Assembly: GCF_041381155.1 (NCBI RefSeq)
Contig: NC_091135.1
Span: forward strand, 49,434,086 to 49,498,085
Length of the DNA stretch: 64,000 bases
Reading direction: 5' to 3'
Source of the DNA: Argopecten irradians
Lineage: Eukaryota > Mollusca > Bivalvia > Pectinida > Pectinidae
The notes below the pieces were generated by a model. That model had not been told where the DNA came from and did not search any database. It worked only from the letters and a program-made list of their open reading frames with translations. How positions within the stretch are numbered: position 1 is the stretch's first letter; the number at the start of each line of letters is the position of its first letter. A program made the translations under genes and the position numbers. This document shows positions 1 through 64,000 of this stretch, piece after piece.

Positions 1-1310
1 CGTTACTATACTGATTCCACGCGCCGTTGTTATTGTCAGATTTAGTCCATTTAGAACACGGATGTTCTGACGATGACCGATCCCTACCATTCTAGCATAT
101 TCGTCCAAGTTTTAAAGTTAGGTTTATTTTACTTTTTTCATTAAATGTAATTTCTAGTAATGGAGTTCACGTTGTTAGATATCCCATATCCTCTTGCTGT
201 AATAACATTTCCTGCAGTTTGTGATTTTTTTATCAGAGATGGAGAACTGATACTGTGATCAAATTAAGCAAGTGAACAATCTAAATGGAAAACTGCCAAA
301 CCATAAAACACTTTTTACACTATTCATCTTGTATTGTATTTTCTCGTTTCTCGTGATTTTTTTTATTTGCTATAACAATAATGTAAAAAATAAAGTGCAA
401 TGTAAAAGTCATTTCAAAATATCGCATAGTACGAAAATATTTATAAATTGTAACTGTACGCATCCAGCAAACATAAAGGAAAAATAATTATTATATCAGT
501 ATAAATGTTCAAGAATTAATCCAAATCTGTTTTTATTATTGGACTTCAATAACACATAATTGACTTAAATGTCATATTGTTGTTTTCTTTTCTATTGTTT
601 CTTTTTTTTTCTTTTTTTTTTTTTTTGTAAAAATTGTTCCGTAAATCTAATTACTGACAAATGTAGTAATGAATTCTGGTCAGGATGTAGTTTTTCACAG
701 TGGAAACTATTTTACACTAACACCTTCATGTCATCTCTATTTTATCAATTTTGATGCAAATCACAACAACTGGTTACTTCACCTGACCAATACCAACACA
801 GACCTTCATGCCCTGTTCACTGTCCATAACTAACAGATATTTACAATTCTAAAGCTACTGAATAATCATTGGTCACTGACTTGAACACATGAAAGGCTTT
901 AGGAGACTAATGAAATTAACCAGACGTCAGTCAAAATTGATCAATACTTTTTAAGTACAAAGAGAAAGTCGTTTTATTATTAGTTTCAAATACCAAATTT
1001 ATTCATTTATAATTGATGACATATTTGCCAATGTGACACACAATCGGTGGCCAGCGATTAATACAAGCTTTGTTGTGAGAGTTGTGTATTATTGTTATTT
1101 TGAAATGCATTCTATTGTTAGATTTGCGTCATAAACATATTTAAATTAAATTTATTGATCACATATGGCATTAGTCCGTTCAACCATGTCATACATCTCG
1201 TAAAAACATGTTATAACACTATTGCGATGTCAATAACAATGCTGACGTCATAATCACCATGTGACGTCACATGATCATCATGGTACGACGAAAACCTCTT
1301 AACCTTATTA
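1..1310. other. AT-rich non-coding stretch
   Basis: No supported exon was found. There is a T-rich run near 600-626. Short ORFs on both strands have low-complexity composition and no splice context, and I treat them as chance. Near the right edge are two perfect TGACGTCA (CRE-type) octamers at 1243-1250 and 1262-1269. If the TRPC gene on the minus strand continues leftwards, this is intron of that gene. Confidence 0.5.
1243..1269. promoter_or_regulatory. Paired CRE-like octamers
   Basis: Two exact TGACGTCA palindromes lie 19 bp apart start to start, the binding sequence of CREB/ATF bZIP factors. No promoter or start exon was identified beside them, so the regulatory role is only possible. 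A third perfect copy occurs far away at 55517-55524. Confidence 0.3.
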
Positions 1311-1317
1311 TATATTT

Positions 1318-1740
1318 GTCTTTGTTGATCCAAAGGTTTAATTTGAATTGTTCTTCGTTGATGATTATATAAAATATGTGTATAATCCGTATCCATGTTT
1401 GTATATACAATGCGATCCAGGGATTCCAATCATCTAATTGACAATATCCACAGTGATCATGTCAGCATATCGAACCGACTATTACTTCGTCATTGAATCG
1501 TCCTTTTTGGGGGACGTGAGTGTGGCGCAGTGGTAGAAGGTGTAGGTATGTTTGGCTAGGCGATTAGGTGCCGTAGATCGTGAGTTCGAGGCCCAAATAG
1601 GACATGAGTAATAATCAATAAATTGTAATCCTTTGTTAAATTGTGTTTCTTTGATATGTCTAATTACTTAAACACAATGTATCTTTGTTGATCCAAAGGT
1701 TTAATTTGAATTTTCTGTTGAAATTGTACTTCGTTCATAT
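1318..1740 (+). repeat. tRNA-derived SINE-like element inside a 36-bp direct repeat
   Basis: A tRNA-like head has an A-box-like TGGCGCAGTGG (1523-1533) and a B-box-like GAGTTCGAGGC (1582-1592), as in pol III SINE promoters. The cloverleaf is not convincing as a working tRNA. About 190 bp before and 90 bp after the boxes the same stretch of about 36 bp occurs (around 1318-1353 and 1683-1718, beginning TCTTTGTTGATCC), so the block is bracketed by direct repeats too long for a normal target-site duplication. Confidence 0.45.
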
Positions 1741-4700
1741 AAACGAAATTGAAAGTTTTGTCTACAATTCCTTCAATGCTAGTTATGTGGTAATTAGAAT
1801 CTTTCACTCGTGACAACGTGCTTTGACATTTATTAAACTATTTTAATACTTTGATATTCCATGGGCATGTATCAAACTTGTACTCTTTGTAAAATCGCCA
1901 TATGAAATTAGCCATCAGTGTCAGAGCAGTAATTCATGTCACAACGATTGTTGAGCGGGATAAAATTGTACATGGGACTTTTATGAAAAATAATACCGTA
2001 ATACCAACGGAACTTCACCAAAGGAGATAATATTAAACATGTAGATACATTGAAAACATAAAACAGAACAGAAGATTTATTTTGACTCTTTGTCTGTTTG
2101 TGTATAATTCTAATTGTATATAATTACGTAATAGCGCAATTTACGTAATGGAGATAGATGTTGATAAAACTATTTTAAAATGTTGCTTGTGTCATAATAT
2201 TTTCTGTATTCTCAATGATATTCTGTTTTTGTTGATAATCACTCTCGCTGTTATGATGACGTACCGTCGATACATATTTTGAGGTACTGATTTTTTGTTT
2301 GGCAGCTTCCCTATCGTAAACAGTTACACAGTGCAGGTCTCAGATATACTTCCCCTATAGATCGTGATGGTAACACAAATAACAAACAACTCGTGCGCTG
2401 AATTACATAAAATATTCGGCAGACTTGGTGAGATGCGATAACTGATAAATAGACATGAAGACGTTACACCCTCGATTACCCACGGCATATTCCGTGTTTC
2501 GAAAACATGTACAGAAAACTAAACGATATTCTTATCATCATGCTTAAAAAACTAAACGTGTGGTATCTGTTGGGTCTCTGCTTATGTTATGTTGGTTAAT
2601 GCATACATGAATCATATATTAGCAACAAGACTACACTCTCACTTTTTATAAGAAATATTTTCATTTCATTTCAGAAATTATGGTAATTTAGGGTTACTTA
2701 GAGGTAATTTTACTTTAATCATTACAGTGCTAAAATATTCATTTTTCATTTTCAAATGCAAAAACTCGGCATCTAGTTTAAAGCGATTATCAACGGTGTT
2801 GTTATCAATTATCTGCACTAACATGGCATCACTGATTACTATGTTTTACCTACTAACCAGTGCTTTGAATATTAACTTTTCAATGTTTGTGTTAATATTA
2901 TTTATATGCTCCGCGTCACCCAAACCTAACCTAAATATTGTATTACATAATTCCATAATGTTATCTCTTGTTTTATCAAACAATCTTCTTTAATATAAGT
3001 TACACTTTCCGTCTTGCATTCCATTGCTTTCCATAGCCTTGGTGTCTTAAACTGCTGAATTCATTTTACAAAGGCATCTTTTTCCACAAAGGCAATTTTT
3101 ACGATTAATACTCATATTTGGACGCCTCCTCGTTCCAAATGAGTTGATGTCGTAATTATATGGAGTCGCAACATAATACTTGAATTATCATTTTATTTAT
3201 TTTATTTTATTCATTATCTATATCTATTTATTCATTTAATTATTTGTTTTTGTTTTGTAATATAGATTGTATTTTAAAATACTTTTAATTTTAAATCATT
3301 TTAGTTTACTTTTGAAAGACATTTAAATGACAAGTATTTAGTATGATTATACTTTTTATCTCAGGTGGGTCGTTTAATTTCCTTTTGGACTTTAGCTGGG
3401 ATATTTGAATGCGGTTACAACTATTATTTTCCCCGAATGTCTTTTTCAATAAAACCAATAAAACCCGAAATCGCAATGAACAGTATGATAGAATTTCTAA
3501 TATTTCATATATCGGTACACATATCTATTCCTAGAGTAATTTGTAGAATGAAATAAAGCTCACCACACTCCTGGAATCTAACAACCATAATTGAAACAAT
3601 GACTACCCGATTGATTTTACATGTTGCGTTGCATTATATAACCATCATTGAACAAGCCTACAAGCATGTTCCTGAGAGAAATCATACCCAATGGGACACG
3701 TTTTGTCACTTTACCCGTATGATAAACGGTAATCCATGGTACATGCTATTGATTAAAAATATCTGTGTGTGTAAACATATTAACAGAACATTTTTTCGAA
3801 AACAAAACGCATTTGATATTTAACACCATAGGTATTAAATGAATGATGACTTTCGCGTTTCTTCTTTCTCGATAACATGAAATCATTCAACAGATTCAAC
3901 TGTTCTTCATCGAACACTAAATCATATACCACTGCACGTGAACTACTTACAAGTATTACGCGTATTTCCATTTCCTAACACGTTCAACTACAGGTGGAAC
4001 ACTTCATATAGCGACAATATATATATGTGATATTCTACACATCGAGACACGGGTAATATAGCCTTGTACTACTAGCCGGTACATTTTGGTAATGTTTTAG
4101 GTGTTGCGCGTGGTATTTGTTATTGTGTTTTGGAAATATGTAATATGTTATATTCGTGTTGTTATTCCTCATAAGAGTTTTCGAATATTTTATAGTGCGA
4201 GTTCGTTGTACCACACACTCAATGATACACTGTACATCCAACTAGGTCATGGAATATCAACAATTGTCAAAGAAATCGTTCTACACACGCCCTTTACGCT
4301 AAACATTGGCGGTAGCAGAAAATACCCCATTTATAAACTATAGTTTACCAAGGGACAGAAACCAGAGCTTAAAGAGCTGAGTGCTCTACCCAAGGAAAAA
4401 ACATGTCACTTTAGAAGAGGAAAGCAAAGATATCATATTATCAAATCTAAAACCACCTTTTACGATCATATACGACAACAGGAGTAATTCTAACGTCCCA
4501 CCAGTAGAACATACATGTGGATACACGAGTAATAATATCACATACCATGGCATAATGCAAATTATTGCGTGTTCAGATAAACGTCGTGTAATGTGTCACA
4601 CATATCTATCACATTTAACTTTATTCCACTAGCTTATTGAAGATATAATAAAACATAAAAGGAAAAGGACCCCACTCAAACTTTTAAAAGATCTGTTATT

Positions 4701-5314
4701 TTTTGTACTAATTAGTAATACATAAAACTATCTAATTTACCACTATTTTTATCATATACCGAATGCACTCAACATATACATGTAAATCGTATATATGATT
4801 ACATGTACACATATGCTTCTGATACCGACCAAACCTGTACAGAAAACTTCAATAGCATGAACATATTACCCCATCAGCAGATCTAGCAAATACAAAGTGC
4901 CCTATTATTTGTTGGTGCAAATTTGACAACATGCTTAAAGGTCAAAAATAATGGTTTACGGACGAGAGCCGATATTAACCTTCTATTTTCAGTTTTACCC
5001 ATAATAGTTTTGTTAAATATATGATTTCAAACGTTATTCAATACAAACAAAAGCGTAAATTACACATATCTCAGAGGATAAAATTTAAAGTATGAATACA
5101 ATGTCATGTAGATACAGAACAAAATGTAAATAACAATTATCCCCAAGCTTATAAGTTCTAATACAGTATAACACGTACTAGTCTGTGTGGTGGAATTTTC
5201 GCTGATTTCGAGGGTGATGTAAAACCACGAACATAAACACAACGGAGTAAGTTATATAAATTATTAGCGGTCCTATTGTCACACCTCAATTATTTCTGTA
5301 CAAGAAATAATCTT
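1741..5314. other. Non-coding, probably intron of the TRPC gene
   Basis: AT-rich sequence without a recognised exon on either strand. ORFs at 2727-2993, 3365-3556 and 4381-4632 (plus) have no splice signals or recognisable motifs. On the minus strand a tiny ATG-to-donor stretch (3971-3951, seven codons then GTAAGT) exists but is too short to call. No second TRPC exon was seen, so the next exon probably lies left of the window. Confidence 0.4.
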
Positions 5315-5350
5315 TCATGTTATACAGAAGATACAAAACATAACACTTAC

Positions 5351-5614
5351 CTCCAAGTGTTCATTTTTGACGGCCAGACGCAACGCTGTCCTCCCTAGGG
5401 CGTCGATACAGTCGACGTTCAAGTCGGCGTTTCTATCCACAAGCTGCTTGACCGTCGGTACATCGCCAAACTCCGCCGCATGAAGGAATTCATCTTCAAT
5501 GTCCACCAACTGTCGTTTTTGAACAGATTTGTAACGACACAACAATTCAGCTACTGATGTAAACTGATATTTTTTACTAGTTTTAACCCCGCTCGATCTT
5601 CTTTTATGATTCAT
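5351..5614 (-). CDS. TRPC: TRPC-type cation channel, first coding exon (ankyrin start)
   Basis: The exon encodes 88 residues. TRPC channels are tetrameric plasma-membrane Ca2+/Na+ channels downstream of phospholipase C, with cytosolic N-terminal ankyrin repeats. Residues 1-35 are basic and variable. From residue 36 the TRPC ankyrin start is plain: DEFLHAAEFGDVPTVKQLV, then NVDCIDALGRTALRLAVKNE, ending in HLE, the family's conserved first repeat. The ATG at 5614 is chosen because an in-frame TAA lies a few codons upstream and a TATA box about 60 bp upstream. The exon ends GAG with donor GTAAGTGTT, phase 0. Membrane segments, pore and TRP box are not in the window and must lie further left. Other ankyrin proteins are possible, but the AEFGDVP and CIDALGRTAL pattern is typical of TRPC. 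TRPC subtype cannot be decided. Confidence 0.85.
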
Positions 5615-5674
5615 TATCTCTTGTCTACGTACTTATACCATCAAGAGACATTTCCTATCCAGCTGGCTGAAGGC

Positions 5675-5682
5675 ATTATATA
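5675..5682 (-). promoter_or_regulatory. TATA box of the TRPC exon
   Basis: On the minus strand the sequence reads TATATAAT, 61-68 bp before the ATG at 5614. Transcription would start near 5645-5650 and give a 5' UTR of about 30-40 bases. The position is right for a core promoter; initiator and downstream elements were not checked. Confidence 0.45.
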
Positions 5683-5689
5683 GACACTT

Positions 5690-8600
5690 GTGTACTTTCC
5701 TATGTAAACGTCTTTAAAAACTTAATCTCGGAAAGTGAAGCTATACCATACACCATTACGCCATTGATAGTATATCTGAAGCAATGTATATACCTCATCT
5801 TTCTTGATTTCCGTTTTGAGATGTGTTACTGGAACAAACTATGTGAAAACAGAGTGAGACCATTGCAGTGGATTTCATTATCACTGTACGGGGATGTAAC
5901 CAGCTGGCCCCGCGCGTGACGCCAATGCGCATGTCCGCTGATAAATGTTGCCTCATTAAAAAGTATCCACTGGAGATTTATAATTCCCACACTGTCAATT
6001 AGGAATGTTCACTGCCATGAAGTCGTCATATAATCTAATCTATTAGTCTTTCATCCGAGCCACGCTAGAGAACAGCTCTTAATACAACGTGTTGTGTTGG
6101 ACTGTGCATATGAAATATACCCAAGGCCAATTTGTTTATTAAGTGTACTTGGTAAACCGGAAATTTTGTAAATTATATGTTGCCGTTCAAGAAGGAAACT
6201 GAATACTTGGGAAATAATTTCTGGTGATTAAGTGGTATAATGAGCGTCATATTTTCTAACTCTGGTTTCATCATTCATTTCAGGCATAAAACTGTAAATT
6301 ACTGCTTTTACTTTGATAATAATATGAAATTACATATGTACATCAGTTCATTTGAAATGTGTGTACACGAATGATACCCAAATATGATATTTTATTTCCA
6401 TGATATATTTTTTTTGTATGTATTGATACGATACTTGGAAAATATAATGCTACACAAGCGCAAGGGAAATGTATGAATAAATGCCCAAATCAGTGATGCA
6501 CGTGTACGATCCAAATATAACATGACATCGTTTATAGGTACTCACGATTCGAGGAAATCATATCCAAGTTCAACGCGATTTCCCAAAAATGGTTTAAAGT
6601 ACCATCATCAAGTTTATCCAAAGAATATAAATGTCATTCATATGACCATGTTCATAATCGAAATACACGCTAAGCACACTCCATATCAAACGCTTTTGTA
6701 GACATCTAAAATATGGTAACAATTGAAATATCCAAGTAAAACGATTGTACCTTATTGGCCCTTTTGCGAATATGTCACATCAGAAATATTTAACTGTGTT
6801 ATGTCCAATTTACTCATTTAGCATAACACACAATATGTCGGATTGTCAACGATTGACGGTTCCACTGTAAACACTTCTCCGAGTTGTGGGGCGTCACTAT
6901 CATCTAACTGTGACAATATATACATACACCTGCTCTGTGGTACCTGCTCGGTAGGAACAGTTATAAATCATGACACAGATCTGTATAGTTTGGCTGACAA
7001 TTTTACCTCGTAGCATCCTCATCCTCTAAAACTATACGAAATTTGAAAACCAAAACTCCTTTCTCAAGGCATTAACATATATAATCCCAGTATCAGGGAC
7101 TATAGAGGTATGTTTGATAGTTTGTTGTGAGTGTCCAATTGTGACTCGAGTCTACCTTATGTCGTATCGATTGACTACGCGATGGACTATACTGGACAGG
7201 CTTACCCGACTAATAAACGGAGCAATATTTCTGATAGTATTCACAAATTATTCATTGATTTACAGCAGATAAACATCTACTCAAGCCTACTTACCGCTAT
7301 TATATCTACCGGTAATATGCAGGCAAATCTAGCGGCGTAATTTGTCGACCATGTACCATAATGCAATATTCATATTTTGCCATAAACATTGGTTGAGCTT
7401 TTTCATACTCCAGGCTGATGTTGATACAACGCATTGACTGTTATACATATTTGATGTTTATATATTATATAGAACTAATCTTTATCATCCTAGGTATTGA
7501 CGCGCTTGAGAGAGAAATTACAAAGTTTAAACCTTAATTCAATGTGCATATGAAGTGTAATCTAGCAAATGACGAATTCCAAGTACATTTGTTTTATTCA
7601 ATTATCTCAGCTGTCGCGATTCTTATAATTTGATTTCACCGGTGATATAAAAACCATCAGCCAGGTATCAATATCTTATATTTAACTGCTATCCGTATGC
7701 ACGCATGAGTAGTAACGTGTAAATTCTGAAATAATAACTACATCCCGTGGGATCTAGTTACATCAAAATTGCAAAAACGTGATCAATAGTTTCCCGTTAC
7801 AACTTTGCTAACATTTTGAAAATTGCGTGTATGAAGTACGCGCGTGTTTTTAGAGAGACTACTATAGTTCGTGTTGTGACTTCTTACTCTTTATGTTGGT
7901 GAAATTATTTGAAAGCGAAGTTAGGCACACGTAAGGACTTTGTATGCTTTACACTTTGTTCAAGGTCCACTACCTTTTCCGAGTAAAATAGGAATGTAAA
8001 ACGAGATCGATTACATTGTAGGGTCGCGAAAGTTATTAATTATGTTAATACTACATTTATCATCACCTTCTGAACAATTTAATTAAAATAGATAGAATGT
8101 TAATTTTCATAAATTACATAATTTCATAAAAACGCGGGTCGTCTTATGTTTCCCGCCGCCGTCCTAATTACCGCGAGGTAGTTGACTATCACTGTGCCAG
8201 ACGGCAAAATAACGAAATTACCTTTTTTCATATATCGCGCAGAAAAACTTGCATATGTTTGCTGTTGTGACCTCACCTTAGGCCATCGGTATATATTTTC
8301 TGGTGTTATCAATGTTTTTAAGAAACCTTTATGTTTTGCTCCGGAAAGGTAGTGGGCCTTTAAAAATATTTTTTAGAAATATACGGGGAAGGTTTGCCAT
8401 GAATCTTTAAGACTGACTTGTGCTTGTTTACTGGTCTGAATCAAAATCCTTTTATAGTTTATAAAGACATCATAATGTCGCTTAACACGTTTTTATCGAC
8501 TACGGGTATCTCAACCAACTTTGTTTGGCCAATCAATTTTTTTCTGTAAAGATGTTGAGAAAAGCGGCAATGTAGCAATAGTTTTTTGCGATATAAACGG

Positions 8601-8935
8601 CACAATGTTCTTAATATGCATAGAATTACTAATATTAATTCCAGATTACCATTTAGAACACAGCATTTCTCGATTGAACACCAAATAGTGCATTGTATAT
8701 TTATGGTTTCCATTAAATTGACAAAAAGAAACATTACGACATGTATTAATCGCTTATTAGGTCATTGTAATAGATGAATTGGCGTCAAGTCGCCGTAGAT
8801 CAGGCTTGTTTACCGTTAGATGTACAATGGTGATATTTAATGTAATATTCATAATCTGTGCATATCTGTGATGTTTTGTTCAATTAATTGGATTCCATGC
8901 AGTCCAAATATAGTTCTAACCTGAAGTATTATTTA
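5690..8935. other. Non-coding upstream region of the TRPC exon
   Basis: No exon could be supported. The block holds several GT-donor-like sites on the minus strand (6541, 7290, 8272), but the matching frames have stops, no ATG or the wrong phase. The plus ORF 7131-7340 has no family signature. Confidence 0.4.
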
Positions 8936-8938
8936 TTA

Positions 8939-9048
8939 AAAAGAGAATAGCATATGCCTTTTTTTCATATTATATCCTTTATCAGCTCGAGATCAGTCGA
9001 GAGTTGATAAAGGGTATAATATGAAAAAAGGCATATGATATTCTATTT
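8939..9048. repeat. Palindromic foldback element (hairpin)
   Basis: Arms of about 47 bp read towards each other: CATATGCCTTTTTTTCATAT on the left and ATATGAAAAAAGGCATATGA on the right, with a GATAAAGG-type inner stem and a loop of about 10 bp around CTCGAGATCAGTCGAG. This is the form of a short foldback MITE or a replication-generated inverted repeat. No coding content. Confidence 0.7.
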
Positions 9049-9289
9049 ATCACATACTTACTATCTTACTTCTGTGTTTTATAAGTGACCAATTTACCAA
9101 AAACTCAAAACCATTCAAGTATTTTTTAATAACAAAAAAATAACAAAATAATTAACAAACAATCTTTTTGGGTGCATATTATTTAGGCTGAATCATTGTC
9201 AATCGTTGTCCTTTTGTTGAAACTTTCACATTCATCAAATTGAAACACGACATTCCCTGCAAAGTAGAACCGCCACCAGATAGGAAGCT

Positions 9290-9512
9290 TCATGTTCTAG
9301 CAACATCATTTGCTAAGTTCGCCACACCATAGTTGTCAAGGCCATTAGGCTGAACGCTATGTGAAGTTTCAAGAAGCTCACTTGTTGCTATGTCATCTAA
9401 TATTTGTCTCGGTTATCGATCAATTCATCTAACTCAACTAGTCTGTTAGCCAAAATATCCCTCTCCCCCTCACCTAGGCTACTGTCATCCCGAACCACCT
9501 ATCGTCTGCCAT
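9290..9512 (-). pseudogene. Decayed coding fragment, family not recognised
   Basis: Read on the minus strand from ATG 9512, protein-like segments appear in three successive frames: MADDRWFGMTVA then a stop; GEGERDILANRLVELDELID; and ILDDIATSELLETSHSVQPN continuing to LANDVART. Together they look like one ancient ORF broken by at least two frameshifts and stops, most likely the start of a transposon protein, since it lies beside a foldback element. I cannot name the family. The alternative is chance, but the composition is unlike surrounding DNA. Confidence 0.35.
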
Positions 9513-9597
9513 TTTGACTTCCGTATACATAGAGAGAGAGTGAACGTAAAATCCCGGAATTCAGTTCAACTCCATCCGAGGTGTTCCGGGAGGTATG

Positions 9598-9655
9598 GTA
9601 AAGGGTGCGATAAAGGGGTACCCATGCGATAAAGGGGGATACGATAAAGGTAAAA
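9598..9655 (+). repeat. Short GATAAAGG-motif cluster
   Basis: The motif GCGATAAAGGG or a close variant recurs about four times in 58 bp. The same GATAAAGG word is in the foldback at 8939-9048. Probably a degenerate microsatellite derived from a repeat end. Confidence 0.4.
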
Positions 9656-9983
9656 GTGATATGACTAGAAACTCATTACTGTATCGTATATATGCAATTT
9701 GCCTGAACTAAGGAGTAAGTTTATGATAAAACAATATATAGAAATGTTCTGTGTCATATCAATTCCTCCTATGACATTAATACATGGACACCAAACGAAG
9801 CCAAGAGTTTGCAATGGAAACAATAGCGCTTCAGTTTCCTTACTAGAAGAAAATAGAAGATTGCATTACTATTACTTTACTAGATAAACAATGCAGCGTG
9901 AGGCATTCGATACAAGGGTTATAACAGTACAGTATTTTATGTCATTCATACATCACTATTGGATCCGACAGGTAAATCGAGAC

Positions 9984-12170
9984 AGACATACATATTTTTT
10001 CCGATTATAAGTACCTAATAATGACAAATTTTATTCATCTTTTTTTTTCGATCCATCCTTAATTCATTAGAACCTTCGATCGAAATACGGGTATTATTAT
10101 TTTTAATTATTTTTTTTTATATTTGTATGAATATTGCAAGTATAAATCTGGTAAATAAGTAACCACTATATATTTTATTGTCGAAAAGAGGATCCGGTAC
10201 TTTCTATTGATAGTAAGCCAATTGATTTTTTTTTCTAAACGAAACCCAAATCATTAAATGTGGAACAAGCCCTGGATTATCAAAATTATATAGCATAATA
10301 TTACATGGGACACAAGAAACGCAAACAAAATGTACAAAGGAAAATAACTGATGCTGTTGTGTATTCCCCATTGACTTCGAATTTAGAAGATACTAAAAAA
10401 CAGTGCGCTTGATTAACTTGTTGTTACGTAAATACAAAATATCGTCAATATACTGTAAACGCGAGAACGAATTTACGCTAATTACGTGAAGGTCGTGAAT
10501 AAGTTCCCCTCGAGTAATTATGTCTAAGTGTAAGCGTATCTATCGCTGAAAATCCAATGCATGGAAATCCTGAAATCAAACGCACACGTGAACATAATCA
10601 CGACTACAGTACATGGGCGACATTTATGAATTCTAATGGTTACCTCATTATAGTATAGTAATATATTGTCAGCTTCAGGGAAAAAAAAGAACCTTAAAGT
10701 AAATAATCGGGGGAAAATGGTGTTAATACATGCAGTTTAATTTCTTATGAGACAGAAAAATAAAATGGCCAAAACTGGGTAACGTTTGGAGAGTTCGACA
10801 GTCGTTTTGATATGCAAGGAATTTTGGAAGTCTAATGGACGCCTTTAGAGTGGTTTGCATTGCCCGACTTTTCACTTTAAAAGCCTGATAAAGAACAGTA
10901 TTCATCTGAAAGCCGAACGAAATTGTTGACTTGAACTTAAATAACCTCCATTTTTATTGTCGATGTATTTCCATAAGAGGAGATAAATGTTTTACGAAAG
11001 AAGCTGGTGCATAATTTACAACTATGCGATTCCGGCGTCGTTTGCCTTTCTTTGCGGTCATTAAAGTCTGTCCGATAGACATACATATTTTTTCCGATTA
11101 TAAGAACCTAATAATGACAAATTTTATTCATCTTTTTTTTTCGATCCATCCTTAATTCATTAGAACCTTCGATCGAAATACGGGTATTATTATTTTTAAT
11201 TATTTTTTTTATATTTGTATGAATATTGCAAGTATAAATCTGGTAAATAAGTAACCACTATATATTTTATTGTCGAAAAGAGGATCCGGTACTTTCTATT
11301 GATAGTAAGCCAATTGATTTTTTTTTCTAAACGAAACCCAAATCATTAAATGTGGAACAAGCCCTGGATTATCAAAATTATATAGCATAATATTACATGG
11401 GACACAAGAAACGCAAACAAAATGTACAAAGGAAAATAACTGATGCTGTTGTGTATTCCCCATTGACTTCGAATTTAGAAGATACTAAAAAACAGTGCGC
11501 TTGATTAACTTGTTGTTACGTAAATACAAAATATCGTCAATATACTGTAAACGCGAGAACGAATTTACGCTAATTACGTGAAGGTCGTGAATAAGTTCCC
11601 CTCGAGTAATTATGTCTAAGTGTAAGCGTATCTATCGCTGAAAATCCAATGCATGGAAATCCTGAAATCAAACGCACACGTGAACATAATCACGACTACA
11701 GTACATGGGCGACATTTATGAATTCTAATGGTTACCTCATTATAGTATAGTAATATATTGTCAGCTTCAGGGAAAAAAAAGAACCTTAAAGTAAATAATC
11801 GGGGGAAAATGGTGTTAATACATGCAGTTTAATTTCTTATGAGACAGAAAAATAAAATGGCCAAAACTGGGTAACGTTTGGAGAGTTCGACAGTCGTTTT
11901 GATATGCAAGGAATTTTGGAAGTCTAATGGACGCCTTTAGAGTGGTTTGCATTGCCCGACTTTTCACTTTAAAAGCCTGATAAAGAACAGTATTCATCTG
12001 AAAGCCGAACGAAATTGTTGACTTGAACTTAAATAACCTCCATTTTTATTGTCGATGTATTTCCATAAGAGGAGATAAATGTTTTACGAAAGAAGCTGGT
12101 GCATAATTTACAACTATGCGATTCCGGCGTCGTTTGCCTTTCTTTGCGGTCATTAAAGTCTGTCCGATAG
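9984..12170 (+). repeat. 1.09-kb tandem duplication (two copies)
   Basis: Copy 1 spans about 9984-11076 and copy 2 about 11077-12170, joined head to tail with a 2-base overlap. By eye the copies are nearly identical: one substitution near 10011 against 11103 and a one-base difference in a T run. Each copy carries the same 60-codon minus-strand ORF (10905-10723 and 11997-11815), which has no recognisable domain and is probably not a gene. The high identity indicates a very recent duplication, or an assembly artefact from two haplotypes. Confidence 0.9.
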
Positions 12171-12570
12171 AACTGAGACCTTGAAGGTAGGGTGTTGTGG
12201 CTGCTGCTCATAGGCGAGTTAGACAAGCGCCTACCTCAGGCTTTACCTCCTCCCTGTGAGGAAGACGTCAGTTTCTGTCCCCTGTTCACGACACATCATA
12301 GTCTGTTGAAGTGGCTTGTAACGTTAGCATTAAGGGAATTGGATGCAAAGGACATCCGTTGTTAGTATAATATGACTATGTGGGGTGTTTTACGGTGTCG
12401 TCGACTTTTTGCTTATAGCACTATAAAAAAGGTATTAAATTCAATATTACAAATAAGATACAGCAGGAATATACATCTGCCTTCTAAAACATAAACAAAA
12501 CTAATTTATCACATGACAGACCGTCCTTAAATGACTGTAAATAGGACGAAAATCACAATAACCAAAATAA
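12171..12570 (+). repeat. SINE-like family copy (diverged)
   Basis: This carries the blocks of the dispersed family seen best at 46.1-46.7 kb: TTCTGTCCCCTG, then a GTTAGTATAATATGAC block, a block with TATAGCACTATAAAAA, and a terminal ATAGGACG. It is diverged and has internal insertions. Confidence 0.5.
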
Positions 12571-13625
12571 AAGTTATCTCCGTCGGTTTAGGCCGAGGGT
12601 TCTCCGATCCTATCCAATGTAGAGTAGAGTAATGACTAGGAATTACCTCCTGTTCAATATTGATACATAATGACGTTCATGTGATAATGACGCCATGAAA
12701 AACGTAGAAAGCAACGAAAACTTCATATTTCGCTGTCAACAATTCGGTGTGTGATCGGTCAACATTTCTCGGACATAAATCTGTACTTATGAACAGTTTC
12801 CAGTATAGCTAGTACATATATTGGGAATACAAAGCAAATGTGTTACTATTGTGTATAATCTACAGCCTTATACTTGCGATGTCGTTTACTAATCATTAAA
12901 ACCAGTCCGATGGAGACACATTTGTGATGTAACCAATTAGGCCCATTCTGTTGCTTGTGCTAAATACCATATTACATTGTATTATAAATGTACACTTCAC
13001 AACCCCTAGAATATGTTTAGAAGAGCCCCGTTCTCATAACGCAGTGACTAAACATAATAGGTCTAGTTAGATACAAGTTTCTTCTGATTAGGCTTTCTAA
13101 AATAGATATATATATATAGAAAATATAAAAAGCACACAATAAAATGTCAAATATGTAATTATAAGATGTGAACTCAGTTAGTCACTAAATTGTGCTGATG
13201 ATTAACTATAATTAAACTACTTATGTAATTGAGGCTTTGAATAACATTGTAACACATTATACATTTGATTAATGCCAAAGAATGATACCACAAATAACTA
13301 ATGTCCTCACGTCGAATATTTAGTGACTTCTAATGAACAGAGTGAACAGATCCTTATGGGGACGCGTTTACTTCCAGTCTATACCTTTTCATGATTATCT
13401 ATAGATATGGGGTGGCAAACGTCTAGATATTTTATAATAGCCATCAATCAATAGGGCAGTATCAATAATACGAACGGCAGCCGTGTGTCAAAGATACCCT
13501 GGTATCAGCGACATATTTCATAATAGACATCATAGTCCGAGATTGGCTGATTGATTAAAGTCCTATTGTCAGCTAAGGTCATTAAAGGACTACCTCACCT
13601 GTTTACAATTTGTTGTTTGTGAATG
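12571..13625. other. Non-coding stretch
   Basis: No exon, RNA gene or clear repeat beyond a short TATATA run near 13108 was identified. Probably intronic or intergenic. Confidence 0.4.
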
Positions 13626-13629
13626 TCTT

Positions 13630-13795
13630 CACCACGGAAGCGAACGCTCAAGTCAATGCCAAATGGTAAGCGGTGTCAAGGCAAACGTTGGTAAGAAGAC
13701 CTTCTGTTAGGAAGAACAGAAATCATAATATCGTCTTCTACGATCAGTTGGGGAAGGGTGCAGCAGATATCATTTTAACCCCCTACCTCAAGGAC
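13630..13795 (-). repeat. SINE-like family fragment, reverse orientation
   Basis: The reverse complement of the family's 5' half: on the plus strand it reads GGTGTCAAGGCAAACGTT, then a GAAGA-rich part and TACGATCAGTTGGGG before GCAGCAGATA. The same order is seen at 25.2-25.4 kb and 34.1-34.25 kb, also in reverse. Confidence 0.5.
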
Positions 13796-14084
13796 AGGAA
13801 AACTAAATTGTTTACATAAAGGTTTTGTTTCCATTCCTTATTCTTTTGGTACATAGATAAATGATAGTTTGAAGAATTCTACTAAGATATGTGTGTAACT
13901 GTCGCCTACAGTGATATAAGTACTGGTGAGGAAATCAGTGAATAGTATTTGTATCAATCGTTATACCACATAAAACGTTGTTATCCTCTCAGCTAGGGCG
14001 TGTTCAGTATTCTATAATCCGCTTTGCTCATTGTCACTTGATGATACTCTGCTACCGACTCGTTATAGTTAATCGTTATAGTTA

Positions 14085-14560
14085 AGGATGTTTGCAACCG
14101 TTAGAAAACGGTATATGATTTTATAACAAGAATTCCACGGAAGTGGATGTGTCGCCTGCATGCATCACAAAAAATATTTATTTCATGAAAATACATGTAT
14201 TGTTAATAATTAGGTGAAGTTATCAAGTCCCGTAATTCTTGCAAATATTGATGGATTTTGACCATTATCAAACTACTACGAGATCTCATTAATATAAGGC
14301 AATGCACCTTTGGTTGAAATCGGACAATAAAAAGTTATTGAGCGGAAACCATGGATTTATCTGTTTTGATGATTTAAAAGTCCCGTAACTCTTGCAAATA
14401 TTGACGGATTTGACCATTATCGAACTCATTGGATATCTCATTGCTATAAAGAAATATACTAAATTTGGTTGAAATCAGACAATAAATACTTTAGTTATCC
14501 CACGGAAACCGTTTCCCGGACGCCGACATAGTGATACCTAAGTGTCGCCCTTGAGTTGTA
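14085..14560 (+). repeat. Dispersed repeat with internal direct duplication
   Basis: Two diverged copies of a 120-130 bp module start at 14225 and 14378, each beginning AAGTCCCGTAA and containing CTTGCAAATATTGA and GGTTGAAATC. The block is framed by ATTCCACGGAAGTGGATGTG on the left and GGAAACCGTTTCCCGGACGC on the right. This is a composite repeat, perhaps a non-autonomous transposon. No coding capacity was seen. Confidence 0.55.
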
Positions 14561-16813
14561 GACGACACAAAAATCAGGAAACAGTTTAGTGATTAAGATT
14601 TTAGTGGACTTCGTAATAATACTTCCATGCTGAATACGTGTTAGATATGAAATCAATGTGTTTAATGTTTTAGAGTTAAATGTATTATTTCTGTTATTAA
14701 GGTTTAATTTTATTCTATTATTAATTACATCCTAATGGCGAAGCGAACACATTAATGTGGATCACGAATAAGGGCATGAAAAACCTTGGGTATTGGCCAC
14801 ACTTTAATTTCGTCTATTTACAATTTTACACCATTTGACCTATACATAACAACCACTCGGCTATACAATCCACCTTCTCTGTGTCCCTTCGCTGGTAGTT
14901 ATAGACAGATTCGACTGTAAATATTCCTATCTTAGTCTGGGTTAAACTATCTCCATAATACTGATTTCAAAATGATGATCGCAATGAACAATTAACCTGA
15001 TTCTATTAGAGAATTTTCAGATAGTATCTAACCATAAGGTTAGTTAGTGCCTGTTTGGACTATTGTCTAAATGGTCCGATTACATATCTGGAATATGTAG
15101 TTTAATGTCCCAGAAGGTTGTGTTCTCATTACAGCTCAATATTTTGAAATATTCTCAGAATTGTCGGTAATGCGTCGTTAAATGAAAGGTCCATTAACGG
15201 TTTTGATTTAAACGTTCGACGTAATAAATCCATTAACAAGGCAAAAACAAACTAATTCTAGTATATAAGTAAAACAAATGATATTTCTACAGAAAGTGAA
15301 CCCTTGGGGAGGAAGACCCGAGTGAAAGATTACGACACTTTATCGTTTTTTTCGTACGAATCGAAAAAGGAAAGTTTGAACTGATAAGATAAAAACCAAT
15401 ATTTCAAGAAACTATTGTTAAATTTTTAAATCATAATACGTATGGATACATAAAAATATATTCTAATTATAATATTTTTAAAATAATTACTAAATTGTAA
15501 CATTGAAAATCAATTAATAATGAAGCCATGCTGTATGACTTAATTAAGATTGTATTGAGAGCTAGATGTACTTCCTGGTATCAGGTAGACACAAACTATT
15601 AGATTTTCTATTTCATTTTTACCTTGTCATATACAAATATAAACTTAATACAGAAAATTACGTGTGTGTATATATAACGCCATTAAGATTCGATTTTCAG
15701 AATCTTACGAGCGAATATTAATCAGGAACTATATACTGTATACTACACGTAGTACATCCCTATGGACGACAGTGTTATACCAGTGTATTGATTATCTATT
15801 ATGGCTCCTTTTTATTGTTTGTGAGATGACTCATGCCCCAAATTTTCTGAGCAAATCAAAATAAAACAATATTGGACACAGGAAATCAATAAATGAAGTA
15901 AAGTAAATGACAGTAAAGATTAATATATAACCTATCTTCTGGGTTGGTAACTGACACATTTCACGTTACTGCGTAGCTTTGTCTATATAATGCCTTCAGT
16001 ACAGCAGTCATCTCTATTAGATATTTCAAAGTTATCTACCCTTTGTGTTATTATAGACAATGACGTCTTCAGTTTGGGAGTGAAACTCCAAAATATGTCG
16101 TTATTGCTGCCGAATACATGGCGTAACATTAAACAATGGCCCGATAGTGAGAAAATCATATCCAAAGTTATATATATAATTATCATAGCAATACAGTTCA
16201 CAAGGAAAAAAAACATACAAAAAGGTGCAATCAAATCACATCAAGGAGAATGATAACCAACATACATAAAAAAATACGGGATAATAACGAAATATTATTT
16301 TTCTTGAAATACCAGGTATTACTTTTAATTTAACTAATTCGCATGTCTACCATAAACTCCTTATATTTCAGTAGTATCAGCATACATACAGAGGTTTAAT
16401 ATGACAAACATGATCACCATAATATGATCACATTTATACAGCTCCATCAAGCTGACACGGCCTTATGCATTGTCAACAATGGTTCGTGCTGGAGGCAGGA
16501 ATAATGGAAATTACCTAAATCCAAAATTTAAATGCCAATTTTGTAAAATAATGAATGGGAAATTACAAATTTATGTTTAATAGGATTTTGCATTTATATG
16601 CCAATGAGGTTTAATGGAGTCTAACTGCATTAATATGTATGTATCAATACTTATAATTTTAGAGCTCATCAGTTTAAAAAACAATCTGTCACACACTTAT
16701 AAAAGTTTTTAATTAAACAAATATAGACTCAATGTATTACCACTATTGTTTGTATATGCAGTTGGTATACCTACACAATATTTACAGTCACACGACGCAA
16801 GACATGTACTTAC
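14561..16813. other. Non-coding stretch
   Basis: AT-rich DNA with ORFs at 15664-15864 and 15983-16253 that overlap each other on both strands and lack splice context. Nothing is supported. Confidence 0.4.
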
Positions 16814-16969
16814 GGTTTTCGCTGATTCAATGGATGTCCTTGACATCAAACTCATCCGATTTGAACGTTTCCGCCATGGTCGCTTTTTCGCGCTGGGCAT
16901 TTTCTGCAATTTAACAGCAGATAGGACGGTTATAAAACTTGCTGGGTGAGCGTTCCCGGATTTCTTCAT
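16814..16969 (-). CDS. Candidate alternative first coding exon A (52 codons)
   Basis: The minus-strand ORF opens with ATG at 16969 (MKKSGNAHPASFITVLSAVK), runs through a very basic stretch (AKKRPWRKRSNR) and ends AAAACC followed by the consensus donor GTAAGTAC. The exon length is an exact multiple of three (phase 0), like the TRPC exon and the other candidates. Base composition is richer in G+C than its surroundings. A TATATA-like box lies about 105 bp upstream (17073-17082). The product is unknown; a cytosolic basic N-terminus would suit an ion channel or adaptor. A plus-strand ORF (16746-16949) overlaps the same DNA and is the main competing reading. Confidence 0.45.
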
Positions 16970-19900
16970 CTTGACTTTTGTTTTAGGTTGCTATGAATTC
17001 ATTTAGTTATGTAAGAGGCTCAGAAGAAGTTGTCTGTGAAGAATACATAGTTTCACCACATTTTCATTTTCCTATATACTAACAAATGTACACATTGAAA
17101 AAATCATGTATGGTTTGCTTCTTTGCACATTTAGGCACAATTGTATGAACTTCGTAACCACAACATGGACAATGCATAGGTGCACAATGAATGTGCATAA
17201 GTTTACTTGTTGCGATCTGGTCTTGTTCTGTGTTTGCCGCACATGCAAACTGCATAGGGCGTTTTCAGGCAGACATGCAACACAGAACTGTAAATAGCTG
17301 AACGTTCTATGAATTCCGTCTGGGTAAAATTAATCTTACTACCTAGCATGACTGTGATAGATAATGCGGCTTTATCGTCAAATGCTTTGTTATAAATATG
17401 AACAAGACACTTAATGTGACACAACTTTTATCTTCATGAAATCACTTTCAATACATAATAAATTGGCATAGACTGCATTGCAGATCCGATGCGATGTTAA
17501 AATAGTCAAGATGTACAATTTTTTTAACTCATTATCGCTAATTCTACGTTCATTGACTTTTTAGAAAATTACTTTTTATCCACTGATAATTTACAGATAA
17601 CATCATAATTATAAAATCATGGTGAAATATTCGACAAAACAGATGATGCATGTTGGCAGTTTCAATATTGAATGTAGGTATATGGTAAGGCGATCTACAC
17701 TATTTTGCGACATCAAATAAAGGTTTATTACTCAAACAACTTTTGATGCAAACTTTACCGTATTTGCATTTTAATAGCATTTCAAAATAGACATTGTTTC
17801 TACATAACAATATCTATTTATGTATGTATCTTATGTGTTATACAATAATTTCACATCTTATATTCAATAATGTTTTAATATCAATACAAGAACGACATGC
17901 TTATCCTACTCATCTCAATCTGATTTGAAAAAAAATCACATCAGAGTACAAACAGGTCAAATTAAGTTACCCCAAAACCAACACAAGTAATTCAATTCTG
18001 GTTTTACACATGTAGTGAATAAGTGAAGATATTGTTTAGAAAACAGCGATATTGTTACGTTGTGTCAGGTTTTTATGTTTCGACTGATAATAGTTTTAAT
18101 CTGAATGTGACCTTATTTGAAATGTCCTCACGTACGCGTGTTGTATAAAAGCAATATGACCATACAAAGATGGTATATTACATTGCTGCAAACAAACATG
18201 TGATTAGGATTTACTCCGGGTTACTGTGTGTGTCGCTTTGCATTCCGTGGTACATTATTGTGTTTGTTGCTAAGTTACTTTTATAATTCGGGGCACCTTA
18301 CTGTCTGTGACTCTCGACTATGAGCCATAAGGTTAACAATTCGATTAAAATATCAAAATACTTTTAAAATATGTGGTGAAATTATTACCTGTTGGTTACA
18401 GCTCTCCCATCAAAGTTTAATTTTCTTTTATACAAGCCATCATTAGCTAGCCTCTTCCTGATGATCTTACCTATAACGTATTACCGTTTCACTATGTAAG
18501 GAAATGTGTCGTGTTTTTAAACGTATGTACAGGATGAAGTGTGCCGTTAGTGCTCAATCATCCTGTCAGACAACACATGATATAAGTAGATGTCGGGGTA
18601 CAGGAAGACGACAGACGTCAATACAGTCAAGTCATGCTCATCCATTTGATTTCGTCGCTGATTCCCAGACACACTTGTGACTGTATAACTTCGCTATCTA
18701 TGACGACAGTATGAATGTGGAGGCTTGGTCTATTTTGTTAAGTGTCCTAATAATAGCCAGAGCAATATTAACGAACATAGTAGATTAGCAGGTAATGGAA
18801 AACCAGAATACCCTGGAAAATCTCACCGATCTTTGGTTTGAATAAACATAGAAACAGCCATTGTAGTTTTCATGCTCGCAACAAAATTGTTTAGAATATC
18901 CAAATAACTTATTTCACGATCTCACAACAAGTTTGAAGACTTTTCATTCAAGAAATAATCGCGATATTTGTTTCATTATCTACTCTTCCTTTGAGCCTAA
19001 AAATCAGCATCATGTTGAAATGTAAGATATTTTTTAACCCTAAAATTACCTCATTCTAGTATAATTGATGTTATTTGAAATTACTAATCATTCTTGTCCG
19101 TGTTGTGATTTTGAGCACTGCCGATACATGCGGGTTTCTGATCAAAACCAAACACATATATACACAAGCTTCTGACAAAGCCATCATGGGGTTGGAACCA
19201 CATTATGAACAAAATGCAAATTGTGTACAATAGGGCAAGTGATGACGATAAAAGGCGAAATGTGAAATTAGACTTATGAGTAGTAGGTGAAACTTTGTCT
19301 CACGGGACTTAAAAGTCAAAAAGATCTTTAAAATCGATATAGGCTTCAGAGTGAAAAAAGTGATTCGATAAATATCCTTGAAATAATTCAAAAATGTTTA
19401 ATGAGATATCCGCGAAAATCGTTATTTTACTTTTCTTCATACAGATGACATTTGTTATGTAATCAGAAATTCATTCATGGTAAAAACAACATTGAAATAT
19501 TGTAGTTGTGGGGATATCCGATGATCAGTCACTCTATCAATTAATCCACCACTGTTTTTATAAGGCGATCAATATTGGATATATTGTTAATGTTGTGGTG
19601 GTATCGCCTACTGTTAGTACTGGCGCTATAACAGAACTCCCACCATGGGTAGACGCGCCTATTCATCAGACGTACGTGGTGCTGTCATTGTAAATATTAC
19701 AGCAGACATAACCGAAGGCTCGTGGGAATAATCTAAATCATTTATTTATTGAGCTCTTATAGATGAATACACTTGTGATATGCTATAGACACAACTAACA
19801 AATTCTGCAAGGTTTACCAGGTAGGAACCTTCAGACAATAAGAATCAGCACTAACGTTTATTTAATCACTGATTATCCTAATGACCGGAAGTTTGATAAT

Positions 19901-22458
19901 CATAAAGCTTTAAGACCTAAAAGAATTACAACCTTAAGAGGATTCGAAAGAGATCATCCACCATCAGTGGAAATATCGTTTACTATATATATGCTTCCTT
20001 CGCTGATATAAAATTTAAAAAAGTTTTTTATCTTCCTATGTAGATATATGTATATGTATTTTACAATGTGTGATGGTCAATAATGTATGGCGTATTTGTA
20101 CTTTTGATCAGTACACGACAAGAAAATATGGTGTTTAAGCCACCAACCAACTGTAAATTGGTGTGTTGTTTAAGTTCACATAGTAATTGAAAACACATCA
20201 AAAGATGAAGCATTCCGACAGCAAAAGACCCATTAAGGGCATAAATCTATTATATAAAGAGAAATTCATAGACATACGCTTACGGTTTTGCAGTTATATT
20301 CTAAGAAAAGGACTTCAAATAGTTGCGCTTTTGTTTCTATGGCAACCAATAAGATATCTAACGAAAATGGACGCTCCCAAATTGAAAAAGAAACAACCAA
20401 GCCCGTAACCTACAGGACATTTTTCGGAAAAGAAAGGATGTTGTAATTTGGTATTCCATAAAATATATCGAGCAATGGGAAGTTCCCAACGGCCAAGCCA
20501 ACAAAAAACTTTGTAGGACTGAAATAAACGTTGTTTTAGCCCAGAAACGTCACGCAGATGTAGGGTAGGACAGACCAACCGAAATCAATATCCTCTGCAA
20601 ATCTCTAGGTGGCTAATTATATCGACTAATTCAAATCATTTATAAACACAAACTGGAGACTTTTTAGATGTTTTACCATGTTCGACAATCGAAATACCCT
20701 GGGAGAAAGTCATCAAAGGATAGCTGTCAACCGAATGTTTATGCTCGATTGGATAATAACAAACGAGGCAATATATCAGGTCAATGCAATTTAATATGAT
20801 ATCGGATTCGACTGTATTACCCTATGGATAGTGCAAACAGCTTCTTGTTTCTTCTAAAATATTTGTCTTTGTTAACGAAACAGACTTGTGGAAAGTTAAA
20901 CAGAACTACGTTTGTAATACAAACAATCACATATGTACTGTTATCACTTTTAATACGTTTGTAAACATGTTGTGTATATTGCAATGGATGTTTATTTCCA
21001 CCAAGACTTCCGAAGCACGTGAACCATGCTATTTTATCTCGCCAACTAATATAATGTCTTTTGTGTACATCTATACATGGTATTTCGAGTGCACGGCGTG
21101 CATATTTAGTTTATTCTATTAAATGTCCCATTAAAAGCTTAAAAGAGGAGGTAACTATGTACGCCAGCGATGGGCATTGCAAACAGTTTCTATGTTATAA
21201 AACATGAACTACTTTTAATAAACTAAATTTTGCTAATTAATATAAATTGATTTTTTAAAGACATTACTGTATGTACAGAGTTCATGCTTAATGTTTCAGC
21301 GATGCTCTGAAAATATCATGTTAAAGTCATATATTTAAAAAATTACATACACAACCAAGATTGGTCTCCATAGCTATCCATTGCAATATCCATATGAATG
21401 GCATTACAAATAAACTTGAATGCCAAACTGATACTAAAATAAAGTTAAACATACATGTAGGTATGATTAAGCGGTAAGTTTGTACTCAATTAAATTGATA
21501 TTTTTTATTAAGCACCAGCAAACACAAATGTCAAGTATAATAGTGTTTTAATGAAATTCGGGCAACATCTGTGATCTTCGCGGTGCCCTGTCGAATGAAA
21601 AGTCTCGTTTGACTTTTAACTTATCATTCTTACGCTAAATACAAATTGTTGTATAACAAATATGGCTTAAACTTCATTTGTCAACCATCGTAAATTAGAA
21701 AACTAATATTCCTTGTCATGTCAGCAGGTTTGTTGTTCATTATAACCTCGCTTTCGGTCAGCTTTCGTTTTGTATTCCAAAAATAGAATATGAAAGTCTA
21801 TTTTTATCATTTTTGAGGTAGGTATTCCCCACGTTTTCCTGTCGTTTTAGATAACCAATTATTGTAATAAAATATTCAATAAACATCTGAAAACCATATC
21901 TAAACATACAGAACAAATTATTTAAGGTTCTTGTCCCTTTAATTTTGTGTCATGGTTATCAAATTAAATAAACCGAACCATGAATCAGTTAACTGGTAAA
22001 TATGACATTGTTCAATGTTACATACAATAAGAAATAATTGGAATAGTATAGGATATAGAATAAGGTGGTTTTTTTATTTTATTTGTGAAAGTAGGAAAAC
22101 AACTAAATGACGGAATATTGCAATAAAATATTAAAGTGTTTTATCGATTTGGTTCATCGAGATATTGAAATCTGAAATGATCAACCTACTAATCTACTGA
22201 GTTCAGTTAGGTTTAGGTAACTCCTTATTACATACATGCTATTTATGGTATAAAGTGAGGTCTGTGCTGATAATAATTTGATATCACAGATATTTACAAT
22301 TTTATAATCGGCTAAAGTAACACTCACTATTATTTTTTTTTCAATTATTTTGGTAGCCTTTGTTTAAAAGATACGCTTAGAACCTTAAATCTTTTTGACT
22401 TGTAATAAGTATTATTTCATTATCTTTCTATGATTTTCCTGCAGCGTGCAATACTCAC
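16970..22458. other. Non-coding stretch
   Basis: No exon with a sound frame and splice site was found. Short ORFs at 17106-17424, 19508-19693 and 20187-20578 overlap on both strands or lack splice signals. If the alternative-first-exon model is right, this is intron between exons A and B. Confidence 0.4.
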
Positions 22459-22551
22459 CACAAGACCGGACCGCCGCCTTCGTCTCCCGTGGTTATCTTT
22501 ATCGTTTTCCTCCTTTTTGTCTGACTGTCGCGCCCATTTATTTTTCCCCAT
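22459..22551 (-). CDS. Candidate alternative first coding exon B (31 codons)
   Basis: ATG at 22551 begins MGKNKWARQSDKKEENDKDN and continues into a run of basic residues (HGRRRRRSGLV). It ends CTTGTG followed by donor GTGAGTATT, phase 0. The charged, low-hydrophobicity sequence fits a cytosolic N-terminus. The CG-rich codons stand out from the AT-rich flanks, which supports coding. No upstream acceptor is seen, so it would be a transcription-start exon. Function is unknown; I group it with exons A and C-E because strand, phase and architecture agree. Confidence 0.5.
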
Positions 22552-25190
22552 TTTGAGTTTTTCCAACGTTGAATTTTTCAACTCAATTTAAACTGTCATT
22601 CTAAATTAATTGACACCACGCCAAAATAGCTTACATATACAACACATGGAATCACATGGAATGGTTGCATTACGTAAACAATGGTGCGTGTTCGTTAAAG
22701 AGCTAAAACTCCCTAATCAATATTGTAATTAATCTTTATCTGGCGATCGCCCAGTCCAGATCACTTAAAACTTTCTATTCAGTGTTATGATGACCTTCTG
22801 ATTGTATATTAAACGACAAGGCTTAAACACACAACAACCATTTAAAGCATAATATCTACATTTACAAATGTATTATTCTACATTGATAAGGACATGGAGA
22901 ATTATTGCTTAATTATAAAAAAGGACAAAACCTTATTGATAGAATTGGCCATCAAACTAACCAGGCGTAAGCAATTGTTGACCTTCCCGAAGTGATACTA
23001 TTTGAAGGTCAACGAGTGCAGCGACTAAGGTATCTCAGACAACGCCCTTTCCTAGTCTAAATATGTTTTTATCAAACTAGTAAAAGAATCCTTACTGGAT
23101 ACATTGATTTATATATACCATGTATATTTTTATGTAATATATTTTTTTTTATTTTAAATTAAAACTCCTAATCTGGGATTTAACTCGTGACATAATGAAC
23201 TTTTCAATTGATGAAAGATGTCAGTTATACAATAAAGAGATCAAACTTATTTAAAATGACATTATTTTAGAACAAGAAAACTCATGTTTTATATTCTAAG
23301 TACACAATATAAAGCAAAAATACAAATGAAAATATCGTCACTTATATCATGGATATCAAACAGATTCACATTTGTGATCCTTAAGTAAAGTCACGAAATC
23401 ATTGATAGGCATTTGTATCACGTAAGTAATGAGAGTTATTATTCTTGCAAAACTGATTAAGACTGCACAGAATACAGTAACACATCTATATCAACACTAA
23501 TGAAGGGGAAGTGGAGTTCGAGTGTAAACATACATTAGCATACCAATGGTTCAGATAGTGATGTGCAATAAATCATGTTAATGCACGGAGAATAAAACAA
23601 TAAATCGAAAAACAGGGACAATAGCCACATCATGACATGACATATAACGGAACTAAGACAAGGGGAAGGATGGAATATACAGCATCGTGATCAAAGTCAA
23701 TTTAGACTAAAATACTGATTTAGAATACGATTATGATTCTTCCAGTGTAATCACATCAAAGCTATTAATTTCAAATTTTATGATTATACATGGGGTTTTT
23801 TCAATAATCTAATTGTTTTGTCATTAACAGTTCGATTGTAAACGATTGAGGTGCATTTCCATTGAGACAATAAACTACAAGTGTTCGCTCAAATTTTGTC
23901 TGTCATGCATTGAGTGTTAAGATTGTATTTACTGAACACAAGTTAACATGATAATATTGTATTATCTTTTGAACCGTTACGATACTCATTATCGACGGTA
24001 AATTGTATGTAATTTTTAGCATTCGTTATATTTGCCTGTACAATATTTCGCTATGATATACAATATCGGCAACATTTTGGAGCATTAACTATGCAACACG
24101 CAATGTCACGTTCGTTACCCGTGATATTTAATCAACAGCTACCTAGTCATCAGTTATAGCAATTTCTTTTTAAGGTTGAAATTTAAAAAAGGAATCCAAT
24201 TAAAGAAAGTAATAAAATTTGGTTGAAACAACTCAAGCACAAAATCAAGACGAAAATAAACCCAATGTATACAAACAGCTTAATTACATATTTATCGAAT
24301 GGTTGTGTTTAGAACCAGTGTAATTTATTTAATTTTCCTATTCTAACGAGCTACATTGAATGCTAAATTGAATTGTTTAAATAAATCTGAAAAATCAGAC
24401 ACAATTAACACAAAATCCACGCTAATATACATAGTAAATTTATAACATATCAACCTAGACATCAAATCTAATGAAGATAGAATGTAGCATCGCAATTATC
24501 ATCTCCATAGAATTCTGTCGCTATATCAGGAGAGGTAACTCTGCCATACCAGTAATTGCCTGGGACAAATACCACAGACGATATGGCTCGAGTGGTCATA
24601 CCTATGATTGTGTCAATGCTTGAAGGGTGAACATATAAACGTTAATATAAACTTCACGTAGTTTCCCTTTGTTTAATAAAATATCCGTTTCCAAAGATAT
24701 ACTTTTCAAATGTGTATCACATTAAAAATTAACACATGCCATAATTAAATGAGTCATAGTCAATGTTTAATATTTTATTTCTACATGTATATATTATCTA
24801 ATAGCTAGTATTAGGGTTTGTGATCTTATACAGGTCGAGGAAACTCATTTTCCTTCAATAAATGTTATAATTGGATGTTGAATCTAATTGGTTTATATTA
24901 AACTTCTGGTAGAGGAAGCCTTTCAAACCTAAATTCAATTTTATTTTCAATAAATTTACATGACAGTCAATATCATCCGTTGTGTTTAGGAAGTTTAGAA
25001 TGAATCATAGTGCACAAGGGCGATATCTAAATTGTCAATAAATTATCGATATGATATTATTCCTCACATCTGCCATGACGCCACTTCTCTTTTAGGTATT
25101 ACATGACGGTTCACGCCAGTGAAGAAGTCTGTAATGAATGCAGCCGAAGACACTAAGCAACACACCCCATCCGGTCACATACTGGCAACA
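22552..25190. other. Non-coding stretch
   Basis: AT-rich, with homopolymer T runs near 23140. No exon, RNA gene or clear repeat was identified. Confidence 0.4.
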
Positions 25191-25490
25191 GGCGAACCAG
25201 TCATCCCATTCCCGGTATGCTGAGCGGGACATTTGTGTGTCTTGGCAGGGGACAGAACCCGGAGACTATCCCACAGGAAGTGCGGCGGTGTCAAGGGAAA
25301 CGTTAGAAAGAAGAAAGTTAGTTAGGAAGAAGATAAAAGATAAGATCCTAAATTTAGTCGCCTTTTACCATCATTCAATAGAGAGGGCAACAGGTACTAT
25401 TTAAACGCCCTATGTACAAGTCAGTTCATGGTTGGAGTAAAGAGAGTTAAATGACTGATTTGCCCGTTGTCAGTATAATGTGAAAGTTTA
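25191..25490 (-). repeat. SINE-like family copy, reverse, plus forward fragment
   Basis: From about 25225 to 25425 the plus strand reads the reverse complement of the family's 5' half: GGGGACAGAACCC, GGTGTCAAGGGAAACGTTAG, then TAGTCGCCTTTTACCATCA and ACGCCCTATGTACAAG. It is followed by a forward fragment containing TTGCCCGTTGTCAGTATAAT (25459-25478). The two halves in opposite orientation suggest nested insertion or inversion. The 88-codon ORF over it is a repeat shadow. Confidence 0.55.
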
Positions 25491-25812
25491 GTAGAAAACA
25501 AATTTACCGGTTAGTAAATCCATGTATAAATACCATCCATTTGCCTAACATAGCCATTTGAAATTTCCGATTGAAAAATGTATGTCTCTAGCCGCCATGT
25601 AAGTATGTGTGCAGTAGAGTTGTTTTGTCGGAGTTGATTGGCTCTCGAAAATTAATTGACCAATCAACGCCGAGAAAACAAATGTACTACACACATATCA
25701 ACATGGCGGCTAGAGACACACGTTTTTTTCAATCGGAAATTTCAAAAAGCTGTATTGAGCAAATGGATGGTATATAGATAAATACTAACATACCGGTAAG
25801 TTTGTTTTTTAC
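25491..25812. mobile_element. Long foldback MITE, arms about 155 bp
   Basis: The outer arms pair AAATTTACCGGTTAGTA with TACTAACATACCGGTAAG, then CCATCCATTTG with CAAATGGATGG, AAATTTCCGATTGAAAAA with its reverse complement, and TCTCTAGCCGCCATGT with ACATGGCGGCTAGAGA. The centre is GATTGGCTCTCGAAAATTAA. The whole can fold into a hairpin of about 320 bases. It has no coding capacity, so it is a non-autonomous element mobilised in trans, family unknown. Confidence 0.8.
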
Positions 25813-26215
25813 CAAACTTAAATTCCTATGAAGCTGAAATGTTGACATGCAGTGGTTTTTGAGCTACCCATTAGAGCCCTGGCGTGTTTATCGGAGGACA
25901 CCACAGTGTCCAACCAGTTGAAATCTGGCTGTTTCCGAAGTTTCTGGATACCTAGTGACATTTATACGGCATGATATATATTGTATCATATACCAAATTA
26001 AAGATAAATTATCTGGCTGTCGATTGAGAGTATTCCTATTGTCATATTCTATACGGTTGGTTAATAATCATACTTTTTCTGAAATTGGGTAGTGTTATGT
26101 GGCCGGCCGAGTTATAGACCTTGACCCAGTATTATACTTATACTTATATTAGAAACGAACACCTGTGATGTGACAAGGTGAGTTGTTCTGTGATTTTGGC
26201 AGTTCAGTATAATTT
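25813..26215. other. Non-coding stretch
   Basis: Nothing recognisable; a GGCCGGCC site at 26101-26108 is the only notable word. Confidence 0.35.
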
Positions 26216-26370
26216 AGTGAGATAACACTGTAAAAGAGTCCCACTATATTAAGTAAACAGACACATCACAAATTAATTTTAGTTTCCCAAAACATACACA
26301 AAGCTACCATAGCGCGCACAGTGGGGGCCGTCCTCAAGTGGCCTTAGATGCTACTGGGATATTAAAGTTT
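26216..26370 (+). repeat. SINE-like family fragment (3' half, diverged)
   Basis: It follows the order of the 3' half of the family: GATAACACTGTAAAA, TCCCACTATATTAAG, CAAAACATACACAAAG, GGCCGTCCTCAAGTGGCC and GGGATATTAAA. Each block is a diverged match to the copy ending near 46700. Confidence 0.4.
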
Positions 26371-27161
26371 AAACAACAAGCATCCCACCGTTGTTTTTCT
26401 AGCAAAGACCTGGCTCGTCATCCCACTCGCTTGATACGGAAAGTTCATAACGTTTATAAACTACCACTTGTATAAACTGTGGTGTCTAGATATCAAATGC
26501 CTTCCTCGCAGGGATGAACTATCAGGCAACAACAGAGGTAGTGGCAACATATCTTTAGATAGTCCTTGATGGACATTACATCTTGAAGATGTACCACGAG
26601 TGGAAATAAAAAGAACATATAAAATGTCAAAATATGGAGAATTGAAAACAGAATTGTATTCAAATGTTTTCCTACTTTATCTATATAGCTTTTATCACAA
26701 AATAATAAATAACATAAAATACAGCTATGTTAATCCATCAACGTTCAATTCATCAATTAATTGTCGGAAACAAGTACCTATAATATTATGTGATATTATT
26801 CCCTACGTTCGAAACCATAAATTTTTATAAAAGTAAAGTAAGGTAAATCTCCTGTATTTCGATTTAAAAATCCTAAGATTATAAATGATACGACGTTATG
26901 GTATTTCACTCATCGCATTTAAATATTTTGCGAGCATTCTGAAATGACAGATTTCCATGTGGTTAACGATAAAATTAATGAAGGAGAACCTTACAGTTAA
27001 ACCCTATTTCAATTGAAATGTTACCAATCACAAATGAGTGATAAGGTCATACCATATCAAACTTGAATCGATATACAATTATTCCTTGTGGGAATATCAT
27101 TACTACAGATTTGATAGAACTATAAATTAATGGATTGAACATCATCAAAATACATCGTTAC
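26371..27161. other. Non-coding stretch
   Basis: No supported exon. ORF 26600-26830 is Lys/Tyr/Ile-rich, as expected by chance in AT-rich DNA. Confidence 0.4.
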
Positions 27162-27212
27162 CTCCTCTGTTTCGGCGTTATGAGCGGTCATCCTTTCCTT
27201 GACATTTTCCAT
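27162..27212 (-). CDS. Candidate alternative first coding exon C (17 codons)
   Basis: ATG at 27212 gives MENVKERMTAHNAETEE and then donor GTAACG after GAGGAG, phase 0. It is short, acidic and hydrophilic. The start context ACGATGGAA is good for an animal start (G at +4). On its own such a short piece would be weak; it is listed because its phase, strand and design match four other candidates and the TRPC exon. A TTTAAATA box lies only 10-17 bp upstream, too near to be its TATA box if the ATG is used. Confidence 0.35.
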
Positions 27213-28995
27213 CGTAATTTCCTATTTAAACACACAGACTCCGTGTAAGATTTATCAAACAGTACTTCATGAGCAATCCGGATATTGTTCACAAGATAGG
27301 TCCATATATTACAATACTCTAGAAAATAACGTGCTGGTCACAAGATAATTGGATATCCATCAGTATCAGCTTATACGGAATCCATCATCCTACTGCCGGT
27401 GGCATCGCTGTGTTCTAATGAAACTCGCCATCGCATATATCTCCTACATCTAACATGATAGATATTTTGACATTTTGGAGCATTGATACCTAAATGGTGT
27501 TTATTTAGCATAATGAATGACTGAATTGTGATAATGACATTTTAACGTTAATCCATTAATATATAAATTCTTATAACAGTGACTGTTGCTATTCCCTTGG
27601 TATAACTATTAATATTTAGCTGAATATGTTGCAGCCGATACCAAACGCCCTTCACATTTCATATATACACCGAATAGGCCTGTTAACGTTTCGTCTCATT
27701 AGCATGATTGGGATTAATAGACGTTATTAAAACAATAGTGTATTATACATCACATGCTTGCAACAACCAACAATTCTCGAATTACATTTGTTCAATTAAA
27801 AGGCTAAAAAACACACATTGAACTCCTTTTAAAAAATCAACAAGCTAGCATCAGTTAAATGCAAAAAAGAGGTCCATGGACTATAACGAGCACATGAGCT
27901 CTGAAATGCAACAGAAAGAATCCAGTCTCGCTCCGATTTCAGCCCCTTGATTTGTATACAATAATACATTAATATGTGCATTGGCCGGCATGTATGATGC
28001 TACACATCATATCGGGTCTTTTGTCTCCAGTGATCGTAAAACCATTCGGTCGATATTTCAGCATCACCACCAGTGACCAGTACGACCAAGTATGACAGTC
28101 AGTCTTTAAACCTCATGAAACCATGCTACATACCATGATACCAGGCATGGGTGATTACAATTAATTACTCACAAAAAGTAATCGAACTTATTTTCAAACA
28201 GTTTTCGAAAAAACAAACTTGACTTACTACTTTTCATCTTTTATAACAATATTTTCATAATTTCTACAATTAGATGGCATTTCAAGACCTGTTAGTAAGA
28301 TATAAGATTCGGTATGATTACTTTTCTATTTTAGATGTACACCTGTCCTTAATCATACTCAATAAATTCACGGTCACGTGGACAACCTCAGTAAAAACGT
28401 CTGGAAGGTCTAGTTACCTGATATAGAATATGTAGCACGCAGAGAAAAAGGCTACCAGGATAGTTTAATATAAATGACCTTGACCATAATTTCTTGTGGG
28501 TGAAAAGCCCGTCAATTTGACCAATGACAATATCTAGTTTAAGGTTTCTTTGTTTCAATGAAACAATCTGATTGTGTTATGATATTCAATTAAGATTACA
28601 CGTAAGGTTACATAAGGGTATTGTCTTGTACAAATATCAGTAAAATGTAATTTTATTCCATAAATGTACACTTTACTCCTATAATGTTGGAAAATCATGA
28701 TACTCGTAATAATTTTTAAACTTTAGTTTGAATAAAAATCATTAACGATTAAGTCTCCAGCATTTCTTTAATTTCTTTTATATAGTCGGAAAATAACATT
28801 CTTGGAATTATAAACATTGAAAGTAAACGATAATCACTTAGTTTAGTTTGCATAGCAAATTATTTCTTATATCGTAAACTCTATACAATCCAGTTCCTTC
28901 AGGACACTCGTCAATCCATTTCCTTCAGGGAATTAATTGGTTGATCAACTAATTTTAAACATTCCACTGACTCCAAAACCTCTTTGCCCGTTTGA
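27213..28995. other. Non-coding stretch
   Basis: No supported feature. Confidence 0.4.
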
Positions 28996-29137
28996 CCAGG
29001 CCCCAGGATTATGAAACAGTCTTAGACTTAAGTTTTTGGTTAGTCAATCAAAAATGAGGTAACGTTTTATAACGTCATCTGAGATTGGCTAAGTCTAAGT
29101 TTAAGACTTAAGAATATTTCGTGATCTTGGGGCCAGG
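28996..29137. mobile_element. Foldback MITE, about 140 bp
   Basis: Terminal arms pair CAGGCCCCAGGATTATGAAA with TTTCGTGATCTTGGGGCCAG, followed inward by CTTAGACTTAAG with CTTAAGTCTTAAACTTAGAC-type matches and a palindromic centre around AACGTTTTATAACGT. This is the layout of a small non-autonomous DNA transposon. The superfamily is not identified and no clear target duplication was recognised. Confidence 0.75.
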
Positions 29138-31020
29138 TATTGTATAAAGAAATAAGTGCCCTCAATAACACCAAAAAAGTATCAGATGAAAATAGATAAT
29201 TTTTCCAAAATCTCTCACGACTTTAAATAGGTAACTCGAGCATCCAAAGATAAATAGAAAAGAAAAAAGTATTTTTTTCACTAATTATCACTAAAGTTCA
29301 CATACATGTAGATAATTAGGATGTCTTGAACTTGTCCTTTGCAAGGTTATGAATTCAAGGTCAAGGTTTCTTTTACTATTTTTAGGAAACATTGTCAAAT
29401 ATCTCGTGGTTTCATATTCTCTCGCGGGTTTTCATTAAACATGTACAAATACCTCAAATTATCGTGAACAGGTTCGATTTTTTAGGGTTATCTGATCGTA
29501 TTAGATGTTGAGATGTCACCATATTTGCGCGAAATTTAAAACCAATAACACAGTAATAAACAGTCTCTCCCCAAACGATAGGATTTACGCAAATGAGGGT
29601 TTGAAAGGCATTATCTAACCTATTCTTTTATCAGATGCCTTCCGTTTTATTCGTTTCGAATTTTAAAATTTTTGCTCGCTATAGCCTCGCAAAAAATGAA
29701 AAATTCTAAACTTGTATCATAAATCTTTTATAAAGGGAAGCTTTTGACTTTGACAGATTCTCTATTAGTGTAAATGATACGTAGGACTTCTCGAAAATCA
29801 AGTGTCTACGGCGACAGAATTTTATCTCAGCAAAATATATACAGTATAAGACCAGTTTGCTTTAGAATTACTTAACAATTGTCATATCACTCTTTATTTC
29901 TCTCGGCAGGCGGGTATCATGAAACAAAAGATGGCATGCATATATAATCCATTCAGGGGATAAGGACGTCATTATAATCATGACCGAGTAAGCAGAAACT
30001 TGTTTTCTGTATGTTTTACAGCTTCAGACGCCCACGTCAGTGAAAGAGGATTATGATACCCAGTACAAAATGCCAATGTCCAATTAGTTATCATTCTGGA
30101 TATTATTCTATATAGCGACAATTTAATCCTCGAATCGTGACTCGATCAAATACGATGATTAATCTCTCATAAAGACATTCATGACATATCAACAACATAA
30201 AACCGTCGTCGTTCTTTCAGAGCATCGAGTCAACAAAATAATTTCCTGACCTATTTGTTTGTTATTCTTGGAAAATAAAAACAAAATGATATACCAGTTT
30301 CTTTGGTGAACGTGCACTTCTTTGCATAAACTGTACTGTCTATGACAAATGCATGTGCACATACTTTAGGTAAAGAATTACACAAAAATGTAATGCTTGC
30401 TATTACAAAAAGTTAATTTAGGGACAGAATATATCTTGTATGAATCTAATGGAAATAACATTAGTTTTCTTTTGAACAAGATACGAAATTTATCGTTGGC
30501 ACAGCGTTCCGTGAATTTTCCCTTATTATTCATCGAAATCGGGTACACATTTGAAAAGAAAGTTTAGATCACCCGTTTCTTTCCTTAAGCCAACCAGATC
30601 ACTCCTTTCATTCTGGTGACGTAGAAGCTCCGCCTACTTTTAGTCTTTCCAGCTGATTGCCTAGCTGATTTTGTGTATGTATCTGATGTTGTAACAACAA
30701 CATGTTGTGGATGTTCTGTAACTTTAAGATTATCCTACTTCCATTTTATTCACTTCTGTTATGTCTCGACAATACTTTATGAAATCCATTTATATCTGTG
30801 ACGACAACGTCACCAATTGCCAATAATATTTAAGTAATGAAAATGATCCAATGAAAGCAGACGTTATATCAACATTATTTTAGACTTTTGTTTGTGCTTT
30901 TACTTCTACGGATGGTAATTGATCAACATCAACAATGAAAAAAAATATTTAACAACATGTTCTGGGTAGTTTTGTTTTAAATACTATTCACAAAACAATA
31001 TCATACATAGAACAACCTAC
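29138..31020. other. Non-coding stretch
   Basis: No supported exon. A relatively G+C-richer spot at 30610-30650 (TGGTGACGTAGAAGCTCCGC) could be promoter-like, but no transcript unit can be assigned. Confidence 0.35.
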
Positions 31021-31101
31021 CTGTAGTACGCTTGCCACAGAATCCCACAGCGCTTCATGGCGAAGTTTTTCACGTGGTGACTTAGACTTCTTTTTCCACA
31101 T
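31021..31101 (-). CDS. Candidate alternative first coding exon D (27 codons)
   Basis: ATG at 31101 begins MWKKKSKSPREKLRHEALWD and ends SVASVLQ at CTACAG followed by donor GTAGGT, phase 0. A TATATAAT sequence lies 30-37 bp upstream of the ATG (31131-31138), so transcription would start almost at the ATG. A lysine-rich start leads into a likely amphipathic helix (EKLRHEALWDSVASVLQ). The junction and base composition support coding. Product unknown; grouped with A-C and E. Confidence 0.5.
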
Positions 31102-31130
31102 TTTGTAAAGGTCAGTTTTTCACATTGGTG

Positions 31131-31138
31131 ATTATATA
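31131..31138 (-). promoter_or_regulatory. TATA-like box upstream of candidate exon D
   Basis: TATATAAT on the minus strand, the same octamer as upstream of the TRPC exon. The implied leader before the ATG is only a few bases, so either initiation is leaderless-like or the box is coincidental. Confidence 0.3.
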
Positions 31139-33481
31139 CTGTAGACCACTGAAAATAAGATTATAATTAAACAAAATGGTCGTACATTTTTAGGCAAACG
31201 CTTCTCAAACTATCATGTCAACCGTTCGTGAGTAGTTTCATCCTTGTTTATTTGGTGCTTCATATCACACCATGAGTTGACATATTTGTGGTTTACAAAA
31301 GACAATGTTATATCAATATCAAGATTCATTTTTTTTTATTTGATATTCGGTGTTCAGTAACGAGCATAACAACGAATGTTTTTACTTGACGAACAAATCA
31401 TTCCAGAGCAGTTTCGATTGTTTTGTTTTTAAGGACTGTTTTATTGGTAGACGGCTTCGTTTGAAAAGCGAAATAAAACAACAATGAGTTGACAATTAAA
31501 GTTGTTATTATTCTCTAATATTTAAATGTATTTTGCATTTGGCCTAATTAAAGAGTAAAACTGCTCACATAAACAACAGGGAGATAATATGTGCTGTATT
31601 AATATATTTTTATAAGTTCATAGTGACATATATAGTTAGGTAATGGGAACATGCATCTTTTGCTTCTATATCCATATCATATATACTATACAGTATTATA
31701 TATAAAAATAAGTTCAGATTCCATAAAGCTTTAATAAAGCAGAGTGTACATTATACAGTTCATAAACAAATAATAAAGAACTCATGGACCATGCAAATAC
31801 TCAATAAAACTGTTCTATTTGAACTTATTCGGATTTTCGTTTTACATATAACATTTACACAATTATCGTTCAACCATCTTAACCAATGTCTTAATTTAGT
31901 GTTGTATTCTTCCAAAATGTGTACCAAACAGTTATGTTTATATAAAACAAATATTTTGCCATGGTTTTTTTTTAAAGAAATTCTTTAGCTAAAAAAAACT
32001 TTCTCGTGCACGCATGCTCTTAATCTACATTTATATTATGTTATCACAATTCAATTGTTTTGTTACGCTGAAGACTTTTATTAGAGCATAAATATCTCAA
32101 AAATAAGTACACACTTCTGTGGTATATCTGCCACATCATCCTAAAAGAATGCCTTTGTGTGCTGACCTACCGTTTCGCAGTCGTGGACCGAAACAGATAT
32201 TTCTCCTAATGATATTATTTGTATTCACCAGTGGTCAATTCATAAGTTCACAGCTCAAACACGCGTCCGGAAGCTTTGTTAGCGTAGCCCATTAATACAT
32301 TAATACTCCTAGCACTGTGACTCCACAAAAGCGCAAAACTTGTTTTTGTGTATAACAGTTTCCAATTTGAATTGTTAAATATAAGTAATGAACACCTAAT
32401 CTAAAAGGAATTTTCCCATGACAGGTTTAAATACTATCTTCATACTACGTGGACGACACACAGACAGCTTCCATATCTATAAGCAGGGGAGACATTACTT
32501 CTATAAAAGGATTTCGGTAGACGGAGACAAAATTCGATATCACGATAGTTAGCGAGACTCTCACAAATATATCTATATTTATGTATCCTAATTTATATTG
32601 GATTTCATTGTTTCAAATAATTCTGATTTTAATTGGAACAAGAACCTTGAATTCACGCCATCTAAGATACCACTATGCATTTATTTCTAACACAACATTC
32701 AGAATGCTACAGAACTACTTTTTATTTTATCAATTCCCCAGTAATACAAATTTTGGAAGTCAGTCTGGCTCAAATATACAATGGCAGCCATAAATAAAAG
32801 GTGATATTATTTACTAACAACAGTGAACAAAGGAGTTCTTAAGAAAATAAACTGTCCTTCTGGACTGACAATGGCTCGTTGAACAAGTAAACTTTATATC
32901 CTCAAACTTGTACTTTACGGGCATATGATTTCAAAGCAATAACGCGTAATTAATGAATAGATAACATAATATTATATAAAGTCTTTGAAGACAATTATAA
33001 AGAATTTGAAAAATGGGTAATATTGTTCAAAGTCAGCTTCATGAAATACGGAGTTTACTTAAATTATTTAGAAACATTTTCCTTACGTTCAGTTAACATA
33101 AATTGAAAATTAGGTTTGCTAGCTAGAACGTACCGTCATAGATAATTATAGTATTAAATATGTAACTATGGATTTATTAAAGATTTTAAGCTTCAATACT
33201 GTGTTGGTACTATAATTAATATTCACGCACACTACATGATATCAACTTTTCACTTAAAACCTGGAGTATGTTTAACCTTCATAAAGATTAATAAACAAAT
33301 TAGAAAGAGTTCACGTGAATTTAGAATCAAAGGTCATCATTATGACACGTTAACCCTTACACGAGATTCGAGAAATCTATTTAGAATCAAAGCTAACCTC
33401 AAATGTATGCGTTGATTCACACGTTCCCTAAGAACCTAAAGATTTTGGGACGAGACCAACGAAATGGACGATAAGACTTAC
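31139..33481. other. Non-coding stretch
   Basis: No supported exon. The ORFs 31791-31988 and 32581-32793 have AT-driven composition without splice context. Confidence 0.4.
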
Positions 33482-33556
33482 CTGTTGTATTGATGTATCG
33501 AGCTTGGTAAGGAAACTACTTCTATGTAGATAGGGTGTGTCTGGTACGATTGCCAT
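33482..33556 (-). CDS. Candidate alternative first coding exon E (25 codons)
   Basis: ATG at 33556 begins MAIVPDTPYLHRSSFLTKLD and ends TSIQQ at CAACAG followed by the perfect donor GTAAGT, phase 0. The start context TTCGATGGC has G at +4. It is the farthest of the series, 28 kb upstream of the TRPC exon. Product unknown. If spliced like the others it would give another N-terminus to the same protein. Confidence 0.5.
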
Positions 33557-34019
33557 CGAAGAATAATATGTTATCTCAAATCAATACTATTCGTATATCG
33601 TAACCAATAATGGATCAAATTCAAAACACTTCCATTTCATTACCGGTGCATGGTGTTGCCATAGAAACTGAACTTTGATATGTCTGATTTAGCTGATAAA
33701 ACCACCTTTAACATTGCTAACTGTAATATGACACTAGTGTCATGGAGATTAAAACTTGTATAAAAACTGAAGCTGTTTATACACCATCATTGTCATTCTA
33801 TAGCCTGTTTCCATACTATTACCTTATCATGTCCAACAATAATGTTAATCGTTATCATATAATTCTCTTTTGGTAATTACTTTTTGCAAATTACATTTGT
33901 TTATTATTCTTTTTGTAAACACTGTGTATATGATAGATGTGATCGAGTAGAAGCGGATATCATTGTATTTTATTGTCATATACGGAGTTAAGATTCATGT
34001 CAAAACTTAAATACTAAAA
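33557..34019. other. Non-coding stretch
   Basis: Nothing recognised upstream of exon E except AT-rich sequence; it would hold that exon's promoter if the model is right. Confidence 0.35.
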
Positions 34020-34480
34020 ACGTAACAGATGGAACTGATTTCAGTGGGGAACTTATGAGCAGAAATCTTGGCCAGGGGACAGAACCCATAACCTTCTGAA
34101 CGCAAAGCCAAAAGTGAGGCAATATTAAGGGAGACGTTAGCAAGATGAACGACAATTTGGAAGAATGGAAGAAATGGAAAGATAAAATCCTACATTTTGA
34201 CGCCCTTTACGATGATCCAGAAGGATGCCAACAGGTACAATACTATATCATCCATAATAAAATGAGACTTGAAATATTTGAATAAGAATCCAATAAGCGA
34301 ACTAGATATAGCATAGTCTTGTAAAAGTAATAGTTGATGTTTCTACTCAGCGTTGAATATTAATGGAGGGAAATTACTGGTTTGTTCATGGTCAGTAAAA
34401 TGAGACGGGATGTGGTGTGTTGTTCAGTTCTCTGACAGTGCGCTTCAATGATATAGCTCTATAATATGGGCAAAACATTA
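34020..34480. repeat. SINE-like family copies, reverse then forward
   Basis: About 34068-34250 is a reverse copy (CCAGGGGACAGAACCC, AAAGTGAGGCAATATTAAGG, then TTGACGCCCTTTACGATGAT). About 34375-34475 is a forward fragment (GGTTTGTTCATGGTCAGTAA, GATATAGCTCTATAATA). The head-to-head arrangement matches that at 25.2-25.5 kb. Confidence 0.5.
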
Positions 34481-34730
34481 ATAAATTACAAGATGACATT
34501 ACACAGACATACAGCAGGCTTTTAAAACACACGGATTCTACACTCGCGGTAAAATGATCATATTAGGGAATGTATAATCACACAATCTTCATTTACTTCC
34601 AACATCAAGGTAACAGGCACATGTAAACAACGAAAGGTCAGACGAATGATACTAGCTACAAAAGCCAAAAGTCTTCTATCAGAAAAATAAATCAAATTGT
34701 GAAGGAAGATATCAAACTAAGAAGGTGGGT

Positions 34731-35042
34731 CTAGAAAGATCGTTGTGTTTTTAAACTTAATCCAGAAACTGTAGGAAGATGTTCGAAGACGTTTGTTAAT
34801 ATTTTCGTGTATTGTGACTGTATTGTTAAACGGTCGACAATAGAAGATATCCCCGCGTAGACAAAACCCCTGTGTGTCAGAGTTTCCACAGAATACATGA
34901 TCACAGCCGACCTAATACGTAATAAATAACACTGATTAGATATTAGACTTCCGTAACCTGATCTGTGGAGTGATTGGCACCGATCGGTAAGACTGGAAGT
35001 GAGAGATAGACTCAATTCACCTCTGAACGCTCTGTCAATCAT
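34731..35042 (-). other. 103-codon ORF, not recognised
   Basis: The ORF opens with ATG at 35042 (MIDRAFRGELSLSLTSSLTD), ends in a stop near 34731, and is serine- and leucine-rich. No signal peptide, membrane segment, splice acceptor or donor, or family motif was evident. It could be a first exon or chance; chance is more likely. Confidence 0.15.
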
Positions 35043-35254
35043 TCATTGATTTTTTGTGTAACATTATCTACTGTTCATTTCAAGTGGTTTCCTAATATTA
35101 TATGTAATTTCCGGCGTAATCTGACACATGCTCACATAAAACTTATAACACTTATAACACATAACACTTATGCAGCAGACTTCATGTTTCTACAAAAATA
35201 TAACTTGATTTACCGTTATGTAATAAAGTCGAGTATGGACCAAATACCTGTAAC

Positions 35255-35513
35255 TTTTAACACAGCGTGAAAAAAGAGATAATGAAGGCAATGGCATTAC
35301 AACAGTATACTCCGATGGTTAATTTTGTCAAATACATGTATTTTTATCAAATATTTAGATCTTCTTTGTTTACAAAAAGCATACCATCCGACAGGTTTAA
35401 CGCAAAGAATACGAATATACCACAGTCTCCCAAAACACGCACTTCGCACTTCATACACGCTACACACCGCACACATGAGAGGCCGTTCTTACATGACCCT
35501 AGCTGTTAATAGG
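35255..35513 (+). repeat. SINE-like family 3' fragment
   Basis: Forward 3' half: CATACCATCCGACAGG region, then ACACGCACTTCGCACTTC, ACACACCGCACACATGAG, GGCCGTTCTTACATGACC and CTAGCTGTTAATAGGAC. It closely parallels 50985-51090. Confidence 0.55.
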
Positions 35514-36700
35514 ACTTTTCATAAGGGTACTTACTTTGAGTGTAGATACTTTTGTTTCTCCCTCACAAAGTCAACGTCCCTGTGGACAGAGTACGCACAT
35601 TACACGTGCATCGGAGTCTGAAGTTTTGATAAGCTGATAAAAACCGTGAAGGTAAGGTTGATAAATTCTAACCAGTTGATTAACCTCACCCATCCATCAC
35701 ACACAGTCTCATTTTCACTTTAAAGGGACAATTCACTGAGGCTAATTCTTTTACATAACCAAGAAGTGAAATATGGTATAAATGTATTGTTCTATATTCT
35801 TATGAAACAAATAACGTTAAACATTGACAAATTCCACGTCATTGTTAAGTATGTACAAATTTTAATGTTCTCTTAGAATGAATTGGGCCTTTAAAGGCTT
35901 ATTGACAGCTTCTGTTAATTTTTTCGTGAAAATAATTTGCAAAGAGTTTGGCGATATCTAATATAAATTCAAGGGCCAAATATCCGAAAAAAAATGTTTT
36001 TGATCGTATTTATATTTTGCGTTTGCTTTAGAGTTTCTACGTACGTCATTCATAATACCCAATTACTCATTTTGCTTAGACTTACGTACTGCACTTCTGA
36101 TGTTTATGAATCGTTCTACAAACACATGTTTACTATTATATTTACGTATTTGATATATAGGTAAACATTGCAAAATACAAGGTTTACTAGGGTATATAGA
36201 AGTGTCGTATGTAAACACGCTGATATCATCCGATAAGCGTTGAGGGAGTTGACAATATTTGATATGCACACAATTAATTTGATCTAGTTACAAACTACAC
36301 TCCATCTCCGTTGATCAGCGTTAAAGTCAAAATTAACTTATAGGGATACTGTATCACGTTCACGTGATCGATTACGTCACTATTATACACTAGTATACGA
36401 TACCCTTATATGTAGTAATATATATTCTATTACGTTTTTCTAACTTACAACTGGATTCAACCGGTTGACAATGAACATTTATATACATCCTACCATACCA
36501 TGGCATGTACGTCTAACTGCAGTGGTACTTTTCACAAGGGTACTAACTTTGAGAGTACATACTTTTGTTTCTCCCTCACAAAGTCAGCGTCTAGGTGGAC
36601 TGAGCTCGCACATTACACGTGCATCATTGTCTGAAGTTTTGATAAGCTGATAAAAACCGTGAAGGTAAGGTTGATAAATTCTAACCAGTTGATTAACATA
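35514..36700 (+). repeat. Direct repeat pair, about 165 bp each
   Basis: Copies at about 35514-35683 and 36527-36697 share AAGGGTAC, ACTTTTGTTTCTCCCTCAC, CACATTACACGTGCATC and TGATAAGCTGATAAAAACCG through AACCAGTTGATTAAC with a few mismatches. They are 1013 bp apart. Copy 1 directly follows a SINE-like 3' end. Long terminal repeats of a solo or non-autonomous element are one possibility; the intervening DNA shows no coding signal. Confidence 0.65.
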
Positions 36701-37618
36701 ACAGTGCTACTATGGTTTTTTTTAATATATCTATATTCATATTTGGTACGTCAGCTAAACGTTCCACAGAAAGATGGCGAGGCAACTGGTTTGGGCTTTG
36801 TCATTATCATGTAATCGGATGAGGTGTGTTGTTCGTTGCCTTTGAGTGTATGCTTCGTAAATATACGTGATGAAGAACGTTAAGCAAAATTCACCAATCA
36901 AGCAAATTTCAGTCGAATGTCACTATACATAAAACAATTATCATATGCGAAAGCAAAAAAAAACGAAACTGACTTTCTTCTTAAAGTAGCAAGTGTAGGT
37001 AAGACTTCTGTCCTATTTTTACGAAACCTAATCATTATTGGTATTAAGTGTGGCCTTTGTATATCCTTCAGTTCAGCTGACTTACCTTGATAGGAAATCA
37101 TGTCGCCAATTATTTTAACATTACTTTAGATAGGACACGCATTTGCCTATAACAACAATTATCCAAATACACGCCAATCTTGTGTTGTAAAAAAGGATTG
37201 GTAGAGTAGAAAGAAAAAGTAACGTAGCGACTGTATCATTTATATAAAATACCTTATCGTCTCTTTAAAGCGATTAAAGCAATTTTCCCACTATATTGAA
37301 CACTAAAAAGACAAGATAGTGCGTATTTTTAGTAATTTTCATGTAGAGTTTTCTCCTAATGCCTGTCGTTGCTTGATTACAATGGTGATATCTATCAGCG
37401 GCAGAGAGGCAAGATATTAACCTATATTCTATCGTTTTTCACATGGTACAATGTATGTAATTATATTAAAAAGTTATACTAAACTAATTCAAATGCATGT
37501 CAGATACTAACTCGGTACAAATCGAAACAAAATTTTACACCCAAAACTAGATATATATACATATATATGGTAGGTCTAATCCAACGCTAACGTTTAACAT
37601 TTAATTTTTATTTTGTAG
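36701..37618. other. Upstream region and probable 5' intron of the SLC7 gene
   Basis: The coding exon at 37619 is preceded by a good acceptor (TTTTTATTTTGTAG), so at least one non-coding first exon lies upstream. I could not locate it. A TATATATACATATATATGG microsatellite is at 37550-37569. Confidence 0.45.
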
Positions 37619-37845
37619 TGAATAGGAGAGGAACTGCTATAAAAAGATGACAGGGAAAGACAAAGCCCTCATATCTCAACGAAAACAACAGAATGGCCTC
37701 CATACCAGTAGTCACAACAACAACAATGCAAAGTGTCACGACAAGTCTGAGAAAGAGCCAGGTCATGAACTGGTAACTCCGATCGATCTGAAGAAAAACA
37801 TGGGCCTTATAAGTGGGACAGCTCTTATCGTTGGGACAATGATAG
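37619..37845 (+). CDS. SLC7A: SLC7 coding exon 1 (5' UTR tail, N-terminus, TM1 start)
   Basis: The acceptor at 37617-37618 is followed by 28 bases of 5' UTR and ATG at 37647. The cytosolic N-terminus is hydrophilic and Asn/His/Lys-rich ([15 protein letters not shown]), then [12 protein letters not shown] leads into TM1 ([12 protein letters not shown]). It ends in phase 1 at ATAG|GTATT. An extended ORF past 37845 simply reads into the intron. Confidence 0.9.
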
Positions 37846-40800
37846 GTATTAATAATGTTTAATAATAGCTGTAAAACAAGCTGTGAGTACTAATGATTAT
37901 ATTTCAAACACATGTTTATGCTCCCCTGACTAATTAAATATTATCAGTGTACACGTGAAATATAGGCTCGAAATATGCCAAATCATTCCGAACTCTTCCT
38001 AACATCGTCACGACAATCTCGTAGTTGTGAAACCAAGAGAAAATGACAACAATTTGTCGTAAACAAAACATGTGGTCGACCTCAGCAGACTTGATCTATA
38101 AAGAAAATAATGCTCTCACATTACAATATTTCATTTACACAATATTGAATCGCGGCATTATGTGTATTGGATGTTTCAAATACTCGCTCTGTGGACATAT
38201 TCCAGCATGATTTGCTTATATTATTATATGCTTATTATTATAAGGAGAACGTAAACAGAAACATATGCGCTTACGCTAGTTACCTGGATCATCACGTGCA
38301 GGTCGTGTGGACGTGAGTCACGTAATACGATTCGGAATTCCGACAAAACCCGATGGTACTGATCATGGCGGTGATTGAAGGCACTTTATTCAAAACCAAG
38401 AATATATGATCCCTAGATTTCGGCTCTCTTATAGACCTACATATGCGATTTAGAAGATAAATCATCAAGTTACATGTCCATGTCCAAATATCAAATGTTT
38501 AAGCGACATATCAATCCAGTTAAATTAGCATGAAATATAACTTTAACATCACGTTTTCGGATATTTTGAAGAATACACTGTGAAACCCAACAAGTGAATA
38601 TTTTTATAATATAATGTATTTGAGCCACATACGTTGTAATTGTCAGCTATAAACCTTTATCAACATAGGTCATTATTTTATATGCATTTTAATTACTAGA
38701 ACAATGGTGGCCTTAGGAACCCACCCTGCTCAACCTAGCTTATGAACAATGATAAAACATTAACCAATTTGCGACATATCGACCTCCACGCGATCGTTTA
38801 TTAGCCAATGAGAACATTGACAAGTCGTATCATATCTAATATTATTATAATAATTCAAATCAGTGATTCTTAATCCTTTACCATGTTCAGGGGCAATTTC
38901 GTGAACCTCATTTATACTGTAAACAGGTTTCCCCTGTTGTCTATTTCTAAGGGTCGGGGATTTTTGTGTCCCCTCGGGGTGTCTTAGAGGGTTCCGGATC
39001 CATCGGAATGAGTCTTGTAGTCTGGACTACATGTGGCCTGCTTTCCTTGTTTGGTAAGTACAAATGTTTTAGGAAAAAAACTATTCTATCTAGTATGCCG
39101 CTAGATTGATAGGATTGATAGATAGCTTCAATCAGTAAGATGGTAAGTTTTGATTTATGTTATTTTGACTCTATTACACACTTTCATATCGTTGCTTCTT
39201 ATATATTATCTAGGCTGAGCATAATACATCTTAATATTAAACACTCGTATTCATCACACATACGTTGTTAACATGTGATGTCGTACTTAAACCATGTTGT
39301 GCCATCAAGAATCTTCGAAAATCAAATGTAGTTTTATGATTTCATAAGAAACTTGCCTCATCATGGCTAGGAGAGTAAAAAACTTTTTAACTCATTTAAT
39401 AAAATCCCATATGAATTGAACAGTTATTTAAAGTTATATATATGTTCCATAACTGAATGCAAGGTTAGACATGCTTTTTGTTTTGTCTTAATGATAACCA
39501 AACAAACAAAATGTTTTGTCTTCAGCAATGGTCTGACCGCATGCACTCATTTCACTGCACTTTAGATGTACATATAATGATTTTGGTAGTATTGCCAAAA
39601 ATCATTTTCAACTATTTGTACTTTTAAAATTAAACTGTATTGAAAGTATTTTTATTCTCAAAATGTTGGTAACATTTGGTGGTAAATAACAAAAAGTCCT
39701 TCTTGATTCGTGAGTGTGCATAATATAGCACATACAATATTAGTTTAACTAAACCATTCAAAGGCACATTTAATAATGCATTATGCCTTATAAATATTAG
39801 TTACAAGTTTGCAAATTAATGTTTAGATGGAAACATAGCTGTAACGGTCTAATGTACTCAGTTCATTGTACTGTAGTCGTAGTTAAATCATTCATGGTAG
39901 TACTGGCACAATTCATTTTGAGTTTTTATTTATCTTCGTACAATTTAAACTTATATATTTTAAGTATTGTTAAGTTGGTAACTTTTAGTGATGGATAACA
40001 TGAAAAGTTCTCCTTGATGTGTCAGTATAAAAATAACGGCGCATATAAATGTAATATCCTATATATACCGCTCTTGTAGTCTGATGCCATTCTCTTAAGT
40101 TCTAGCTATCACAGGTATAACCCCAAATCAAAGGTTTTTAACTTTTATAATTCATATTTAATTCATGTAAGATATGCATGATAATTAAATGAAGAATGAT
40201 GGCCCTAGAACACCGCTCCTGTGAATTCACCAATTGGGTAATGTGAATTATATGTATTATGCTTTAAAATTGCACACATTCATATCAGTAATATGTGCTT
40301 TGTTAAAACGACCACAGATTTACTCAAATTACATTATAAATGTGTTCAGTTAAAACGTCCTATCTATTTACATCTTCTTACAAAATAACAACATGTATCA
40401 TCTCAACGTAAATTATACGCTGAAATGTAATTAGATTTAAGGATAGGTAAGCTTTATGTCCTTTCCGCTCTATTAATCCTTTATAGTAGCATTTTCCTCT
40501 TTTATAACAAACTGACATTTCCACACAAAAATTCCATATATACGGTCTTTTGCTTCTTTTATCGTATATCTGTTTGAGCTGTCATTGTCTGAGCATTTAG
40601 TTATTAGAATTATCACTTAAATTATTTCAAAATTTGACCTTGTTACCGTACCGTTATTTATTAAAGTGGTAATTTCCACTCCTTATTTGCGTTCAGTATT
40701 TGGGAATGACGCTTTATATTGGCTCACGAAATAAAATAATGACCAAATAGGTTGTGATTGACACTTAAGTTGTGTAGCAATATACAAGTATATATAACTT

Positions 40801-43800
40801 TAAAAGAAAGGCTTGCAATGACAATGATACACTTTGTAATCTCTTGAATACATTGCATAAGTTGCCAATATGATGTTAAACTATATAAAACCAAGCACAA
40901 GGCATACAAATTATGTCTTTAAATTTATTTCCTTCTATAGGAGCCCTTACATATGCAGAATTAGGCACCGTTATCCAGGAATCAGGAGGGGAACATGCCT
41001 ACCTTAAGAGAACGTTTCTGCCAATGGGTTGGCTAGGGAGGCTGCCTGTGTTCATGTTTGATTGGCTGGGAGTGTTCGTCCTCCGTCCTTCTATGTTCGC
41101 CATCATGGCGCTGAGTCTAGGAACGTACGCTACACAACCATGGTACGGTCACTGCCAGGCTCCGGAACATGTCATCAAAATCGTCACTATTATGTCTATG
41201 GGTAAGGTCCGTATCTGTTTGTAAGGTCAGGCTGCATGCCATTTATTTGCTTATATCTACTTCAGTTTAAATGTTACATGGAATAGAGGACATAAGTTGT
41301 TTGTTATGTCCCTGTTATTCCGTGGCGTCTAGGCCAGATATTATACAGAGGCGGGGCCATATATCTCAGATTCGGGTTATTTTGACCCAACACGAGAACA
41401 TCTAGAAGAAGGGATTGGGACAGAAAGAAAATCATTGTATCGTTTAGGGCGTAATAATTGTACCTGCTGCCTCTAAAATTAGCACCGTATTTTTTTGTTT
41501 TCTATCTAACTGACTTTTTCTGTCCAAACGTCCCTTGACAACATCTGAGTTCTGTCCCCTGGCCCTGACACGGCGTGGGTAGTATAATGTGATATGGTGG
41601 GTGTGCTCTTAGGCATCTCTGGTGATAATGGGCGAGAGTTCCTCTTTTCAAAGAGACACAATATAAACATCTCTCAGTCTTCCAAAACCATATGCACCTC
41701 AGATACATTACACGTCGCATACACGGTAGGTCGACTTAAAATTTAAGACCCTGGTTGTTGTTGATATGACGTTTATATAACCAACCAACCATCCATTTAT
41801 GCACATATGTTGGATGAACACCATGGCAACTAGTGTAAACTGTCATTACAATTGAATCAAAGAATCATAAATATTTCAAACACAATTATTTATGAAAAAT
41901 CGTACGAATGATATACTCCTTTCTGCCATTTGTGGTTTAATCTTATGCAGAGTAAATTTATTAAAAAAACTGAGTACAGATGCAAGTCATCATGTGGGGA
42001 TGATATCGTATTGATAATAAATATTGGAGCAAATTAAAACTCAGATACGACTGACGCATTTGTAATTACAGAGCATTTCTATATTGTAAAATGTAACGAT
42101 AATGCAAATGAACAAATAAAAAGGAGTAATAAGTAGACTGTTGTTATTCTGTACAAACATCGCAGAATATATAACAGTGCTAGATATAGACGTTCTATAC
42201 AGGTATGATAATAAGTAACTCAATCATGTGTATACACCCTATTATTCACAGTTTAGATATAAACTTAGCTGGGGTATGGTTAGCTTAACAGAGAAACACT
42301 GAAACCAATGTGGCGATACTCTGGTATTTGCGTGGATTTGCTTAGAATTAAATACAGAAAACCACACTCCGCACGGCCCCGAGATGAGACGGTGTCAAGG
42401 AAGACTAAAGAAGGAAGAAAGAAGCGAAAATAATATATCTCAAATTAAGTTATCTTTTACGATCGATGTAATCAGGCCGACAGTGACAATGCGCACGCCC
42501 TAGCAAATGTATAAACGTAATTTTATTTTGCTAGGATATGATATCATTAGTTGTTTCCAAAAGGAATCATGGTTATGAAATATTAAGACTGTTTAAGAAT
42601 TATTCTAGTGACTTAATTATAAAAATATAACACTAAAGTAGCGTAGCTCCATCCTTATATTGAACAACAGCGCAAGGTTCGTTGGAACAGAAAGGCCATA
42701 TTGAACACGGCTTGTATGAACCTATTGATATCGTTTAAGTGGTCCTAAAACGATCTGATTCGCAAAAGGATGTTGATTAGTTGTCTGGATGTCAACTTCT
42801 ATTATTTAGCCGCTGAAGTTAGAAAGTATTACCAGTATATTGGCATAGACATGGATAGATAATCTTGTTAGGTTCTGTAACTTCATCTTGAGCTATCAAA
42901 ACAGTTTACTTAACTTCACATATTTGCTTTGGGAGATAGTTGGTCATCAAAAAAACACCACCCAAACACTTTACATACAATAATAACACAAATCGTTACA
43001 CTAAATATAAAGTTTCGTTTCTTACAGAAATAGGACGCCATCACGTAATGTGGTCTGGTTCTACGACCCATAAATAAAAACCAGATATCCTCAGCTGTAT
43101 CCCGGGTATCTATTATTGTCACAGCTGTGGGACATACTAACCTAGGTCCTAAACTTACAAACGTAACTCCATCATCCGTTTGTGCAATGGACTAAATGTA
43201 CATTTAATCCAAGATGGTTCCATGAATATTTACTACTTTATTATCCTACTATGCATTGAAACATATACCAAAGTGAGTGATACGTGTATTTTGTCGTGTC
43301 CAATATCGTTGAGTAGTTTCGCATTGCACACTCAATAGCCGTACACAACATATACGGGGATGATAGGCTGCTGAGTAAAATTTTGATATCATTGTTAGTT
43401 TCTTCGACACTTTTGCTTATGTAAGTTTCAGTAAAGTTCGTTTCAGGTTTTGGAATGATATCAACATATAAGTACAAATAATCTTCTCATGTATGCGGCA
43501 AGAAACAAAAATAATTCAGCACCTAAATATAAGATAATCAAATTTACGTCCCAGAAATAGGAGAGTCTAGGGCGTAAGGATCTACTTTGTTAAAAGTTCT
43601 TAAATAGAAATCTTATAAACAAATGGTTTTTTTTTAATTTGGCAACCCAGCAAATATGTCTCATATAGTCAAACAAAACATCACAATAAAGGGAAAGTCG
43701 TAGATGTTTCACCACAATATATATATCCTAAAACTATCAGTTTTTAGCTGGCGGTGTTCTTTTTCATTGAAATTATTTACACCTACTTAACGCAACCAAT

Positions 43801-46800
43801 TTTCGTCCCATAGGCGTGCTTGAAGACAGAAAAAAATCTAAGGATGAATTCTAAATCATTAAGAAATAAACGTTTAATCTCTAAACTCATATTGCATGCT
43901 GTTTTTCTGTCATCGACCGGATGTCGGATGATGTTATTTTACTAAATGTACAGGAATGCGCACTCTATGTCTATGTGTATTTCCCTTTTCAGCTGTGGTC
44001 GGTTGTTTAGAGCCTTGTTTTCATTATTCCAGCCCTTGCTGGTATCATTAATGCCATGAGTGTCAATGCAGCCCTGATGGTCCAGAATACACTGACAGCT
44101 ACAAAACTACTGGCGGCAACTATAATTATTGTCGGAGGCATAATTAAAATCGCCCAAGGTAATACGAGGATAATGCTTTAATTTAATGTTTAGCTGTATG
44201 AGCTAGAATCTTATTCACCTTAATGGGCCGACCCTTCTCACTAGGACGAATATCCTGATATCGGTCCATGAAAAAGACACACTAATACTCCCATACAGCT
44301 CCATGTCTGTGTATTGTGTGGCATGTAATATTTTTGTAATGGGTTAAGACCTGTTGTTCCTCTTAAACTATCAAAAGATTTCTTCACACCACGAGGAGCC
44401 ATATTGTTTGTAAAATGTAGCCTCTACAAACGTAGTATTTATCAAATACACATCACTACGCATTCATGAGAAAGTATCCCTTAATTCCATCAATCTATGC
44501 TCTGACGTTTAATATAAAGCCAAAAGAGCGACGCCTGTGACAAGGCCCAAATTGTGTCCTTTAGTTGAGTAGTCGCCCTTTAGAGGATGATTGGATTTTG
44601 TCCTAGTCCTTATGCCAGTAGCAAGGATAGGCCACCAGAAAATATAGATTTCTAATGATTGTCTACCTTTATGTAAATTATGTCTAACAATATAAAATAA
44701 AGAATATATGTAAACAAATCAATATCAATAAGCGCAAAATGAACCACTTAGTTCACCAGGACTAAATCAGATCCGATAGTCGAGTGTAATGCATTTGTCT
44801 TTGATCTGTAGGGAGCACAGAGTACCTAGGTGAAGGATTTGAAGATACAAAAGAAGATCTATCATTACTTGCGGTGTCGTTTTATAATGGACTTTGGGCT
44901 TATGATGGATGGTAAGGCATTTTCGATTTCTAAACGAATGCACTATTAATTGAAAAAATTATCATTGTTATATAAATTTATTTTGTCCTCAATTATAACT
45001 TATGAAAAATTATACTATACAGTGTTACTATATGTGAACATAAACAATGAGGAAGACTCCTTCGTCGGTTTTCTTTCTCAAAGACTAATGTGTCTGAACA
45101 CCTGTGTTTGAAGAAGCACTTATTAATTAAACAGATCTGTTGTATTGTCATTATTCCGATGATATATTTCAAGTTTACCTTTTTGTATTGGTGTTAATAC
45201 TATCATGATCTAGTATCTAGTTAAATGAAAACTATCATAAAGAGCTTTACAGTAAGTAGAGAATAGACATGCATAAAATGAAAAACGTTTATAAAAAAAT
45301 GAAAAATTAGCAAAGAAAGGCAATAATAATTGTTACTTAAATCTCTAAAATGTCTTCAATAGAAACATAAATTGCTTAAGTCTTGCTGCAACACCAGTCG
45401 AAAATGATGGTTTTTTTTAAATGTTATAGAGGACCAATTGAAGCAAAATCGAATCATTTTTCTACAAAGAGTAATACAATCTCTTTTTTCAGGAACAATT
45501 TGAATTTAGCCACAGCCGAGTTGAAGAACCCGTCGGTGTAAGTATTATTGATACGGTCAACATTACCCACGAATTTTACAAAGTGAACAGTTCAGATCAA
45601 TTGAGTCTGGGTTGTACTTTCGTTAGTCACACCTGTATCTCAATCTTCTGCCCTTCAGATAGGGCGTTAGAAGTATACTTGCTTCCATTATAAATTATCG
45701 TAAAAGGCGACTAAATTTTGCTTTTCTCTTCTTCCCTTGAGCGATCGCCTCTATGATGAAGGCTCTGGGCTCTGTTCCCTGGCCGAGACACACATGTGGT
45801 AGTTTCTGCTCCTGCATAGCTTCGCATAAAAGGAGTGGTGTGACAGATTTGCCTGTTGTCAGTATAATGTGGCCAGATCGGGTGTGTTGCTTGTTATCTA
45901 CGGCGACATACTTAGTGAATTCTATAGACAATGCATACCAATATAAATCAATTGACATTTCAAAAGAGGACAAAAACACTTTTTGGAGGTAGCAATGTAT
46001 AGAAAATGCATGTGATCTAAGTACAGGTGGTATAAAGGTCATCCGAACAGGACCCCTTATGGGATGTTGTCAGATCCTCTATTGGACGGAGTGGTTAGAA
46101 AGATCTTTATTTAAATCAGATTGACATGATGGCTCTGCAGGTAGGGCATTAGAATTGTACCTGCTGCCCCTATTGTGTGATCTTTAAAGGCGACTAAATT
46201 TAGGATCTTACCTTTCTCTCCTTCCTAACTGACTTTATTCTTCCTAAAGTCTCCCTAGACACCGCCTCACTTTTGGCCATTTGTTGAGCGCTTGCCCTTG
46301 GAATGTCGGCTCTTGGTTCTGTCCCCTGGCCGAGACACACCAAAGTCTATAAAGGTGGCTCTTGGTTCTGTCCCCTGGCCGAGACACACCAAAGTCTATA
46401 AAGGTGGTAGTTTCTGCTCCTGCTTAGCGCTCAGCATACTGGTTCGACTGGAACGACTGGTTCGCTCGTTGTCAGTATAATGTGACCGGGTTAGGTGTAC
46501 CGCTTGGTGTCTTCGGCGGCATGCTTCAGTGATATAGCACTATAAAAACGACAAAAGTTCCACTATACAAGTAGACACAACACGAATATACCGAAGTTTC
46601 TCAAAACACGCACCACACACTACATACAGGCAATACACTGCATACATGTGAGGCCGTCCTTACATGGCCCTAGCTGTTCATAGGACGTTAATTGAATCAA
46701 ACAAATAAAGATTGACATGAGATGCCCCTGACTATTAATAGAATATTAATCTAACAAAACAAATAATCTAAATCATTGTTTATGCAAAACTTGCCTCCGT

Positions 46801-49800
46801 TTTAGTGAGAAACAAATAAGGACTATTTCATTAACCGGTTGTAGATTTTCATTGTTGACATTCATATTAATATTAGTCAATCATGTAACAATGAATTTTG
46901 TTTTATCTGTCCATAAAGCAACTCGTGACATTATCGTTTGTAACGGTGCTTCTTATTGGCTGATACACAACGGCCAAATAATTTCATAAAAAAAGAGTCC
47001 CCCACTACATTTTGAAGACATTATTTATAGAAGATTGAATTATTACGATTAACTTGAATGAATGCTTTGGTTATGCAAATAACAAATAAGAGTACACTCA
47101 GACAACTCAGATTCTTGTGTTAAACAATTTATTTGAGTTAATCTCATACGTTGACTGCAGTTATTAAATTTAATTTCTTTATACATTTTATGTCGATTTA
47201 GAAACTTGCCACGATCGATTATGATTGGAATTCCGTTGACGACCATGGTGTACATCCTGGTCAACATTGGTTTCTTCTCTGTCATGTCTAAAGAAGAGGT
47301 CCTACAAGTAGACGCGGTGGCCGTGGTAAGATAATATATCGTATATACAAGACTAACATATCTTATATAAGGTAAGCATACCTTATACAAGGCTAGCATA
47401 CCTTATACAAGACTAGCATACCTTATACAAACTAGCATACCTTATACAAGGCTAGCATACCTTATACAAGGCTAGCATACCTTATACAAGGCTAGCATAC
47501 CTTATACAAGACTATTATACCTTATACAAGACTAGCATACCTTATACAAGACTAGCATACCTTATACAAGACTAGCATACCTTATACAAGACTAGCATAC
47601 CTTATACAAGACTAGCATACCTTATACAAGACTAGCATACCTTATACAAGGCTAGCATACCTTATACAAGGCTAGCATACCTTATACAAGGCTAGCATAC
47701 CTTATACAAGACTAGCATACCTTATACAAGACTAGCATACCTTATACAAGGCTAGCATACCTTATACAAGACTAGCATACCTTATACAAGACTAGCATAC
47801 CTTATACAAGACTAGCATACCTTATACAAGACTAGCATACCTTATACAAGACTAGCATACCTTATACAAGACTAGCATACCTTATACAAGACTAGCATAC
47901 CTTATACAAGACTAGCATACCTTTATACAGCAACTATAAACTAGCATACCTTATACAAGACTAGCATACCTTATACAAGACTAGCATACCTTATACAAGA
48001 CTAGCATACCTTATACAAGACTAGCATACCTTATACAAGACTAGCATACCTTATATAAGACTGCAACATATACAAGACTAGCATACCTTATACAAGACTA
48101 GCATACCTTATACAAGACTAGCATACCTTATACAAGACTAGCATACCTTATACAAGACTAGCATACTTATACAAGGCTAGCATACCTTATACAAGACTAG
48201 CATACCTTATACAAGACTAGCATACCTTATACAAGGCTAGCATACCTTATACAAGGCTAGCATACCTTATACAAGACTAGCATACCTTATACAAGGACTA
48301 GCATACCTTATACAAGACTAGCATACCTTATACAAGACTAGCATACCTTATACAAGACTAGCATACCTTATACAAGACTAGCATACCTTATACAAGACTA
48401 GCTACCTTATACTATACCTTATACAAGACTAGCATACCTTATACAAGACTAGCATACCTTATACAAGACTAGCATACCTTATACAAGGCTAGCATACCTT
48501 ATACAAGACTAGCATACCTTATACAAGACTAGCATACCTTATACAAGACTAGCATACCTTATACAAGACTAGCTAGCATACCTTATACAAGACTAGCATA
48601 CCTTATACAAGACTAGCATACCTTATACAAGACTAGCTATACCTTATACAAGACTAGCATACCTTATACAAGACTAGCATACCTTATACAAGGCTAGCAT
48701 ACCTTATACAAGGCTAGCATACCTTATACAAGGCTAGCATACCTTATACAAGCTAGCATACCTTATACAAGACTAGCATACCTTATACAAGACTAGCATA
48801 CCTTATACAAGACTAGCATACCTTATACAAGGCTAGCATACCTTATACAAGACTAGCATACCTTATACAAAGGCATACCTACTAGCATACCTTATACAAG
48901 GCTAGCATACCTTATACAAACTAGCATACCTTATACAAACTAGCATACCTTATACAACTAGCATACCTTATACAAGGCATAGCATACCTTATACAAGACT
49001 AGCATACCTTATACAAGGCTAGCATACCTTATACAAACTAGCATACCTTATACAAGACTATTATACCTTATACAAGACTAGCATACCTTATACAAGACTA
49101 GCATACCTTATACAAGGACTAATACATACCTTATACAAGACTAGCATACCTTATACAAGACAATATACCTAACCTTATACAAGACTACATACCTTATACA
49201 AGACTAGCATACCTTATACAAGACTAGCATACCTTATACAAGACTAGCATACCTTATACAAGACTAGCATACCTTATACAAGACTACCTTATACCTAGCA
49301 TACCTATAACAGGCATACCTTATACAAGGATAGCATACCTTATACAAGACTAGCATACCTTATACAAGACTTAGCATACCTTATACAAGCTAGCATACCT
49401 TATACAAGAGCTAGCATACCTTATACAAGACTAGCATACCTTATACAAGACTAGCATACCTTATACAAGACTAGCATACCTTATACAAGACTAGCATACC
49501 TTATACAAGACTAGCATACCTTATACAAGACTAGCATACCTTATACAAGAGCTAGCATACCTTATACAAGACTAGCATACCTTATATACAAGATTAGCAT
49601 ACCTTATACAAGACTAGCATACCTTATACAAGACTAGCATACCTTATACAAGACTAGCATACCTTATACAAGCTAGCATACCTTATACAAGACTAGCATA
49701 CCATATACAAGACTAGCATACCTTATACAAGGCTAGCATACCTTATACAAGACTAGCATACCTTATACAAGACTAGCATACCCTTATACAAGACTAGCAT

Positions 49801-52800
49801 ACCTTTATACAAGACTAGGCATACCTTATACAAGACTAGCATACTCTTATACAAGGACTAGCATACCTTATACAAGACTAGCATACCTTATAAATTACCT
49901 TATACAAGACTAGCATACCTTATACAAGGACTAGCATACCTTATACAAGACTAGCATACCTTATACAAGACTAGCATACCTTATACAAGACTAGCATACC
50001 TTATACAAGACTAGCATACCTTATACAAGGCTAGCATACCTTATACAACTAGCATACCTTATACAAGACTAGCATACCTTATACAAGACTAGCATACCTT
50101 ATACAAGACTAGCATTACCTTATACAAGACTAGCATACCTTATACAAGGCTAGCATACCTTAAACAAGACTAGCATACCTTATACAAGACTAGCATACCT
50201 TATACAAGGCTAGCATACCTTATACAAGACTATACATACCTTATACAAAGATAGCATACCTTATACAATAACTAGCATACCTTACATAAGACTAGCATAC
50301 CTTATACAAGACTAGCAACCTTATACTAGGACTAGCATACCTTATACAAGATGACTAGTATACCTATATAACAATACTATTATACCTTAATACAAGAGTT
50401 AGCATACCTTATACCAAACTATCATACCTTATACAAGACTAGCATACCATTCCAAGACTGACTAGACTAGGCTCCTATATACAAGATTGGCATACTAATA
50501 CAAGACTAGCAACCTTATACAAAGGACTAGCATACCTTATTTTATACATTAGACTAGCATACCTTATACAAGACTAGCATACCTTATACAAGACTAGCAT
50601 ACCTTATACAAGACTAGCATACCTTATATACAAGACTAGCATTACCTTATACAATACACTAGCATACCTTATACAAGAACTAGGCATACCTTATACAAGA
50701 CTAGCATACCTTATACAAGATAGGCATACCTTATACAAAAGCATGGCACCGCCTCACTTTTGGCCTTGGAGTTGAGCGTTCGCCCCTTTGAGGAAGGCTC
50801 TGGGTTCGGTCCCATGGCCGAGACACACCAAAGTCTATAACAATGGTAGTTTCTGCTCCTAGTTCGCCTGTTTTCAATATAATATGACCGGGTGGGGTGT
50901 ATTACTTGGTGTCTTCGGCGGCTTGCTTCAGTGATATAACACTATAAAAAGGGCAACAGTTCCACTATACAAGAAGACACAAAACGAACATACCGCAGTC
51001 TCTCAAAACACGCACCTCGCACTTCACACACGCTACACACTGCATACATAGGAGGCCGTCCTTACATTACATGACCCTGGTTGGTAATAGGACGTTAAAA
51101 TAATCAAACAAACAAACAAATCTTTATTGTATCATATTTACATTTTGCCACTGCGACTCCCATTACTCTAATGGTAATCGTGATCTGCATTATGAGCCAA
51201 TAAATGCAGCCTAGACTTGGTGTAGTAATATCTGCATACATGGATATGAGCATTGTTTACTGATACCATGTTAGTCCGCGCAGGAAAATTGGCATTATAG
51301 TTGAATGAACCATTTTGGTTATGAAACTTATGATAAAACCTTTTAAATGTATTGATTATTGAAAGAAAACTGAAAAGCTATTGAAAAACATTGAAATTTT
51401 GTGATCTTTTCCATTTTTATAGGGACTATTTTTTATCACATTGAACTTCGCTGATGAGGTTAACTGACTGAAGCGGGAAATTAAAATGTTCACTCGCATC
51501 TAAATTATGTTTTACTTTGAATAAAAAGAAAGTAAAATGTAAATATAACAATTGAAGGAATGTTAGATTGCATTTATTGGAGAAATAAATGCAATCTTGT
51601 TGGCAGATAAATATTCATAGCGCCCTAACGGGCGCTATTCTATTTATCTGCCACCCAGATTGCATTTATATCTCCAATAAATGCAATCTAACAATCCTTT
51701 AATTGTTAATTAAATGCCGTTACCGATTAGGTATATATTTCACTGCTGGATGTTTTTGTATCCACTCTATCAGGTTGACGTATGTGGCTGCCAAGGAGAG
51801 CCATCTTCCGTACGTTCTCTCCTATATACATGTGTATAGAAAGACACCGCTACCTTCTCTGATATTTACAGTAAGTATATGTATACGGGAATCATATTAA
51901 CAGTATACACACTATACGGCAGTAATGTGTAACATTCAAAAGGAAAAATTAACCCTACTAGAGCATGACCCATCAAAAATCTATGTACTTCTGTAAATAA
52001 CACTGTTCAGTCAGTAGTACCACGATTAAGATATTTCTCTGTAGAGAGATTTGGCACTAATGGCATGTGCAATGACAATCCGCGTGGACATCTCGGCAAT
52101 TCTCTGTAGATACTAATACAACTTACTTCAGTGTATATATACGTGTGTGAGTCTATAAGAGTTATGTCCCTTTATTTGTTTACCTCAAAATATTACTTTT
52201 CAATACTATAAAGATACTCAAGATATTTTATAAACATTTTCTCCACAAACTTTAGCTAATATTCGGTGAGAAAGTGTATAGTATTAGCCTGTTATCCGAT
52301 CATATTGATTGTGCAATCATCAATATCAATGCAATTTGTTGAAATGAAATGAAAATATTCAACAAAATATTTTTTTTAAATAGTGAATGTAGGGAAGGGA
52401 TATGGGAACCAAGATTTACACGTAATGCTTCAGCATTTATTTTTTAATTTATATTCCATTGCCATATCCACATAATCTAAGTTTAAATATATTTGACCTA
52501 AATAGAAATTTACAAATTCAGTATGTTTGAGGAAAACGATGTGCGTCATCCACGCAAATCACAGTAAAATCCGGTCAATGCTGTATTTATTTATTTTCAG
52601 ACGATAATCGGAATCCTTCTTATCCTACCTGGGAACTTAAGCAGTCTTATAGAATTTTTCAGTTTTTCCGCTTGGATGTTTTACGGTCTAGCTGCGCTGG
52701 CGGCTATTATACTGCGGTTTACAGAGCCGGATTTACCCCGGCCCTACCGAGTCCCTCTCATTCTCCCGTCCATTGTTGTCATCGCCTCCATCTACCTGCT

Positions 52801-53396
52801 CGTCGCTCCAATCATCCAGAACCCCCGACTGGAATTTCTATATCCCATTATCTTCATGGCTTTTGGGTTTATTGCATACATCCCGTGTGTTCATTTTAAA
52901 TACTCGCCTCGCTGGCTTGGTAAGTGTTGTAAGATTGAACAGAACATGTTATTTTTTAAATCAGGTTCGGATCGATCTTATTTTAGTTTTAATTAACAGT
53001 ATTCTAACAGTTGAATCAAATGTGTAATGTTGCAAATACTAAAACTATGTAATTAAATGAAATGTGTATATGATTACAATCTCGAATTGTAACAGGATAG
53101 TCGTGTAAATAGAAACCTGTATATAATACAGCATTACGTCAGGTGGTTTTGTTCCTAGCAGTGATTTAACATGTACTTCATTCGTACAGTAAACAAAATA
53201 TTTTGCATATATTCAAAATATTAATATATATTTTGAAATATTGTTACCCAGTATATTACTTGAGCATGAAAGTTAATTACAATATAACTGAGAGAGGGAA
53301 AAATACTAAACTTATTATCGTTTTGTTTCTTTTTCAGGTTGGTTTTCAGTATTTCTCCAGAAATTACTCGTCATATATCCAACAGACACTAATTAA
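37619..53396 (+). CDS. SLC7A: SLC7 amino-acid transporter light chain (whole gene, one exon missing)
   Basis: The ten exons listed below join in consistent phase: 319 codons from 37647 to 47325, then 157 codons from 51774 to the stop at 53394-53396. With the missing exon of about 35 codons the protein would be near 510 residues, the usual length of SLC7 light chains. These 12-TM proteins exchange amino acids across the plasma membrane and need a single-span SLC3 heavy chain (4F2hc or rBAT), bound by a disulfide. The sequence shows the TM1 substrate motif GSGIF (residues 67-71), the TM2 part YAELGT, and Cys172 in YGHCQAP, at the place of the heavy-chain disulfide cysteine between TM3 and TM4. 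TM6 carries YDGWNNLN. Light-chain identity is firm; y+LAT, LAT or b0,+AT subtype is undecided. As it stands, splicing exon 7 to exon 9 would shift the frame. Confidence 0.9.
37846..38951 (+). other. SLC7 intron 1
   Basis: A GT-AG intron of 1106 bp with no recognised repeat or gene. Confidence 0.8.
38952..39053 (+). CDS. SLC7A: SLC7 coding exon 2 (TM1 end, TM2)
   Basis: Acceptor TTTCTAAG, donor G|GTAAGTA, phases 1 to 1. It encodes [20 protein letters not shown] (glycine codon split with exon 1) and TM2 ([15 protein letters not shown]). GSG in the unwound part of TM1 binds the amino-acid backbone in this family. There is no ATG-started ORF, so this exon is invisible to ORF scans. Confidence 0.93.
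39054..40940 (+). other. SLC7 intron 2
   Basis: A 1.9 kb GT-AG intron, very AT-rich. Two blocks around 39400-39760 and 39790-40080 look weakly alike (both contain CTGTA..., CAATTTAAA-type and GGTAAC.TTT words, then a GTG-type end), suggesting an old duplication, but the match is diffuse. Confidence 0.7.
40941..41201 (+). CDS. SLC7A: SLC7 coding exon 3 (TM2 end, TM3, conserved Cys, TM4)
   Basis: Acceptor TTCTATAG, donor ATGG|GTAAGG, phases 1 to 1, 87 codons. It encodes [20 protein letters not shown], a loop, TM3 ([20 protein letters not shown]), the extracellular loop with Cys172 ([10 protein letters not shown]) and the start of TM4. The cysteine suits a disulfide to an SLC3 heavy chain. Confidence 0.95.
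41300..41690 (+). repeat. SINE-like family copy in intron 3
   Basis: It shows the usual block order: GGGCGTAATAATTGTACCTG, CTGCCTCTAAAATTAG, TTTCTATCTAACTGAC, GTCCCTTGACAACATCTGAG, TTCTGTCCCCTGGCC and GTAGTATAATGTGATATGGT. The 3' third is absent or strongly diverged. Confidence 0.55.
42370..42510 (-). repeat. SINE-like family fragment in intron 3, reverse
   Basis: The plus strand reads GAGACGGTGTCAAGGAAGAC, then GAAGAAAG-rich sequence, TATCTTTTACGATCGATGTA and CACGCCCTAG: the reverse complement of the family's 5' half. Confidence 0.45.
44033..44158 (+). CDS. SLC7A: SLC7 coding exon 4 (TM4 end, TM5)
   Basis: Acceptor TCATTATTCCAG, donor CAAG|GTAATA, phases 1 to 1. It encodes [20 protein letters not shown] and then TM5 ([19 protein letters not shown]). 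The VQN..TATK element is the cytosolic TM4-TM5 link typical of SLC7. Confidence 0.93.
44159..44811 (+). other. SLC7 intron 4
   Basis: A 653-bp GT-AG intron, no recognised element. Confidence 0.8.
44812..44911 (+). CDS. SLC7A: SLC7 coding exon 5 (loop and TM6)
   Basis: Acceptor TGATCTGTAG, donor TG|GTAAGG, phase 1 to 2. It encodes [20 protein letters not shown] and then [14 protein letters not shown] (last codon split). The [13 protein letters not shown] motif in TM6 is part of the substrate and gating region. Confidence 0.94.
44912..45492 (+). other. SLC7 intron 5
   Basis: A 581-bp GT-AG intron with a long pyrimidine tract before exon 6; no other feature. Confidence 0.8.
45493..45537 (+). 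CDS. SLC7A: SLC7 coding exon 6 (short, TM6 end)
   Basis: A 45-base exon: acceptor TCTCTTTTTTCAG, donor GGT|GTAAGT, phases 2 to 2. It encodes [14 protein letters not shown]. The donor at 45538 is preferred to the alternative GT two bases earlier because it is full consensus and keeps phase with exon 7, giving KNPSVNLPRS. Confidence 0.92.
45640..45935 (+). repeat. SINE-like family copy in intron 6 (first)
   Basis: Blocks: GATAGGGCGTTAGAAGTATA, TATCGTAAAAGGCGACTAAA, CTCTGTTCCCTGGCCGAGAC, GTAGTTTCTGCTCCTGC and TTGCCTGTTGTCAGTATAAT. The ORFs on both strands here (including 115 codons on the minus strand) come from the repeat. Confidence 0.65.
46127..46712 (+). repeat. Best-preserved SINE-like family copy, with 49-bp tandem duplication
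   Basis: The fullest member in the window: GGTAGGGCATTAGAATTGTA, AAAGGCGACTAAATTTAGGA, CACCGCCTCACTTTTGGCC, TTCTGTCCCCTGGCCGAGAC, GTTGTCAGTATAATGTGACC, GTGATATAGCACTATAAAAA, AAAACACGCACCACACACTA, GAGGCCGTCCTTACATGGCC, ending ATAGGACGTTAATTGA and an A-rich tail. A 49-bp unit (46308-46356) is repeated once at 46357-46405. No protein is encoded, so it depends on another element for movement; whether a tRNA-like promoter exists is unclear. Confidence 0.7.
46713..47201 (+). other. SLC7 intron 6, 3' part
   Basis: AT-rich intronic DNA up to the exon 7 acceptor. A minus-strand ORF over 47049-47399 is antisense to exon 7 and the satellite and is not a gene. Confidence 0.6.
47202..47325 (+). CDS. SLC7A: SLC7 coding exon 7 (TM7)
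   Basis: Acceptor GTCGATTTAG, donor GTG|GTAAGA, phase 2 to 0. It encodes [20 protein letters not shown] (TM7), then [20 protein letters not shown] and V. Family members continue with a segment holding TM8, which is absent here. The satellite array begins about 10 bases after the donor. Confidence 0.94.
47337..50740 (+). repeat. 20-bp satellite array, about 170 units
   Basis: The unit is CTAGCATACCTTATACAAGA, with a common G variant in the last base. It repeats head to tail for 3.4 kb inside SLC7 intron 7. The first kilobase is almost perfectly regular. From about 47920 onward short insertions and deletions appear, and from about 50220 the array is strongly degraded, ending against a SINE-like copy. 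Exactly two DNA helical turns per unit would put all units in one register. It is not CRISPR: there are no spacers. Confidence 0.97.
50741..51120 (+). repeat. SINE-like family copy at the satellite edge
   Basis: It starts in mid-element at GCACCGCCTCACTTTTGGCC immediately after the last satellite unit and runs through TCCCATGGCCGAGACACACC, GTGATATAACACTATAAAAA and GAGGCCGTCCTTACATTACA to an AAACAAACAAACAAA tail. The 5' part is missing, so the junction with the array is a breakpoint. Confidence 0.7.
51121..51548 (+). other. Intron 7 remainder, no exon 8 found
   Basis: Searched for the expected TM8 exon (phase 0 in, phase 2 out, hydrophobic with a ...WI.P... and ...FG..NG.. type core); no reading frame here fits. 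Confidence 0.6.
51549..51706. mobile_element. Foldback MITE in intron 7
   Basis: A nearly perfect hairpin: TGTTAGATTGCATTTATTGG pairs with CCAATAAATGCAATCTAACA, then GGCAGATAAATA with its complement, and GCGCC / GGGCGC at the tip. The sub-motif GATTGCATTTAT occurs four times in alternating orientation, so the arms are themselves internally duplicated. It ends 67 bp before the exon 9 acceptor. Confidence 0.85.
51774..51870 (+). CDS. SLC7A: SLC7 coding exon 9 (TM8-TM9 link)
   Basis: Acceptor TATCCACTCTATCAG, donor ACA|GTAAGT, phase 2 to 0. It encodes [20 protein letters not shown] and then [20 protein letters not shown] corresponds to the G-REGHLP loop of SLC7. Phase 2 at its start means the preceding exon must end with two bases of an Arg-like codon; exon 7 ends in phase 0, so the two cannot be joined directly. 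Confidence 0.92.
51871..52600 (+). other. SLC7 intron after exon 9
   Basis: A 730-bp GT-AG intron; nothing else recognised. Confidence 0.75.
52601..52919 (+). CDS. SLC7A: SLC7 coding exon 10 (TM9 end to TM12)
   Basis: Acceptor TATTTATTTTCAG, donor TTG|GTAAGT, phase 0 to 1, 106 codons. It encodes TM9 ([13 protein letters not shown]), TM10 ([20 protein letters not shown]), the conserved cytosolic loop [17 protein letters not shown]11 ([16 protein letters not shown]) and TM12 ([19 protein letters not shown]), then HFKYSPRWL. Overlapping ORFs in other frames are shadows. Confidence 0.95.
52920..53337 (+). other. SLC7 last intron
   Basis: A 418-bp GT-AG intron. ORFs that run on from exon 10 into it are read-through. 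Confidence 0.8.
53338..53396 (+). CDS. SLC7A: SLC7 last coding exon (C-terminus)
   Basis: Acceptor TTTCTTTTTCAG, phase 1. It encodes [19 protein letters not shown] and TAA (53394-53396). The amphipathic C-terminal helix ([10 protein letters not shown]) resembles the end of other light chains, which interacts with the heavy chain and traffic factors. The first downstream AATAAA is at 54214-54219; whether it is the poly(A) signal is unknown. Confidence 0.88.
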
Positions 53397-53546
53397 TGGT
53401 TCATTTGTATAATACATCTACACCGACATCAAGTATCCGATACTGATTTTTTTCAGTGTATTATAACATAATGCCATTTGGTGAATTTTTTGATAATTAG
53501 AACATCTAATGATATTTGATATTTGCAAATAGCTTTATCAATGAAC

Positions 53547-53612
53547 AATATCAAGTTCCTATATTTATTCAATCAAAATAATATCAAGTTCCTATATTTA
53601 TTCAATCAAAAC
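53547..53612 (+). repeat. 33-bp tandem duplication
   Basis: Two copies of a unit beginning AATATCAAGTTCCTATATTT, nearly identical. It lies in the probable SLC7 3' UTR. Confidence 0.85.
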
Positions 53613-56163
53613 ATATTGCTAATATTTCAAATGATAGCCATACACCGATAATAACTGTACAAACCGTTACTATAGAATTGGAATGTAATCGTCTATTGAC
53701 ATGTTTAGCTAAGGTAATTACTATACGCATCGTTTGTTCCATTACATATACAACCTGTGCTTCTATAAAACACATTTATAGCATTTATTGATTTTATTGT
53801 CTTATATAGATATACAATTTAAAATCTGAATACATACATATATTTAAATAGATACAACACGTTTTGTCTATACTATATCTTAACTTGAATCTAGTAACAT
53901 ATGTAGTCATCTTTATTTGTAAATCCATATCTGTATCTATTAAAATAATTAACTTGTGACGTATGGGCTCGTCAGACATAAATGATACTATCCTTTAAAT
54001 GATTTCATGTCAATAGTTCATTACACATTTTAGATTTTCTTGTATAAAAACTTGAATGTATTCAGCTTGTTTGGATGAATTCCACCTTTGCTTTCCTTTA
54101 CTTTCCAAAACTTTAAGGAATTCCTTAACATAAGGTCTATATGAAAGCAGTATAGAACTTTAATCAATTTGGGTTTCCTCTACTTCTGAAATAATTTTCT
54201 TTGGAGAATTTTGAATAAAGAAATTCATTTAAGTATTAATGAAAGTGGAACCTGGTCTTCGTTTGAATGAGTTGACGCCAGGACAGTTACAAATCAGCTG
54301 TTTGTTTTGTGTACATTCCATGGATGTTAATTACTGAATGGCTATATGATGTTAAATTGTATATACAAAGTTTTGATATTCTAGTGTTCACTTTCTATAT
54401 CACGATGTTTCTTTATAAATGACATATGTAGTAACGTTTTAGTTGCATATCCGTGATTGATGTCAACATATATATCCATTGTTATTATTCATTGAATTAC
54501 AATATTGATAATATAAACGGAAGTTATGCAAAATGAGATGAATCTGCATGAAGAAACGAAACAGCCGGTTATTCGCAATTTTTTTTTCATTAATCAACAT
54601 AGTCGATAGCGAGATACTTTGAAACTAATATTCATCGAATTGAATGGCGATATATGTATTTACGTTTTTGTCAATACAGTATAATACATAATCTGGCTTT
54701 GCATCAGTTATTTTTATAGTTTATTTTACATTAAATTTTATATCGATATCTCATACTGAAGTGTTGAAATGAAACACATCGTCGATTTTATCAGTGAGAC
54801 AATGCAATCCTTTATTTCATTAATATACTATGATAATGAGGCATCGCGTCACACCCCGTGAATGTATTCTACTACTTTCAGCATCTTGATTGAAATGTAA
54901 AATACTACAACATATTTATTTGGCAAATTTTTCTCTATAAAGAAATATTCATATTTACCATCTTTTTTACATAATCTTGAACTACATTATCTAAAAACGT
55001 CAGTAAGCATTCTATTACTTTTTGTTACATTTCTCCTTTGTTGCGCATGCCATTATAACTTGTCTTTATTAATACATATCTAAAGGCAATTCCCTATACT
55101 AATACTTAAATATCTAACCATGTCAATAATCGGAATACGTAAAAGGTGAATATTTTGATGAGTCTATTCCATCGGTTATCTATAAATAACTACACAATAA
55201 CTCGATTGTGGTCACTGTTAATGCTTTCATTACAACACGTATGTGATATAAAATTTATCAAACGAATTCAATACTTTGATATGCCTTTAGGCGAGAGGCA
55301 TATAAATTGCTTAACGAGTTTGATAAGTTCCATATCACATAGTCACTAGCGTAAGATTCTATTTATCCCATAACTTGTACAAATAGAAATATAAGCAAAA
55401 TTTAAAAATTTCGTCTCTATATAAAACAGTAGAAACTCCGGCTCGGATGTGACGTTACCGTCTACTGAGATGATCATGCGACGTCATATATACTATCATG
55501 ATGTCAAAACGAATTGTGACGTCATAATTGTGTTAGTATACCTGTGTCTACGATATTTATGACATGGCTGGACGGGCAAATTATGTGATAAAACAGGACT
55601 TTATATTGACTTCCATATGACCATCTTAACAATGTGACACTTATATCACTAATGTAATGATAAAGAGATGATTGTGCAATAAATATATTCAAATGAAAAA
55701 GTGTTGAGCATGTATCCATATACATTATCACATAGCATTGTCGTAAACCTTTCTTATCACGTTGGATTCTTTATTTGTCCGTAAGCATATATTTTACCGA
55801 CTTAAATGACCTACTTCAGTGAATGTTTGTCGACTGCGTGTTCTTTTTTCGCCTGTGACAAGAAGAATAACATACTTGACTACGTAAGATAACTATATAC
55901 CTTATAAACATCACTTGATCCGTTATTTTTATGGTGTACAATGACCGATAACCTGAGACAAATATAAACACTAAGATCAATAAAAGTTTGGGAAAATGTT
56001 GTTATGTACCCGACACTTAATTGGAGGTATGCTTCCTCACTCGTGCTCGCACCTGTCCTCTTCTGTCCCATCAAAGTTTTATATATGGAGACGGAGTCGT
56101 TTGTGCCATACAGAGACTTCTAGTGTTAAACCTACACATGCCGAACATATCTAGATAAGAAAA

Positions 56164-56227
56164 CCATTTAAACAGAACATAACTCTACACGATTGCCATT
56201 TAAACAGAACATAACTCTACACGATTG
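56164..56227 (+). repeat. 32-bp tandem duplication
   Basis: Two identical copies of a unit beginning CCATTTAAACAGAACATAAC. Confidence 0.85.
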
Positions 56228-57801
56228 CCATATACACAATGTTTAATGTAAATTATTTGAAATATTATGCACAATAAATGTTGTAAATGCTTTTTACGAA
56301 ATCTAGTGGTGTATTAATCAGCTATAATATTGGAAACATTGTCACGTTCTCTGATGTTGTTAATTGTAGTAAAACAACTATATCCATTCTATAACTATTT
56401 TATTATCGGTGATGTAACTGCTATACAGCTAACTATGGACGAGTTAACATGACACAGTGCCGTTTGCAATGAAACATTAAACAAATCGGCACTACCACCC
56501 CTTTAATTCATCTATCATGTATATGTACATATACAACAGAACAGTGGCAAAACTTCTGATTATTAGAAAAAAAGATTTTGTCGCGCCCGTGGATTTCAGT
56601 TTTTGGGGAACAATAGTATTTTTCGTGTCCATCTTTAGAGGATTAGTGCTGTTGATGAGGACAGCAACTCAATGCAAAATTAGCATCAATAGGAACAAAG
56701 GTCATTTTCCATTTGTAGCAGAAAGGCAATACAGTTCTTAAAATGAATGTTTCATTCCCTGATAACTAAATATATGCATATACCTATATAATCATCATTA
56801 ATGTGAAGGTAGGAAAGCCGATCACAATCAGGTATACAAGTTTTGAAATGTTAATTTTCGTCAGTAGATTTAATATCAACTTTCTTGATAATGAAACAAT
56901 GCAACATCCGTGTGACATCAAAATACAACAAATTTGAGGTTTACATTACAATATATATACATGCAGTATTCTTCAAAGAATTTTGTATTAAAACACGTCT
57001 TTATTAGACTATCTATACGATATCTGGCTCGTGGTATTAAAACGCCCGAGAAGTCAGGTTCTTTTCGTGACATCTTCAAGTAGCATTTCTTTCTTCTTTA
57101 TATAAATACAAGATTCTATATTTGTCAATCTTATATTTTATTCTTCGACAACATACTATGTGCATGAAACTGAAGGATGTTGTAATCGAAAGCTTAAGGG
57201 CACCGAATAATGAATACCGTCTATCTGTCCCTCTATAACATAATGCAATCTAAATATGTAAATTTTCTAGGAACCTTAGAAGTGCAAGGGAAATTATTAC
57301 CATGTATGTCGCGATTTTAATAAGTCTGAGCGTCATTGAAGACATTTTCAATACAATAGAAAACTAGATCAAATCCAGATCAAACAAGATACATATTAAG
57401 TGATAACCACGTGATGACGATGGCTCTATGATAAAATTGCTGCACCAACCACATCTGTAGCATGCCAAGCAGTATTTCTAGTGTCATCCTTATTTTATCA
57501 TCGAAACCTTTCTTTGTCTTTATCTCCTTTTTGGAATTATCTGTGTTTCATTTTTATTTGGGTTTTCACAATCCATCACATATTTTGCATTTTCATATAT
57601 ATTATATGTGTGTGTCATGCGTTGCATTAATGAAATTGATATGATTAACTCTCTTTTCTACTCGTATTTGTTGAGTCAATGCTCGGCGTAAGTAGGTCAC
57701 CATAGAAATATAATATTACGAAGGTCATCTTATAGGGATAACATTACCGGCGATAAAGTCATTTGCACACCCTTTATATAATATTACAGAGAATTGTAGT
57801 A

Positions 57802-58167
57802 ATGAGGAGGCAGCTACATGGAATGTGCAGCTATACGTGTACACCTGAGGAGAAGATGTCACAAAAACACCAAAACCTTGCCTTCTATGTGGTCGTTTCA
57901 GGTATTAACCACCAAAGTATGTGTATCCGGTTTTCAAACCAGGGTATTTTATGTTCTTCGTTAGAGAAAATAATATGTACAAATGGTGATGATATTGACA
58001 TTGGTCACACAACCTCAAGTATCTTACACGTGTGCAACATACCCAGAATACCGTGCAACAGTGTAGTTCTCCCCATTGTGTTTCGGGGAGACACATGCAT
58101 CACTTTGAGTCAATACGATATCGCTGTCTACACTGTGACGGATCAGTATACAGTGGAATATACTTGA
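57802..58167 (+). other. 121-codon ORF, not recognised
   Basis: From ATG 57802 (MRRQLHGMCSYTCTPEEKMS) to a TGA near 58167; among the longest non-repeat ORFs here. It is cysteine- and isoleucine-rich without signal peptide, membrane segment or known motif. A weak exon reading also exists: acceptor TATTACAG at 57788-57789 and GTTTCAG|GTATTA at 57901. It could be an isolated exon, a relic or chance; I lean to chance. Confidence 0.2.
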
Positions 58168-58354
58168 GGGAGCAGAAAATTAGATCATATACTCTCCCAA
58201 TCAAGGAATTATAGCGGAAATTAAAGGTAAGCTCTGCAATGCATCAAATGCAGTTTAGACCGAGATTTCTCAATTTCCTGAAATAAAAGGTGAAATAAAT
58301 ATGAGTCTTGAGATTAGTTCCAAGTTCATCTATTCGCAATATCGGATTAAGTTA

Positions 58355-59603
58355 GGCCACACCAATTTGAAAAATAGTTCTTCGGGATTTTGGGAAAAAA
58401 AAGTGGGGCGAGAGGGTTTTTTTTTTTCCCCAAAATAATGAGTCGAGCGGTATCAAAAATGAGAATATGATGTATACAAACATTAACACAAGGCTAAATC
58501 CATTATATTTGCGTTTTATTTACATGCTGGTTGTAGCATTTATGTTTTGAGAGTCAAAAGAAAAGATATAAATAACATCTTTGGCCGCTGTGCTATTGAC
58601 TTGTTTGAAAGACTAATTGTTGTCTGAACAATGCAAAGATTTAAAGAGAACAAGGTAAAAACCAATATGATTATAAATTCAACATTTAATAAGAACAATG
58701 ATACCTGACTGCCATGCCTCGGCATTGAAATTTTTTTTTTTATCAAATTCAAATATATTTATACTATAAAACTTCTACTATAAATCAACAGTGTTTCTCG
58801 TCCAGGTGGAACTCTACTAAAACATTATAGGAGAATCATAAATATCTTTGATCTACATTATTGGGAACCTGTAAAATTTGCCACACCCAATAGAACAAAA
58901 GGTTAGCATTTTCACAGTATAGATATAATCTTGACTAGTCATGCAAAACTATAGAAACATTCAATATCATCATATTAATTTCAATTGCATTAATTCTTAT
59001 ATTAGTTTATGTGACCTTGCTTTCATTTTTGATAACAAATATACAATAAAAAACATTCTAAAGTTGGAAGGAGATTTATTCCATGTTTCGCTGTTGTTGC
59101 CATGAGATGAAGTAAAAGCGAAAAAAAAATAATAAACATTGAATTTGAAGCCAATATTCAGAAGAAGAAAATAGGTTCGTAATTTTAAGCATTGAATTAT
59201 CTATGAAGCATGTAATTTTACGTCTAACACATCGATCACATTTTCGTCATTTGCGTTTAAACAAATCTTTAAACGTCTAACGATACGGGGAACAACAACA
59301 TCTCTGTCAAAAGTTCTCACAGTTGCAACATAAACACCCGCCATTTTTTCATTCGTTTTTTTCTTAATCTGGTTCCCTTTTGCGCTTAAACTTTCGTTTT
59401 CTTACCAGTTTAAGCTCTCAAAGGATTTCAGCGTGCCTAAAGCAAAAATCAGAAACGGGAAGGGAAAAATCGGACTTTCGCTCGTCGGATTTCCGAGCAT
59501 CTGAAATAGGGGTGGTAATTTTTTTTTTTTTTTTTTTTTTTTCTAACTTTTCCATTTTATGGGCGGGAAATCCCGAAGAACTAGGTTTCAAATTGGTGTG
59601 GCC
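58355..59603. mobile_element. Non-autonomous DNA transposon, TIR GGCCACACC, TSD TTA
   Basis: The left end reads GGCCACACCAATTTGAAAA and continues GTTCTTCGGGATTT; the right end is its reverse complement (AAATCCCGAAGAAC ... AAATTGGTGTGGCC), with TTA directly outside both ends (58352-58354 and 59604-59606). A 3-bp TTA target duplication and GG-starting inverted repeats of about 35 bp fit the PIF/Harbinger type. The interior has no transposase ORF, long T runs (about 59518-59542) and AT-rich filler, so it is non-autonomous. Confidence 0.7.
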
Positions 59604-59606
59604 TTA

Positions 59607-60090
59607 GATGGAAAAATAACGTATTTCAAAATAATATGATACAATATGAATCGACAAAATGATAATTAGAAAGAGTATCTTATTTATCAGTTTTACTCAT
59701 GTTTCTTAATATGGGATCACTGTTACTTACCATGAGTGCTTGATGTTAAAAGAAACATCGTCTTGGTTACGATTTCTGAGTCACTGTTTCAGTGATTTAT
59801 TTGTATAGAAAGAGAATAATAGTGTTGTTATGTTGTAGTCATAGAATATTCGTGTTATATTTCCTAACAAAAAAAAGTAGAAATTAATAAATAACATAGA
59901 AGTCGTGAATATTAATGAAATTCTCATAATTTTATTTTTATTCTCTTCTCCCACTGTAGTGACACCCACGTTTCAGGTATACATTTCATTTTATTTTATT
60001 TTAATGGTAATCGCATTAAAAGAAACACACATCACCATATGTCAGATATAAAGTAAGCTAACGTATATGTTCCTGTAAACCAATTCAATT
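59607..60090. other. Non-coding stretch
   Basis: No supported feature between the TIR element and the SINE. Confidence 0.45.
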
Positions 60091-60091
60091 C

Positions 60092-60350
60092 CCTGTGACC
60101 GGGTGGTAAGGTGGTTGAGACGCTAGCCTTTCACCTAGAAGACGAGGGTTCGATCCCCGGCACGGACGTGAAAAGGTTAAGAGTCACCTACTCGATCACG
60201 CGTTTTTTTTGTTTTTTTTTGTGTCCGAGCATTCTGGATTCCTCCCTATCTTAAAGACCCCATGCGGACTTACATCCGGACCATTAAAAATGATTTCAAT
60301 AGGTTGTTTACCTAGTTTGGCTATCGATGTAAATAAAGTTTAAGTAGATA
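60092..60350 (+). repeat. tRNA-derived SINE
   Basis: The head has an A box (TGGTAAGGTGG, 60104-60114) and a perfect B box (GGTTCGATCC, 60147-60156), the internal RNA polymerase III promoter. The middle contains TTCTGGATTCCTCCCTATCT and GACTTACATCCGGACC; the 3' end is GTAAATAAAGTTTAAGTAG. It is not counted as a working tRNA because the acceptor stem does not close and a long non-tRNA body follows. The T runs after 60206 could stop pol III early. Confidence 0.75.
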
Positions 60351-60700
60351 AACGTATTTTTGGCGTGCAATGAAATTTCGCATATTTCGCTAATATGTTT
60401 CAAACATCCGTAGAACGAGGTTTTTTCCCACTCGGATCTGATTTTTTCCCATTCAGATCTGAGATTAAGGTTAAATCGCAGAATCCTTTGGATACGAAAA
60501 CGCTAAATTGAATTGTCGCAAAAATAAGCTGGTTTGCAATACACGGATAGTATATTAGTTACCATTTTACTGCCCTACATATAACATAAAGAAAGGGTCG
60601 TGTGAACAGGCTATAAACCATAATACAGATAATGTTGGCAAATAACACGTTCAGCTCATAAACTTTTTAATCTGAACATTTTTAAGGTGAGATAGTAAAT
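60351..60700. other. Non-coding stretch
   Basis: Short direct repeat near 60420-60470 (TTTTTTCCCACTCGGATCTG and TTTTTTCCCATTCAGATCTG). Nothing else. Confidence 0.5.
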
Positions 60701-63615
60701 TTAAGTTTAAAATACGATCATTCGAAGTGCCCTGAATGTCAAATGAAATCAAAAGGTTAATTCGTAAACGAAAACGTGTCCACAAAAGATCCAAACGTTC
60801 TCCTACAGATGCTCACTGGTCAAATATCCACCAAATTCGTAATAAATGTATCAGTTCTATCAAACAGGCTAAAATCATCGCATATGTCAATAATCTTTGT
60901 GGAAACCTTCGGAAACCCTCTAATCTCAGTGTAAAGAAGTGGTGGAAAGCTATATTACTCATTACTTCCCTAATCGTAAAAATTCCGCAATACCCCGACT
61001 TCTTCATAATGACATCTGTATTTCTGATGATTTCGAAAAAGCTGTTTATTCAATGATTTTTTCTGTTCCCAGTCCAATATTGATGATACTGACACTGTTT
61101 TGCCTAACATTGACTATTGGCATAATCACAATCTATCTAATATTGACATAACTCTTACTGATGTTAAGGGTGCAATTTTGAATCTTGACTGTTCTAAAGC
61201 TTTTGGTCCTGATGTTATAAATGCTAGATCACTCAGGGAATCTGCTGATGTTATATGTAAACCTCTTTTTTTATCTTTGTTATCAGCTAATGTCACGCCT
61301 GTGCACTAAAAAGAAAGTAAATCCATCTTAACTAACTACAGACCTATTTCATTACTGTCTATTGTTGGTAAACTCATGGAAAGATGTGTCTTTATATATG
61401 TCTACAACTTCTTACACACCCACTCTATACTATCCCCTTACCAATCTGGATTTAAACATGGGGATTCACCGGTAAATCAACTACTGGCTATCACTCATGA
61501 TATTTTCTCTGCATTAGATAACGGTAAAGAAATAAAAATGGTATTTTTTGATATTAGCAAAGCCTTTGATCGTGTTTGGCACAAAGGGCTCTTATGCAAA
61601 CTGTCATGTGTTGGGATAATTAATTGGTTCAGCAATTATCTTCTTCATCGCATACAAACAGTAGTAATTAATGGTAAGTTTTCTAAATGGTCAAATGTAA
61701 GAGCCGGAGTACCCCAGGGTTCAATTATTGGCCCACTTTTGTTTTTGGTATTCATAAATGATATTGTGGAAGACATAAGAGCTAATATAAAGTTATTTGC
61801 AGACGATACCTCATTATACGTCATTGTTGATACAGTTGGAAATACTGCAGATATTCTTAATCACGATCTAAAAAAAATTCATGAATAATTAACTAAGTGG
61901 TTGGTTAAATTCAATCCAGCAAAAACTGAAACCTTATTAATATTTAAAAAGAATAATATTCCGCTTCATCCTCCTTTGTGCTCTTATGCAAACTGTCATG
62001 TGTTGGGATAATTAATTGGTTCAGCAATTATCTTCTTCATCGCATACAAACAGTAGTAATTAATGGTAAGTTTTCTAAATGGTCAAATGTAAGAGCCGGA
62101 GTACCCCAGGGTTCAATTATTGGCCCACTTTTGTTTTTGGTATTCATAAATGATATTGTGGAAGACATAAGAGCTAATATAAAGTTATTTGCAGACGATA
62201 CCTCATTATACGTCATTGTTGATACAGTTGGAAATACTGCAGATATTCTTAATCACGATCTAAAAAAAATTCATGAATAATCAACTAAGTGGTTGGTTAA
62301 ATTCAATCCAGCAAAAACTGAAACCTTATTAATATTTAAAAAGAATAATATTCCGCTTCATCCTCCTTTAACTATGAATAATACCTTACTAACTGCTGTT
62401 ACCTCACATAAACATCTTGGTTTATTTCTTTCGGGAAATGGTGGGTGGACAGTTCACATCAATTTCCTCAAATCTAAAATTTCACCCAAACTTAACATGT
62501 TACGTAAGTCCACTTTAGGTCGTGCATTCCTTCAGTCTCTGTATTGTACTCTGATTCGTCCAATTTTTGAAAATGGCGACACAATATGGGACAACCTTAC
62601 CAAAACTAAATCAGATATGTTAGAAGATCTCCAATTAGAAGCAGCACGGATAGTTACTGGTGGAACTACACTTACTAGTAGGGTAAAACTAATATTTCGA
62701 GACAGGCTGGTTTCCCCTAGAGCAAAGACGTAAACATCACAAGATAATCCACTTTCATAAAATAGTTCATGATCTCCTTCCACAGTATCTTCAAGAAATA
62801 CTTTCTCAGCGCAACAACAATATTCATGATCATAATACTACATTAGGTAATAACTTCCGTCCACCTTCCTGTCGCACAAGACTTTTCATGAAATCCTTTC
62901 TGCCGTCTGTAATAAATCTTTGGAATGCACTTCCTGATGAAATCGAAATCAGTCCCTCAATAACAAAACATCTCATTTCAAATCACAAAAGTTCCAAGTC
63001 CCACCATATTATCTTATCGGCATTAGATTGGGTCAGATTCACCATGCGAGACTGAGGGTGGAGTGCAGTTCTTTGTTTCGTAGGAATCTAATAAACAGTC
63101 CGCTTTGCTCCTACTGTCAAGTTGATGAAAATAGCGAACATTTTGTATTACATTGAAGACTTTTTTCCGATCTTCGCATTCATTCCTTTGCTGTCCTAAA
63201 TCATCCTATTATAACAGAACTATTACTTTTTGGCAACAATGATTTAACCATTAACGAAAATTCTTTGATTTTTACACGTGTCCAACAATTCATTATCGGC
63301 TCCAAGAGATTCGATTGATTCTATGATTTATTTCTGTAGTTATCGTTTCACAGTTGCATTTATTTAAAGTGAACAATGGCATGGACAGTCTCTCTTTTTC
63401 TCTTCCCCTTTCATCTCTTCATTTCCTAATACCTAAATCTCTTATTCATTCTCCCACTTCATTACCGTACAGAACTGATGAGTCTAAAATGGAGACGGAT
63501 TAATATCAGTATAAACACTTGTTTCTGAACCCATTTCATGTTATATCTATTTGATTGTTTTTGTATTGTACGATTTATAATTGAATGAATAAAATAAAGT
63601 TTATATTAAATTTAA
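60700..63615 (+). mobile_element. Non-LTR retrotransposon (CR1/Jockey-like LINE), 5'-truncated and decayed
   Basis: It begins inside ORF2 before the reverse transcriptase: LIRKRKRVHKRSKRSPTDAH. After a frameshift near 61030-61100 come LDCSKAFGPDVINARSL, the NYRPISLLSIVGKLMER block, FFDISKAFDRVWHKG, AGVPQGSIIGPLLFLVFIND and the catalytic FADD (about 61797-61808). It continues with FNPAKTETLLIFKK and a C-terminal LCSYCQVDENSEHFVLH zinc-knuckle-like end. Endonuclease and ORF1 are absent. Breaks: stop after HVTPVH-type residues near 61307, TAA after KKIHE, the duplication at 61588-62369, a frameshift near 62700, stops near 63051 and 63155. The 3' end has AATAAAATAAAGTTTATATT. It cannot make a working enzyme. 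Confidence 0.88.
61588..62369 (+). repeat. 390-bp tandem duplication inside the LINE
   Basis: Copies at 61588-61977 and 61980-62369 are separated by two extra bases (GT). Only one difference was seen by eye (T at 61890, C at 62282). The unit covers the RT palm from LLCKLSCVGI past FADD to FNPAKTE, so two FADD motifs exist, and the 392-bp offset shifts the frame. The duplication is younger than the other damage in the element. Confidence 0.95.
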
Positions 63616-64000
63616 AATTTCGTTACATTGTATCTATGAATATTGTATGAGCTTAGCTCATGACGTAAGTTTTGATGATTACCAATAATGTTTAAGTGGT
63701 CTTTAACCCCAGGGATATGACTGGCGGGTTTAAAAGGGGTTATTTTGTTAAGAACCACTCTGTTGTTCTACCTCAAAAATACTTTATCAACGCGAACTAC
63801 AGGATATTTTTCAAACTAACTATAAGCTTTTAAATATGTACGATGAAACAATATTTTTATTTTCACTATATATCTAACTTACTATGGTTAATAAATCAAT
63901 CAAAGTGGATCAAACATTTTGTGATCCCGAACGTAGAATATCCCTATCCTTCATATCCAAATATGAAAGAGTATTTTTCTCTCGACGTTTCATTGCATTT
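63616..64000. other. Non-coding stretch
   Basis: No feature recognised downstream of the LINE. Confidence 0.45.

Follow-up and report, generated by a model that had tools for sequence, protein, structure and literature searches.

A scallop TRPC channel gene with at least two interchangeable starts, and probably more

Results

The window, by which is meant the whole 64-kb stretch of DNA analysed, carries on its minus strand an ankyrin-repeat open reading frame of a TRPC channel gene and, upstream of it, five short open reading frames, A to E (Table 1). The places, ATG starts and phase-0 ends given for these six in an initial annotation are all reproduced here. In each of them the start is the first ATG past an in-frame stop situated 12 to 39 nt upstream, and position −3 of the ATG is A in five of the six and T in E. 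Donors that had all been called good are so for B, D, E and the TRPC open reading frame but not for C (3.5) and A (1.8), as scored on a human matrix; the weakest donor is that of exon A, the confirmed one. As a pattern only, TATA[AT]A words lie ahead of the start codons of the local tail described below (−68 and −178), A (−109), D (−37) and E (−225), and none is present within 250 nt upstream of the B or C ATG. The six peptides are unrelated to each other, as previously proposed: in 15 pairwise comparisons of A–E and the local tail with 500 shuffles each, the closest pair is A–E (5/500) and all others give at least 51/500. They are therefore not duplicated homologues of the UGT1/protocadherin tandem type.

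Table 1. Minus-strand features of the TRPC locus (donor scores in parentheses are from a human matrix)
Feature	Position	Strand	Length	Donor	Remarks
Common exon 2 of the TRPC gene	5351..5509	-	53 codons	GTAAGT at 5350	LVDIEDEFLHAAEFGD...VKNEHLE; ankyrin-repeat start; phase 0
Acceptor CAG (3′), also codon Q35 of the local tail	5510..5512	-			A|LVD junction in P0001; dual use
Local first tail	5510..5614	-	35 codons		MNHKRRSSGV...LLCRYKSVQKRQ; contiguous with exon 2
TRPC open reading frame	5614-5351	-	88 codons	GTAAGT (7.9)	phase 0
TATATA, possible promoter element	5677..5682	-			at -68 from the local ATG, with another at -178; pattern only
Exon A open reading frame	16969-16814	-	52 codons	GTAAGT at 16813 (1.8)	phase 0
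Exon A, second half	16814..16903	-	30 codons	GTAAGT at 16813	KMPSAKKRPWRKRSNRMSLMSRTSIESAKT
Exon A, first half	16904..16969	-	22 codons		MKKSGNAHPASFITVLSAVKLQ
CAG, second candidate in-frame acceptor	16904..16906	-			KLQ|KMPS, phase 0; Ostrea edulis X2 tail junction
Candidate first exon B	22459..22551	-	31 codons	GTGAGT (5.9)	GC 0.51; phase 0; no convincing relative
Candidate first exon C, doubtful	27162..27212	-	17 codons	GTAACG (3.5)	GC 0.47; phase 0; no convincing relative
Candidate first exon D	31021..31101	-	27 codons	GTAGGT (7.1)	GC 0.47; phase 0; TATATA 37 nt 5′ of ATG; no convincing relative
Candidate first exon E	33482..33556	-	25 codons	GTAAGT (8.9)	GC 0.41; phase 0; T at -3, weak start context; no convincing relative

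The assignment of the gene to the TRPC channels is borne out by domain and protein searches. The open reading frame 5614-5351 (-) shows Ank_4 and Ank above the Pfam cut-off, and in a phmmer search of the PDB its residues 37–88 match TRPC3 and TRPC6 chains with an E-value of about 1e-11, two designed ankyrin proteins ranking above these chains on summed repeats. The best database matches are TRPC3/7-like, and scallop TRPC3-like proteins are the top two matches in each of two protein searches. The open reading frame thus carries N-terminal ankyrin repeats of the TRPC type. A tblastn search with four TRPC proteins gives no convincing further TRPC exon in the 64-kb window (one stray match, E = 0.55) and no exon for the six-helix pore or TRP box, so the gene extends past the left edge of the window. 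The Mizuhopecten orthologue, P0001, bears PF00520, PF08344 and the EWKFAR motif. The available part of a survey of Chlamys farreri TRP genes names this motif and counts four genes in the scallop TRPC family (PMC8539334).

No Pfam match at cut-off is present in the six frames of 5.7–35.7 kb (stops read as G), so the earlier statement that no other gene lies between the exons holds at the domain level for that span. Rfam and tRNA scans of the window found nothing. By reading, 40889-41224 and 52568-52996 (+) look like SLC7/APC amino-acid transporter exons transcribed away from the TRPC gene, and 60736-63055 (+) holds reverse-transcriptase-like open reading frames of a non-LTR element, within which 61588-62369 is a 392-base tandem duplication, 99% matching. 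A 20-base tandem repeat of about 168 copies occupies 47344-50738. A stretch at about 1510-1625 (+), with A-box/B-box-like words, resembles a tRNA-derived short repeat by eye; ARAGORN found no tRNA.

Exon A is found at the start of P0001, the Mizuhopecten yessoensis protein named at source as short transient receptor potential channel 3-like isoform X2. The two share 49 of 52 residues, and tblastn gives 92% identity over 53. In P0001 the exon A sequence runs directly into LVDIEDEF, i.e. the residues coded by 5509-5351, and the whole product of 5509-5351 is identical to P0001 residues 53–105 and is also contained in P0002 of Pecten. Because P0001 joins A to LVDIEDEF exactly, the acceptor is the AG at 5511-5510 and the common exon begins at 5509. 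This acceptor scores poorly (−6.25, 44th percentile of AGs). The initial annotation had treated the TRPC first exon as a single unit with the shared acceptor past 5351. It is instead a composite with the acceptor inside it (KRQ|LVDIEDEF), and an exon after 5351 as the shared acceptor is ruled out, since the orthologous model joins at 5509. Judged by this junction, the TRPC gene has exon A among its alternative first exons.

The second half of exon A is, on the protein alignments, conserved in bivalves and gastropods. It is present in Ruditapes, Magallana, Mytilus, Ostrea, Mya, Aplysia, Haliotis, Patella and others, and comparison with each of six other molluscs gives 0–2/2000 shuffles. It is basic and serine-rich, with a W, a basic run and then S.R.S..S..S, and the local tail has no such segment. 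W32, S36, R38, S40, S43 and S46 are invariant in the 12 sequences chosen for alignment. The first half gives 1 (Ruditapes), 5 (Magallana), 36 (Mytilus) and 0 (Aplysia) per 2000 shuffles, and no similarity to Ostrea X2 (1363/2000).

A second in-frame CAG divides the two halves of exon A. Isoform X2 of Ostrea edulis has an unrelated tail ahead of TMSNSKRRLWRRR, which aligns with KMPSAKKRPWRKR of A (KK|TMSNSKRR, protein level), and gastropod models display several different tails ahead of the equivalent VDMP/VDIP. The CAG at 16906-16904 has an acceptor score in the 92nd percentile. We infer that upstream first exons may join A in phase 0 at the CAG before 16903, which would offer a ready site for B–E.

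The segment just ahead of 5509 is a tail in its own right. Pecten maximus P0002 opens with a close copy of it (0/2000 shuffles), followed by the same exon 2. P0001 and P0002, gene models by source naming from other species, thus have different N-termini with their own ATG on one protein, A in the former and the local tail in the latter. From these N-termini follow two alternative starts in the window, A spliced and the local tail read through, and the cytosolic tail is, as first suggested, the part that changes. As to the shared acceptor, A joins before 5509 and the local tail reads through it; B–E have phase 0 only.

The local tail is conserved in part, in some bivalves. It resembles P0063 and P0072 (0/2000 shuffles each) and the oyster-like P0086 (16/2000), and is weakly like P0003 (60/2000), P0078 (67/2000) and P0071 (102/2000), with P0064 at 201/2000. 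Similarity is not detectable to P0067 (753/2000), mussel-like P0095 (714), Sinanodonta P0007 (1173) or gastropod-like P0096 (1572/2000) and P0094 (1818/2000), the terms oyster-, mussel- and gastropod-like being our reading of those proteins. Intermediates link local-type tails: P0086–P0078, P0078–P0067 and P0067–P0072 give 0/2000 each and P0064–P0086 23/2000. The pairs P0086–P0067 (1992/2000) and P0095–P0067 (1255/2000) show no tail similarity. Local-type tails are found in many short database open reading frames. Two contigs labelled lgn, which we take to be Logan, of 3.1 and 3.7 kb hold whole channels of 923 and 937 aa with read-through tails (P0020 and P0013), and so look like spliced transcripts. 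These whole-channel contigs argue that read-through transcripts exist.

Of 44 non-A N-termini, which include near-identical oyster-like open reading frames and are not independent, 40 have a Q directly before the junction, against 0 of 21 A-type N-termini (65 rows, P0071 reassigned). This Q is the CAG of the acceptor. The four exceptions are P0031, P0039, P0021, whose first exon is spliced, and P0030, which begins with the motif. The 65 proteins that fit the pattern come from 98 fetched; of the 33 dropped, 16 belong to a paralogous clade, 11 are other ankyrin proteins, five are diverged rows or TRPC pieces (P0028, P0033, P0036, P0097, P0098) and one, P0019, is A-type with residue L. Ascertainment accounts for part of the signature, since ORF finders run exons on into introns. 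In Pomacea P0021, MKGLSLAL is followed directly by FADVEEEF; in P0020 and P0093 about 19–20 extra in-frame residues, the last of them Q, come after it, as would be seen if an intron were used as coding sequence.

All five upstream open reading frames had been proposed as candidate alternative first exons of one TRPC gene. Comparison with mollusc TRPC proteins upholds this for A, with its junction in P0001 and its relatives in other molluscs, but gives membership of B–E no support. Two protein searches holding B–E (candidate lengths of about 447–1421 aa and 101–320 aa, from a 0.55–1.75 rule) produced no convincing relative of them, nor did a comparison with each of the 98 fetched proteins over its first 200 residues. 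This lack is weak evidence, because the database shows only 90%-identity cluster representatives, which could hide isoforms differing in a short tail. Several low shuffle counts were rejected as signs of relationship: D–Mytilus P0006 (1/200), B–P0049 and B–P0010 (2/200 each), C–P0024 and E–P0001 (7/200 each), E–Elysia (18/500, the best in that round), and, among the 98 proteins, B–P0082 and D–P0006 (0/100, once each, with none for C and E), which is chance level.

The phase agreement of the open reading frames had been put at about 1 in 240 by chance. That argument is post hoc; a permissive count (donor ≥ 1.8) on the minus strand from 5.7 to 36.5 kb yields 19 ATG-to-donor combinations of mixed phase, 8 in phase 0 and 4 and 7 in the others. 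Under a stricter rule with cut-offs picked after the fact (donor ≥ 3.5 and GC ≥ 0.40), only B, C, D and E remain in the same 30.8 kb, all in phase 0. At least four phase-0 candidates occur in 0/600 order-2 and 1/600 order-4 Markov simulations. With donor ≥ 5.9 and GC ≥ 0.40 there are three phase-0 candidates (B, D, E) against a simulated mean of 0.07, and at least three with such a donor occur in 1/600 (order 2) and 0/600 (order 4); a first run of 150 order-4 simulations gave the same picture. Controls under the stricter rule give three candidates on the plus strand, one in phase 0, three on the reversed plus strand, all in phase 0, and one on the reversed minus strand in another phase. The minus strand right of 36.5 kb gives 11 candidates, two in phase 0, one of them with a donor ≥ 5.9.

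Compared with 319 other open reading frames, A–E rank in the top 2–17% for GC content. By codon-position composition each of B–E scores highest of its three frames, though weakly, in the coding one, and another frame is best for A; the test is uninformative because it fails on the confirmed exon. Per-codon composition against the same 319 gives no separation for B (fraction 0.75), D (0.63), E (0.29) or A (0.67), and C alone stands out (0.013). On balance, B is somewhat favoured as a further first exon, and the same slight preference applies to D and to E. For C this is doubtful.

Discussion

The window very probably holds the 5′ end of a scallop TRPC3/6/7-like gene read leftward, in which alternative first exons swap the cytosolic tail: A and the local tail, with B, D and E as probable further members and C as a less certain one. 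The gene would thus have at least two interchangeable starts, and probably more. Transcription would presumably begin from separate promoters, one for each first exon, and the channel would receive a different short cytosolic tail ahead of the first ankyrin repeat in each case. Splicing would carry exon A across 11.3 kb, in phase 0, to the acceptor before 5509, and the local tail, beginning just upstream of that acceptor, would read straight through it. B, D and E, and with less confidence C, could join either the acceptor before 5509 or the CAG inside A, in phase 0 either way. The second-half segment of A would suit basophilic kinases. Since A has the basic serine-rich segment and the local tail lacks it, the choice of promoter would decide whether the channel carries a likely phosphorylation segment.

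The strongest competitor, which we judge somewhat improbable, is that only A and the local tail are TRPC first exons and that B–E are chance ATG-to-donor open reading frames picked by eye. It draws on the lack of relatives of B–E, on the 19 permissive combinations of mixed phase and on two controls, namely the reversed plus strand, where three of three candidates are in phase 0, and the minus strand right of 36.5 kb, where two of 11 are. Against it, B, D and E pair strong donors with raised GC and phase 0, a combination matched in 1/600 and 0/600 simulations, and blastn (E 1e-5) finds no self-match of the window within 300 bases of B, D or E. B–E could also be first exons that open a different minus-strand transcript, for instance a long non-coding RNA or a small unannotated gene within the gap, since first-exon donors alone name no gene. 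This is very improbable: the minus strand of 5.7–35.7 kb has no Pfam domain at cut-off, and the acceptors downstream, taken from orthologous proteins, are the phase-0 ones before 5509 and, presumably, before 16903.

For the local tail, the corresponding doubt is that it is no real first exon, exon 2 having been mechanically prolonged into the intron as an ORF and gene models having taken this over. Many of its database copies are short open reading frames ending soon past exon 2, as in unspliced DNA, and any in-frame CAG acceptor yields a Q before the junction. Yet with the Q removed the tail in the window is still like P0072 (0/2000 shuffles) and the oyster-like P0086 (16/2000), and in the whole-channel contigs P0013 and P0020 the reading frame continues across the junction, so that extension of this kind is improbable.

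A bolder form of the first-exon explanation is a nested bank of six members, in which both in-frame CAGs (before 5509 and before 16903) would be coding sequence as well as acceptor. E, D, C and B would join half of A or exon 2, and A and the local tail would read through, producing combinatorial tails in use since early molluscs. We offer this tentatively, as rather less probable than not.

First-exon banks are already known, in plectin and UGT1, and the arrangement proposed here is a variant on a mollusc TRPC gene. In the available text of PMC11471635, mutually exclusive exon 1 of Drosophila TrpA1, giving TRPA1(A) and TRPA1(B), replaces the amino terminus and changes gating. The likeness is that the choice of exon 1 swaps the N-terminus of one ankyrin-repeat TRP channel. 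TrpA1, as covered there, differs in belonging to another TRP subfamily and having two choices, whereas the scallop TRPC gene would have at least two and perhaps six, one of its tails reading through the acceptor used by the other. The plectin bank (PMC8468861) belongs to a cytoskeletal linker, and that text, so far as available, does not mention a read-through first exon; the scallop case is a channel with a read-through tail. UGT1 and the protocadherins are similar in having tandem variable first exons upstream of common exons, each with its own promoter in UGT1. Their variable exons are long homologues of one another, unlike A–E and the local tail, which are short and not alike. No account of alternative first exons in mollusc TRPC genes was found among the matches listed (best 20 of 683, 20 of 21 and 10 of 534; open-access main texts), and the word "alternative" is absent from the main text, as available, of the Chlamys farreri survey (PMC8539334).

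If the proposed arrangement is correct, the layout is a clear case of a splice acceptor itself kept as protein-coding sequence, and tissue-specific promoters could tune one TRPC channel per cell type, e.g. eye, ganglion or muscle. Tuning by the choice of tail is suggested because the exon 1 swap in fly TrpA1 changes what the channel senses (PMC11471635, in the part available). Many different N-termini are also seen in a paralogous mollusc TRPC clade (P0040–P0055), where they precede E-E-(E/D)-F-I-(Y/F)-AAEFGD and include isoform-labelled models.
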